Origin: Mesostigma viride
Lineage: Eukaryota > Streptophyta > Mesostigmatophyceae > Mesostigmatales > Mesostigmataceae
Direction of reading: 5' to 3'
DNA length: 64,000 nucleotides
Assembly: GCA_009746045.1 (NCBI GenBank)
Contig: RPFO01000253.1
Location: forward strand, 4,276,832 to 4,340,831
The position numbers were made by a program, and so were the translations under genes. Positions within the stretch are counted from its first letter, which is position 1, and the number at the start of each line of letters is the position of its first letter. This document shows, piece after piece, positions 1 through 64,000 of this stretch. The notes below the pieces were generated by a model, which saw only the letters and a program-made list of their open reading frames with translations, was not told where the DNA came from and did not search any database.

Positions 1-151
1 TTTCCCTGCCCAGGCTCCCGGCCTCCCCTTTCCGTTAATTTTTTTGTGTGCAATACACCACCTGTGCTTCATATACCACCTGAATTTGCAATCAAGCTCC
101 TAATAGTATGGTCCACAACACGTCACTTTCTCCTATCCATGCGCCCACCTG

Positions 152-2206
152 ATGCTGACCCCTCCGCTGACCGATTGCTACCGATACGACTGCGGCCCAC
201 CCCGCCCTGATGCCCATTTCCCCATGCGCATTTCCCCATTTTCCCATGGGCTTCCAGACCCCCCCCACTGGGTCCCCCTGCCCCTCCTCTGGGAGGCGAT
301 GTCGTGCATCGACCCTGCGACGCAGCACTCGCGCGGGTTCATGCTCTGCTGGGCGCAGCCGCCGCTGCCCACCTCCCTCTTCACCGTGTCCTGCCGCACC
401 GCGTGCGCGGTGGAGCGGCTGCCACGCCTTGGCACCACCGGTGTTGGTGGTGGTAGTGGCGGCGGTGGCTCGGGCAGTGGCGGCGGCAGTGGCAAGCTTG
501 AGGCGTCTCGAGGGGCTAGTGTCGGGGCCATCGAGGGCTTCCTCCGCAGCCGGGTCGAAGGCGTCCCGCCAGGTGTCCCTGAGGGCAACGCGGCCGCGTC
601 GGTGATCAAGCAGGCGCTGCAGGCGTCCGAGGCCAGGGAGGGGGTCCCTGGGGGGGACGGCGCCACGGGTGTGGTCACGGGTGGCGCTGGTGTGTCCCCT
701 GTGGATGGGTCGGTACGGGTGCTGGCAGCCAGTGATGGGGTGGCCCACCACACGGCAAGCGAAACCAGCCACGAAGCCAACCATGAAAGGCTCCACGATC
801 ACGGTCACGGCAAGCACCATGATAACCAGTCGAATGGCCTCACGGCTGGCACTCGCCATGCTCATGACCATTCTGCTGACCATGCTCATGGCCATTCTGG
901 CCACGCCGGCTTTACCGCTTCCACAGTGTCGCCACCGTCATCCACTGCGGACGCAGCGACGGGCGTTACGGCGGGTAGCAAGAAGGGCGCGGCGGTGGCG
1001 GCGCGAGCACCCTGCTCCAAGGCCCCCAAGGATGTCTCGTGCCCCTCGTGCTGGGGAGGGGCGCCACCCCCAGTCATTCCGCCCTTGTCAGGGAGACAAG
1101 ATGGAGGACTGCATGAGCCTGACATGCCATCGGGGCGGTCCAACCTGCAAGGAGCAGCAGGCTCCGATTCTATGGCCCATGGAACAAAAGGCTCTGCCAT
1201 GACGGACTCGCGGGGTGCTGAGCTGGCGGATGACGGCTCGCTGGACGCGTGGCGTGAGCCCACTGAGGGCGAGCAGGCGTTGATGTGTCTCATGATGGAC
1301 TCGATCCCACAAGGAGGGGAGGACATTATCGACGTGGTGGCCGGGGTAGAAGGGGGCCTCGAGGGGGCCATTCGGGCTGTCGGCGCACAGCGGCTAGCAG
1401 AGGGGGACAAGGCGGCAGCTCGGCCGGTGGCGGATGGGCTGGCGGGAGCCGGGGCCATGGATGCCAGCACGAGTGTGACAGGTGGTGGGGGCGGGGTATC
1501 GGTGGATGCTGCTGGTCATGTGGCGCTGGAGGACCAGCAGGCGCGTGTGCTGGCGGACTTGATGAACACGCGGCTCTTCCGCACGGTGCTGCAGGTGCTC
1601 GTGCGCCGGGACGCCTCGCAGGGGGAGTGTGGCATGCTCGCCAGGTGGTTGCACCAGGAGGATGGGGACGCTGTGTCCACTTCCTCTAGAGAGGGATTTG
1701 CGTCCGTAGGTGCCAATAGCAGCGGCAGCAGCAGCGATGAGGATGCCGGCGTAAACAATGGTAGGGAGAGGTATAGTGGTCATAAGGGATATGAGGGGTG
1801 TGTCAGGCACGGGCATGGGGAAGAGACTGTGTCGGCAGCTGCATCAGCGGAGCCTACGCTGGGCCAGCGCGCGCGGGCGGTGCGTATGGCGCTCCTGCTG
1901 TCGCTGATCCCACCCGAGCAGTGGAAAGAGTTTTTGGAACGGGCTCCGGGCAGAGAGGCGCGCAAGGACGCGATCATCTCCTCACTGCTGGCGATGCACC
2001 TGGAGCACCGCACGCTGGGGTCGGAGGTGGGCCACCTGAGGCAGCAGGTGCAGGGGCTGCTCACGCAGGTACCGGACGCGTGCTGCGGCGGCACCCACGG
2101 TGCAGGGGTTGGCGGTTGTGGGAATCGGGCAGAGGCCACGGCGGCAACGGGCACGGTGGAGCAACCGCAGGCTCGGTCTTGTGGAGCGCAGAATCGTTAC
2201 CATTAA
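152..2206 (+). CDS. Hypothetical protein, 3'-terminal exon; His-rich and low-complexity
   Basis: I do not recognise this protein. It is one open frame ending in TAA at 2204-2206. The true exon start is unclear: an acceptor-like CAG lies at 255-257, so the first 35 or so codons may be intron and the gene probably begins left of the window. The part around 300-430 (WEAMSCIDPATQHSRGFML onward, Cys-rich) looks conserved rather than random. It is followed by a Gly/Ser linker (about 440-495), a His-rich stretch near residues 210-252 (repeated HDH, HAH and HGH) that could bind Zn or Ni, and Ala/Gly/Thr-rich filler. Two predicted helical blocks lie at 1530-1665 and 1862-2070, the second ending in a short coiled-coil-like segment. 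The C-terminus is Cys/Gly-rich. GC-rich codon use matches the neighbouring genes. Confidence 0.5.
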   Translation: MLTPPLTDCYRYDCGPPRPDAHFPMRISPFSHGLPDPPHWVPLPLLWEAMSCIDPATQHSRGFMLCWAQPPLPTSLFTVSCRTACAVERLPRLGTTGVGGGSGGGGSGSGGGSGKLEASRGASVGAIEGFLRSRVEGVPPGVPEGNAAASVIKQALQASEAREGVPGGDGATGVVTGGAGVSPVDGSVRVLAASDGVAHHTASETSHEANHERLHDHGHGKHHDNQSNGLTAGTRHAHDHSADHAHGHSGHAGFTASTVSPPSSTADAATGVTAGSKKGAAVAARAPCSKAPKDVSCPSCWGGAPPPVIPPLSGRQDGGLHEPDMPSGRSNLQGAAGSDSMAHGTKGSAMTDSRGAELADDGSLDAWREPTEGEQALMCLMMDSIPQGGEDIIDVVAGVEGGLEGAIRAVGAQRLAEGDKAAARPVADGLAGAGAMDASTSVTGGGGGVSVDAAGHVALEDQQARVLADLMNTRLFRTVLQVLVRRDASQGECGMLARWLHQEDGDAVSTSSREGFASVGANSSGSSSDEDAGVNNGRERYSGHKGYEGCVRHGHGEETVSAAASAEPTLGQRARAVRMALLLSLIPPEQWKEFLERAPGREARKDAIISSLLAMHLEHRTLGSEVGHLRQQVQGLLTQVPDACCGGTHGAGVGGCGNRAEATAATGTVEQPQARSCGAQNRYH

Positions 2207-2725
2207 AAAGGGGTTTCACTTTTCATTTCATAGGAGGAATCGCAACTTATTTATTTAACAATGCGATATGCTTTTGTTTCTGAGTCCAGATGGTTGCCCT
2301 CTAAAGGCAACCAAATAGCTAACTTACAGTTATGAATACTCAAGGAAGAGTAAGCATTGGTTCATTACCTCTGGTAACAATCACCCAGCATGCAAGTTTA
2401 GACTGCTTGCAATTAATTGACGCACGTGACTGCTTGTAAATCCCGTACATGCATACAACGTATTGGTAAGTGTGACGAGCATGAATATGACATCCTCGAT
2501 CGTGGAACTGAAATCAGGATTTCTGCTATGTGACGTAAAGCGGTGCATCTGCATGTGTCATCATTTATAAATGAATGAATGAATTAATTAATTAATTTAC
2601 ACGTAGACTGTGTCACGTTAGCAGTCGATCTGATGTGTCTTCCTGAATCCTGATCTGTGCGGGCCAGGTATACGTGTACCCAGGCAGGCCGAGGTGCCTG
2701 TGCCTAAGGCGCATTGACCAACCAA
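2207..2725. other. Convergent intergenic region
   Basis: The 3' flanks of the His-rich gene (+) and the LRR gene (-) meet here. The region is AT-richer than the coding sequence, with an AATTAATTAATTAATT run near 2581-2598. TGTAA, the usual green-algal polyadenylation signal, occurs near 2434 on the + strand, and its complement near 2321 and 2599. No open frame looks real. Confidence 0.5.
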
Positions 2726-4072
2726 TTAAAAGGAGCGGAAGTATAGCTGGCGTGCTTGTTGAATGCCCTTCTCTGTGATGGCAGATCCCGCCCAGCTCAA
2801 TTCATGGAAGTAGGCACAGTGCTCAACAATGGCCATCAGGCTGTTATCTGACACATTGTGGCATGCTGTTACGGCCAGGCTCTCCAACATGGGGCACATG
2901 CGTGCGAGCTCCTGAATGGCGCCGTCTTGCACACCTGTGTAGCTTACATCCAGCGTGTGGAGGTGTCTGCAGTGCGTGGCCAGCGCTGCCACGTCGTCAT
3001 CAGTTGCGAAGGTGGATTCCATTAAGACTGTGCGCAGTTCGGGGCACTTGGGTGCCAGTGCAACTACTTGCTTCTGAACACAAAGGCCGCTGACATCGAG
3101 GTACCGCAGATCCGGGCAGTTGTCAGCAATCACCGCCAAGCGGAGTGGTACGGGTTCAATGTTGCGATTATGGATGAAAAAGAAACTCCTCAAATTCCTG
3201 CACCAGGATAGGTCCAGGTGCTGGAGCATGGGCCACCGAGACAGCAGCGGTGCCAGCTGGCAAAGCGGCCGGGGCACCCAGGCACGTGGGATGCTGAACG
3301 CAGACAGGGTGATGCCAAACTTGACCAGGGTGGAATAGCAGGCGTTCGAGACGCGAGCATAAGCGGCAAACAGCTGCCTGAGGTCTGGACACCCCTCGGC
3401 CACCACAGAGAGACCTCTGTCCCCAACATCCCCGCAGAAGGAGACGTTGAGGCATCGCAGCAGATGGCAGTTCTCCCCCACGGCAGCAACCCCGACGTTG
3501 GTCACGCCGGGACAATGGGACACGTCCAGGGTGAGCAGCTTTGGGCACCCTTGGGCGATAGCAGTAACATGTTGGTCGGTCAACGGCCGTGTCTTACCAA
3601 GGTCAAGGTGGTGCACGGCCTGGCCATTGAACCGAAAAAGAAAGGATGAAATATTTTTTAGGTCCCATAGAAACAGATTAAACAACCGCCTCCCCACACT
3701 GTTGATGGCCATCACAATGGTCGGAACCTGGCCTGACCAATTGGGACTGCTGCTCTCGCTTGGGCGCTTGGGAGGCTCCCAGGGACGACAGCCGTAGCGA
3801 AGTCGATGCTCCACATCCATCGTATCCGACATGCTTAGCACCTGCAGGTTAGGGCATCTAATGGACAACCACAAAAGCGCCTCCAACTGGTGGCCTGGAG
3901 CGTTCAGTGGAAGGTCGCGATCTAGGCAGAGGCTTTTCACGTCGATCATGCTGCCATCCACCTTGCGAAGGGCATCCCTCGACAGGCGCCGAAACTTGAT
4001 CCTGTCCAGCAATGGCAAGCACTCGACGAGGCGATCGCCTGCTTCCACAATTACAGCCGACAAATCCGCCAT
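2726..4072 (-). CDS. F-box/leucine-rich-repeat protein (AMN1/FBXL type)
   Basis: Single-exon gene of 448 residues; ATG at 4072, TAA at 2726-2728. Residues 15-50 (LVECLPLLDRIKFRRLSRDA) look like a degenerate F-box, the SKP1-binding helix of SCF ubiquitin ligases. From about residue 65 to the end there are Cys-containing leucine-rich repeats of about 26 residues with the pattern C-P-x-L-x-x-L-D-V-S-x-C/T. Examples are LLTLDVSHCPGVTNVGVAAV, LRCLNVSFCGDVGDRGLSVV and LHTLDVSYTGVQDGAIQELA. This is the FBXL/AMN1 repeat class, which forms a curved substrate-binding solenoid. By family knowledge the likely role is substrate recognition for ubiquitination in cytosol or nucleus; the target is unknown. 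The absence of introns contrasts with the intron-rich neighbours. If the F-box is not functional, it is simply an LRR scaffold. Confidence 0.85.
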   Translation of the reverse strand: MADLSAVIVEAGDRLVECLPLLDRIKFRRLSRDALRKVDGSMIDVKSLCLDRDLPLNAPGHQLEALLWLSIRCPNLQVLSMSDTMDVEHRLRYGCRPWEPPKRPSESSSPNWSGQVPTIVMAINSVGRRLFNLFLWDLKNISSFLFRFNGQAVHHLDLGKTRPLTDQHVTAIAQGCPKLLTLDVSHCPGVTNVGVAAVGENCHLLRCLNVSFCGDVGDRGLSVVAEGCPDLRQLFAAYARVSNACYSTLVKFGITLSAFSIPRAWVPRPLCQLAPLLSRWPMLQHLDLSWCRNLRSFFFIHNRNIEPVPLRLAVIADNCPDLRYLDVSGLCVQKQVVALAPKCPELRTVLMESTFATDDDVAALATHCRHLHTLDVSYTGVQDGAIQELARMCPMLESLAVTACHNVSDNSLMAIVEHCAYFHELSWAGSAITEKGIQQARQLYFRSF

Positions 4073-4097
4073 TTAAATCTTTAAATCCTTATGCGGT

Positions 4098-4106
4098 TAT
4101 ATATAG
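4098..4106 (-). promoter_or_regulatory. TATA-like element of the LRR gene
   Basis: Read on the minus strand this is TATATATAA, about 26 bases upstream of the LRR ATG. The position would put transcription initiation almost at the start codon, so either the 5' UTR is very short or this is chance AT-richness. Confidence 0.3.
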
Positions 4107-5456
4107 TCTGACACCAAGGAGAGGCAGTGAGTTCTACCGACACTCGAATACGGGATCCTAGCCGGGAATGTGCCTTCGGCATGATACCAGGATGCGTACT
4201 CGTGAATTCCTGCGTCTGCCAGGCAGAAAGATATTGTTTGCTGGCACGTTGAAATCCGCGCGCGACGAGCTGCCTGCGTTCGTCGAGGAAAACCATTTTC
4301 CTCCTGCGTATCTCGTCGCACGGTATACCCTGAGCTGCCCGAGACTTGCCGTGAACGGCACGATTCCTGCGTTGCCCGGCAAGATACTAGACGTGGATGC
4401 CCTACTGTTGCTATGCGGTATGAATTGCTCTTGGCTAATCGATTGTCACGTCACAGACCTGTGTGCGATGACATGATTTCAAGAGATGATCAACACACAT
4501 GGACGTTGTTCGTCCAGTCGTACAATAATACCAGCAGTTGCGCAGGGTATTCATGTACTAATAATCTCTCGATCGATTTTCACTACAATAGCGAACCCGG
4601 TCGAACCCGGTCGATAGACGGACTTACTTTCTGCCACCGACCGGAGGCCTTATTTTTCGGGTTGCGGCCTGAGCTGCTGGGGCTCCGCGAATCGCAGTTG
4701 CGCGCGGGATACATAGGTAAATGAAAAATGGCGTGGAAGCCTGGTGGAAGACTACAGTAATTGCGTGGTTTGTTGTGTGAAGTGACAGGACTTGCACGGC
4801 GTGGCAGAACTGCAGGACGCGGGGGGTATCCCGCCTCGCCGCGCTTTGGTTTCAAACGCTACAATCGGTCGCGCGCAATACGAATCCAGCGTATTTATTA
4901 ATCGTATGTGATCGGTCGGATACCCGGCGCGGGAATGACTGACGAATCCGTGTCCACCTGTCCTAAGCTGACTGCTGTGCGGTATTGTAGCACACTGAGG
5001 CTGGTTCGCTATTAGTTACTACCTAAGCATTGAGTCGATTCAAAATTTCAAATTACTACGCAGTTAGGCCTGGTTAGGAAGGATAAAGGAAACCCCCGGA
5101 AGTCCCGCAAACTCCGGTTGTTGATGTTTACGGAATGCATGGCGCATCGGCATAGCCTGACACAGAATTTTGTTCCGCCAAAGTCTGAAGTTAGTAGTAG
5201 GGCCAGTTGTGCCCTTATTCTTTCATGCATCAGGCAAGATATCAAATTTAAATTATAAGGTTCGCGCGTGATACTGTCTAGGGACATCTAGGAAGTGTGA
5301 GCCTCGCAGGATGGCGACGAAGCGGAAACCGGCAGGTTACCAAAGCTTGCAGCTGACTCTTCATGACATAGAAAGCTCACTAGTGATCGAGTGGGAGCGG
5401 GTCCTTGACCCAGGAAAACAGTAATTGCACGTTGCTGCAGGAAAAGGAACGTGGCG
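4107..5456. other. Intergenic region between divergent LRR and ankyrin genes
   Basis: About 1.35 kb without a supportable gene. Short open frames exist (for example 4168-4476 and 5048-5287) but lack recognisable domains or codon bias. A small direct repeat of CGAACCCGGT lies at 4592-4610. The region should contain the promoters of both divergent genes; apart from the TATA-like element near the LRR ATG I see no clear box. An acceptor-like TGCTGCAG at 5433-5440 leaves open a non-coding or short upstream exon of the ankyrin gene. Confidence 0.4.
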
Positions 5457-8400
5457 ATGGGCGGTGGCGAATCTGCATGGGCACTGTGTAACGAGATAGC
5501 AGAACAGGCGGCGCTGTTGTCCACGATGAAGAGCTCGGGTGGGCAAGTGGAAACCAAGAGTAGTTGCAAGTCGATTAGGCAGCTCATTGCTGATGGCGTC
5601 CACGGACAACCAACGTGCATGCCGGTTGCGCTGACCATGGTTCTAGCAGGAGCTAATGTGGAAGACGGCGATGCGGCGGACTCAAGGTCCGCCTTGCATG
5701 AAGCCGTCAAGGCTGGCCACCGGAGTGCGGTAAGTGCCGCAACCTTTTCCGTGCAGGTTTTTGGATGGGAAACTGGCACGCACTGCCACCAGGCTTGTCA
5801 TTGCCACCAGGCTTCAAAGGTCGGTGCTTGTGTGGCTCATGCTTCAGTTTCTTCCTTCTGTGTGCTACGGGATGAGCTGGCCTAGAGGAGCTGCATCCCT
5901 TGTTTTTGTCAGCACGTTGGCTCGCTGCCTGTGTCAAGGGGTTCCACACATTATGGGGTTACACATGGCTTTCTGATCTTTAAATGGCATCACCTCCGAT
6001 GGGCCCCTGAATTCTATCCTTACTCTATTCTTACTCTATCCTTGCTTCTATCGTTGCTTCTATCCTTACTCTATCCTTACTCTATCCTTACTCTATCCTT
6101 ACTCTATCCTTACTCTATCCACTATTGAAGTCCCAGTCGCCACCGCCAACCTTCTCTGTAAGTTTATCGCTACACAAAACAACATGCAAAGCCAGTGGGC
6201 TTTAGGGCTTTTGCCCTATTTTCCCACTTTATTACTCAGTTCTATCGGAATAATAAGAGGCCTCGCCTTGATGTCATAAGTAGTGTGGGAATGATATAAA
6301 TATTACTACTATTATTATTATGAAGATAGTGGCAGATAGTATATATAACTCATTGCTTTGTTCTGATCGTTTCGTTCGCATTGGGTTGTGCGTGTGGCAG
6401 GCGGCGCCCTCCCTGGTGGAGTCCCTGCTGTCGGCTGGTGCCGACGCCAACCACCTGGCCAACACCCTGGAACACACACTCGTTTGCATCCGGAAGATCG
6501 TGCTGGCAGACAGAGCCAAGCTCCAAGTTGGGACTGCCCGGTGGGCTGAGTTGACCCGCGTAAGCTCCCGGCTAGATAAGCGCGTGAGAGAGGCGTGGGA
6601 GCTCATGTGGTTGGCGGTAGCTTCACATGGTATTCCAGGGTATGGGGAGGGACACGGTGGCGAAGCCGGGGGGGTGGGAGGCGAGGAGGATGGAGAGGAT
6701 GGGGAGGCTGGGGAAGAGGACAGCGATGATGATGTTATTGATTCTGACCGCGACGATAGTGAAGATGATGATGATGACGATGATGATGACGATGAAGACG
6801 AAGACGATGAAGACGAAGGCGATGAAGACGAAGGCGATGAGGAAGAAGACGATGAAGACGAAGACGATGAAGACGAAGACGATGAAGACGACGATGGTGA
6901 TGGGGAGGATGATGGGGAGGAGGTGTTGGCAGTGGAGGAGGAGGTGGTGGCGGTTGAGGCGCAAGCGATGGTGGGAATGGCTGCAGCTGAGGAGGCACCA
7001 TTGGGTGGCTTGGAGGTAAGGGGGAACAGGGATGGGCCAGATGAACAGCCAGGGGTGGCCAGGGGGGGTGGAGGAGGCGGGGAGGCCAGGGATGTGGGGC
7101 AACCAAGAGCGGGTGGTGGCAGTCAACAGCAGACAGGTGGGGGCGGAGGCAGTGGGGGGTAGGATTTTGGTGGGGAGGTATACCCAAAAGCACAAAGCCG
7201 CGCCGCATCAGCTGGCCCCTGCTGTGCTCCCTGTGGCGCCTGGCGCTGCGCCTCCGGTTGCTGGGCGGGCGGCCGGCGCAACGGGGGTCCACCTACTCCT
7301 TCCTCTATAACGCGAGCGCGCGCGTGCGCCTGCAGCATGTGATCGACGAGGCGGGCGCCTGCTGGACACCGCTCCACTCGGCCGCGTATGCTGGCGACGC
7401 CACCATGACCAGAGTACTGCTGTCGGCACCGGACATCGACGTCAATATACCAGGGTGGCACCCGCACATGGGCTTTTACGCGACACCTGTCGCCGTGGCG
7501 GCGGCCAGGGGCCACCTGGATGTCATGCGTGCGCTGCTGGATGCGGGTGCTCTCGTCTCCCCCGGATTTACCTCCCCTGATCCCCTCTCCCTCAGCTTTC
7601 CCTCTTCCAGCCTTACCTCTTCCGGCGGTGCCTCATCCGGCCTTACTCCTTACAGTCCCACTTCCCCTGGTCAGGGTGTGGCGGGGGGGCCGTCGGAGGA
7701 ACCGTCCAACAAGGGCGGGGGGGGGGCGGCATCGCACGGGGATCGCATCAACCACCAGGAAGACCACCCAGACTTCCAGGAACACAAAGCGGTTGCTCCT
7801 CTAGAGAACAAAGTGGAGCAAGGCAAGGCTGTCCCTGAAGCTGTGCCCAAAGCCCAGGAGTCAGTCCTGCATGCGCGTGTGCCAGCACAGGCGTCGGGCA
7901 CGGCCAGCGGGAACTCTGGCGCCGTCATTACCCGCCACGAGGCTCTCCGCCGCATGCGCTGCGTGCCCGCGGTGTTTGCTGCCACGCGCACGCGACAGCT
8001 GGCGGCGCTGACCGTGCTCGTGCGTGAGTACGGCGCCAGCATCAACGTGACGGAAGAAGAGCGCGGCGGAGTGGACGTGACGGAGCACGGTGGAGAGTCT
8101 GTGGGGTCATGTGGGAGGGAGCTGCCCTGGAACCCCCTCTCTCATGCCATCACGTCCCGCTACCCGCTGGCATTCGTCACCGCAATGTTGGACCTGGGGG
8201 CTGACCCTCGCGTCGCCGACTGCCTCTCCCTCGCCTGCATGGCCGCAAACGATGGGGATCGGGAGGCGGTGGCGGTGGTGGATCTATTAATAGCCTGGGA
8301 GATGGCGCGGGGGGGGGGAAGGCTTCGCCCGGCAGAGAGTTTCGGCATGGTCCCCCAGTCATGGGACATTGGGGTTGTCAAGCGGCTGCTTGCGGCCGGC

Positions 8401-11400
8401 TGGGACGTGAACAGCGAGAGCCGGCGCGATGCACTGGCAGCCGGCGATTGTGTGACGGTGGATGGCAACAAGCACGAAGGCTCATCAGCCCCAGGCATGC
8501 AAGCACGAGGGCAAGGGCAAGGGCAAGGGCAAGGATATGAAGGACAGGAGCCTTGCACATGGCCTGCAGGTGGTGGCCGTGCCGTGGGCCGATCGCTGCT
8601 GGAGTATGCGTGCATGGGGTTGGGGGAGTGCGAGGGGGTGCGTTCTCTAGCATTGGTGCAGTTCCTGTTGGACCAGGGGGCGCGCGCGGGGCTGTCACGC
8701 GCACTTCTGGCAGCTTGTGCCGCCCAGCCACTGCAGGAGGGTGCACAGGGTGCCACTGCGGAGGGAGAGGGCAAGGGGAAGGCAGTGGCGGGCGAGATGG
8801 CCAGCAGTGGGTGTGATGACAGACAGGGAAGCCTTCATGGCCAGGGTGGAACCGATGCCGCGAGCGAGGAGGGCAGGAGCCACGGTGGAGCCAGCTGGGA
8901 TGGAAGAGGCTGTGGTATCAGCTGCGCTGGCAGCGGGAATGGCCGGGCGGACGGGATGACAGAGGCGGGTAGGAGGGGCGAAGCAGGCGGCAGCAGCCAG
9001 CGAGGCGAGGAGAACACAAAGGGAGGCGAGGCGACGGCAAAGGCGGGCATTTACGACCACGGAGAGTTGTCCACGGTGGTGACGGGGGTGGTGAAGATGC
9101 TCCTGGCTGCTGCCATGTTGCCTGCCGCGGCGGGTGCTGCCGCCCCAACTGCCGCCACCTCAGCCCGGTTGGCCCCTGCCACTAGTAGTGGCATGACAAC
9201 ACGGAGCCGGTCAGCTGCTGCTGCTGCTGCTGATGCAGGGAGGGCAACGCGTGGTGCTGCCACCGTCTCCCCCTGTGGCAGCAGCCGGCGGCTTGCCACA
9301 CAGGCACTTGCTTCTGCTGGCCATTGCGGCAGTGCTAACAGCAAGGAAGGCTCAGCTGCGGCTCCCGGGGTGGACGCCGCCTCTTGTCCACATTCGCACG
9401 TCACGCTTCATCCTATGCCTCCACATGCCTTGACGAGTCTTTCGTCATCAGTGTCACCAAGCCTGTCATCAGCGTTGTCGTCCAGCAGCAGGTTGGACCC
9501 CCGTTTGGTGGGTGACGACGACAAGCATAATGCGCTCATGCTCACGTGCGCACGTGGCCACGCGGGCGCCGCGCGTTTGCTGCTGGCGGCCGGGTGCGAC
9601 CCAAACTTTTGTGGTGAGTCCATGCCAGTTCTGTCATTCAGCCATCTTCATCGAACCTTGCCACCTTGTTTGAACCAATGCACTACTTTCTAAGTGCCTT
9701 TGTTGAGGTCCTGCCTCTCATGACTCAGGCTGCAAGGGTGGTCGGCTCTAGTGTGGCTGAATAGCAGCAGCGGCTCCGCCGCGGGAGGGGCGGGAGTCCC
9801 GGTGGGAAGTGTGCTGATGCCCCCCCCTACCATGTAAACACAGCACTCCCAACCATTGAACGCGTTTGGCGTCTATGTGGCTGCAGGTGCGAAGCAGGCT
9901 GAGTCCGAAGGGTTTGCTAGAATAAAAAAAAGGCTATCGACGTACTCCCACGCCTGTGGTACTGTGCATGGAGCCATCTTGGTAATGCTCCGCGATGCTG
10001 CCCGTACGCGATGTTGCCCGTACGCGATGTTGCCCGTGGGTGCGATTCACTACGCTGGGTGACAAGAGACAGAATTTGGGAATGTTCCAGTACACATTGC
10101 AGTGGGATGTTTTCGCAGTGCCTCCTGCTTTTCTTGGCCTTGCTGCTCCTACTGAAGTTGCTAGCTTTCTTGTGTGGCTAATCTCATAAGATCCTATTCT
10201 TGTTGGATGGCAAGAATAGTCTTGGGTCCGTTCGGCTGCCATCGCGCTTGCTGATGGTGCAAATTTCGCAGACCTTTCTCTACTTTGGTTTTCCACTAGT
10301 GGTAGCTTGCTCCGGTGTGGTGGCCTCCCAGAGTCTGTTTGCATGATATCTTGACTGGAGATAGCTTTCCCATCACAAATACAGTTGGATGTATCCTCGT
10401 ACCTCGCTTTGCCAGTGGTTTGCTGTGCCATGAAAGGGGTGCCTTTTTGGTTCCATTCCTTTGCGTTTTGACACAACCAACTCGCCTGCTGGTGCTTTTA
10501 GCTGATACATCGACAGCTAACAACTGGCACCCTCACGCACCGCTTGGTTGGTTCACTCTGTCTCGCCTTCTTTCCCTCTCCTTCCCTCTCCTTCCCTCTC
10601 CTTCCCTCTCCTTCCCTCTCCTTCCCTCTCCTTCCCTCTCCTTCCCTCTCCTTCCCTCTCCTTCCATCTCCTTCCCTCTCCTTCCATCTCCTTCCATCTC
10701 CTTCCATCTCCTTCCATCTCCTTCCATCTCCTTCCCTCTCCCAAAACCAAAACCAGGCGGCTACGAGGGTCCCCGGTGGTCCGGCACGCCCCTTCTACAG
10801 GCCGTCACCCACGGCCATGCCGCCGTGGTCGCGCTTCTGCTGGCATCCGGCGCCCGCGCGGACAGTCCCCTGTACACACACACGGACGAAGCTCACCCAC
10901 GCGTGCATGCCTCGCTCTTCGATGGGTATATTGATGACGACTGCGTGTTCGTCTTCCCCTTGCCGGATGAAAGAAGCAATGATGATGATTACGGGAGCCC
11001 AATGCGCCGCCGCATCTGTGCGTGCGATCACCCGACCAGCCCACTCGTCGCGGCAGCCAGCTTGTGCCAGCCGGACTGCCTGCGGCTATTATTAGAGGAT
11101 GGCGCCGACCCAAACGCCCGTGACCGCCTGGGCATGTGCCCATTCGACGCGCTCGGCCGCGGGTACGTCATGGAAGGCATGAGTGTGTTACGGCTGCGAG
11201 ACGAAGCGCCACAAGATGAGAGTGAATGGGTCGGATCCCCTCATTCCAGCATGTGCCACGCACGGGTCAAGCGCAGGTCAGTTTGCCAAGTGCGTGCGGA
11301 CCAGCTCGAGTGCCTGATGCTGCTCGTGCGAGCCGGCGCCCTCATGGGTGGCGCTGTGGATGCCAGTAGCGGCCCCGCGTGCGAGTCATTCCTCTGGCGC

Positions 11401-12246
11401 TGCGTCAGGCACGGGCTACTTGACTGCCTCGAAACGCTACTCCTTCTCGGCGTGAACCTGTTTGCGTGCCACGGCGGGCGGCACCACAACAGGCACAAGG
11501 GGAGCGTGCTCCATTATGCGGTCTCAGAAAGGTGCATGTATTGGGCCCCTCATGTGCTTCCGGTGCTGCTCTCGGCCCCTGGGGCAGATCCCAACTGGAG
11601 GGGCCCCAAGGGGCGCGCACACCCCCCACTGTTCGCCCTTGCACGCCGGCTGTTTCAGGAGGATAGTTTTGAGGAGGCGTTTGAGGCCGCGCGGATACTG
11701 CTGGAAGCGGGCGCGTCGGCGGACTATGCGGACGCCGTGGGCCGCACATCGCTGCACATGGTGCTGCACTTGGACGGGTACCCCGGCCGGGACGGGATGG
11801 AGGACGAGGTGACGGCGGGGTACGAGAGGCTAGCCGAGCGGCTGATCTTTCACAGCAAGGGGCGTGCGGAGGAGGCGCCGTGCGCGAGGCATGGCACCCC
11901 GATCGAGCTGTGCCGGAGGGCAGCGCGGGACCCAGTGACGGCCTGGGATCGGTTCGGGGTTGGTGGATGGGGCCGGTCCATGATCCGTTTGGAGCGGGGC
12001 CGTGCAGCGCGGCTGCTAGCAGTGCTGGAGCGAGGAGAGGCGATCCGGGGGGCGGCGCGCTGGGCGCGGCGCAAGCATTTCCTGTTCCTGCGGGCGCTGG
12101 CGCAGAGGGGCCGGCTGGAGGCGCCGCGCACGCGGTCGATGTACCGGTCGATGTATGTCACGGGGGAGGATGCGGACGTGTGCGCGCACTGGCTGTGCGA
12201 GGTGGCGCCGGAGGACATCGCCAGAACCATCATTCGTCTGTTGTGA
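5457..12246 (+). CDS. Large multi-exon ankyrin-repeat protein with acidic region
   Basis: Proposed exons are 5457-5729, 6401-7015, about 7123-9613 and 10757-12246 (TGA), giving about 1622 residues; all phases agree. The join 9613/10757 restores a clean ankyrin repeat: CDPNFC joins GGYEGPRWSGTPLLQAVTHG, then HAAVVALLLASGA. Other repeats include ALHEAVKAGHRSA joined to AAPSLVESLLSAGADAN across intron 1, WTPLHSAAYAGDATMTRVLL, PVAVAAARGHLDVMRALLDAGA, NALMLTCARGHAGAARLLLA, and several in the last exon (LRLLLEDGADPNARD, ARILLEAGASADYADAVGRT). Residues of about 196-277 are almost pure Asp/Glu. Between repeats are long Gly/Ala/Ser-rich linkers. Ankyrin solenoids mediate protein binding; no catalytic domain is visible. 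The acceptor of exon 3 is the least certain (7123 or 7129). The C-terminus (EVAPEDIARTIIRLL) resembles a SOCS-box-like end, which is speculative. Confidence 0.75.
6014..6123. repeat. 11-bp tandem repeat TTACTCTATCC in ankyrin intron 1
   Basis: About nine copies of TTACTCTATCC and close variants (TTGCTTCTATC) in tandem. The pyrimidine-rich repeat lies in the proposed intron 5730-6400. Confidence 0.85.
6715..6955 (+). repeat. Coding GAY/GAR repeat encoding a poly-acidic tract
   Basis: Degenerate GATGAAGACGAAGAC repeats inside exon 2 of the ankyrin gene encode an Asp/Glu run of about 70 residues. The unit length is a multiple of three, unlike the intronic satellites of this window, as expected if it is translated. 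Confidence 0.8.
10563..10740. repeat. 10-bp pyrimidine repeat CTTCCCTCTC / CTTCCATCTC at the acceptor of ankyrin intron 3
   Basis: About 18 tandem units running almost to the acceptor at 10755-10756. It may act as an oversized polypyrimidine tract. A block of CCCTCTC units is followed by a block rich in CCATCTC units. Confidence 0.9.
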
Positions 12247-13109
12247 AGTACAGAGGCATTGTTCTTGCATCAAAACTGCTCTGAAGCTGCCCTCTCGCAC
12301 ATGCAGGCAGCCAGTTACAAAACATTAATGCTCAAGGCGGTCGATGCATGTACGAGGTGGTTACAAGGCGGCTCCACGCAAGGGGAATGCGTGCCACACT
12401 TTCACTGTAAATATGGGGGGGCTCTCCGTTTATCGTATACGACTATGGTTTATGCTGACGGCTGCCTGGGCGAGGTGGCTCCAGGATTGATTAATTCACG
12501 CGTCTCCGTTGGGAGAGTCACGGGGTATAAACATATGCCTTTCATCCCTGATTGACGTACAGCAAGAAGGGGGCAAGGGCTACCGTTCAATTGGCCCAAA
12601 TCTTCCACGAAGCCATTTTAGGCACTTTCAGACCCCTGAAATTCAAAAAAAAAATCATAACTCATAGGCCACTACAAATAACCCCCACCAAGATGCTAGG
12701 AGTATCTACACTTCAAGGGCTTTCAGAATATGCAATAATGTCATGAGTCTACTAATAATAAGTATTTTGGATGATAAATTTAGTCAAAGTGAGCCAAAAG
12801 ACGATCATTTTGTGCCACAGAAAAAGTATATCCCCCCCTTATTTTTCAGGGGAGGGTCAGAAACCTCAAACCCAACATCGGACAGTTTAGTTGGATAATC
12901 CAATGGTGCTTTCCTTTGGTCATGCAAACCACCCGGATAGCCCATTTGACCCATCATACAATGCCCGCGCTTACGTGAGCTTACGTGCGCGCAAACAGCT
13001 GGCTACTATGCCATATCATACAAAGAGGGCTGGATTGTCTGGGCTTATAGAGGCGCGGGCGGTGGGGTTGGAGATTAGTGTCAAAGTTGACCGGCGATGG
13101 TGATTTGGG
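12247..13109. other. 3' flank of the ankyrin gene, no gene seen
   Basis: AT-richer non-coding sequence. TGTAA occurs at about 12404 as a possible polyadenylation signal. Short poly-A and poly-C runs lie near 12645 and 12835. No credible open frame. Confidence 0.4.
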
Positions 13110-13490
13110 CTACCATGCAGTCGCCCACCGCTGCCGCGGCTTCTAGACGGGACGGAGGTCCCGTTCCGTTATCGCTTCAAACTGCTGGGGAGCATGCTCC
13201 CCGACACCGCCGACGATGTGGACATCTGCATCGGCCTGGCCTGGGCTAGGCATGGTTCGCTCAAAAACTACTGGCGCTCGAAGCACCAGGCGCTCGAAGC
13301 CCAGTTGTGGACCTGGGCGAGCACCGCAAGCGAATACTCTTCAAGGTCCCGTGGTCCTCACGGTGCTCACCTATGGCGCCGAGGCATGGGCGCTCATTGG
13401 TTAACACGCTGGCCACACGGCTGAACGGCACGGTTACCAGGATGCTCCGACAGGCCCTGAACGTAGGGTTTTCCACACATGTTGGTCTTT
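13110..13490 (+). mobile_element. Decayed LINE reverse-transcriptase 3' fragment
   Basis: Translated in shifting frames this gives FRYRFKLLGSMLPDTADDVD and then VLTYGAEAWALI followed by NTLATRLNGTVTRMLRQALN. The YGAE-x-W pattern followed by RLxxxxTRMLRxxLN is typical of the region after the reverse-transcriptase thumb in non-LTR retrotransposons. Frameshifts around 13340-13410 and both missing ends mark it as dead. Confidence 0.6.
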
Positions 13491-14032
13491 AGAGTCTTTA
13501 AGTATCAGGGTATGCCTCGCATTTCGGACGAGATTAGGCAGCTAGCGAAGGATCTAGCATATTAATTTCGTAGGACATCTTGCTCGCACCAGTCAGGTAG
13601 TAGACACCGCCCTCGGTCTGCCAGTGGCCGGCCCCCAGCGGCTTGGCCAACCAGGCCGGCATATCCTGACCTGCATGCCTGGCCCCAAGGACATTCCTAG
13701 ATTTAGATGGGTAAGCATGCCATGACATATATCCACAGAGTTGCTGGCCAACCTCAGTAGTGGTCCCAGCTTCGTTTAACAAAGTACCGCATTCACTCCA
13801 TCTCTCTTGGACTGCTATGCAGAACAAGAAGCCGGTGGCAGACGATTGTCCAGGCTCACACGCCGGCCCCTGTACGTGGGCAAGCCCCCTCCCCCTAAAA
13901 GGAAGGGGCGCTTTGCTGAGTAGAGTAGCTATAGTTAGGGTTTTCTAGATTAGATTAGCTTAGAGTTAGCTTCGCCAACTTCGGTTCATTTCGCGGCTTT
14001 GACCACGGTCCTCCACCCATCCAGCAAGGGAA
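13491..14032. other. Repeat-rich spacer, no gene seen
   Basis: No supportable gene. TTAGATTAGCTTAGAGTTAG-type short repeats occur near 13948-13970. It probably belongs to the surrounding transposon debris. Confidence 0.3.
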
Positions 14033-14150
14033 TACGTGCTACATGATCTCCCAACGGAGTCATGTTATAATTTATTTTAATTTAATTTCAATACAATTAA
14101 TTAATTAATTAATTATCAACATCACTCCGTTGGGAGTCAATGTAGCACAT
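14033..14150. repeat. Foldback: inverted repeat with AT-rich loop
   Basis: The left arm near 14035-14065 (GTGCTACATGATCTCCCAAC then GGAGTCATG) is complementary to the right arm near 14120-14150 (ATCACTCCGTTGGGAGTCAA then TGTAGCAC). The loop is TTAATTAATTAATT-rich. The core CTCCCAACGGAGT / ACTCCGTTGGGAG also marks the termini of the elements at 18646-19383 and 22590-22935, so this looks like two element ends facing each other. Confidence 0.75.
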
Positions 14151-14552
14151 ATCCCTGAGAAGGGGCATATGGCTTTTAATACATTATAGGCTACTTCCTG
14201 CAAGAGTGGAATGTAAGCAGCACTTGCTCTAGGTGCCTCAAGGGCACCGGCACCCGCATGATCTTCACACTATGCCCAGCTAAGGGGGAGTATGTCATGT
14301 CACTGGGGGAAGATCATCATGGCTATACAAGAGCTAGGGCATGGCTTCTCGACAGAAAGCATCTCTCTGCATGGCGCATAGCATGGCTAAATTCTTAATG
14401 CAACATCCATGGGGGCACAGTCCCATTATAGGCATGGCTTGGCAAAGTTCTGAAGGCAACATCCATGGGGGCCATTATGGGCGCACATGCGCGTGGGCCA
14501 CATGCTAGGCTAAGCCTGACTAATCTACAATACTGGTATATATATTCCTAGT
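14124..14552. mobile_element. Fragment of an element with CTCCCAACGGAG-type terminus
   Basis: It starts at the inverted-repeat core and continues TGTAGCACATATCCCTGAGA, a sequence repeated almost identically from 18670. Its right part (CTAGGGCATGGCTTCTC through GCTAGGCTAAGCCTGACT) recurs near 60005-60195. It ends at TATATATATTCCTAG, where a LINE fragment begins. No coding capacity was found, so it is probably non-autonomous. Confidence 0.55.
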
Positions 14553-15953
14553 TCCGAACGCATCCAGTCGGCCTTGGCGCAGCTGGTCCCGGGCCCCGAC
14601 CTCCCGCCACATGCTATTCGCATTGCCTCCCTGCCTGCACGGATGGGTGGCTGCGGTCTGACTCGTGCCGCCCGGCTGGCCCCAGCAGCATTTTTGGGCT
14701 CCGTCGCTCAGTCGTGGGCGGAAAGCTGCCGGCTCCTGCCCCTTTTGGCAACAGCAGCGCCTGACCTCCTGGACCCCAGCAGCCCTTTGCCCTTCGTCAC
14801 CGCCATCCAGGAGGCCTATGCTGAGATCCAGCAGGCCTGTTCTCCCGTCCGTGCCGCTCAGGCGGTACAGCGCCACCTCCCTCGCGGCACTCCCTCGGTC
14901 GCCTCCGTTCAATCTCCCGCCGCATTCCCTGCTCGCGTCATCGATAAACACCAGAAAACCTACGCGGGTATTCTGCACACGGCTGATTGGATTGCTCTTT
15001 TCGCGGACCTCAACGCCCAGGGACGTGCGTGGCTGTTCTCGCTTTCCTTGCGGAGTGTGGGCTCGGCGTACCTTCGTGCTCTTCCCATGGCCCCCCCATT
15101 CGCCTTGGCTCCCAGCCACTACTCGGTGGCGCTCCGGCACCAGCTATTTGCCCCGCAGCCTCTTGTTCCGGCCGGGCGGCCTTGTGGTAGCTGTGGGCAG
15201 CCGCTGGATCCCACGGGGACTCACTACCTTGCCTGCATGGGGGGCCAACAGAATCAGAATTGGTATTTGTATTTGCACACTGTCCTCCTGACGGTGGTGC
15301 TCGCCATGATTCGGTCGGTTTTCCCCCACGCGAACATCCGGTCCGAGGATGCGGATGGCGCTGCCTTCTATTCCCCCAACCACCGGCCTGACATCGTGGT
15401 GCTGGACTTTGAGGGGGGTGGCCGGCATCTCAGTGCTTATTGACGTTTCGGTGGCGCGGCCCTTGGCTCTTAGCCACGTGGCTGGGGCCTCCCTCACGGC
15501 AGGTTACACGGCGGACCGGGCGGAGCGGGCCAAGCTCCTGGCCTACGGCGACGTCGGGCACCATCGTGTGGTGCCCTTTGTCCTGGAGGAGTTTGGGGCC
15601 ATGGGGCCCCTGACCTCCGCCTTCTTCAAGGAGTGTTGCCGGCTCCGGGAGGACCGGCTGGACCTGGAGGGCCAGCGGGCCCCATGGTCGGCGCGGACCT
15701 GGACGTCATATTGGCGTCAGCGCTTGTCGGTGGCGCTGACTCGGGCCATGGCTGACATCATGCTCCGCCGTACGCGGGCTGATTTTGCGGTGCAGCAGGG
15801 CTATTAGGTTCCTCCCGTTAGGCGTTTCCATTGGTCTTATCGTAGTATAGAGCTTTGACATGGCTCTGTATATAGGTTTATAGCTGGGCGTTTGCTTTGG
15901 TTTGAGTGATTTCACTCTGCTGTAAGTAATTATATTTTTAATATATATTCCTA
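14553..15953 (+). mobile_element. 5'-truncated LINE: reverse-transcriptase C-terminus, zinc knuckle and restriction-like endonuclease (copy 1)
   Basis: An open frame at 14574-15443 begins in the post-catalytic region (ARMGGCGLTRAARLAPAAFL). It has a C-x2-C-x(n)-H-x3-C knuckle at about 15184-15235 (CGSCGQPLDPTGTHYLAC), then a domain with R-P-D (about 15382) followed by hydrophobic-D-V, as in the PD-(D/E)XK-like endonuclease of R2-clade and Dualen/RandI LINEs. Relative to copy 2 there are about four extra bases near 15433, which shift the frame; the rest of the domain continues in another frame to TAG at 15805-15807. The 3' UTR ends in an AT-rich tail and TATATATTCCTAG. The 5' portion with the catalytic palm is absent, which is typical of truncated target-primed insertions. 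Confidence 0.75.
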
Positions 15954-16735
15954 GTGTGGGCAGCCGCTGGATCCCACGGGGACTCACTACCTTTCCTGCA
16001 TGGGGGGCCAACAGAATCAGAATTGGTATTTGTATTTGCACACTGTCCTCCTGACGGTGGTGCTCGCCATGATTCGGTCGGTTTTCCCCCACGCGAACAT
16101 CCGGTCCGAGGATGCGGATGGCGCTGCCTTCTATTCCCCCAACCACCGGCCTGACATCGTGGTGCTGGACTTTGAGGGGGGTGGCCGGCATCTGCTTATC
16201 GACGTTTTGGTGGCGCGGCCCTTGGCTCTTAGCCACGTGGCTGGGGCCTCCCTCACGGCAGGTTACACGGCGGACCGGGCGGAGCGGGCCAAGCTCCTGG
16301 CCTACGGCGACGTCGGGCACCATCGTGTGGTGCCCTTTGTCCTGGAGGAGTTTGGGGCCATGGGGCCCCTGACCTCCGCCTTCTTCAAGGAGTGTTGCCG
16401 GCTCCGGCCGGGAGGACCGGCTGGACCTGGAGGGCCAGCGGGCCTCATGGTCGGCGCGGACCTGGACGTCATATTGGCGTCAGCGCTTGTCGGTGGCGCT
16501 GACTCGGGCCATGGCTGACATCATGCTCCGCCGTACGCGGGCTGATTTTGCGGTGCAGCAGGGCTATTATTAGGTTCCTCCCGTTAGGAGTTTCCATTGG
16601 TCTTATCGTAGTATAGAGATTTGACATGGCTCTGTATAGAGGTTTATAGCTGGGCGTTTGCTTTGGTTTGAGTGATTTCACTCTGCTGTAAGTCAATTAT
16701 ATTATTATAATATATATATATATATATTCCTAGTC
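15954..16735 (+). mobile_element. Second, shorter LINE 3' copy (endonuclease domain and 3' UTR)
   Basis: Nearly identical to 15190-15953, shifted by about 763 bases. It begins directly at TATATATTCCTAG, the tail of copy 1. The endonuclease frame is intact where copy 1 is broken, but four extra bases at about 16405-16410 shift it afterwards. The 3' end is a longer TA microsatellite again followed by TTCCTAG. The two breaks differ, so the copies diverged separately. Confidence 0.8.
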
Positions 16736-17966
16736 TGAGGTGGCAGGAGGGGGCTGCCAGGGCTTGTGGTCAACGTGGACTGATGACCGCCCCCCTCCAG
16801 TATACCGGCTTCCCCCTTGCGCTCTGCCGGAGCTGAAGGTAGGTCGGCCATAGCTCGCGTCGCCGCTGTTGCTGGGCCAGGGTCAAGTCGTCGTCCAGCG
16901 TGAAGCGAGTCTCCGAGAGCTTCTTGCGGCATTTAAGGCCACGCCAGCTTGTCCGCCATGTACTTAAAGGTGAGGAGCACGGGTGCCGGGCCAGCCTTCC
17001 CCCGCGCGCGGGGGAGGCGGACAGCCGACATGTCCAGCTCACCACTGAGTGACATATATGGGGGCAAGAATGGCGCGCTTAAATGCCTCAAGAAGGCTCG
17101 TGGAGGTCTCACCTGCCTGCTGGTCCGGAAGTGCTTGACGATGACATTGTGCCTGCGCCGGTCGCTGTCGGCTTCCTCGCGAAGGTCGAGGGCTTGTTGC
17201 TTGAGTTGTGCCGAGATGGTGGAGCTAGGTGGTACGTGGAGGTGGTGTGCTGCTTAAGCAAGTCCGCCCAGGTGGAGGGAGCATCGCCGGCCGGGCCAGC
17301 AGGAGCCGGCTGGGCGGCGATGTCCTTCACCGCCTGGGCGGTGAGGCCGGCGGTGTCATGCAAGCTCTCAAGGGCGTTGGCGGTGGCTTGATTAGGCGGT
17401 GGTCGAGGTCGAGGAGCTGGGCTTTGATGTCGGCAGTGGAGGCGGAAATGGCAGTGGAGGTGGAGGCGACGGCGGTGGAAATGTGAGGAAGTTCAGCAGT
17501 CTGACATGCAGCGTGCCGCCGATTGCTGCTATGTCGGCAGCAAGGGGGGTCACGTGCTGCTGAAAGGCTTCCGTGAGGATGGAACGGAATGCGGGGGCGG
17601 AGATGGAGCCCAGATCTCGCCGTCAGACTTCTGGAGAAGAGAGTTGAGGACGGCGTGTTGGAGTTGGGGGCGGGGACACCCGAACATCTGGCTGATGTTG
17701 TGCCAGCGTCGGCCGTCGGTGACGAGGAGGCGTCCAGTGGCGTGGAGATGGAGGCACAGGTCGTAAAGCGAGGCGTAGTCCCCGAAGAAGATGTGATGCA
17801 TAGCATCACTCGGAGAAATGGTGGTCCAGTCGTAATCATCGACCTGGAAAGGTTGGGGCCGAAAGCGCGGTTCCGAGAAGCGTGTTTCCGCCCAGCGTGG
17901 CCCTCCAGTTTTGTCGGCGGGGCGGGCGCGTTTAGGGTCAGCTAGGCGATGCCGATGGCGAGGCAT
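16736..17966 (-). pseudogene. LINE ORF1-like pseudogene, antisense to the neighbouring LINE
   Basis: Minus-strand frames 17550-17966, 17109-17363 and 16770-17045 read as one decayed protein. The N-terminal part contains FGDYASLYDLCLHLHATGRL. The middle (STWADLLKQHTTST) matches SYADLLRTATASAT in the plus-strand copy at 21.9 kb. The C-terminal segment (TLDDDLTLAQQQRRRELWPT, then YLQLRQ) matches TLDHYDLTPAQQQQRRDLWP at 22.36 kb. The family looks like a LINE ORF1 with an RNA-binding C-terminus, inferred from its association with reverse-transcriptase debris. Several frameshifts are present. Confidence 0.6.
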
Positions 17967-18644
17967 TGAGGCCGGCTAGGTTGCTGGGCGACCACCAGTG
18001 CACGACTAGTGTCACCGCTGCCTGCCGGATCTGGCGAAGCGGCAGCCTCAGCTGCCGCATTCATGTCAAAGGCGACGATCGAGCGCATCCGCCAAACTGC
18101 GTTGCGTCGACGGGCGTTTGCTCGTCATATATTGCGTTTTAGATTCGGAAAATTATATCAGCATGTGCGTCTTAGAAAGACGAAGCGATAGTGATATTCA
18201 CGACTAAATTCGGTGCTCAAACGTGAAAGTTATGAGCTCCGACATGCAGCCATGGCTACCTCGTGGCTCGTGGCTCGAGGATATCAGATAGTTCAATACA
18301 ATGAGGCAGTATAATTGACCACAACAATCTCCTTGACAATTGACTGCCCGAATATGCTGGAATACAAATATGACGCCACCTTGCACTCGAACTGAACGAT
18401 ATCGATCCCGCCAAGAAATGGCACAAAAGGTGCAATATACTGGCTAAAACACCTCCTTGAGCAGGCATGGAAAGCTGTTGCAATTACCACTAACTAATGT
18501 ATCCATAATCCACCATGAGACATGTATAAATGTACGAGTTTCCATACAAACAACACGGAAACGAATTGCCGTACCTGCCTCAATCATGACTTGGCCGGGT
18601 TCCACGCTGGCTGACATGCAATAAACTAATCATTAGGAACATGT

Positions 18645-19383
18645 AACTCCATATTGGGAGTCTATGTATAGCACATAGCCCTGAGAAGGGGCATATGGCT
18701 TTTAATACACTCTTGGCTACTTCCTGCAGGTGGGGGAATGTAAACTGCCACCTACTCTGGGTGCACAAAGTGCACCTGCCCACGTACCACTGTATTCAGG
18801 CACCTAGCCTAGTAGGGGCACCGACAGAGAGGGCCGGAAGATCAGCATGGCTATACAGAGGCTAGGGCATGGCGTCTCAGCAGAGAGTAGCTCTCTGCGT
18901 GGGCACAGCATAACTATAAACAAATAAAGCTAGGCCTCATCTGGTGTGTGGCGCCGGCATCATGGGCACACATGTACATGACTATTAGTAATGCTCATGA
19001 GTCAGCTGGTATAGTGCCTGTAGTAGGCGTGCATGTACAAGGCATGCCTAGCTGTGCCACCATACGTAGTCGATCACGTGCACCGCTCACGCACGGTACA
19101 CAACCAGCCACAGCCTTAGCTTAGTCTTTGTACAGCCATGCTACGTCATGGCCTCGATCAGATTACTTGCCCACGCTCCTTGCTATGATATGCTCACCTG
19201 GGTCTTATTGCACCCACAGTTTGCCGGATCGTTAGCATGTCTTTTTAGCTAGCGCGCCCGAATGCAGCTGTGGCATGCCTTTGGCATGATGAAGGAGACT
19301 GGGGGTCTCTGCCCTTTCTCCTGTTGTGCACACACAGCTAGGGATTAAAAGCACTTCGGTGCTCCGTGACTCCCCAACGGGAG
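18645..19383. mobile_element. Non-autonomous element with imperfect terminal inverted repeats
   Basis: The left end (ACTCCATATTGGGAGTCTATG-like) and right end (GTGACTCCCCAACGGGAG) are imperfect inverted repeats; AT-rich TTAATTAATTAATT follows on the right. The left 300 bases match 14124-14400 and the right 340 bases match 22600-22930 (estimated by eye at 85-90%). No open frame of interest. MITE-like in size (about 740 bases), but it could instead be a solo terminal repeat of a larger element. Confidence 0.55.
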
Positions 19384-19449
19384 CACGAGTTTAATTAATT
19401 AATTAATTAATTTAATGTACAAGGGCCACGGTCTAACTATTCTACACTA

Positions 19450-19700
19450 CTACTGCTGTATTCCCCTAAGCTGGGGCGTCTGGAGTCGCTGGGGCCGCGG
19501 TTGTCGCGGGGGTCGCGTGCCAGGACTTGTGGCCGACGTAGATGGCCGCCCCCTTCCAGTACACCGGCTGCCCCGCCTTGGTCTGCCGGAGCTGGAGGTA
19601 GGTCGGCCATAGCTCCCGTCGCCGTTGTTGCTGCGCCACTGCAGGGGTCAAGTCGTCGTCCGAGGTAAAGGAAGTCTTCTCGAGCCGCTTGCGGCGTCTG
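19450..19700 (-). pseudogene. LINE ORF1 C-terminal fragment
   Basis: Minus-strand translation gives AVAQQQRRRELWPTYLQLRQ and then PVYWKGAAI, the same C-terminal segment found at 16770-17000 (-) and 22370-22500 (+). It is preceded by ACTACTGCTGTATTCCCCTA, a flank also seen before the fragment at 60220. Confidence 0.6.
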
Positions 19701-20079
19701 AGAAACGAAATCTCGTCCGATGGGCTCTTAACTGACTTCAGCTGCTTAGCCCAAGTGCTCCCAGCAGCCCAATAAGCCCTGTCAGCATAGCTACCTGAGA
19801 GTCAGCCAACCTGGATGGCATTTTCTTTATCGCATCCCTGATGGCTCTCATGGTACGTTGTATGTCAGACTTGTATCATCCCCTGACGTTCATGATCAGT
19901 TGTGCCCCAGGGCCCAGACACTTCTATCTTGGGCAAATCATTCATGACATCTTGAATGCAGAGAAACTGCTGATCCAACATTACTTTTTCAATGGCCCGA
20001 TGGAAACGTGCCAGTGCAATCTCAGTGTAAAGCTCTGTGTTAGCTTCTCTTTATCCATTCCAGGCAACTATAGTTCCAG

Positions 20080-20665
20080 CTCACTGAAGCCGCCATCATG
20101 CATCTGATCGCTCAGCTCCCGGCACCCCAGCCCGGCCTGCAAGGATGACTGACATCCGCGAGCAGTGCTGGTCTGCTGGAGTCCTGAGCACGTGACCTGG
20201 CCATCGGCTGAGAAGCTGACCTAGCTCGCTAAACACGAAGCTTAACATAGTGGAGGGCTGGAGGCCCGGGTCCCCGGAATGTGGAAACCTTGCAAGGTCG
20301 TCCACAAGCTCCAACGGCTCTGAGCCGGTTCACGGCGCTGCACACCGCCGCGCAGGCATCTGAGACGCACGCTGCACTTGTCTCTCGCCTAAGCCACTGG
20401 TAGAGGGCAAGTGAGGCGTGCTCATGAAGAAGCTTGAAGCCATCACCGCCCACTGAGGCCCTGGCCTCACAGGTCCCAATTAAGATAGCGGAGCAGACGG
20501 CCACCATCGCATCCCACGCGGCAGCAGCCAATTCATCAGTATAAGTAAGTTTAAAGTAAGTAAGTAAGTACTTGCGTGTCATGCGCAAAGGCATGCCACG
20601 GAGTACTATGCTGATCTCATTAGAAAAATAATTACACAAAAGTTTAAACAAATATCGTCTGCATC
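20080..20665 (+). pseudogene. Decayed ORF1 5' copy joined to a LINE internal segment
   Basis: 20095-20520 is a rearranged, lower-identity copy of 21470-21920 (shared GACATCCG-GAGCAGTGCTGG, GCACGTGACCTGGCC, AAGGTCGTCCACAAGCTCCA). From about 20560 it switches to GTACTTGCGTGTCATGCG followed by ACGGAGTACTATG and AATATCGTCTGCATCAT, shared with 58940-59040. No open frame survives. Confidence 0.6.
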
Positions 20666-21340
20666 ATCCCCCAACCGTTAAGCACTAGATGGGGATGTAA
20701 TCCTCATCCGAGCTGTCCTCTACTGTAATGGCAGACGAGGCGGTAGTGTAGTGCATGGCTATCCTCAGGACCAATAACCTCCACCTGCGGACTTCTACCC
20801 TGGCTAGCAACGGTCATCATCATCAGTATAGATAGACGAAATGGCTGACGGCGGTATCCGGCTGACGGCGGAGTTCAGATCTTTTGCGTCTGAGCCCCAA
20901 ATTCGGTCAGACCACTTGCATTCGATGCGTCTTATTAAGACGCACTCGCCAGTATAATTGGTTACGACCGTGACACGCAGTATCGAAAAAGTTACGCACG
21001 TGACAAGCAGCTATATGACGACTCCAAAAGCAAAAGTGATTTACCGAATTTGGAAAAGGAGCTTTCTCGCTCCCAGCCCGGCCGGCCAACCCACTTGCCA
21101 TCGATCGTGGCTTGCCCAGCAGCCTGGGCTCGCAAACCCATCGCGAGCAAACCCATCGCCAAGCGCCTAGTCGATCATCAGAGCCCAAGAAACCCTGCCA
21201 CGACCTGTCAGGCTGTCACGACGGTGGAGCCACCGTTCCTCCCATGCAAGCCACGACTAAGTTCTTCTCTTTCAGCGCCTGGCTGGCTATGACGCCGGAA
21301 GAATGCGCCGAAATAGTGCATTTTTAAGCTCAGGAACGCA
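20666..21340. other. Spacer in transposon-rich block
   Basis: No credible gene. A direct repeat of GGCTGACGGCGG lies at 20843-20872. Probably old element sequence. Confidence 0.3.
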
Positions 21341-22525
21341 AGCTCCTCGGGCCATGCAGCTAGGTGGGCCCATCCCCGACGAGAACCTGGAGAGGTTCCT
21401 CGCCCTGGCAGCAAGGGAACACCCATGCACTGCCTCGCCATCCTGTGCAGCCACTTCCAGCTCACTGAAGACGCCCTCGTCGCTCAGCTCCGCACCCCAG
21501 CTAGCCCGGCCCGTGCGCACTGCTCATGCAAGCCGGCAGCCACATCGGCTCCCTCCCTCTGCAAGGATGACATCCGAGCAGTGCTGGAGGAGCACGTGAC
21601 CTGGCCGTTGGCTAGTGAGAAGCTGACCTCGATCGCTAAACACAACGCTCAACACGTCGGTGGAGGCCCGGGTCTCCAATTTGGAAACCAAGGTCGTCCA
21701 CAAGCTCCAACCACAGTTCACGGCGCTGCACACCGCGGCGCAGGCATCCGAGACGCACGTATCCGAGACGACGTACGCTGCACTTGTCTCTCGCCTAAAC
21801 CAGGTGGAAGGCAAGCGGCGGCGTGCTCATGAAGAAGAGCTTAATTTAACGGCCATCACCGCCCACACCGAGGCCCTGCAGGCCCTCACAGGTCCCAAAG
21901 ATAGCGGAGCAGACGGCCACCATCGCATCCCAGCCACCCCGGCAGGATGCTGGCGACCTCGGCCGCCCCTCTCCTATGCGGACCTGCTGCGGACAGCGAC
22001 CGCATCAGCCACCGACGCCATCGCTACGAAACTCCAGGAGCTAATTGAAGACCTTCGCCAGGCACAACAACGGGAGGCCACCGACCGCGCCCGCCGCGAC
22101 TGCCGGGTGGTGCTGCGTCGTTTCCCCCAGAAGCCAGGTGGGACGTCAACCACCCTTGCCGACGAGCTCAAGGACCAGCTCCTTACCCTCATGGGCCTGG
22201 TAGGTGAGGTAGAACTGGGTACGTGGGTGCCACCGCCTCGATCCCACTCACGGGACAATTGGCGGCCCCCCTACCAGTCCTACTCACCTTCCCCTCCCGT
22301 GAGGACAAGCAGCGGTTCCTTTCTCGTCCCAAGAGGTTGCACGACCTCACCTGGACGCTGGATCACTACGACCTGACCCCCGCTCAGCAGCAGCAGCGAC
22401 GCGACCTGTGGCCGGAATACCTCCGCCACTCAAGCAGGACCCCCAGAAGCCCAAGGTGTATACTGGAGGGGCGGGGGCCTGATGATCAACCACAAGATGT
22501 GGACGCCCCCTGCGGGCTAGAATAG
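21341..22525 (+). pseudogene. LINE ORF1-like coding region, frameshifted but most complete copy
   Basis: Consecutive frames read LGGPIPDENLERFLALAARE, then LAILCSHFQLTEDALVAQL (frame of 21425), then a coiled coil (RVSNLETKVVHKLQPQFTAL, 21660-21860), SYADLLRTATASATDAIATK and a basic RARRDCRVVLRRFPQK segment. In the frame of 22223 it continues LTFPSREDKQRFLSRPKRL and DLTPAQQQQRRDLWPEYL. Coiled coil followed by a basic, probably RNA-binding region is the usual plan of LINE ORF1 proteins. At least two frameshifts (near 21430-21660 and 22210-22300) make it non-functional. Relatives lie at 16736-17966 (-), 19450-19700 (-) and 20080 (+). Confidence 0.6.
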
Positions 22526-22589
22526 CTTGCATAATAGCCAGGGCTAGCTTGTATTCATTGGTAGTCTCTGCCGCCATGGCAGCCATGCC

Positions 22590-22935
22590 TAGAGTGTTTG
22601 CCTAGCTGTGCCACCATACCTAGTCACGTGCACCGCCAACACACGGTACACAACCAGCCATAGCCTTAGCTTAGTCCTTGTACAGCCATGCTACGTCCTG
22701 GCTATGCTCAGATTACTTGCCCACGCTCCTTGTGATAATATGCTCACATGGGTCTTATTGCACCCACAGATCTTGCCGAGTCGTTTATCGTGTCCGATTG
22801 CAGCTGTGGCATGCCTCTGGCATGAAGGAGAAAGGGGGTCTCTGCCCTTCCTTCCTGTTGTGCACACACAGGGATTAAAAGCACTTCGGTGTTCCGTGAC
22901 TCCCCAACTGGAGCAGGAGTTTTAAGGAATTAATT
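22590..22935. repeat. Second copy of the right half of the 18.6-19.4 kb element
   Basis: It matches 19045-19395 with small indels, including CACAACCAGCCATAGCCTTA, GGGTCTTATTGCACCCACAG and the end GATTAAAAGCACTTCGGTG followed by GTGACTCCCCAAC. It lies directly downstream of the ORF1-like region, so it may be the 3' part of that element. Confidence 0.75.
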
Positions 22936-23369
22936 TATTCATTAATTAATTCCAGGCAAGGGCTCAACTACCACGAACCTGCATGCACCAGGCATCCTTT
23001 ATAACCAGGTAGTATACAAAATGCATCACTAATTTGATTAATGCATGCACCCTAATGCATGCACAAGCCATAAATGTCCTTAACATGCTCCAAGATCAAG
23101 TTGTTTCTTGACGAAAGTGGAGCTAGGCGCCAGGATCGTTCATGCAGAAAAATTTAGCAAGTATCAACCACTGTCAGCCATGCTAGTCCTAAATTGCAAA
23201 AGGCCACATGTATTGCTAGGCCGGATAATATGGCCTTACTGGCCTATCCCGCAAACGTGCGCTTTAGTGAGACAAGACAAGCCATGCTGTGTTGCCACTT
23301 CAGAGACTATGATGCCACTTTCATTGGCACCTGAATTCCATGCAATCACGTGCTCCACTTGGCACTTGG
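22936..23369. other. 3' flank of the phospholipase gene
   Basis: Non-coding. Short tandem TAATGCATGCACC repeats at 23039-23065. No gene seen. Confidence 0.35.
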
Positions 23370-26300
23370 TCACTGCTCCCGTTCCGCGAGCAGATAATCG
23401 ACAAACTGGTCCAACTCCGGCTTGTGCTCCTCCACCATCTGGTAGCCGAGCTTCTTGAGCCCCTCCAGGTTCTCGCGGTCCACGTTGTCGATCGTCGCAT
23501 AGCAGGGCTCCAGGTTGCGGCACTGCACGCGCAGCGAGATGTTGCCGGGGCCGTCCGCGTCTGGCCAGGAAGCGATGAATTTGACGAATGCCAGGATACA
23601 ATCACAATGGCATCTCGGTCACAGCGCGTACATGCTCCATCAAGGAGAACAAAGAAAAATTGAACACAATGCGCCCATTTGGCCATGTCCATAATCTCAA
23701 TGTGAGAGCGAAGAGCAGAGAGGGACAGGCATCCACAATAGAACATGGGCGAAATACACACAGTTGACGTTCTCAAGAACCTGCAAATCATGGAGGCGGG
23801 AGGAAGAACGTGCCATCCAGGTCGATGACTTTTCTCAAGAGAAAGGCATGACATCGATTAGTATAGGTTCCTTCATATTCATGCCTCCATATTCATGCGA
23901 GGGTTTAATGCTCCGCGGCTGCCCAACGGGGCCGTGTCTCATTAATCTAATAACTTTACTGCTTGCCGAGCACCAAACACATCGGCATTGACCGCATCAC
24001 CAGAGCCGCTGCCTATGAAACCCCCGAGCAACCAAGCAGACCAGTGTCCACCACGTGGTATCGATGAGAAAAACAGTAAAGATCGACATCACGAAAAGTT
24101 ACCCGCCCTATATCAATGAGACAACCAACAACTTACTACTACCACCTTGTATGGTTGAGTTATGATTCCATGACCTCTAAATGCCGTCTGGCCATAATAT
24201 TGACTTATCCATCAAATGACTCTGACAATCCATGCCATGAAACAGAGACCCAAACCAGTCAAACTTCTGTCAGTCAAACCATAGGCACATGAAAGGAGAT
24301 GATGTGAATGCAGGAAGGGGGAAGAAATAGGACTCTTGCTAGACTCATAACACGACGCAACGCTGCGAGTGCGAAGAAATAGGGCTCTTGCTAGGCTCAT
24401 AACACGACGCAACGCTGCGAGTGCAAAGAAATAGGACTCTTGCTAGGCTCATAACACGACGCAACGCTGCGAGTGCGAAGAAATAGGACAATTGCTAGGC
24501 TCATAACACGACGCAACGCTGCGAGTGCATAAAGAAATAGGACTCTTGCTAGGCTCATAACACGACGCAACGCTGCGAGTGCATAAAGAAATATGACTCT
24601 TGCTAGGCTCATAACACGACGCAACGCTGCGAGTGCATAAAGAAATAGGACTCTTGCTAGGCTCATAACACGACGCAACGCTGCGAGTGCATAAAGAAAT
24701 AGGACTCTTGCTAGGCTCATAACACGACGCAACGCTGCGAGTGCATAAAGAAATAGGACTCTTGCTAGGCTCATAACACGACGCAACGCTGCGAGTGCAT
24801 AAAGAAATAGGACTCTTGCTAGGCTCATAACACGACGCAACGCTGCGAGTGCGAAGAAATAGGACTCTTGCTAGGCTCATAACACGACGCAACGTTGCGA
24901 GTGCATACGATGAAAAAAATTGAAGCCGATGATTTTGGCGCCTCCCGATGAAGAAAAGATATCAGCGTGCCAGGTTTTGTAATTGCATCCGATGAGGGTG
25001 CAATAATTTCGTCCACGTACACAGCAGGTGCTGCAGGTAGTGCTCGTTCAGGTTGCTGAAGCCGTCCAGGAAGATGTGGAGCAGCGGCACCAGCCACTTG
25101 CGGAGACCCCAGCGCTTGACCTTGTCGTACGGCAGCATGCTGGCCATCAGCGAGTGGCGTCCGTCATCCATAACCACCACCACCGCAATTTGCAGACCGC
25201 ATTGAAATAAATGGATGGCACGAAAATCGCGAGTACATCGCGAGCACTGTCGTGTTGTAAGCAGTGGGTGTGAACATGCGCGCTTGTACTAGTGAGAACG
25301 AAGGAAAGAGAAGAAGAGACAAAGGGAAAATGAAATGGCTACAAGCAAACACAATGCAACACCATGAAATGCCAGGTGAACCATGCGTGGGAAAAGCCTT
25401 GGTAGCTTCATCAGTTGTGTTGTGCAGTGAGTGTCGTGAAGTTCATGAGAAATGGCATTCTCTGAACCTTACACGCGTGTGATCTCAGAAAGCCCACAGC
25501 AAGGATTTCCTAATCCAAGAACTCTTCAATGGCACCCCAAGCTGCTATATAAGCAACCACAGCACAGATCTCTCACAATCCTTCTAGGCAGCATCTCTCC
25601 ATTACATCAGTGCCTTCGCCATCGCCTTCCCTCAGTGCCCCTTCTCCCCTCCCAAAAAGATTGCCTTCAAAACCGTGGACATTGTTCATGATACTGCAGC
25701 AAAGACACGCTGCTAGTGACATTCATATGCCACATAAAAAGGGAGTATAACACCCCCCCAGCCCCCTCACCTGGACTCCTCCTGCCCCGTGCCAAGTGAC
25801 AGAAGCGCCGTGGGGGCCCTGAGCAGCCCAGGGTCCCCCTCCTCCTGCGCCACCCGCCGCCGCAGGTCCATCAAGTCGACACACGCGACCATGGAAGGGT
25901 TATTCACCAACACGCCGCCATCGATAATCGTCATGCTGCCCTTGCCTGCCATCCCCTTGGCCCCAGCCTCCTTGACATCCCCCTTTGCGTTTGCGGGGGC
26001 GGCATTACGCCCCCGCTTCAACCGCGACAGCAGCAGCGCCACGCGGCTCTTGCGAGCTTGACTACCAGCTGCCGTGTCCTTCCCGGTCCCCCCCGCCCCC
26101 GCCGTCTCCTCCAGCCCTCCCACCGTCAAGTCGGGCAGCACGACCGCGGGGAGCACCGCGGCGTTTGCGAGCACTGGCGGAATCGCCATCTCCACCGTGG
26201 ACCCTGCAGGGCCTGGACCGGGGGCGTTCCCGTGCGACCCGTTGATGAACGACGCGGTGCGCGTGGGGGGGGAGAAGAGCGACCCCTCGCCCTCCCTCCC

Positions 26301-29300
26301 GTCCGCCCCTGTCGCCACGCTCGTGCTCGAAGTGCTGGTGCCCGCTTGGCGGCCCTCCCGGCTGCTGCTTCGGCGGCTACTCCCGCGGGAACCACCGTCG
26401 TCCGTAGCCTCCCCCAACCCCGCGGGCGTCAGCCTGAAACCATCCAGGGCCGGACGGGACTGGCCTCCTGCGCTAGTGGCGAACCCATTCCCTGCCCCCG
26501 TGGACACCGAGAGACCCGACTTGGTGACCACGCTCATGGGACCGTTCTTGGCCACACCACCGCCAGCCACGCTGCCGCCGCTGCCACCGGGCTTCAACGC
26601 CACCACGATCTCAGGGTCCCTGGGCGCGGCCCCAGGGTCGCCCCCCCCAAACCCGCCGCCCTCCCTGCCCTCCAGGGACCGGTCCTGCAGCGGTTGGCTA
26701 CCAGTAACAGTGCTCTGGTCACTCGTCGCCACGCTCACAGCGCTGGCCGAGACGCCTGCTTTGGATGAATCGCCGTTTGGGGTGCCTGAGGCGCCCGCAC
26801 CGAGGTCGCCAGTGGTTCCTGGGGTGAAATGACTGCTGGCAACGTCAACGTCACAGGTGGAACCGCCGCCTTGCAAGGCAGGCGGCTCCCCCATGAACCG
26901 CCCACAAGACTCTGCTTTGGCGTTGAACGGGATTTCGGCCAGAGCTTGGGCTTGGGCTCGTCCTTGGACCTCCGCCCGGGGTTGGGCTTGCGTTTGGGTA
27001 TTGGTCTCAGCTTTTGTCTGAGCATGGGGTTGGGCAGATGACCCGGTTGGAAGCGGTGTCGCAGAGTTGGACGGCGATGCTGCCTTCCGGGTGGGTGACC
27101 TGGCGGTGCCACCACCCGCAACTGCGGTGGAAGTCGACCCGCTCCCCTCCCCCTCCGGCTTGTTCCACCCGCCCCCCCCCTGCTGCAGCCCGTCCTTGTC
27201 GGTGAGCGTCACGGGGAAGATGTGTGCCGGCGGCCAGAAGGAAGGCGCGGCCGAGGAGGCCATGCCGACATCAGTCAGGTAGAAGTCATCGCCCTTGCAG
27301 GAGAGGCGGTTGCGGGTGGCAGGATCAGAGATGTCGTCGGGGGTGAGTGAGGCGAGGGGGCCAATCTCTCGACCCACGTGTTGCGAGCAGAAGAGGGTTA
27401 ACTTGTGCTTCACCGTGTCAAAGCCTGGGCGGGGAGGGAGGATCGTCGTGTTGTGTTGTGTTGTGTTGTGTTGTGTTGTGTTGTGTTGTGTTGTGTTGTG
27501 TTGTGTTGTGTTGTGTTGTGTTGTGTTGTGTTGTGTCGTGTCGTGTCGTGTCGTGTCGTGTCGTGTCGTGTCGTGTCCTGTCGTGTCGTGTCGTGTCGTG
27601 TCGTGTCGTGTCGTGTCGTGTCGTGTCGTGTCGTGTCGTGTCGTGTCGTGTCGTGTCGTGTCGTGTCGTGTTGTGTTGTGTTGTGTTGTGTTGTGTTGTG
27701 TTGTGTTGTGTTGTGTTGTGTTGTGTTGTGTTGTGTTGTGTTGTGTTGTGTTGTGTTGTGTTGTGTTGTGTTGTGTTGTGTCGTGTCGTGTCGTGTTGTG
27801 TTGTGTTGTGTTGAAAGCACGCACATATTGACCAGGCACGTATTCGCAACATGGGTACACGGCGGCCTGTGGCAGGGAAGGCGCATTCAAGGCAATTGCA
27901 CAGCATGAAATTAAAATGCGAGATGCGTCAACTGAACTATGATGTCGATACAGATTCAAAGATAAGGCCTTGAAGGCCTTGAAGCAGGAACGAACCACCC
28001 ATAAGAAATCAAAAGAGCAGCTATTGATTATGGATTCTCGTCCTCATCAAACATCACATTTTGCCGTCCCCAAGGAAGCTATTTGGCGTGAAGTAATAAG
28101 AGCTGCCCAGTCCCCCACAGACATTCCCCTTCAAAACAGACCGGTTATGTAACACGTCAGTAGGAAAAAATACCACTTCTGGCCCCCAAAGACCACCAGG
28201 TCCAATAATCCACCCTGTCCCACATCCGGCCCTATGTCAGCTCTCCATACCACCCGGCTGCACAATAAAAGCCGCCTCCCTACCTGTGAAGCACATTCCC
28301 CCCACCCCTCCTCACCCTTGGAAACAGGTGTGCCTCCCCTCTCTTCCTACATGTGACGCACGTGCGCCCCCCCCCCCCCCTCCCCTACCTGTGAAGCATG
28401 TGGGCCGCATGAGGTCGCCCAGCATGAGCGGTCGCCCCCCCGTGTGGAACCAGGAGGCGAGCAGGTCGCGCTTGGTGGCCACGTCGTAGTGGGGGCGCAG
28501 GAAGCGGGAGTTAAGGAAGCGGCGCGCCTGCGTTCACCCAGGTGGATGGGCAGGCAGGAAACGTAAATACAGGGGAATCGATCGATTGATTGAGCGATGC
28601 CAGTGGAGGAAGCGGCCCGCCTGCGACTTGCGAGGGCACCCACGTGTGTGCAGGAAATCCAATATTGGAGAATGAAAATCGAGCAACTCTAGTAGAGGGA
28701 AGCGGCCCGCTTGCGGAGACAGATGGGAGCGCAGGCAAGAGAAACATTCAAAAGCAAAAGGATGCCGGCCAGGCCGATATTTGAGGAAAGATATGGAATG
28801 ACCAAGCTGTACGATCGAGTAGTATGGCGCCACCAACCCAGATGCACATTCATGCAGGCAAAAGACACATTGACATAGAGTTACTCAATAGAGTTACTCA
28901 TGCCGATAGTAACGATGGCAATAGCACCAAGCGTACAGTTATATAAGCGCAAGAACGGAGGGGTCGGTCACGTTAGTTTCTAGCATAACAACACAACGAT
29001 TTCCAGCATAACAATCCCCCAGCATTAGCTTGTAGCATGGCAAAGGCAGGCGCGACCAGCCCACGCAACGCCCCCTGGATGCAACGGCCACGCATCCATA
29101 ATAACATGATAACAACACTTTACAGAAATAAACGCGGCAACACAACTGGCGCGCGAAATACACATATACATACACTGCAAACTTGAGCAACACTCCATAG
29201 GGAGGTAGGCATTAATACGTATGTAAATGCATGCTGACAGATGCAGGGCCAACGAGCTAGCATGCGAGCAAGCTGGCAGGCTAGACTTAAGCAGTGCTCG

Positions 29301-30823
29301 AAGTAAGCAGTGCTCAAGTGCTAGAGTCATGGAGGGCTAGTAGAGGGGTAAAGGGGAAGAGGGCTTGAGGGGTAGAGGGGTAGAGGGGTAGAGGGGTAGA
29401 GGGGTAGAGGGGTAGAGGGGTAGAGGGGTAGAGGGGTAGAGGGGTAGAGGGGTAGAGGGGTAGAGGGGTAGAGGGGTAGAGGGGTAGAGGGGTAGAGGGG
29501 TAGATGGGTAGAGGGGTAGAGGGGTAGAGGGGTAGAGGGGTAGAAGAGTAGAGGGGTAGAGGGGTAGAAGGGTAGAAGAGTAGAGGGGTAGAGGGGTAGA
29601 GGGGTAGAGAGGTAGAGGGGTAGAGGGGTAGAGGGGTAGAGGGGTAGAGGGCTACAGTGGTTGCTTCGCGAGGCAGCTGTAACAATAGCCGAAACCTGTC
29701 ATTGTGGAGGTGAGGCACAAGGCTGTACTCAGTGATGCTATCCACCACCCATGGCTGCAATCCCAATGGCAGCGGCAGATACAAGTAGGAGGTAGCGACA
29801 ACCGTCTGAGGTGGCAGTGGCATTGGCGGTGGCTGCAACCGTCGCAATGGCGCTGGGCAGTTGCTGATGGCGATGGCGTGATGGTAAAAGCATATGTGGA
29901 CAGGAGAAGGCCTGGAAGAGATGGGGATGGGGACAGTGCAACCCTCTGTGCCACCCTAGCCATGCACCAAATACAGAGGATATGCTACATATGACTAAGA
30001 ATATTATGGCAAATAAGATTGCGGACACAACACGTACAAGTACCCGTAAAACATGCATATGCAGTACAAGGCCAGAATACCATCCGAAGAATATAGTAAG
30101 GGGTAGCAAGCATATAAACCATGCACACCGCTATATATTGCAACCGCTACGTGGTCTTCAATAATTTTTTGAACACAGGCCGGTGTTTGCTGGAGGCGTA
30201 GGAGTTGACCGTCTGTACCACTCTAGCCAATCAGAAGGTACCTTCTTAAACATGGGCCGCGTGTTTGCTTCAAAAATCTTGACAATCTCCTCAATTGAAT
30301 ACCGCGTGCTGGGTCTACTTCCATCAATGCAGGCCACTGCCGTTCTGTTTTCACCAATATTTGCATCAGCTCCAACTGCGGCTTCCTTCTCAGCGGCAGA
30401 AGGTTCGGGAGGGAGCATCAGCAGGCAAGCGATGAGGCAGCCTACGCTTGTTCCCGCGACGTAGTCCACGTAATCCAGGAGGCGGGCATTTGCCCAGTTC
30501 GGATCACCTCTTTCCCTTATTTTTTCCTGAATCCTTTTCTCCATGTAAGCGAGCACCACCAGCGGGCAAATGCCACGGACTCCGCCGCCATCAATGCAAA
30601 CAATACGTAAATATTTTCCGGGGAAAATTCCTCTGGAAACGGTGTGCGACGAAGTCAGCGGCGGCACTGCAGTGCCATTATCACGTGCCGTGGACTCCGC
30701 CGGTGGTACTTGTATAGCAACGTGGCCATGGTTTTCCAGAAGAACAGAGGCAAGGTCTACTGCGTTTGCACCCCCGCGCACTTCAGTTGTGTCCTTGTCC
30801 ATCGACATATGCCGTGCGTTCAT
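23370..30823 (-). CDS. Patatin-like phospholipase (acyl hydrolase) with large low-complexity insertion
   Basis: Five exons on the minus strand: 30823-30242, 28527-28389, 27424-25771, 25139-25021 and 23560-23370 (TGA), 894 residues; every join is in phase. Patatin-family enzymes hydrolyse acyl chains of phospho- or galactolipids with a Ser-Asp dyad. Visible are the oxyanion loop D78-G-G-G-V-R-G, the nucleophile elbow G124-T-S126-V-G, the FLRPHYD and LGDLMRPTCF region, LTDVGMASSAAPSFWPP, the catalytic DGGVLVNNPS (Asp near residue 740) and LLSLGTGQEES, which joins cleanly to SMLPYDKVKRWGLRKW. The last exon (SLRVQCRNLEP through NVDRENLEGLKKLG) matches the family C-terminus. Between the FWPP and DGG motifs lie about 415 Gly/Ser/Thr/Ala-rich residues absent from usual patatins of about 400 residues. 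No signal peptide is visible, so it is probably cytosolic or membrane-associated. Introns are full of satellites. Confidence 0.85.
24340..24905. repeat. 52/54-bp minisatellite in last phospholipase intron
   Basis: Eleven tandem copies of a unit containing CTCATAACACGACGCAACGC and TGCGAGTGC. Copies start at 24344, 24396, 24448, 24500, 24554, 24608, 24662, 24716, 24770, 24824 and 24876. Units are 52 bp (GTGCGAAGA or GTGCAAAGA junction) or 54 bp (GTGCATAAAGA junction). It lies in the intron 23561-25020. Confidence 0.95.
27447..27813. repeat. Pentanucleotide satellite TTGTG / TCGTG in phospholipase intron
   Basis: About 73 uninterrupted 5-mers in blocks: TTGTG, then TCGTG (one TCCTG variant), then TTGTG, three TCGTG, then TTGTG. 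Read on the minus strand it lies just before the acceptor of exon 3 (exon starts at 27424). It is open in all frames and so creates spurious Cys/Val or Thr/Gln/His open frames. Confidence 0.95.
28281..28720 (-). repeat. Degenerate copies of phospholipase exon 2 junctions
   Basis: Donor side (+ strand letters): CTACCTGTGAAGCATGTG at the true junction (28385) is echoed at 28280 (CTACCTGTGAAGCACATT) and 28347 (CTACATGTGACGCACGTG). Acceptor side: AAGGAAGCGGCGCGCCTGCG at 28514 is echoed near 28612 and 28699 (GGAAGCGGCCCGCCTGCG and GGAAGCGGCCCGCTTGCG), period about 90-100. Confidence 0.75.
29345..29652. repeat. Octamer minisatellite TAGAGGGG in phospholipase intron 1
   Basis: About 38 copies of TAGAGGGG with few variants (TAGATGGG, TAGAAGAG, TAGAAGGG). 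The G-rich strand has regularly spaced GGGG runs and could form G-quadruplexes. It lies in the intron 28528-30241. Confidence 0.95.
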
Positions 30824-32313
30824 GAGCGATAACGAAGGGACCCCGTATTAACCAATTAAGCATGTGCTTGGGAATGGAAATGCATCCTATGCATAAAATC
30901 TATCTAGAACTCATACATGAATGATATGTAGTAGAAAGATACTAGTTAGGCTTCAGTGCGTCGAGGATTGAACGCAGAGAACGCCGGATAATTGGCATGT
31001 ATCTGCCATCGCCGCCCGCGCCTTCGGTGCACTTTGATGATGCCTGCTTGCATCTCCGGCAGCCAGGTCATCACCCGAATAGCGCATACACGTGCACACT
31101 CGGCACGTGCGCACAGCGTGGCATCTCCGTGTCTCACGACCTGAACACGAATATACCTATCTGTCTTTCATGTAGGTCGATATACCTATCTACCCAGCCA
31201 TCCTTGGCCCAGCCTGGTCTGCCTGGACAAGGCCCAGCATTGGCCTGAGCGTGAGCACCCTTGGCGTTGCGTCACGGTTCTGTTTCCACTATCCAGCGTC
31301 CACGTACGGTCCATGCGGGACGTTCCCGTCTGCCCCGCCCACTACTGTCAGACCCTCGGCCACTATAGATTCTCTGCTGCCCATGTGCGGCGTGGGACAC
31401 AACAACAACAACAACAACAACTGTCCAGACCCGCTCCGCACGTACTACCTGCGCACAGATTACGATCTTTTCACGGAATCTTGGCGGAAACTTGACTAGG
31501 AACAAAAACAACAACAACACACGGACCGGTGGGCTGTTCAGTGTCCTGGCCCTCGGCCGTTTCCAAATCTCTGCTGCCCATGTGCGGCGTTGGCAACAAC
31601 AACAACAACAAACAGACCGGTGGGCAACAACAACAACAACAACAACAACAACAACGGGTAGACCAGGGGTAGACCGGCATGGGGAATAAAGTGAAGAACG
31701 GTAGACCCTGACCACGCAAACCCTGACCGCAGGCTGACGCGAATCACGCGATACCGGTACTTTACGCCCCACACTTGCCCCACACGCAAAAATCCTGCCT
31801 CTCAGGCACCAGACAAGGGCGCACTCTGAGTCGATTCTACTTGCGGCTATTCCGCGGACGAAGCAGCGTTATGGAATAGTTCAACTACGGCCTTCCATCA
31901 AGACGAGCACGAAAGTGAATCCTTATTAGCTATCAAGTATCAAGTAGGTAGTTACTTGCTGTTCCTGCGGAGCGCGATTGGGATTCGGCGTGCGGAACGG
32001 CGCTTGGGCCATGCAACTAGTGAGCTGGCGGGATCATGGGATTCTGACTGCTGGACTCGAGGTCAGCGGGGCAAAAAGTGCGCCTGTGACGCGGGCCTAT
32101 CGAAGGCAGTGACATAATTTGCCTTAATGCATCCTCATGGACAGCGTACAGCGCATCGACCACAGCAGGCAATGCCCGCATGGTATAGGGTTCCGGCTCT
32201 TTAAAATGGCTTCCTTCTGGAAAGTGTCTGTTAGGTAGTATCTTCTTCTCAATTGAGAAGCCGCGGGGAAGGGGAAATGGCGATGTAACAGCATACGTGG
32301 CGAAATAGGGTAT
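30824..32313. other. Intergenic region between phospholipase and EF-hand/SAM gene
   Basis: The divergent promoters of both genes should lie here. No credible coding region. It contains a duplicated block with CAA microsatellites at 31350-31660. I see no clear promoter box. Confidence 0.4.
31350..31660. repeat. Duplicated segment with CAA trinucleotide arrays
   Basis: CTGCTGCCCATGTGCGGCGT occurs at about 31375 and 31570, preceded by CCCTCGGCC and followed by (CAA)n in both cases. Further CAA arrays lie at 31501 and 31626. Confidence 0.8.
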
Positions 32314-32349
32314 ATGGGTTTCCGGGAGAGGCCCCATTTCTCTGTCGGG

Positions 32350-35300
32350 ATGCGGAAGTTCCTGCTTCTCCTGGCCCTGACTTGTTGGCGGTTGGCGGTG
32401 GCCGCACCTGGTATGCGCATCCATCGGCGATGTCGACCTTCTTCTCGGCGTCTGCACCAATCTACTTCATGTCCATGCTGTCTTGGTTTCTAGGTGCCTT
32501 CGTGTGGTATGTTTTACGTTTGCAACGCCTCGACACATTTGCCGACGTGGTCGATTTCAAACAACCACAGAAAATGAATTGCCGCCGAGCGGGGAAATCT
32601 CTTCCTTTTTCAATAATCTGGATGCTGACGCTGACGGAGAAATCAAGGAAGATGAAGCCCGCAAAGTACGTAGTTCCAGAGAATTATTGTCTTTCATTCT
32701 CCGTGCCGTTTTTTCACGGTGTCCGTACTCGTTTAGCTTATCACATGCCTTGGCGGGCCCTATTATCTGATAAACCTGCCAGTCCTTTGCACGTTTCCAT
32801 TATGGTAACAGGAGGGATCCTTGCACAGAAGTTGCTACCACGAACGGGACCTGTATGTTCTGATTTTTTGAGTGAGAGTAATTGAAGGGTTTATGGCATT
32901 CCCGCCAGATCTGCTCTGCTCAGGGGTCTTAATGGAATAGCAGGCGTGTTATACCCATACACTTACTACAATGTTAACAGCATCGTGCTAGCGATGTCCT
33001 ACCTTGGGATGTCTGCAAGGCATTGCGGGATTAGATGTTAGCATAGTTTTGCTGTCAAACCAACTCCTGTTGGCGGGGATTTTTCCCGCCCGAATAGTTT
33101 GCCCTCCCAGTGCCGTCCTTCCCTCCACCCCTAAAGTATCCCATTGCACTTAAGGCCCATGGCGGGCTGCTGAGAATTTTTGTTGCCACGTGTCATGTTC
33201 TCTAACCCGCCAATGCAAGCCACAAACCCACCCATCCTATGATTCCCATCTACGCAACACCCCATCCCCGTCCATCAACCCCAACCCCGCGTGTACACCC
33301 TAGCCACCCACTAACTCCTGGGCCCTCGCCCAAACCCTCACCCGCACCCTCGCCCAAGCCCTCACCCGCACCCTCGCCCACACGCAGACCTGCACACCCA
33401 CCCCTTCCCCTCACCACCACCACACACGTATAGCTCCCCCATCCCCTCCTTTTCCCACTGTGTTCGCGCCAGTTTCTTTCGCCACTTGCGTGCACCACAT
33501 TCATGTGCCACTGTCATCCGCTTACCGCGATGATAATTCGGTCGGTACCTGAAAGAGTTATGTATCCACCCACCTGTCTCATTGTCTTCCCGCCATGTGC
33601 ATCCACTTCTGCTACACCATTTTCTTCCTACTGTCTTGCCCGGTACCTGGAACACTTTGCCATCGACCCACCTCTGTGTGTTATCGCCATGCTCATCCAC
33701 CACTGCAACACCTATTCTTCTCAGCCCTCAGTTCTCTTCCTTATCTCTTGCTTTATACCTTCAAAAGCGTTTAATCCACCAACCCTTTCTATTGTCCTTT
33801 GGCCATGCTCATCCACGACCGCTGCACCTGTCTTCTCATCTCTTTTTCTCCATGGCCCAGTACCTGCAAGGGTTTTAGGCGGCCAGGAGTTTGACACAGA
33901 GATTGGAGCGCAAGTGCTCACCACCTCCCTCCCTGCTCCCTCGCTTGGATGACCCATGGACTTGCCATCTCCCTTCGCTCCAGTACCTGCAAGAGTTCCT
34001 GGGCGGCAAGGAGTTTGACACGGACGCGGAGGTGCGCGCGGGCGTGGAGTCCATCTTCGCGCGCATGGACGCCAACCTGGGTGACAGCGTCACTCAGAAG
34101 GAGTTCATGGTACGCAGACGGGGCTCTCATTGGAGCACTTGGTTCGCAAACACTAGTTTAGGTTTATTTAGTCTGGTAGGTAGGGCTGTGGGCGACTCGG
34201 TCATGCAGCGGGAGTTCATGGTGCGCAGACGGGCAATAGGAGCTCTTTTTGCATAAATACTACAATAGTTTTATCTGAACTTGTAGGCAGGGCTTTGGGT
34301 GATCCATAACAGGGCTGTGGGCTGTGGGCGTCACACAGGCGGAGTTCATGGTTTGCAAATGATGCTCATTGTGTGCAATAGGTATTCATGGTGGGCGATA
34401 TGGGGTTCTGGTACTCGAAACGAGTTCATGGTTTGCAATTGGATTTTGCAGTGAAAGTTCATGGCATGATCATTACATGCAACACCGCACGTGCAACCGT
34501 GGGCAATATGAGTCCATGGCATGGCGATAGGCGTGGGTCCAGGCGCATGCGCCGCAAAGCCGTGCATGGGAGAAGATCGGATGATGTCTTGTTCAGGGGA
34601 AAGATGAGGGGACAGTTGCGGGAACAACCGTGAGAGGTAACCGGATGGAATAAAGGTGGGTGGGGAGAGGGCTTGTCCTACACACTACTTCCTTCGCTTC
34701 CCTCTCCCTCCCTGCCGCATGTCCCCCCCCCCCCCGGTTTACCCCCCCCTACGCCCCCTCTCACCTTCACCTTCCCCCCCTCCCCCCCTTTCACCCCGGC
34801 ACTTCCCTCCTTATCAACCCCCTCCCCTATACCCAACAACCCCTTCCCCGCAACTGACCCCCCCCCCAACCCTCCCCCAGTCCTTCCTGCAACTGCGCAC
34901 GAGCCCCCTCCTCTCCGTGGACGCGGTGGCCGACTGGGTGCACCACGGCGTGCGGCTGCCGCAGTACGCCGAGGCGTTCCGCTCCAACGCCGTCTCGCTG
35001 CTCGACTTCCCCGCGCTGGCCAACCACGAGCGGCTGGTGGAGGACCTGGGCGTGTCAAGCCGGCTGCACCGCGACCAGCTGTGCCGTGCGCTCAAGATGC
35101 AGGTGCTGGGGCTCGGAAAAGGTGTGTGGGCGCGGTTTTTTTAATTACAAGGCATGGGCCTGTGTGCTGGGGCTGGGATGGTGGGCGTGCTGCTTACTAG
35201 AAGGCATGGGGATGGGTGCTGGGGTTGGGAACAAGGTGGGCGGCAAGCCTGTTGCTAAGAGTGGCGTTGGCAGGTGCTGGGGCCTGGGGTAGTTGACTGG

Positions 35301-38300
35301 GAGAAAGTTTCTTATGAGTTGCAATGGGTGCAATTAGTGGAATCGGTGCGATGGTTGCGGTGGGTGCTGGGGCTCAGCAAAGGTGGGTGGGGAAGCGGTG
35401 ACTAGGTAGTTGACCTTCTTGGTGAGTGCGGAGGGTTAGCAACAGGTGGGCGGTTGCATCTTTTCTTACAAGGCATCTCGCCGGCTGCTGGGGCTCAGAT
35501 ATTGTGGCTGGCGGCTTAATCACTAGGAGGTGGTCGCGTGGGTGCTTGCGCTCGCTAAAATTGTGCGTCGCCTATTTTCACTAGGTAACATTCGCACCAC
35601 GCTGAAGTACATAACTGGGCGCGATGGTGGACATAGGTGGGTTCGAGAGCTAGGGAAGTTGTTTCTTTTTTTTGTCCTCGTAAGTGGGTGGCATCCGATA
35701 TCCTTGGCCCAAGCCGGCCTAGCAGGGCGTGATGCACGTGGGTAACACCCGTTCAGCGTGCGACTTGATTCCAATGAAGCTGTCATGACTCAAGTATTCC
35801 GCCTGTGCCCTTCAAGCCCCCGTCTCTCACACATCTATGCTTTTGAGTGAGTTCTCTGGCTGTGAAGCTGCCATCGTGCTGTTCCCTTTCAGTGCTGCAG
35901 AGGTAGTCATATGGTGTCATAGGATGGAGGAGCGCGTTAGACAGATGTGATTGTTCATGCTGGTAATGTTAATCCTGACGAGCCGAACCTTGTTGTGACC
36001 CTGCAAGACTAGCCTCTCATTAGCTACGCACGTTCTCTGCAAGAGCAACAGCCACCTAGTCATAATGGCGCTTTCTGGATGTGTACCAATGGCTGTCCTG
36101 CCTCATGTCCCTTTCTCTCTCCCAATACTACGATAACTTTTGCACTTTGACTGCTTGTGCTTCCGGCCATAACGTTGGTTGATGGCTACCACATGGCGGT
36201 GGGGTTTGCAACTCCCTTTTTTTGGCGAGCAGTCCCTGGCGAGCCAAAAGGGTTGCTGTGCAACGCAACAAGTGGCGGCGTCTCGCTGCAGTGGGACCTG
36301 CCGGACAGGATGGGCGTGCCTCCCCTCCACAAGTTCACGGTTGAAGTAAGTGTCATAGTAGACAATGCTGGTAAGGGACCTTTTCGATTAGCAAAGCTCT
36401 AGCTCAATGTGTAACACCATAACACACTCCTTCCGTCACCTCGTAGCCTGTGATTGTACTCCCAGGGTCTGTCTGCAATGCGCAGGCAATGGGAAGAGCT
36501 TGGCTTGTTCAGCTTGTCTTTGGAGGAAAGCCAGGGACTTATTTAGCTGTCCGATTTCATCATAGCATGCCTCACAGTACCGTGGAGTAAGCGGGGGATG
36601 GTGTTGTCTGCCTTTTGTTTTAGTCTCTGGAATGCAAGTTTGGGACATGCTGGGGTTGCCATACCGAGATCTTGGGGCTAGTAGATGGCAGCAACTTGCG
36701 ATGAACCCCCATGTCAGGAACTGTATCGTTTATTGCAGCTTTATGATTGTTGGTACCTCAACACTGATCTCTTTGCCAAGGCCGAGTATCATTTTCTGCC
36801 GGCAAAGGCATGGGCTGAAGGCGCAACATTCTCATGCTGCTCCAGAAGTAAACCCTCCCCCACAGCCCACACCCCACACCCCACCCACACCAACACTGGT
36901 TGTTCTGTTAGTCTCATACGCTCATGGCCTCACCCGTTGTTGACCATTTTCCGTTCTCTCGCCCTTACCTCGTATCATTTCACCCTTTTATTCTCCCTCC
37001 TCTTTTCTCCTGCTGTACTCCACAATCCCCCAGAGGAAAGACGACGCGTTTGGGCCATGGAAGATGATTCTGCCGAACGTCAAGGACCCCTACGTGGTGG
37101 ACTGCAAGGGCGTGGAGCCAGGGCACGAGTACCAGTACCGGTACGGGTGACAGAAGTTGTCATTTGCCGTCGCTTCACTCCTGGTATTGTGACATAGATT
37201 GGTATACCTAGCTGGCCATTGGTATTGCACTCCCGTGGCATCGCCTTCGTATGCATGCGCACAAGTAGTTGCTCCTTCCCTTTCTCACCGATACATGTAC
37301 CTGCCAATTTGCATACCCCATTTCCTAGCTCATGCTTGATGATACAATTTGTAATAATTTTCTAGTGTGTTTTTGTACTATGCGCCACAATGCGCGTGCT
37401 CTGGCAGTGTCACATCCTGGGGCATCTACGGCGGCAGCGTGCCAGCCGCTGTCACCTGCCGCGCCTGGCCGCCGTGCGACGACCTCTCCCCCGTCTCCCA
37501 CGGACCCTGCATGAACCCGTGTGCCAGCTTGACGCGCTCGGTGCCCGCCTTGCAGCTGCCGGCCCCTCAACAGCAGCCGGCATTACCCCTGCAGGCAGAG
37601 CCGGCTGGGGGGAATGCCTCGCTGCCCAAGAGGTGAGCGGTGGTAGAGACCTGGACACCCACAAGCTGGGATATTGTCTTGCAAAGCTACTGTTTGTAGC
37701 TGCTGTTTGTGGGCCATAGGCTTCTGAAAGTAACTAGTTGGAGTGAAGTTTAGCCACCTGCACACCAGTGGCCCGGCGAATCTAGAAGGAGCAAAGCTAG
37801 AGGAGGGAGCGAAGCTAGAAGAGCGGGACTTGCAACTACTAGCTGAGTGGTTGCCTTGCGAAGTGAAGGTTGCCAAGAAGTAAACGGCTATAGGGAGAGG
37901 AAACATAACCAAAAGACTGGTTGGGTATACAGCTATAGCCCTATTCAAAGCCGGGTCGCCATCAATGCCAATGCAAAGCAAAAGGGCTGGCCGTGGTTGC
38001 TTGCTGCTGGCATGCACAGACTCATGAAGGTCGATAGCCCAGAAGTAACACCACAACACACGACGCCACACCTTACCACAACCATAACCACAGCCTCGAC
38101 CAATTGCGTAACTATAACCACCAACGACCATGCACCTCACCACGCACTGCCATTATTGCTGCCATCACGGCCACATAATTGTGCTGCCACGGCACACTTC
38201 TTTTGACACCTCTCTTGACAATCTCTTTGCCACTTACTCCCCCCCCCTCGTGAACAGAGGCTGGCTCCTGTCGGCCATGCTGGGGCCGGACGCCACCACG

Positions 38301-41300
38301 TGGAGCCTGTGGCGTGCCTTCCTGTCGTTCCAGTCGGCGATGCTCACTCTCGGCCTCATCCTGCGTGGATCCGCGATTGTGCGCGCGTTTGCGGGTGCCG
38401 CATGGACCGGCATGCACTCTGCGGCGATGGGAAACGGGGGGCATAAGACGCCGACAAGGAGCCGTTCACGCGCACCGTCGGTGTCCTCGCACAGTGGGCG
38501 CCGGGAGAGGTGCGTGGTGGTTTTTCTTTTGTTGTCGTCCCCTGCCCTTGCAGCTTTTGTTGTCGGCTTCTTTCATATAACCTCCTTTCATAACATGTGA
38601 GCATCTCAATGGATTGTCTTAGTTCTTTTTCCTTGTTTTTAGCTATCATCTGTGAGATCCATGAGTTGTTTCCATACCCACTCCAGCCTGGGTCTCTTCT
38701 GGCTAAGTATTGTAGTAATGGTACTGGTAGAGTAATGTTGCAAGCGCTCACTATTGTGCTTCGAGTTTCTGCTGGGCCCACTTCTAATATCAGCCACCTA
38801 GCGGTTGTCTATTTTTTTTTTGCGCAGTGCCTTGATACCGATCCCATCCCAGCGGCAATGTGATCATCACACACACCCCACTCACAATACTATACTATAG
38901 TGACCCCCCACCCCACCCCACCCCACCCCACCCCACCCCACCCCACCCCACCCCACCCCACCCCACCCCACCCCACCCCACCCCACCCCCCACCCCACCC
39001 CACCCCACCCCACCCCACCCACCCCACCCCACCCCATTCCACCCCACCCCACCCCACCCCACCCCCCACCCCACCCCACCCCACCCCACCCCCCCACCCC
39101 ACCCCACCCCACCCCACCCCACCCCACCCCACCCCACCCCACCCCACCCACCCCACCCCACCCACCCCACCCCACCCCACCCCACCCCACCCCACCCCAC
39201 CCCACCCCACCCCACCCCACCCACCCAAATGCACACACGTACACACAACCCCCTTTTCCTTGCCCCTATCGCAGCTACGACGGACCCTTCGGCGGCTCCC
39301 TGCACCGCCGCTCGCGCTCCAATGACACACTCCCCTCGTTCGCAAGTGAGAGCGACCTCACAGTGAACCTGGGCGACATGGCATCCGGCCGCGTGCTCTC
39401 CCGCTGGGGCACTCTGCGCGCGGCCCTCCGCATGCTCATGCTGATGAGGGGCCACGTGCCGGAAGACCCGACGCCGGGGCATGGGTGGGGGAACGGAGCA
39501 GGTGGCGGGGGTGGAGTGGCGGCTGGGGGTGCCAAGATGCCCCCGCTCATGGAGCATGACGAGAAGGGGCATGAAGGAAGGGGCGGGGGTCGGGCGGGCG
39601 CATCTGGGCCAGACGGTAACGGCAACATGGTCCGCATTCCGAGCAGCAAGAGCTTCAAGTAAGTTTGGGGGGTGGGAAGGCAAGGGTCATGTGTCAGGCT
39701 GGGGGGCGTGGGGACAGACTAAGGTATCTCAGAAGGTGGGAGGGGTATGAGAGCGTCCAGTAGGCGTAGGGGATGGGGGACAATGATTGAGTCTTTCGTA
39801 ATGTTTGAGGGGGAAAACAAGGTCCAGCATGCATAGGTGACGGGGAACAGTAGCTGAGCATATCGTAAGGGGTTAGCGGGACAAGGCCATTGACTTCTTT
39901 GTATACTATTCTCACATATTTCCAGCACCTCGTTTCCGTCCCCTTGCCTGGCCCCCGTTTGGCTTGCGCCCCCCCCTGCTTGCCCTAACTGGTGCTTGGT
40001 ATTCATTGATTGTAATAAGCTAATTGCGTGCTTGCCCTAACTCTTGCTGTCCTTTTCTTGCGTCCCTTTCCCCTTGCGTGGCCGTCCCTTGGCTTGCCCT
40101 TCTCCTTGCCCCCTCCCCTCGCCACCACCCTCCCCCTCGCCACCCCCCTCCCCCTCCCCTCCCCTGCTTGCCCCTACCCTCCTGAACCCTCCCTCCCCTC
40201 CCTGTCCTCTTTGCCCTCCCCCCCTTGCCCTCCCGTTGGCTGCCCTCGCCTCACGGCCCCACAGCTCGGTCAAGTCCTCCTCCCTGTCCATGCTGAGCGA
40301 GGTGTCCCTCGGGTTGGACCCTGACTTGGAGCACGAGCTGGAGATGAGGCATCCGGGGGGTTACAACAACAGCAACAACGGGCCGATGGGGCTCATGGGC
40401 AGCATGATGATGGGCACGCTGGGGGAGGCGGAGCAGGGGAGGGAGGCAGATGTTGGTAACGACCGGCAGCTGCGCTTGCGGTCTTCCAAGCACGACAAGT
40501 ACAGCCGCTACCGGTACGTGGGCACGCAGTTATGGGATAGAGCTTGTGCGAGTGCGGGTGGTTGCAGACCCGAGTGTAGCCGGTACCGGTACGTGGGCGC
40601 GCAGTAGTGTGGTATAGCTGGTGCAGGTGCATGTGGTTGCAGATGCAAGTGTTGCCAGTACCGGTACGCAGGCACGCATGTCAGGGGTATAGCTGGTGCA
40701 GGTACGTGTGGTTGGAGAAGATGTAGAACGGGCGCACACCTAATCTGCATCGGATGGCCCACATCCACCGATTGGATTATATGAACGGGACGTCGGTGTA
40801 CAAGCATATCGTGACAGACGACAGTGGAATTCTGCGCTGGTTGTCTCATTCTCATTGATGTCGTGACAGACAAGAGCAGTATGTATGAACAAACGCTGCC
40901 GGCTGTTGATGCTGTTGTGGCACGAGGCCAGAGGCCAGCGTTGAACTAAACTAGGCTTTTGCGCATGTGCCCAACGAAGAGCTGCATGTATTTGCTAGGG
41001 CTGACCAACCTTGCCTGATGGGCCCCCGTTTGTCCATCCCCACTGTCTGCCCCATCCACCTCCTCCCCCCCCCTTTCCCCTTTGCCTCCTCCCCCATCGC
41101 AATCAAAAAACAACGCTAATAACTACTCTGCGCAGGTGTAAGGTGGATGGCTGCAAGGCGCGGTTTGACCGCTGGTACAAGGTCCAGGACTGGGAGATGG
41201 TATTCCGCAAGCACTTCTGCAAGGAGTGCCAGTGGGTCTTCTGCTCCAAGCACACACGCATCTCGCCCCACGGGTCCACGGGCCGCTGCGGACTCGACAG

Positions 41301-41757
41301 CCGCTGCTACTGCGAGAATTGTTTCAACGCCCTCCCCGCAAACGTGCAGGCGATTCTCGAGCGCACCAATAAGCTGCGGCCCGAGTTGAGTTCCCCCAAA
41401 GCTCCTTCCCAGGGACCTTTCTCGGGGGCAGGCAATAGCGGGGGCGGGCATGGTGGGGGTGGCAGCGGGGGAAGCCCCCGGGCGGACGCAGGGGTCACTG
41501 TGGCCGTTGCAACCAAGTCCAAGCCCAAGCGGGGGGGATCCATGCGGGCTCTCCTGCCGTCCGCGGCCTGGTTCGGGCAGAAAGGCAACAAGAGCACTCC
41601 CCAGCTCAGCAGCGCGGCGAGTATGACAGAGGGGGATGGCAAGGACCATGCCTTGCGTTCGAACAGCGACCGGGACATGACCCGGAGGAAGACGGAGCCG
41701 TCAATGGACCCCGAGTCGCTTGGTCGAGGAATGTCTCTACCAACAGTCTCTTCTTGA
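32350..41757 (+). CDS. Signal peptide-EF-hand-SAM-fibronectin III-TM-FYVE-like zinc finger protein
   Basis: Eleven exons: 32350-32410, 32571-32665, 33984-34109, 34881-35121, 36233-36345, 37034-37140, 37366 (or 37408)-37632, 38258-38509, 39275-39658, 40265-40513, 41136-41757; about 838 residues, all phases compatible. An upstream in-frame ATG at 32314 is possible. Residues 1-19 are a signal peptide (MRKFLLLLALTCWRLAVAAP). EF-hand 1 has a canonical loop D38-x-D40-x-D42-G-x-I-x3-E49. EF-hand 2 has loop 81-92 (D-x-N-x-G-D-S-V-T-x2-E). A SAM domain covers about 107-168 (VADWVHHGVRLPQYAEAF through LGVSSRLHRDQL), an FN3 domain about 177-265 (GGVSLQWDLPD through VEPGHEYQYR), and a probable helix about 353-372. 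A FYVE-like finger lies at 633-694 with C-x4-C, RKHFCKEC, FCSKH and CYCENC. EF-SAM in the lumen resembles STIM calcium sensors, but the FN3 and FYVE-like parts do not. Function inferred: calcium sensing at an endomembrane with a lipid-binding cytosolic end. Confidence 0.75.
33855..33912 (+). pseudogene. Decayed duplicate of EF-hand exon 3 start
   Basis: CAGTACCTGCAAGGGTTTTA followed by GGAGTTTGACACAGAG is a damaged copy of the acceptor and first 40 bases of the true exon at 33984 (CAGTACCTGCAAGAGTTCCT). It carries an in-frame stop. It lies about 125 bases upstream inside the same intron. Confidence 0.75.
34101..34530 (+). repeat. Echoes of the exon 3 end and donor in EF-SAM intron 3
   Basis: True junction: GAGTTCATG/GTACGCAGACGG at 34101. 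Copies: GGGAGTTCATGGTGCGCAGA (34209), GGAGTTCATGGTTTGCAA (34341), GTATTCATGGTGGGCG (34382), CGAGTTCATGGTTTGCAA (34421), AAGTTCATGGCATGATC (34455) and AGTCCATGGCATGG (34510). The first copy also keeps about 20 bases of upstream exon (GGGCGACTCGGTCATGCAG). Confidence 0.8.
35100..35560 (+). repeat. Echoes of the SAM exon end and donor in intron 4
   Basis: True junction: GGTGCTGGGGCTCGGAAAAG/GTGTGTGG at 35103. Degenerate copies start near 35164, 35216, 35275, 35366 and 35487 (for example GGTGCTGGGGCTCAGCAAAG followed by GTGGGTGGGG at 35366). Spacing is about 50-120 bases. Confidence 0.75.
38905..39228. repeat. Pentanucleotide satellite CCCCA in EF-SAM intron 8
   Basis: About 65 copies of CCCCA with occasional CCCA or CCCCCA length variants and one CATTC variant. 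It lies in the intron 38510-39274 just before the acceptor and may form part of its pyrimidine tract. Confidence 0.95.
39659..39900 (+). repeat. Three degenerate copies of about 60 bp in EF-SAM intron 9
   Basis: GTCATGTGTCAGGCTGGGGG, GTCCAGTAGGCGTAGGGGAT and GTCCAGCATGCATAGGTGAC begin similar units at about 39687, 39757 and 39822. Each ends in a TATCTCAGAAGG / TCTTTCGTAATG / ATATCGTAAGGG variant. Confidence 0.55.
40500..40720 (+). repeat. Echoes of the exon 10 end and donor in EF-SAM intron 10
   Basis: True junction: GCCGCTACCG/GTACGTGGGCACGCAG at 40504. Copies at about 40578 (GCCGGTACCGGTACGTGGGC) and 40654 (GCCAGTACCGGTACGCAGGC) share the downstream TATAGCTGGTGCAGGT-GTGGTTG segment; period about 75. 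Confidence 0.85.
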
Positions 41758-43423
41758 CGGCCTCCAAGAGCTAGCAAATGTGCCACAGGTCCCTCTACCA
41801 CGTCGCACGGCAACCCTTGCGCAAAGTACGCTCGGCGCTTATTATTTGGCAAAGGGCCCCGGGCGTCACCGTCGCGAATCGTTGGCGCAGTTTGGAGGAG
41901 ACAAGGGGGGCTAGGGGTCACGTGGTTTGTCTCTAAGAATGCGGTGTGTGGTATTGCCATTCACCACGATCGGAGACAAAACCCCCAAGGTTGCCTTGCG
42001 AGGTTGCCTCGCGAAGCCATATTATGTTGTCGTTGTTACCTGTCCAGGTGCCGTCACTTCAAGGTGATCTCTGGCAGTTGGGTCACTCTCTGTGGGGGCG
42101 GGGACTGGCCATGGTGATACGTTTTGATGTTGCTGCTGCTTGTGAACATCTTTGGTCGCGCCTGGCAAGATGTCTGCAGCCGGTCTCGTTAACTCTTTTC
42201 TTTCCTACTGTTCTCGTGTCAGTTGGCGGGCTGCAGCTGAGAAAAGTCTGGGTTTGACCGTTGCTTACGCATATTTAACTTTATTTATGTGTTTGGCTGG
42301 ATCGCCGTGGTGGGTTTACGTTGCTAAGCCCTCAACGATGACTGTCGTATACACCTATTTAACTCTATTGAAACCTATGGAAACCTATGGAACTCTTATT
42401 GAAATCTTCAAAAACGTGCGTGGCCGCATGTCAAGAGAAGCATCAAACTTCGGAAGTAACTAAATATTTGTTTCTCTGACATGTAGGCATGCGCCACAAC
42501 GTGGCGCTAGCTAGACCTACATGATTATAGTCAAGTGTATCTTTTCATGGCCACATGACATGACATATCAATGAGACAACATATACATGAATGCAAACAT
42601 ATTTTCAAACTTCAAGTTTAAAAAAGTATGAGACAAAATGTCAGCGCAGAAACAGGGGGTGCACGCCTCAGGTGCTCAGTACAGCCCATTCTACCTCTGC
42701 CATCAGCATCACTGAGGCAGAGGTAACACGATGCGAGCCATCAGTGCCATCTAGGATAGCTCATGCTCTGCCGCACAAATGAACAATCCTGGATCGCAAT
42801 GCGTCCAGGGATAGTTGATCCCACTTAATCTACGACACCCAGTAGCTCCAGTAACAATTTGTAAGCATGCACATGGGCATGTCATGAAGTACTTCACCAC
42901 TTACAACTGGTGCACGCATGATCACGAAACGAAACAAAAAAGTCGCGGAGGTGCTACACCCCGGGGGCTCCAATGCACCCTCCTAACCACACGATATCTC
43001 ACCGCCACCTAAATTGTTAGTAATCTCACTTATCTAAACATCACTTTCCAGCAGGGGTAATACATTTCCCTTCCACCTTTCTTGAATGCGTCACCACGAG
43101 AATCGCATGGTGTCGAATTCTCCGTAACCAATGTCCACTAGCCACAGTGCCACCTGGAATGCCCGTGTTTTTTCAATCCCACCACAAAGACTGGACGTCG
43201 GCGCAAAAGGGCATCCCACACCTACCACGCAGCTAGACTGCCATTCCTTCACCTCTCCTCCCAAGCAGTTCCTCTCACCATGCGTTCTAATTGGCATGCC
43301 ACGCGTCCAACGTCGCTCTACTTGTCCCAATTATAGGTCCCCTTGGCCAGGTTCCTCGTGACTAGGCCAGCTTTCCCCTATGGCCGGCTTTCAACCATCC
43401 TCAGGTCAACCACGCGGCCCGCT
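41758..43423. other. Convergent intergenic region
   Basis: 3' flanks of the EF-SAM gene (+) and the GOST gene (-). No supportable gene. Contains GGTTGCCTTGCGAGGTTGCC followed by TCGCGAAGCC at 41989, a member of a short dispersed repeat, and a 10-base duplication GAAACCTATG at 42369-42389. Confidence 0.4.
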
Positions 43424-46349
43424 TCAAGGCGAGCCGTCGCCGCTTGCCGCGCCGCCCTGGTCCAGCGCCAGGTAGGGGTTGTCCCCGGCTGGCATTATCT
43501 TGTAGCCGGTCACGATATAGAAGAGCAGCGTGGCAACCTCGCCTGCCAGGTCGCCCGCCCAGATGTACTCGTACGGCAGCGTGGACTTGAGCAAGTACAC
43601 GATGATGCGCGTGAAGTAGATGTAGCTCACCTGTGGGGGGGGGATCAAACGCACGGATAAATGTGAGGCATAAACAGGAGGGGACGGATATGAGGGTATA
43701 GCGTCGAGGCAAGCATCAAATATTTAACGTGAGAGTGGTGCGTAGGAGTACGAAACATGACGGAAACGTACGAAGGGGGCCGTAGCTCACCTGCCGGGAA
43801 TAACGGCAGAACGAATGGGAACGGGGGACATTATCGGAAGCAACACCAGCGGGGGAGTGAAAAAGGAGCGTGCAGGAAAGGAGTGGGCTAGGGGTCCCGG
43901 GGCATGGGTTTGGGTGCCATACAGGGTTGACTAGAAATGTGGAGGCCAACCGCATTATGACAGATCCTGCCGTCTGATGCGAAAGCAGCAGGACGGGCTC
44001 CACTCACCAGCACGACACCTCCCACCTCCACACACACCCCACACACACTCACCACCATGACGTAGAACTGCCGGAAGAGCGTGAGCTTTGTGATGTTGAG
44101 CGAGGCCTTGCCGTCCGTGTGGGACGCGTCGCGCAGGTTCTTGATGGACCAGATGATTGGGAAGAGGATCGCGCAGCAGCAGATGACGTCCACCATGTGG
44201 AAAAGGTCGCGCCACGTGAACCACGCGCGCGAGGAGGGGCCCGTCTCGTCCAGGACCACGGTCGCCATGTTCGCAAACACCTGCGGAATGGGCATGTAGC
44301 AGCCATGACAAGCAACGTCAAGGATTCACATTACTTTAGTATAGTGGCAGGGTGGAATGTTCGCCAACACCTGCAGGGGGGGGAAGTCATGCCAAGCTTG
44401 CATATCATATTAAAAAAAAAAAAAATCTACCCACCCTACTGGCACCTGTGCATATTCTATGCTCGTGCTTGTGCTTGCAACCCCAGGGCGCTCCGCCGCT
44501 CACCTGCACTATAAAGTTAGAAACCAGCCGCATTGAAGGGGTTGCCTTGTGCGGCTGTCGCAGCGGATAATGACCTCAAGCATCGCCACCCGTTTGCTTG
44601 GTCTGCTTGGTATGGTTTCCCCAATGGTTTGATTGCTATGCTTAGCTTGGTTCCCTCACATGCACACCTAGCCATGCGACGATGAAAACGAGACATTTTT
44701 TCTCCTTTACTGTACACCCCCCCGCAGAAATGATTATCCTGCCGGTGCACCAGGTGCTCCTGCTCATGCTTTTGTGCTTGCCGCCCTCACGTGAACCTGC
44801 AGCAGGATGACGGCCTCCAGCATATGCCTGAGCAACTTTTTCTTCATCTGATCTATTCTAGGCACTAGATCTTATCTATTCTGCTCTGGTATAGCGACCG
44901 CAAGCACCTTTTTCTTCACCTGATCTATTCTAGGCACTTGATCTCATCTATTCTGCTCTGGTATAGCGACCACAAGCACCTTTTTCTTCGGTACCATACC
45001 TGCCTTCTCCTGTACCACACAAAACCTGCCAGCACACTGGGTCATGCTTACACTTTGGGCACCACAAATAGCTGCAGCGGGATGATGACCTGCGCCCATA
45101 ACAGGCACCTTGTTCTTCCCATTGCCCATTCTCGATTACATCCATGAGACAACCAGCGCGGGCCAGACAACTGGAGATTTCGGTTACACACTCATGCTCT
45201 CGCGAAACCAAGTTGCGCTCACCTGCAGCGGGATGATGACCATCAGCACCTTCTTCTCCTTCTGCGCGAGGAAGGGCTTGAGGAACGACCAGCCTGTGCC
45301 GATGAGCACGATCACCACGAACAGCGTGACCCCTCGGAAGAAGGAGAAGACGTAGTAGACCACGTTCCACCCGTTGGGGTCCCCCTGGTACTTGATCAGC
45401 TGCTGCATGAGCGCGAGCGAAAGTAGCGTCAAGGCCTTGAGGACAACCAGCACGCCCATGAGCACGTGGATCTTGAGCGTACCCGTGCTGCGACGCTCAT
45501 AGAGGAGGTACCCCCAGACGGCCCCAGCGACCACGTAGCACAGGAAGCTGCAGAAGAAGATCAGGGGGAGAGGGGACTCGCCCGCCGAGAGGTAATCCTT
45601 CTCGCCCGAGGGTCCCTCGTTGTACAGAGCGATGCGTGCGTGGAAGGAGACCAAGGCGCGCGGTGCGTCCTGGCAGTTGGTGTAGAAGAGGCTGTACTCG
45701 TCAAACTCGTCGCGCTTGAGCCGGTACGTGTACGTGAAGCTGCCGTCGAAGGAGCGCTGCGCCTCCACGTCGGCCAGGGTGAAGAGCTTCTTGATCCCCG
45801 TGTTCAGGAGCGGGCACGTGCCGTCGTTCAGGTCCATCTCCAGCTGTGCCTCGGCCTCGGCGCTCGTGATGAAGAAGCCGATCTTCTTCTTGGACACGGG
45901 CGCGTTGCTGCTGCTGGGCACGTAGACCTCGTCTGGGGGGCGGGAGAGGGGGCGCAATCAGGAGCGGGAGGCGGGCGTCAGAGGGGGACCGGGGGGGGGG
46001 GGGGGGGGGGGAGATAGCCAGACGGAAAGGAAATTGAGGGAAAGTGCCAAATTTTCGCCGTGAACGCGCCATGCACAAGGCCTCGGTCATGGTCACTAGC
46101 CGGTGCAATAGAAACGTGGCGGAACATGGAAAATGAAGGTCAGTAAGTCAACGCACCATCCGTGATGGTCACCTCGATGACTCCCTCGCCAAGCCCGCCG
46201 AAGCCAAAGGTGTCAAAGAGAATAATGGCACGATCATCGCTCTTAATTTTGGGATGCGAAACTTTACCCAGAGCGTAACCCCCAAAGCTAGCCACAACGA
46301 GCACGCAGAAAAGAACTGACGTCAAGCTCTTCGCCATCATGGCTGGCAT
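43424..46349 (-). CDS. GOST-family seven-transmembrane protein (GPR107/GPR108-like)
   Basis: Four exons on the minus strand: 46349-46157, 45932-45223, 44280-44053 and 43630-43424 (TGA), 445 residues, all in phase. The start could also be the ATG at 46340. A signal peptide (SLTSVLFCVLVVASFGGYALG) is followed by a lumenal domain (IILFDTFGFGGLGEGVIEV; NTGIKKLFTLADVEAQRSFD; a conserved YSLFYTNC). Seven hydrophobic helices follow: IFFCSFLCYVVAGAVWGYLL; VLMGVLVVLKALTLLSLAL; VVYYVFSFFRGVTLFVVIVL; VLMVIIPLQ joined to VFANMATVVL; MVDVICCCAILFPIIWSI; YVMV joined to VSYIYFTRIIVYLL; GEVATLLFYIVTGY. The IPLQ-V-x-A-N and YIYFTRI signatures at the exon joins are those of GPR107/108 and the plant lung-seven-transmembrane family. 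By family knowledge it acts in Golgi/endosomal trafficking. Confidence 0.9.
43780..43800 (-). repeat. Echo of the last-exon acceptor of the GOST gene
   Basis: GTAGCTCACCTGCCGGG (43782, + strand letters) repeats GTAGCTCACCTGTGGGG of the true acceptor and exon start at 43622, about 160 bases upstream in transcript direction. Confidence 0.6.
44340..45240 (-). repeat. Echoes of GOST exon 2 end/donor and exon 3 acceptor in intron 2
   Basis: True donor side (+ letters) at 45221: ACCTGCAGCGGGATGATGAC then CATCAGCACCTTCTTCTC. Copies at 45069 (AGCTGCAGCGGGATGATGAC), 44795 (ACCTGCAGCAGGATGACGGC) and 44564 (TCGCAGCGGATAATGACC). The tail with CACCTTTTTCTTC and TGATCTATTCTAGGCAC is repeated at 44835, 44905 and 44977. 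The exon 3 acceptor side (GTTCGCAAACACCTGCGG, 44270) is echoed at 44359 (GTTCGCCAACACCTGCAG). Confidence 0.75.
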
Positions 46350-47538
46350 ACAATGAAAATAAGCGATAAAAATGTTATGAAACGGCCTTGTTCTTGTAAC
46401 TATAACAAACCCATTTATTGAATACCCCAAATGGCGCGGTGCTCCTAGTTTGAGGTCAGCTTAAATGTTGGATGTAGATTGCTGCGATGACGCCCGATAG
46501 ACAAGCATTGGGTCATAAACAGCTGCCCCCGATGGCATATATCAGGTGCAATACCACCCTTGCCCTGCCATCAAACCACGGTGGTTCACGCGTGAGCCAA
46601 AGAAAAGTGACCTCGTAAGCAGCTGTTGCTATGTCACTACAGCACGATGCGTTTTGCCTTCTCCCCTTGGCGATTTTGTATCACGAAGCCATGAGCCCGC
46701 CATCAACTCGAACGTCAGCATACCTGCTTCCAGTCGACGACTTTCCAGTTCCCCTGCAGGCCTTTTCAGGTCATAGCAGCCAATGGATTGGCTTCTTTAC
46801 AGTACAAACTCTACTACAACCACGCGTCTGGTTATTCCAGGGACTAGGATGCTGGTCAGGATGAAGACAACCACAGTCAACAACCATGCACTCCCAGTCA
46901 ACAGCTACACGAAGATACAGCCTGCACCGTACACTGTTGTTGTTTGTTGTTGTTGTTGTTGTGCACCGTACACTGTAATCAGCTACAAATCCATCCGGGA
47001 TTCTAGCACACAAAGCTCAGAGTATCGCAGTTCCGTGGTTACAAAAACAGTACGGATACATGCCATTTGGCAAACCTTCCCGCCAGGCGCCAAGTAGACC
47101 AAAGGTTCTGGCAGTTCACGCTCCCTCGCATTCTCCTAGTTTTGTCACGTTTGCAGAGGCAGGACAACAACCTGAGAGTTGCTGCCACCCCACTGCCGCA
47201 GCCGGGCATAACCGTCATAATAATTTTATTTGGCTGCCCAGAGGCATGTAAGCGTGCAACAACTTCACGTACCTCGAGCTTCTCCAGTCACCAAAAACTG
47301 GTGTAAATGGACATCAACACGGCATATACGGAAAGACTACCGATCACACAGCAGCAATGAACGTGGGCGGCTTGCGATCGACGGCGGGAGGCCGGTTGGC
47401 AAGCGATGCCTGGAATTGTGCTTATAGCCAGGGGCTTACACTACGCGTGCTCATCATTTTGACGGCTATACGTTTTTTTTATAAGAGCGTGGCAAAACTA
47501 ACGTCGCATTAGTTCAATGCGCGGTCTAGCCTCGTAAG
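46350..47538. other. Divergent intergenic region (GOST and exostosin promoters)
   Basis: No coding sequence supported. A GTT microsatellite at 46937-46964 is flanked by direct repeats of GCACCGTACACTGT. Short open frames lack domains. Confidence 0.4.
47479..47485 (+). promoter_or_regulatory. Possible TATA box of the exostosin gene
   Basis: TTATAAG after a T-run, about 55 bases upstream of the ATG at 47539. This is a reasonable core-promoter distance, but no other element supports it. Confidence 0.35.
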
Positions 47539-58320
<10,782 letters not shown>

Positions 58321-58920
58321 GCCCACGGGGCAATACCACCTCCCACTTAATGCCGCTTAATGCTCTGCAAGGCAACGAGTCAATTCTAGTGGTTGGATTT
58401 GATTTTGCCATTAGCCTTGCGAAGCACCCAGTACGTCATCACTGGATGGCTTTGGGAGTGGGGGGCGAGCAGGGCACGCAGGCGTACCCGGTTACACTGG
58501 TCAGATCCCATATATCGGGGTCCCTTTGCCAGAAGCCTGTTGGGAAACAAGTTTTCAAATGAAGTAGATTTAGCTTCAATAACGTGACAGGTGCAGGCCT
58601 GGAACCGCGAGGGCGCTGCGACAAACAGAACCTTAAGCCTGCCTGTCTACTACTTCTATAACAGTGGGTATGTTTGAACTATGCACATTGCCATAATGGC
58701 CAGCGGATCGAACGGATGTCACCCCGCCTAAAGATGCACTGCTTGTAAAAACTAGTCCAGTTTTCTGCATCCTTTGCCATGTCAGGACAATGTTTTGCAA
58801 ACTCCTGTGCCAGAGTGGTGTTCAAAGGCCACATGTATGGGGGCATGCGAGCATTGAGATAGATTGGGGTGACAGTGTCAATCATGCACTTTCTGCCTGG
58901 CGGTCTTGTTATTCTTTTTT
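58321..58920. other. 3' flank of the exostosin gene
   Basis: Non-coding; TGTAA at about 58744 is a possible polyadenylation signal. No gene seen. Confidence 0.35.
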
Positions 58921-58924
58921 GACT

Positions 58925-59600
58925 GCAGGGCATGAGTAAGAAAGTATGTACTTGCGTATCACGGAGTACTATGTTTATTTCATTGGAAAAATAATTGCCC
59001 GAAAGTATTAAACAAACAGACAAATATCGTCTGCATCATGCCCCGCCGATTCCTGAGTGGCAGCACAGCTACCGTATTATGCTATACAAAAACAAAGGTT
59101 CCCCTGACGACCCCGCCAACTACCGAGGAGTCTGCATCCAGAGCGCCGCACTCAAGTTGTTCATGCGCATGATCCTCAACCGCCTTTGTTCTGCTCTCGA
59201 CCGTCACCTAGGGGAAAGTCAAATGTGCTTTCATCTCGGGCGCAACACCGTCATGGCCGGCCATCTTCGTCGCGCGCCGCCTCTTCGAGGAAATCTCTCC
59301 TGCAACCTGGTGAGTTTCCCGCCATCCTGATCTTCGTCGACTTCATCAAGGCTTTTGAATCTGTCCTCTGGGACGCTCTATCGGGCTGTCCTTGCTCGCG
59401 CTCGCATCCCCACTCCCCTGATTACCGTCGTCCGCACGCTGTATGAGGGGTCGACCACTTAAGTGCGCACTCAACACGGCTCTACCCCGCCATGTCCACT
59501 GCAGACCGGTGTCTGGCAGGCATAATGGTTGCGTCTTGTCGCCGTACCTGTTTATTATTGTAGTGGATTATGTTATGCGCCAGGCACGTGCTCGCCGTCT
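58925..59600 (+). mobile_element. LINE reverse-transcriptase fragment (palm start)
   Basis: From 59050 shifting frames read YRIMLYKNKGSPDDPANYRG, then VCIQSAALKLFMRMILNRLC, a GRNTV segment, and FVDFIKAFES-x-LWDAL (about 59333-59380), which is palm motif A with its catalytic Asp, then a VWQ-G and LSPYLFIIVVDYVM-like segment at 59510-59580. This is a non-LTR reverse transcriptase with several frameshifts and no 3' half. Its first 110 bases match 20560-20665. Confidence 0.75.
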
Positions 59601-59849
59601 AGTGTAGCACATGTCCATGCCGAGTCTATCACGAAAAGTCCACGGAAAGGGCGCAGACATAGGGGGGAAGATCTTCACGGCTATACAAAGGCTATAAACA
59701 AGTCTCGAGTGGACACGTGTGTAGTACTCCTACACACACAGATCTCGAATGATTTATCTAGTACCAAATCCGAAAGGCTTGCATCACTCCCCGGAAAGGA
59801 GAACTTTTGCGGATGACGGTAGGTGTCAGTTGGCGATGCCTCAGGACCA

Positions 59850-59935
59850 GGAGACGTCCGTCCTATAGTCAGCAAAAGTTGGTGCGATCGAGAGGTCCCC
59901 AGTTCGATTCCGGCCTGGATTCATTTGCAGATCGC
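59850..59935 (+). other. tRNA-like remnant (possible SINE head)
   Basis: GTTGGTGCGATCGAGAGGTC followed by CCCAGTTCGATTCCGG resembles the D-loop remnant, variable region and T-arm (box B, GGTTCGANTCC with one mismatch) of a tRNA. The anticodon arm is missing or deleted, so it is not a functional tRNA. Confidence 0.3.
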
Positions 59936-59989
59936 GTTTTCCGCGGACCGGCACTGAACGCAAATGGTTTTCACCTTTGCGGCGTGCCA

Positions 59990-60310
59990 AATCAGAATAC
60001 AAAGGCTAGGGAATGGCTTCTCAGCAGAGAGTGACTCTCTGCATAGGCAGAGCGTGGCTAAATTCTTAATGCATCATCCATGGGGAGTCCCATTATAGAT
60101 AGGCAGAGCGTGGCTGAATTCGTAAGGCATCATCCATGGGGGCCATTATGGGCGCACATGCGCGTAGGCCACGTGCTAGGCTAAGCCTTACTTATCTACA
60201 CTACTGCTGTATTCCCTAGAGTGAGGTTGCTGGCCGGGTGGCAGGGGGTGCGCCTGCCAGGGCTTGTGGTCGACGTGGATGACGTCCCCCCTCCAGTATC
60301 CCGGCCAAAA
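59990..60310. repeat. Copies of the 14.3-14.5 kb element piece and ORF1 3' fragment
   Basis: CTAGGGAATGGCTTCTCAGC, TGGCTAAATTCTTAATGCA, CCATGGGGGCCATTATGGGC and GCTAGGCTAAGCCT match 14335-14520. From 60220 the sequence GCCAGGGCTTGTGGTCGACG matches the minus-strand ORF1 C-terminus fragments at 16750 and 19525. Internal duplication of the GGCAGAGCGTGGCT segment. Confidence 0.75.
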
Positions 60311-60400
60311 GAAAGTCGCCTCCAAACATATATCTCGCTAGAGGCATGTGCCTCTTACTTAATTTCAAGGTACCTCTTAATTAATCTTGGCCCGCGCCCT

Positions 60401-60686
60401 CTGACCATTTGACCATTTGACCATTTGACCATTTGACCATTTGACCATTTGACCATTTGACCATTTGACCATTTGACCATTTGACCATTTGACCATTTGA
60501 CCATTTGACCATTTGACCATTTGACCATTTGACCATTTGACCATTTGACCATTTGACCATTTGACCATTTGACCATTTGACCATTTGACCATTTGACCAT
60601 TTGACCATTTGACCATTTGACCATTTGACCATTTGACCATTTGACCATTTGACCATTTGACCATTTGACCATTTGACCATTTGAAC
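60401..60686. repeat. Octamer satellite TTTGACCA
   Basis: About 35 essentially perfect tandem copies, ending in a single TTTGAACC variant. It lies in intergenic sequence after the transposon debris. Confidence 0.98.
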
Positions 60687-61621
60687 CTTTGACAAAAAGA
60701 GCCAATTTTACCACTACTAATTAATTTCTTTATGCACACCAAACTGCATCAAGTGAGCTGAAGTCCTCAGGGTTCAAACGAATATGGGATGGGATGGATG
60801 GATGTAGTTATATCTACTTCCTAGTTACAGGGTTACAGGTCAGTGCAATGCATGCCAGAAAACTGGATTATGCATGATAAATGCATGCTGTAGGCGACTA
60901 CTCCTGAACGCATGGCGATCCAACGTCCTGGAGGCATTAGTAGGTATGCACGATATTGTGACATTCAGGATGAAGATCTCTCTTTTATCTTTAAGTTGTA
61001 AACAAAGAGAGTATCGCAAAATATGCCCGGCCTTAATATTCATGTTCATACACTTAAATTTACTCGCACACTCCTCATAATTACTATATTGGAGAGTGAC
61101 CCCAACCCGGGGGTCACCCTCACGAAGCATCATCGATAAATACATGCATGCATGTTCGATGGACTAACTACTATGAATACATCAAGAGATACTACAACAT
61201 GCACAGCTATTGCTGGCTGCAGCTTGCCATGCTTCAATCAGCATCCTTCCACAATTACATCAGCACGTACAGATTGCAATGTCGCCACAGGAGCTTCTGC
61301 CCGCCCATACCTGTACTAAACACACTTACACGGCGATGCCATTTGTACGGCACCTTATACACAAGCATGCGCTTACAAGATATTGCCATGCAGGTAACAG
61401 ATATTACATTCTGCGGCAACAGACCCGATACCTTCTGCATGTCTATCTTACAACAAACCTGCTGCGCTTCAACCATTGGCGATGTCTGCTAGACGACGCC
61501 TCAGCCAGATCAACAACGACAGTACCACCACATTAACCTAAACTGGCTGAACTCAACTCCGTTGCACGAGGGTGGCCCCCCTTTCTTTGGGGTCGGCTTG
61601 GAATCCGGCGTAGAACCTGAC
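60687..61621. other. Intergenic region, no gene seen
   Basis: AT-rich. Short open frames at 61148-61536 overlap in two frames and have no recognisable domain. CCCGGGGGTCACCC-type sequence near 61106-61120. Confidence 0.35.
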
Positions 61622-63353
61622 CTAGGCCGGAGCAGATCCTTTAGGAGCCGGCAGGGCCTGCGTCGGTTTGCTGTCCTCATCGGAGCCGCCTTCCTTAGGC
61701 TTCTTGTTGGCCTTCTGCTGCCAGGGCCATATCCAGGAGACCTTTGGTGTCTTCGGGGACTTGGCTCCATCGCTGGCTTCGTCCCCGGCTCGTGCTGCCT
61801 GCTCGGCGGCGGCGGCCGCGCGTGCGGCCTCCTCCACTTCCTTCCCTCGGATCACCGTAATCACCTGCGGCAGCTTCACGGGCTTCTTGAGCTCGCTGCT
61901 CACCCACCGACCGAGACCCTGCGCTGCGACCGTCACCTGCGCCATGCCAGCCAGATGCACGGACAGGAGAGGCAGATAATGGAGCAGGCAAATGCCATTA
62001 ACTTCTGTTCGGACACAGGCCACAAAGGCAGGCACGCAACGTAACACAACTACACAGGGTGCTGATGAATACAGAAGGTCATGCTTGCAGTCCTAGCTCA
62101 CTGGCAACAAATGCAAATTGCCCAGTTGTCAACACCATCATAACTACAGGCCTTCTATCTGTCTGCCCGCCCCCTTCCATTCGCACCCTACACTATCTCC
62201 TAGCCTCGCGACGTAAAACTGGTTCCTGGCGTAAATCTTCCTCCTTACAAATCCTCTTCATATGCCTCGTCATTGAAAAGATTTACCGTCTTCTCCATCC
62301 AACGCTCTCTCGTAATCCACTACGCTCCCGCCCTTCCACTGCCACTGGCTACACCACATCCTGACGGTCCACATCCACTCACCAATGTCTGGCAAGGATC
62401 CCCTCTTTGGAGGGCCCCTTACCCTCACCGGCAGGACCAGCTGCATGTTGTTAACCACCACAGCTCTTCTCTCTTTGAACGCACTTCTTCCTCCCTAACA
62501 AGACACTTCTCCCCGACACACATCTCCCCCCTTACACGTTTCACCAGCTCCTTGCCGTTCTTGGCGGAGCGCAGGTCGTCCACGAGCGCCCCCAGCGCGG
62601 TGCCCAGCGTGATGGGCCGCATCATCGCGTGCAGCATGACCAGCAGCAGCGTCCACAGCAGAGCGCTGATGAGCGCCGCAATGGAGCGCTCGAAGAGGAT
62701 GCCATTGGAGCAGACGACGAGAGCCAGGCCGCCGCCCAGCGCCTGCAGGGAGAACAATGACAGAGCGCGTGCAGGGCACTACACCATAAGCTGGTCCCAC
62801 TAATGATGGTCTTGGTAGATCACGAGCGCCAGGCCGCCGCCCAGCGCATGTCGGTAGCGATGTTATGATATAAATGCAGGCCATTAGAGTACAAGCTCGT
62901 GACGTTGACATGCAGCAAGCTTGGTAGTTGCGTGATAAGCACAAAGGCGCGGCCTGGCGCCTGTTGCAGAACAAGTCATAGTGAAATGCAGGACGGTACA
63001 AGGTTGTGACATTAAACAATCATTAACAAGCGATACTCCTTTACAAATGACATCGGCCGCAGCCCAGGGCCTCCAAGATAATGTCAACGTAGTATAATTA
63101 CAAAACATGACAGTAATTAGTGATACAAAAAAGCCCCCTACAGCTACGTGCCCAGAGCCAAGCAAGCGGCTAGGGCCAAAACCATGAGCATGAGGGTGTG
63201 AAGATGCCCCATCTCACATCAGACTGAGCAAGGAGGTAACCCACACACAAGCACACCCATCGAGCAACCCACCTGCAAAGCGCGGATAGCCACGGTACGG
63301 TCAACCCCGGCCACGCGTGTCTCGTTGAAGTAAAAGGGCGGCCGCTTCAGCCT
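61622..63353 (-). CDS. Hypothetical membrane protein, 3' part (5' end not found)
   Basis: Three phase-0 exons on the minus strand: 63353-63273, 62742-62536 and 61936-61622 (TAG), giving the last 200 residues. I do not recognise the family. Sequence order: RLKRPPFYFNETRVAGVDRT then VAIRALQ; ALGGGLALVVCSNG; a strong helix AALISALLWTLLLVMLHAMM; RPITLGTALGALVDDLRSAK; VTVAAQGLGRWVSSELKKPV then KLPQVITVIRG; an Ala-rich helix; and a Lys/Pro-rich tail (VSWIWPWQQKANKKPKE). Two hydrophobic segments and a basic cytosol-like tail suggest an integral membrane protein. Upstream exons must lie beyond 63353 and probably beyond the window. Intron 62743-63272 contains echoes of the middle exon's acceptor. Confidence 0.6.
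62720..63085 (-). repeat. Echoes of the middle-exon acceptor in the 3' membrane-protein gene
   Basis: True (+ letters): GAGCCAGGCCGCCGCCCAGC then GCCTGCAGGG at 62721. Copies at 62826 (GCGCCAGGCCGCCGCCCAGC then GCATGTCGG; about 20 identical bases), 62946 (GGCGCGGCCTGGCGCCTGTT then GCAG) and 63053 (CGGCCGCAGCCCAGGGCCTC). The preceding CATT(A/G)GAG segment is also repeated at 62882. Confidence 0.75.
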
Positions 63354-64000
63354 CTGGTGTTGCGTTCACGAGCATGTACGCAAGCATGGGCACAAGCGTA
63401 AACAGACCTGCGCAAAAATGACATGCAAAAACTGAGGCGGCAACCGACCACCTTTTGCGCAGAACCCTTTCAAAGGGGATGGTAGGCCAGCACAGAAAGC
63501 AGCTGTGAATCGTGCAGAAGAAGTGGACACAAAGGTATGCTGGCCTTCCAAGAAGCAGCAAGAACTAGAGGGGCTATCAAACAGGCACGGCCGCACGGGT
63601 GTCAGGGAATAAGGGGAAGGACGACGAGAGAATACTTATAGAAAAAAGCCATTTCCCTGTGAGAACAAAGGCAAGGCAAGAGAAGACAAAAAAAGCTGGG
63701 AAAGGGCTCTTTTTTTGCATCTACTTCTTGTCACCTCGTTTTCTGCTGCGATGGGGACACAGAAGAGGACGCCATTCCACTTATTATGAAAATCATGAAA
63801 GCCAATCCCTATGAAAACCATGAAAGCCATTCCACTTATTATGAAAATCACTTGAAACTCTTATCTTTGAGGAATCAGTTGGGTGCAATCGGACGTGGCA
63901 ACCAGGGCCCAAAATATACCATTCAGGCACCTGTCTTGACCAGGAAGTACGGGCTTGGGACACAGTGTAGGGGGACAGAGCGAAGGAATGTACTTACTGA
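63354..64000. other. Right edge: probable intron or 5' region of the membrane-protein gene
   Basis: No exon could be assigned. Tandem ATGAAAGCCATTCCAC / TATGAAAATC units lie at 63772-63850. Confidence 0.3.

Follow-up and report, generated by a model that had tools for sequence, protein, structure and literature searches.

Why do introns in one stretch of the Mesostigma viride genome carry decayed copies of the exon edges and splice sites that border them? Duplication inside genes can copy splice sites. In an initial annotation of the window (the 64,000 nucleotides analysed from contig RPFO01000253.1), ladders of such copies were reported at positions 28281-63085, and it was proposed that introns lengthen by serial duplication seeded at exon-intron borders. 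The question was addressed in a sample of 264 kb, the window plus 200 kb of the same genome, in which 166 introns were modelled. The genome has 33 matches to the chlorophyll a/b-binding family, exon pieces rather than genes, and one translated match is LHCII-like, as in a photosynthetic lineage whose antennae are of the chlorophyll a/b type. The gene models are predictions of a home-made two-strand gene finder; retraining the finder on all the sequence drifted into simple repeats, so the earlier model with simple-repeat masking was retained. Gene calls are supported by Pfam matches to GOST_TM and CAND6-7_N, SAM, and Exostosin_GT47 and EGF. PRA1 (PF03208) matches the gene first described as a 3' membrane protein, and the Patatin match (PF01734) in the phospholipase gene spans two exon groups that were joined in the modelling. 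The Pfam search reported no EF-hand domain in the gene called EF-SAM, where EF is the name given by the initial annotation.

Junction copies were sought at 194 junctions from 19 predicted genes on two contigs. The strict test required a local score of at least 34, a match reaching the junction and at least 5 exon bp. The looser test used the 99th percentile of a background in which each junction was compared with other introns, simple repeats being masked. The background of a first echo test was open to the intron of the junction under test, which blunted its p values, and its interior windows were drawn from introns unfiltered for exon support; later tests superseded it.

The fossil copies of exon edges in introns are real, as confirmed by these tests. 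By the strict test, 26/194 junctions have a copy of their exon edge and splice site in direct orientation within the intron, and reverse-complemented introns passed through the same filters gave 1/194. The copies are head-to-tail and direct, not inverted, and the original description of their orientation holds. It had also placed them in five genes at more than ten junctions. All five genes have copies, at 14 of the 45 junctions inside 28281-63085 (patatin 1/2, EF-SAM 5/17, GOST 2/5, exostosin 5/18 and PRA1 1/3), compared with 12/149 outside (Fisher p 2.5e-4). This range is thus a rich part of the sample, which is to be expected of a range chosen where ladders had been noticed. Described as window-wide, the ladders extend beyond the window and thinly to another contig (3/66 junctions there). 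Each ladder matches one edge, donor or acceptor. In the strict set, introns 34110, 44281, 52627 and 94608, four in all, have a ladder at both ends, each copying its own edge. Weak members of the strict set include the 34880 acceptor, whose copies lie in a C-rich tract, and the 16493 donor, with an identity of 0.64 and a copy 673 bp off. Ladders of two to seven copies had been described. Multi-copy ladders do exist (eight with two copies, three with three and one with six), but 14 of the 26 strict ladders have one detectable copy, and the maximum in the looser test inside 28281-63085 was four copies per ladder (GOST). The fall of identity with distance is weaker than stated, the nearest copy exceeding the farthest in 11/17 ladders with several copies (one-sided sign test, p 0.17).

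In the patatin-like phospholipase gene (28508..28740, minus strand), copies of the acceptor and exon start lie at ~28621 and ~28711, upstream of the exon beginning at 28527; two are above the 99th percentile of the background and one is strict. The EF-SAM gene, on the plus strand, has a decayed array of ~110-bp units at 33530..34030, the last unit overlapping the exon start at 33984. Two copies, at 33859 and 33545, were found by program, the nearest being strict, and those at 33640 and 33750 were seen by eye only. At 34076..34446 the exon end and donor at 34109/34110 are followed by copies at 34221, 34350 and 34433, three in the looser test and two strict. The SAM-domain exon (SAM Pfam match) ends at the donor 35121/35122, and this edge is copied at ~35237, ~35293 and ~35383 (35095..35400, plus strand), with three strict copies, the first and third also in the looser test. 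A 75-bp array of three units straddles an exon end at 40496..40718 on the plus strand (TRF, 80% matches, and copy tests), and the exact donor position, 40606 in the model, is uncertain. The 40607 donor is a weak strict member: the array starts inside the exon, and the unit used in the model is probably its second.

In the GOST gene (GOST_TM, minus strand), the exon end and donor at 45223/45222 have copies at 45071, 44952, 44880 and 44796 (44796..45250), four in the looser test and two strict. This ladder is intermingled with a 72-bp array of 2.2 units at 44831-44989. An acceptor and exon-start copy lies at ~44372 (44257..44390, minus strand; looser and strict tests). The exostosin ladders are all on the plus strand and were found by both tests. 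A 20-bp array of 3.8 units (TRF 49844-49919) runs from the exon end (49846) at 49836..49919 with CTG|GTGAGC or a variant in each unit. The exon end and donor at 51773, in a gene with an Exostosin domain, are copied at 51841 (26/26 aligned bases identical) and 51902 (51745..51918), and a further donor copy is found at 52670 (52612..52684). Acceptor and exon-start copies lie at 53520, 53416 and 53308 upstream of the exon at 53621 (53290..53655), and another at ~55721 (55700..55890). The PRA1-family gene (PRA1 PF03208; 62695..63085, minus strand) has acceptor and exon-start copies at 62850 and 63071, both in the looser test and the first strict. A young case is found in a WD40 gene, where six copies spaced exactly 75 bp apart come after the exon end and donor, the last of them truncated, with older decayed copies beyond (local 93360-93840, about 4370191-4370671 on C667 of the genome).

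Are these ladders peculiar to junctions? Decayed local tandem arrays are present in 30/67 introns and make up ~10% of intron sequence compared with 3% of intergenic sequence; among 102 intergenic pieces of 600 bp, 12 contain arrays. Longer introns carry more local duplications (Spearman 0.38, p 0.0017, 65 introns). Interior repeats are still found in 15/51 introns that have no junction copy, and the interior repeat share is 12.6% in introns with a junction copy versus 5.9% in those without. Part of the similarity in intron interiors comes from the junction ladders themselves. At the 26 junctions the mean identity of the copies exceeds shuffled controls to ~+70-80 bp on the intron side, which indicates that the whole unit is repeated, as for contiguous tandem units, and not the exon edge alone. 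Whole-unit repetition is also seen in the TRF arrays at 40496-40718 and 49844-49919 and in the WD40 75-bp array.

Could the copies be something other than local duplications? Donor and acceptor consensus sequences recur, and the introns are G-rich and C-rich, so that chance matches of the splice consensus in biased composition have to be considered. The background from other introns with simple repeats masked, the single hit among reverse-complemented introns and the low scores of windows deep inside exons (0-3% at acceptors, 0-1.5% at donors) contradict chance for the copy set as a whole and make it very improbable as the general explanation, though chance may account for individual weak members. 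Introner elements have affected large numbers of introns in certain algal genomes, and copies at many junctions would also be expected of a dispersed mobile element or introner inserting near splice sites. However, each junction matches its own intron above the level of the same junction against other introns, and a 400-bp stretch of one EF-SAM ladder, the one ladder tried, gave a single match, itself, in the 440 Mb genome when very common words were skipped. Such an origin is extremely improbable.

It had been proposed that the ladders are decoy splice sites. Selection on the copies as decoy, alternative or recursive splice sites, or as alternative exons, would fit the 36/45 copies that keep GT/GC or AG and the offsets divisible by three (nearest copy 14/26, p 0.025; best copy 15/26, p 0.009). 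Retention was scored in 35 copies of donors, of which 7 come from the intron of the young WD40 array, and in 22 of acceptors; the copied GT is retained at 0.82/0.88 and AG at 0.81/0.95. For exon-derived positions retention is mostly 0.8-0.9, with a range of 0.60-0.93 in donor copies and 0.52-0.95 in acceptor copies. The remaining positions of intron origin fall below this at donors (0.44-0.76) and, for the most part, at acceptors (0.42-0.95). The copied sites are thus kept no better than the neighbouring exon-derived bases with which they decay, and no sign of a decoy role was seen. An open in-frame extension would arise from 4/45 copies, and each copy has a single edge and hence no whole exon. 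The excess of offsets divisible by three loses significance at a looser threshold (16/39, p 0.20), and arrays away from junctions have 17/40 and 8/20; it is a lead only. Functional copies are quite improbable.

Is duplication anchored at exon-intron borders, or at a breakpoint hotspot just inside exon edges? Local self-similarity involves ~4-15% of windows throughout introns and 10/90 acceptor junctions, and the window profile has no acceptor peak. At donor junctions it reaches 17/87 compared with ~10% inside introns; donors alone exceed the intron interior, ~2x in the window profile and ~4x in the cruder first echo test. Exon windows at least 45 bp inside the exon are self-similar in 0-3% of cases at acceptors, and those from 60 bp in, in 0-1.5% at donors. 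Of all sources, an exon edge is the most readily recognised, since exons are conserved and divergence affects a single side of a junction copy. At three score thresholds the junction:interior ratio comes to 1.24, 1.06 and 0.81 (bootstrap range of the middle value, 0.54-2.07), and a uniform neutral simulation gives 1.19-1.42 and reproduces the junction profile. Inside 28281-63085 the ratio is 2.30 versus 0.63 outside. Thirteen arrays touch an intron end versus 5.0 by random placement, but the uniform simulation predicts 1.64-1.94 times 5.0, and 13 is not clearly above its 9.7 (Poisson p 0.18); outside the range 5 touching arrays are seen versus 2.57 by random placement (p 0.555 against the uniform simulation). 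Border seeding was tried by window profile, by junction:interior ratio and by random array placement, and the overall excess sits in the range picked for it; we do not call it refuted. The larger interior repeat share of introns with a junction copy is in its favour, and the repeats in introns lacking such copies and in intergenic pieces are against it.

Also in favour of anchoring is the short exon part of the copies, mostly confined to the last 10-50 bp (median 23.5 bp, at most 50 bp in 24/26, for a unit of ~95 bp). In uniform simulations 44-51% of overhangs are > 50 bp, and the exon overhang rejects a uniform phase (KS p 3.5e-6 to 5.7e-4). The short exon part can be explained by either selection or anchoring. 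When overhangs are capped at 40-50 bp, the simulation agrees with those observed (KS p 0.18-0.54), yet capped simulations place touching arrays at 0.59-0.74 times random placement, ~3-4 compared with 13 observed, and outside the range at ~1.5 compared with 5 (p 0.019). Selection by itself thus does not account for the two measures together. Border anchoring is on balance unlikely. It is also possible, if doubtful, that fresh junction-crossing duplications are judged by the spliceosome and the reading frame, the survivors taking at most ~45-50 bp of exon and, in part, having a length divisible by three; a weaker form of this reading has a breakpoint hotspot just inside exon edges. If it were true, exon edges would be the points from which introns grow outward, each added unit passing through a short exonic phase, and the fossil copies would be a record of the amount of exon that suffices to win a splice-site contest.

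The reading we prefer, with a probability of about 0.64, is ordinary local tandem duplication whose positions have no tie, or a weak one, to splice sites, with selection on splicing as the filter. Introns would accumulate local tandem duplications with units of ~40-150 bp, at times amplified to several copies. When a unit spans a junction by chance, the outermost real splice site would stay in use; the exon would then be unchanged, and the extra copy would become intron and decay neutrally. Repeated events may build a ladder, and the short overhang may reflect selection against copies taking so much exon that they compete in splicing. Direct copies occur in contiguous units, arrays lie in interiors and at junctions, and copied splice sites decay neutrally. 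The direct orientation, the contiguous units and the young WD40 array favour tandem duplication; repetitive interiors, junctions no richer than interiors outside 28281-63085 and the simulation fit favour uniform placement; the decay of copied GT and AG like exon-derived positions favours neutral fossils. The overhang that rejects a uniform phase, the shortfall of touching arrays in capped simulations, the donor excess and the ladder-derived interior similarity count against it. The proposal that introns lengthen by border-seeded serial duplication survives in part: serial local tandem duplications are present and junction-straddling ones leave splice-site copies, but no overall excess at borders was seen (1.06 against the simulated 1.19-1.42), though donors alone run higher.

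Exon-edge copies are natural experiments on splice-site choice, with a second donor or acceptor in native context, and the surviving ones show what splicing tolerated. A title by Zhuo et al. (2007) reportedly ties human introns to tandem arrays. A literature search that covered few subscription journals gave, among the matches listed, none on serial splice-junction copies lengthening existing introns. Intron growth is often attributed to transposable elements, for example in a grapevine paper (PMC3058033). With ~10% of intron sequence in local arrays, ~3x the intergenic share, local duplication makes a measurable contribution within the sample. Unlike introner elements, which are dispersed, the copies here are local. 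In the tandem genomic duplication model of intron gain (Rogers 1989, as cited; PMC4974935, PMC3629103; Drosophila, PMC2891723), local tandem duplication likewise yields extra splice sites. The cases in these papers create a new intron, whereas here an existing intron apparently lengthens and the exon stays as before. The potato RdRp duplication crosses an intron-exon boundary (PMC4974935), an 83-bp intron-internal duplication that leaves gene structure unchanged is mentioned in the same paper without detailed description, and in fission yeast the cases consist of 24-nt arrays with multiple copies (PMC3629103). Intronic minisatellites and tandem arrays, many of which are found in the window, have the same head-to-tail units of tens of bp, young and decayed. 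The ladders do not differ from them in kind; some arrays here begin in an exon and thus include the splice site.

Decayed copies of exon-intron junctions lie in the introns of all five genes (patatin-like phospholipase, EF-SAM, GOST, exostosin and PRA1) for which the initial annotation had claimed them, with at least one positive junction per gene and 14 of 45 junctions positive within window 28281-63085. The query in this strict test, at most 110 bp of the exon edge with 25 bp of adjoining intron, was compared with up to 1 kb of the same intron, and a copy had to reach the junction. Elsewhere 12 of 149 junctions were positive, giving 26/194 overall (gene bootstrap 7-20%), as against 1/194 when the introns were reverse-complemented. 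A looser test with a background for each junction found copies at 39/216 (26/106 donors and 13/110 acceptors). Clear cases are an EF-SAM exon end with its copies (34076-34446), a repeated exostosin exon end (51812-51857) and an EF-SAM acceptor copy (33846-33906). The claim that identity falls with distance from the real junction did not prove reliable, as 11 of 17 ladders followed it (p 0.17).

The sample consisted of the window (C667:4276832-4340831) and 200 kb of the same genome, namely 40 kb on either side and three 40-kb stretches of a second contig (C1), from an assembly of 440 Mb in 2243 contigs. Gene models came from a simple two-strand finder whose training used the first 184 kb; applied to all 264 kb with simple-repeat masking, it predicted 166 introns (median 626 bp) that are GT-AG by construction. 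The Pfam domains GOST_TM, SAM, Exostosin_GT47, EGF, PRA1 and Patatin back the earlier gene calls, and the genome encodes chlorophyll a/b-binding proteins. A single predicted gene with DUF1350 and WD40 domains (C667 local 69568-99431, L006-L009) may be two genes fused by the gene finder. In C1:100001-140000 (L010-L013) two predicted genes of opposite orientation (local 10971-24135 minus and 35905-38107 plus) share, by eye, long near-identical protein stretches and look kinase-like.

Averaged over the 26 junctions, the exon match of the copies exceeds the shuffled level over ~30-40 bp and the intron-side match does so out to ~+70-80 bp; the median offset is 94.5 bp. The repeated element is therefore a contiguous unit of ~95 bp in which exon sequence is the minor component. 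In a comparison of 35 copies of donors and 22 of acceptors, retention of the GT and AG was similar to that of exon-derived bases and higher than that of most other intron-derived bases. This is the pattern predicted for copies that decay freely while conservation holds the exon and its real splice site. Use of the copied site would give an open in-frame extension in 4/45 cases. An early stage of a ladder is shown by a young array at a WD40-gene donor beyond the window (C667 ~4370191-4370671, L008), where the real exon end and donor precede six copies spaced 75 bp apart; each carries ~21 bp of exon end, the last is cut short, and decayed older copies follow. On visual inspection, two third-codon differences from the exon are common to the six, meaning either that a single founder was amplified or that the exon has altered since.

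Intron windows carry two-sided local repeats more often (13.2%, n=2957) than intergenic windows do (5.6%, n=2800; permutation p 0.004), and exon windows carry them at 2.6% (n=1771). Arrays cover 9.2% of intron-interior and 3.4% of intergenic 600-bp pieces. Transposon dilution of intergenic DNA could contribute to this gap. The share of intron windows with two-sided repeats varies by region; its extremes are 0/499 on the first stretch of C1 and 31% (n=185) on the second. The window also holds long micro-/minisatellite tracts, several of them within predicted introns: GTGTT (27448-27813), GTAGAGGG (29340-29651), CCCCA (38906-39226), CT and C-rich (48500-48885), CT (50285-50404), CAGGG (53806-54185) and TGACCATT (60402-60693). 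Young minisatellites lie at 51038-51485 (50 bp x 9, 99% matches) and 24322-24907 (54 bp x 11, 96% matches), and a candidate decayed reverse-transcriptase fragment of a non-LTR retrotransposon was noted by eye at ~59021-59600.

It had been suggested that introns grow by duplication seeded at exon-intron borders. A sliding 45-base test for local direct repeats in introns, junctions, exons and intergenic DNA found them in ~4-15% of windows throughout introns and 0-3% deeper in exons. Donors (17/87) were about twofold over intron interiors but acceptors (10/90) were not raised; intergenic DNA gave 15/440. A cruder first test had shown a bigger gap (donors 14.1%, n=78; acceptors 9.1%, n=77; intron interior 3.4%, n=148; intergenic 6.2%, n=48). 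A uniform simulation, with randomly placed duplications, conserved exons and neutral decay, has a similar profile: the highest of its rates put 0.13-0.14 at the junction, 0.07-0.135 in the interior and 0.01 at a point 90 bp inside the exon. With identical windows the junction:interior ratio was 1.24, 1.06 (0.54-2.07) and 0.81 at three thresholds, 1.06 being the middle one, compared with 1.19-1.42 in uniform simulations and 0.66-0.78 when exon overhang was capped at 50 bp. Arrays touched intron ends 13 times versus 5.0 by random placement; the uniform simulation gives 1.64-1.94 times random, or 8.2-9.7 (13 vs 9.7, Poisson p 0.18). The ratio was 2.30 within 28281-63085 and 0.63 elsewhere, and intron-end touches were 8 versus 2.47 random within and 5 versus 2.57 elsewhere. 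Because the border effect peaks in the stretch that caught the earlier reader's eye, it is attributed mainly to ascertainment, aided by the exon edge being more readily recognised than any other source. On the other hand, interior repeats reach 12.6% in introns with a junction copy (n=14) and 5.9% in those without (n=51), so the ladders themselves account for some of the interior signal; interior matches are still present in 15/51 introns without a junction copy.

The uniform simulation does not account for the exon overhang, with a median of 23.5 bp at the 26 junctions. It exceeds 50 bp at 2/26 (0/14 within 28281-63085, 2/12 elsewhere); simulations run with different decay settings place 44-51% above this length (KS p 3.5e-6 to 5.7e-4). 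A cap at 40-50 bp matches the overhang distribution (KS p 0.18-0.54) but predicts intron-end arrays at 0.59-0.74 times random, rarer than observed (p 4e-5 overall for junction arrays, 0.019 outside 28281-63085). Junction units with a short overhang may therefore be somewhat enriched. Copy offsets are divisible by three in 14/26 ladders (p 0.025), a result that depends on threshold (16/39 at the loosest, p 0.20), and a similar tendency is seen in non-junction arrays (17/40 and 8/20). Both this and the short-overhang enrichment are leads.

The papers listed by a literature search, with most subscription journals outside it, include no account of junction copies lengthening existing introns. The origin of new introns from tandem duplication is a published model, described for single cases (PMC4974935, PMC3629103, PMC2891723, PMC2809761). 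It involves the same kind of mutation as the M. viride ladders. The ladders differ from those single cases in number and in their probable outcome, which would be the lengthening of an existing intron rather than the gain of a new one.
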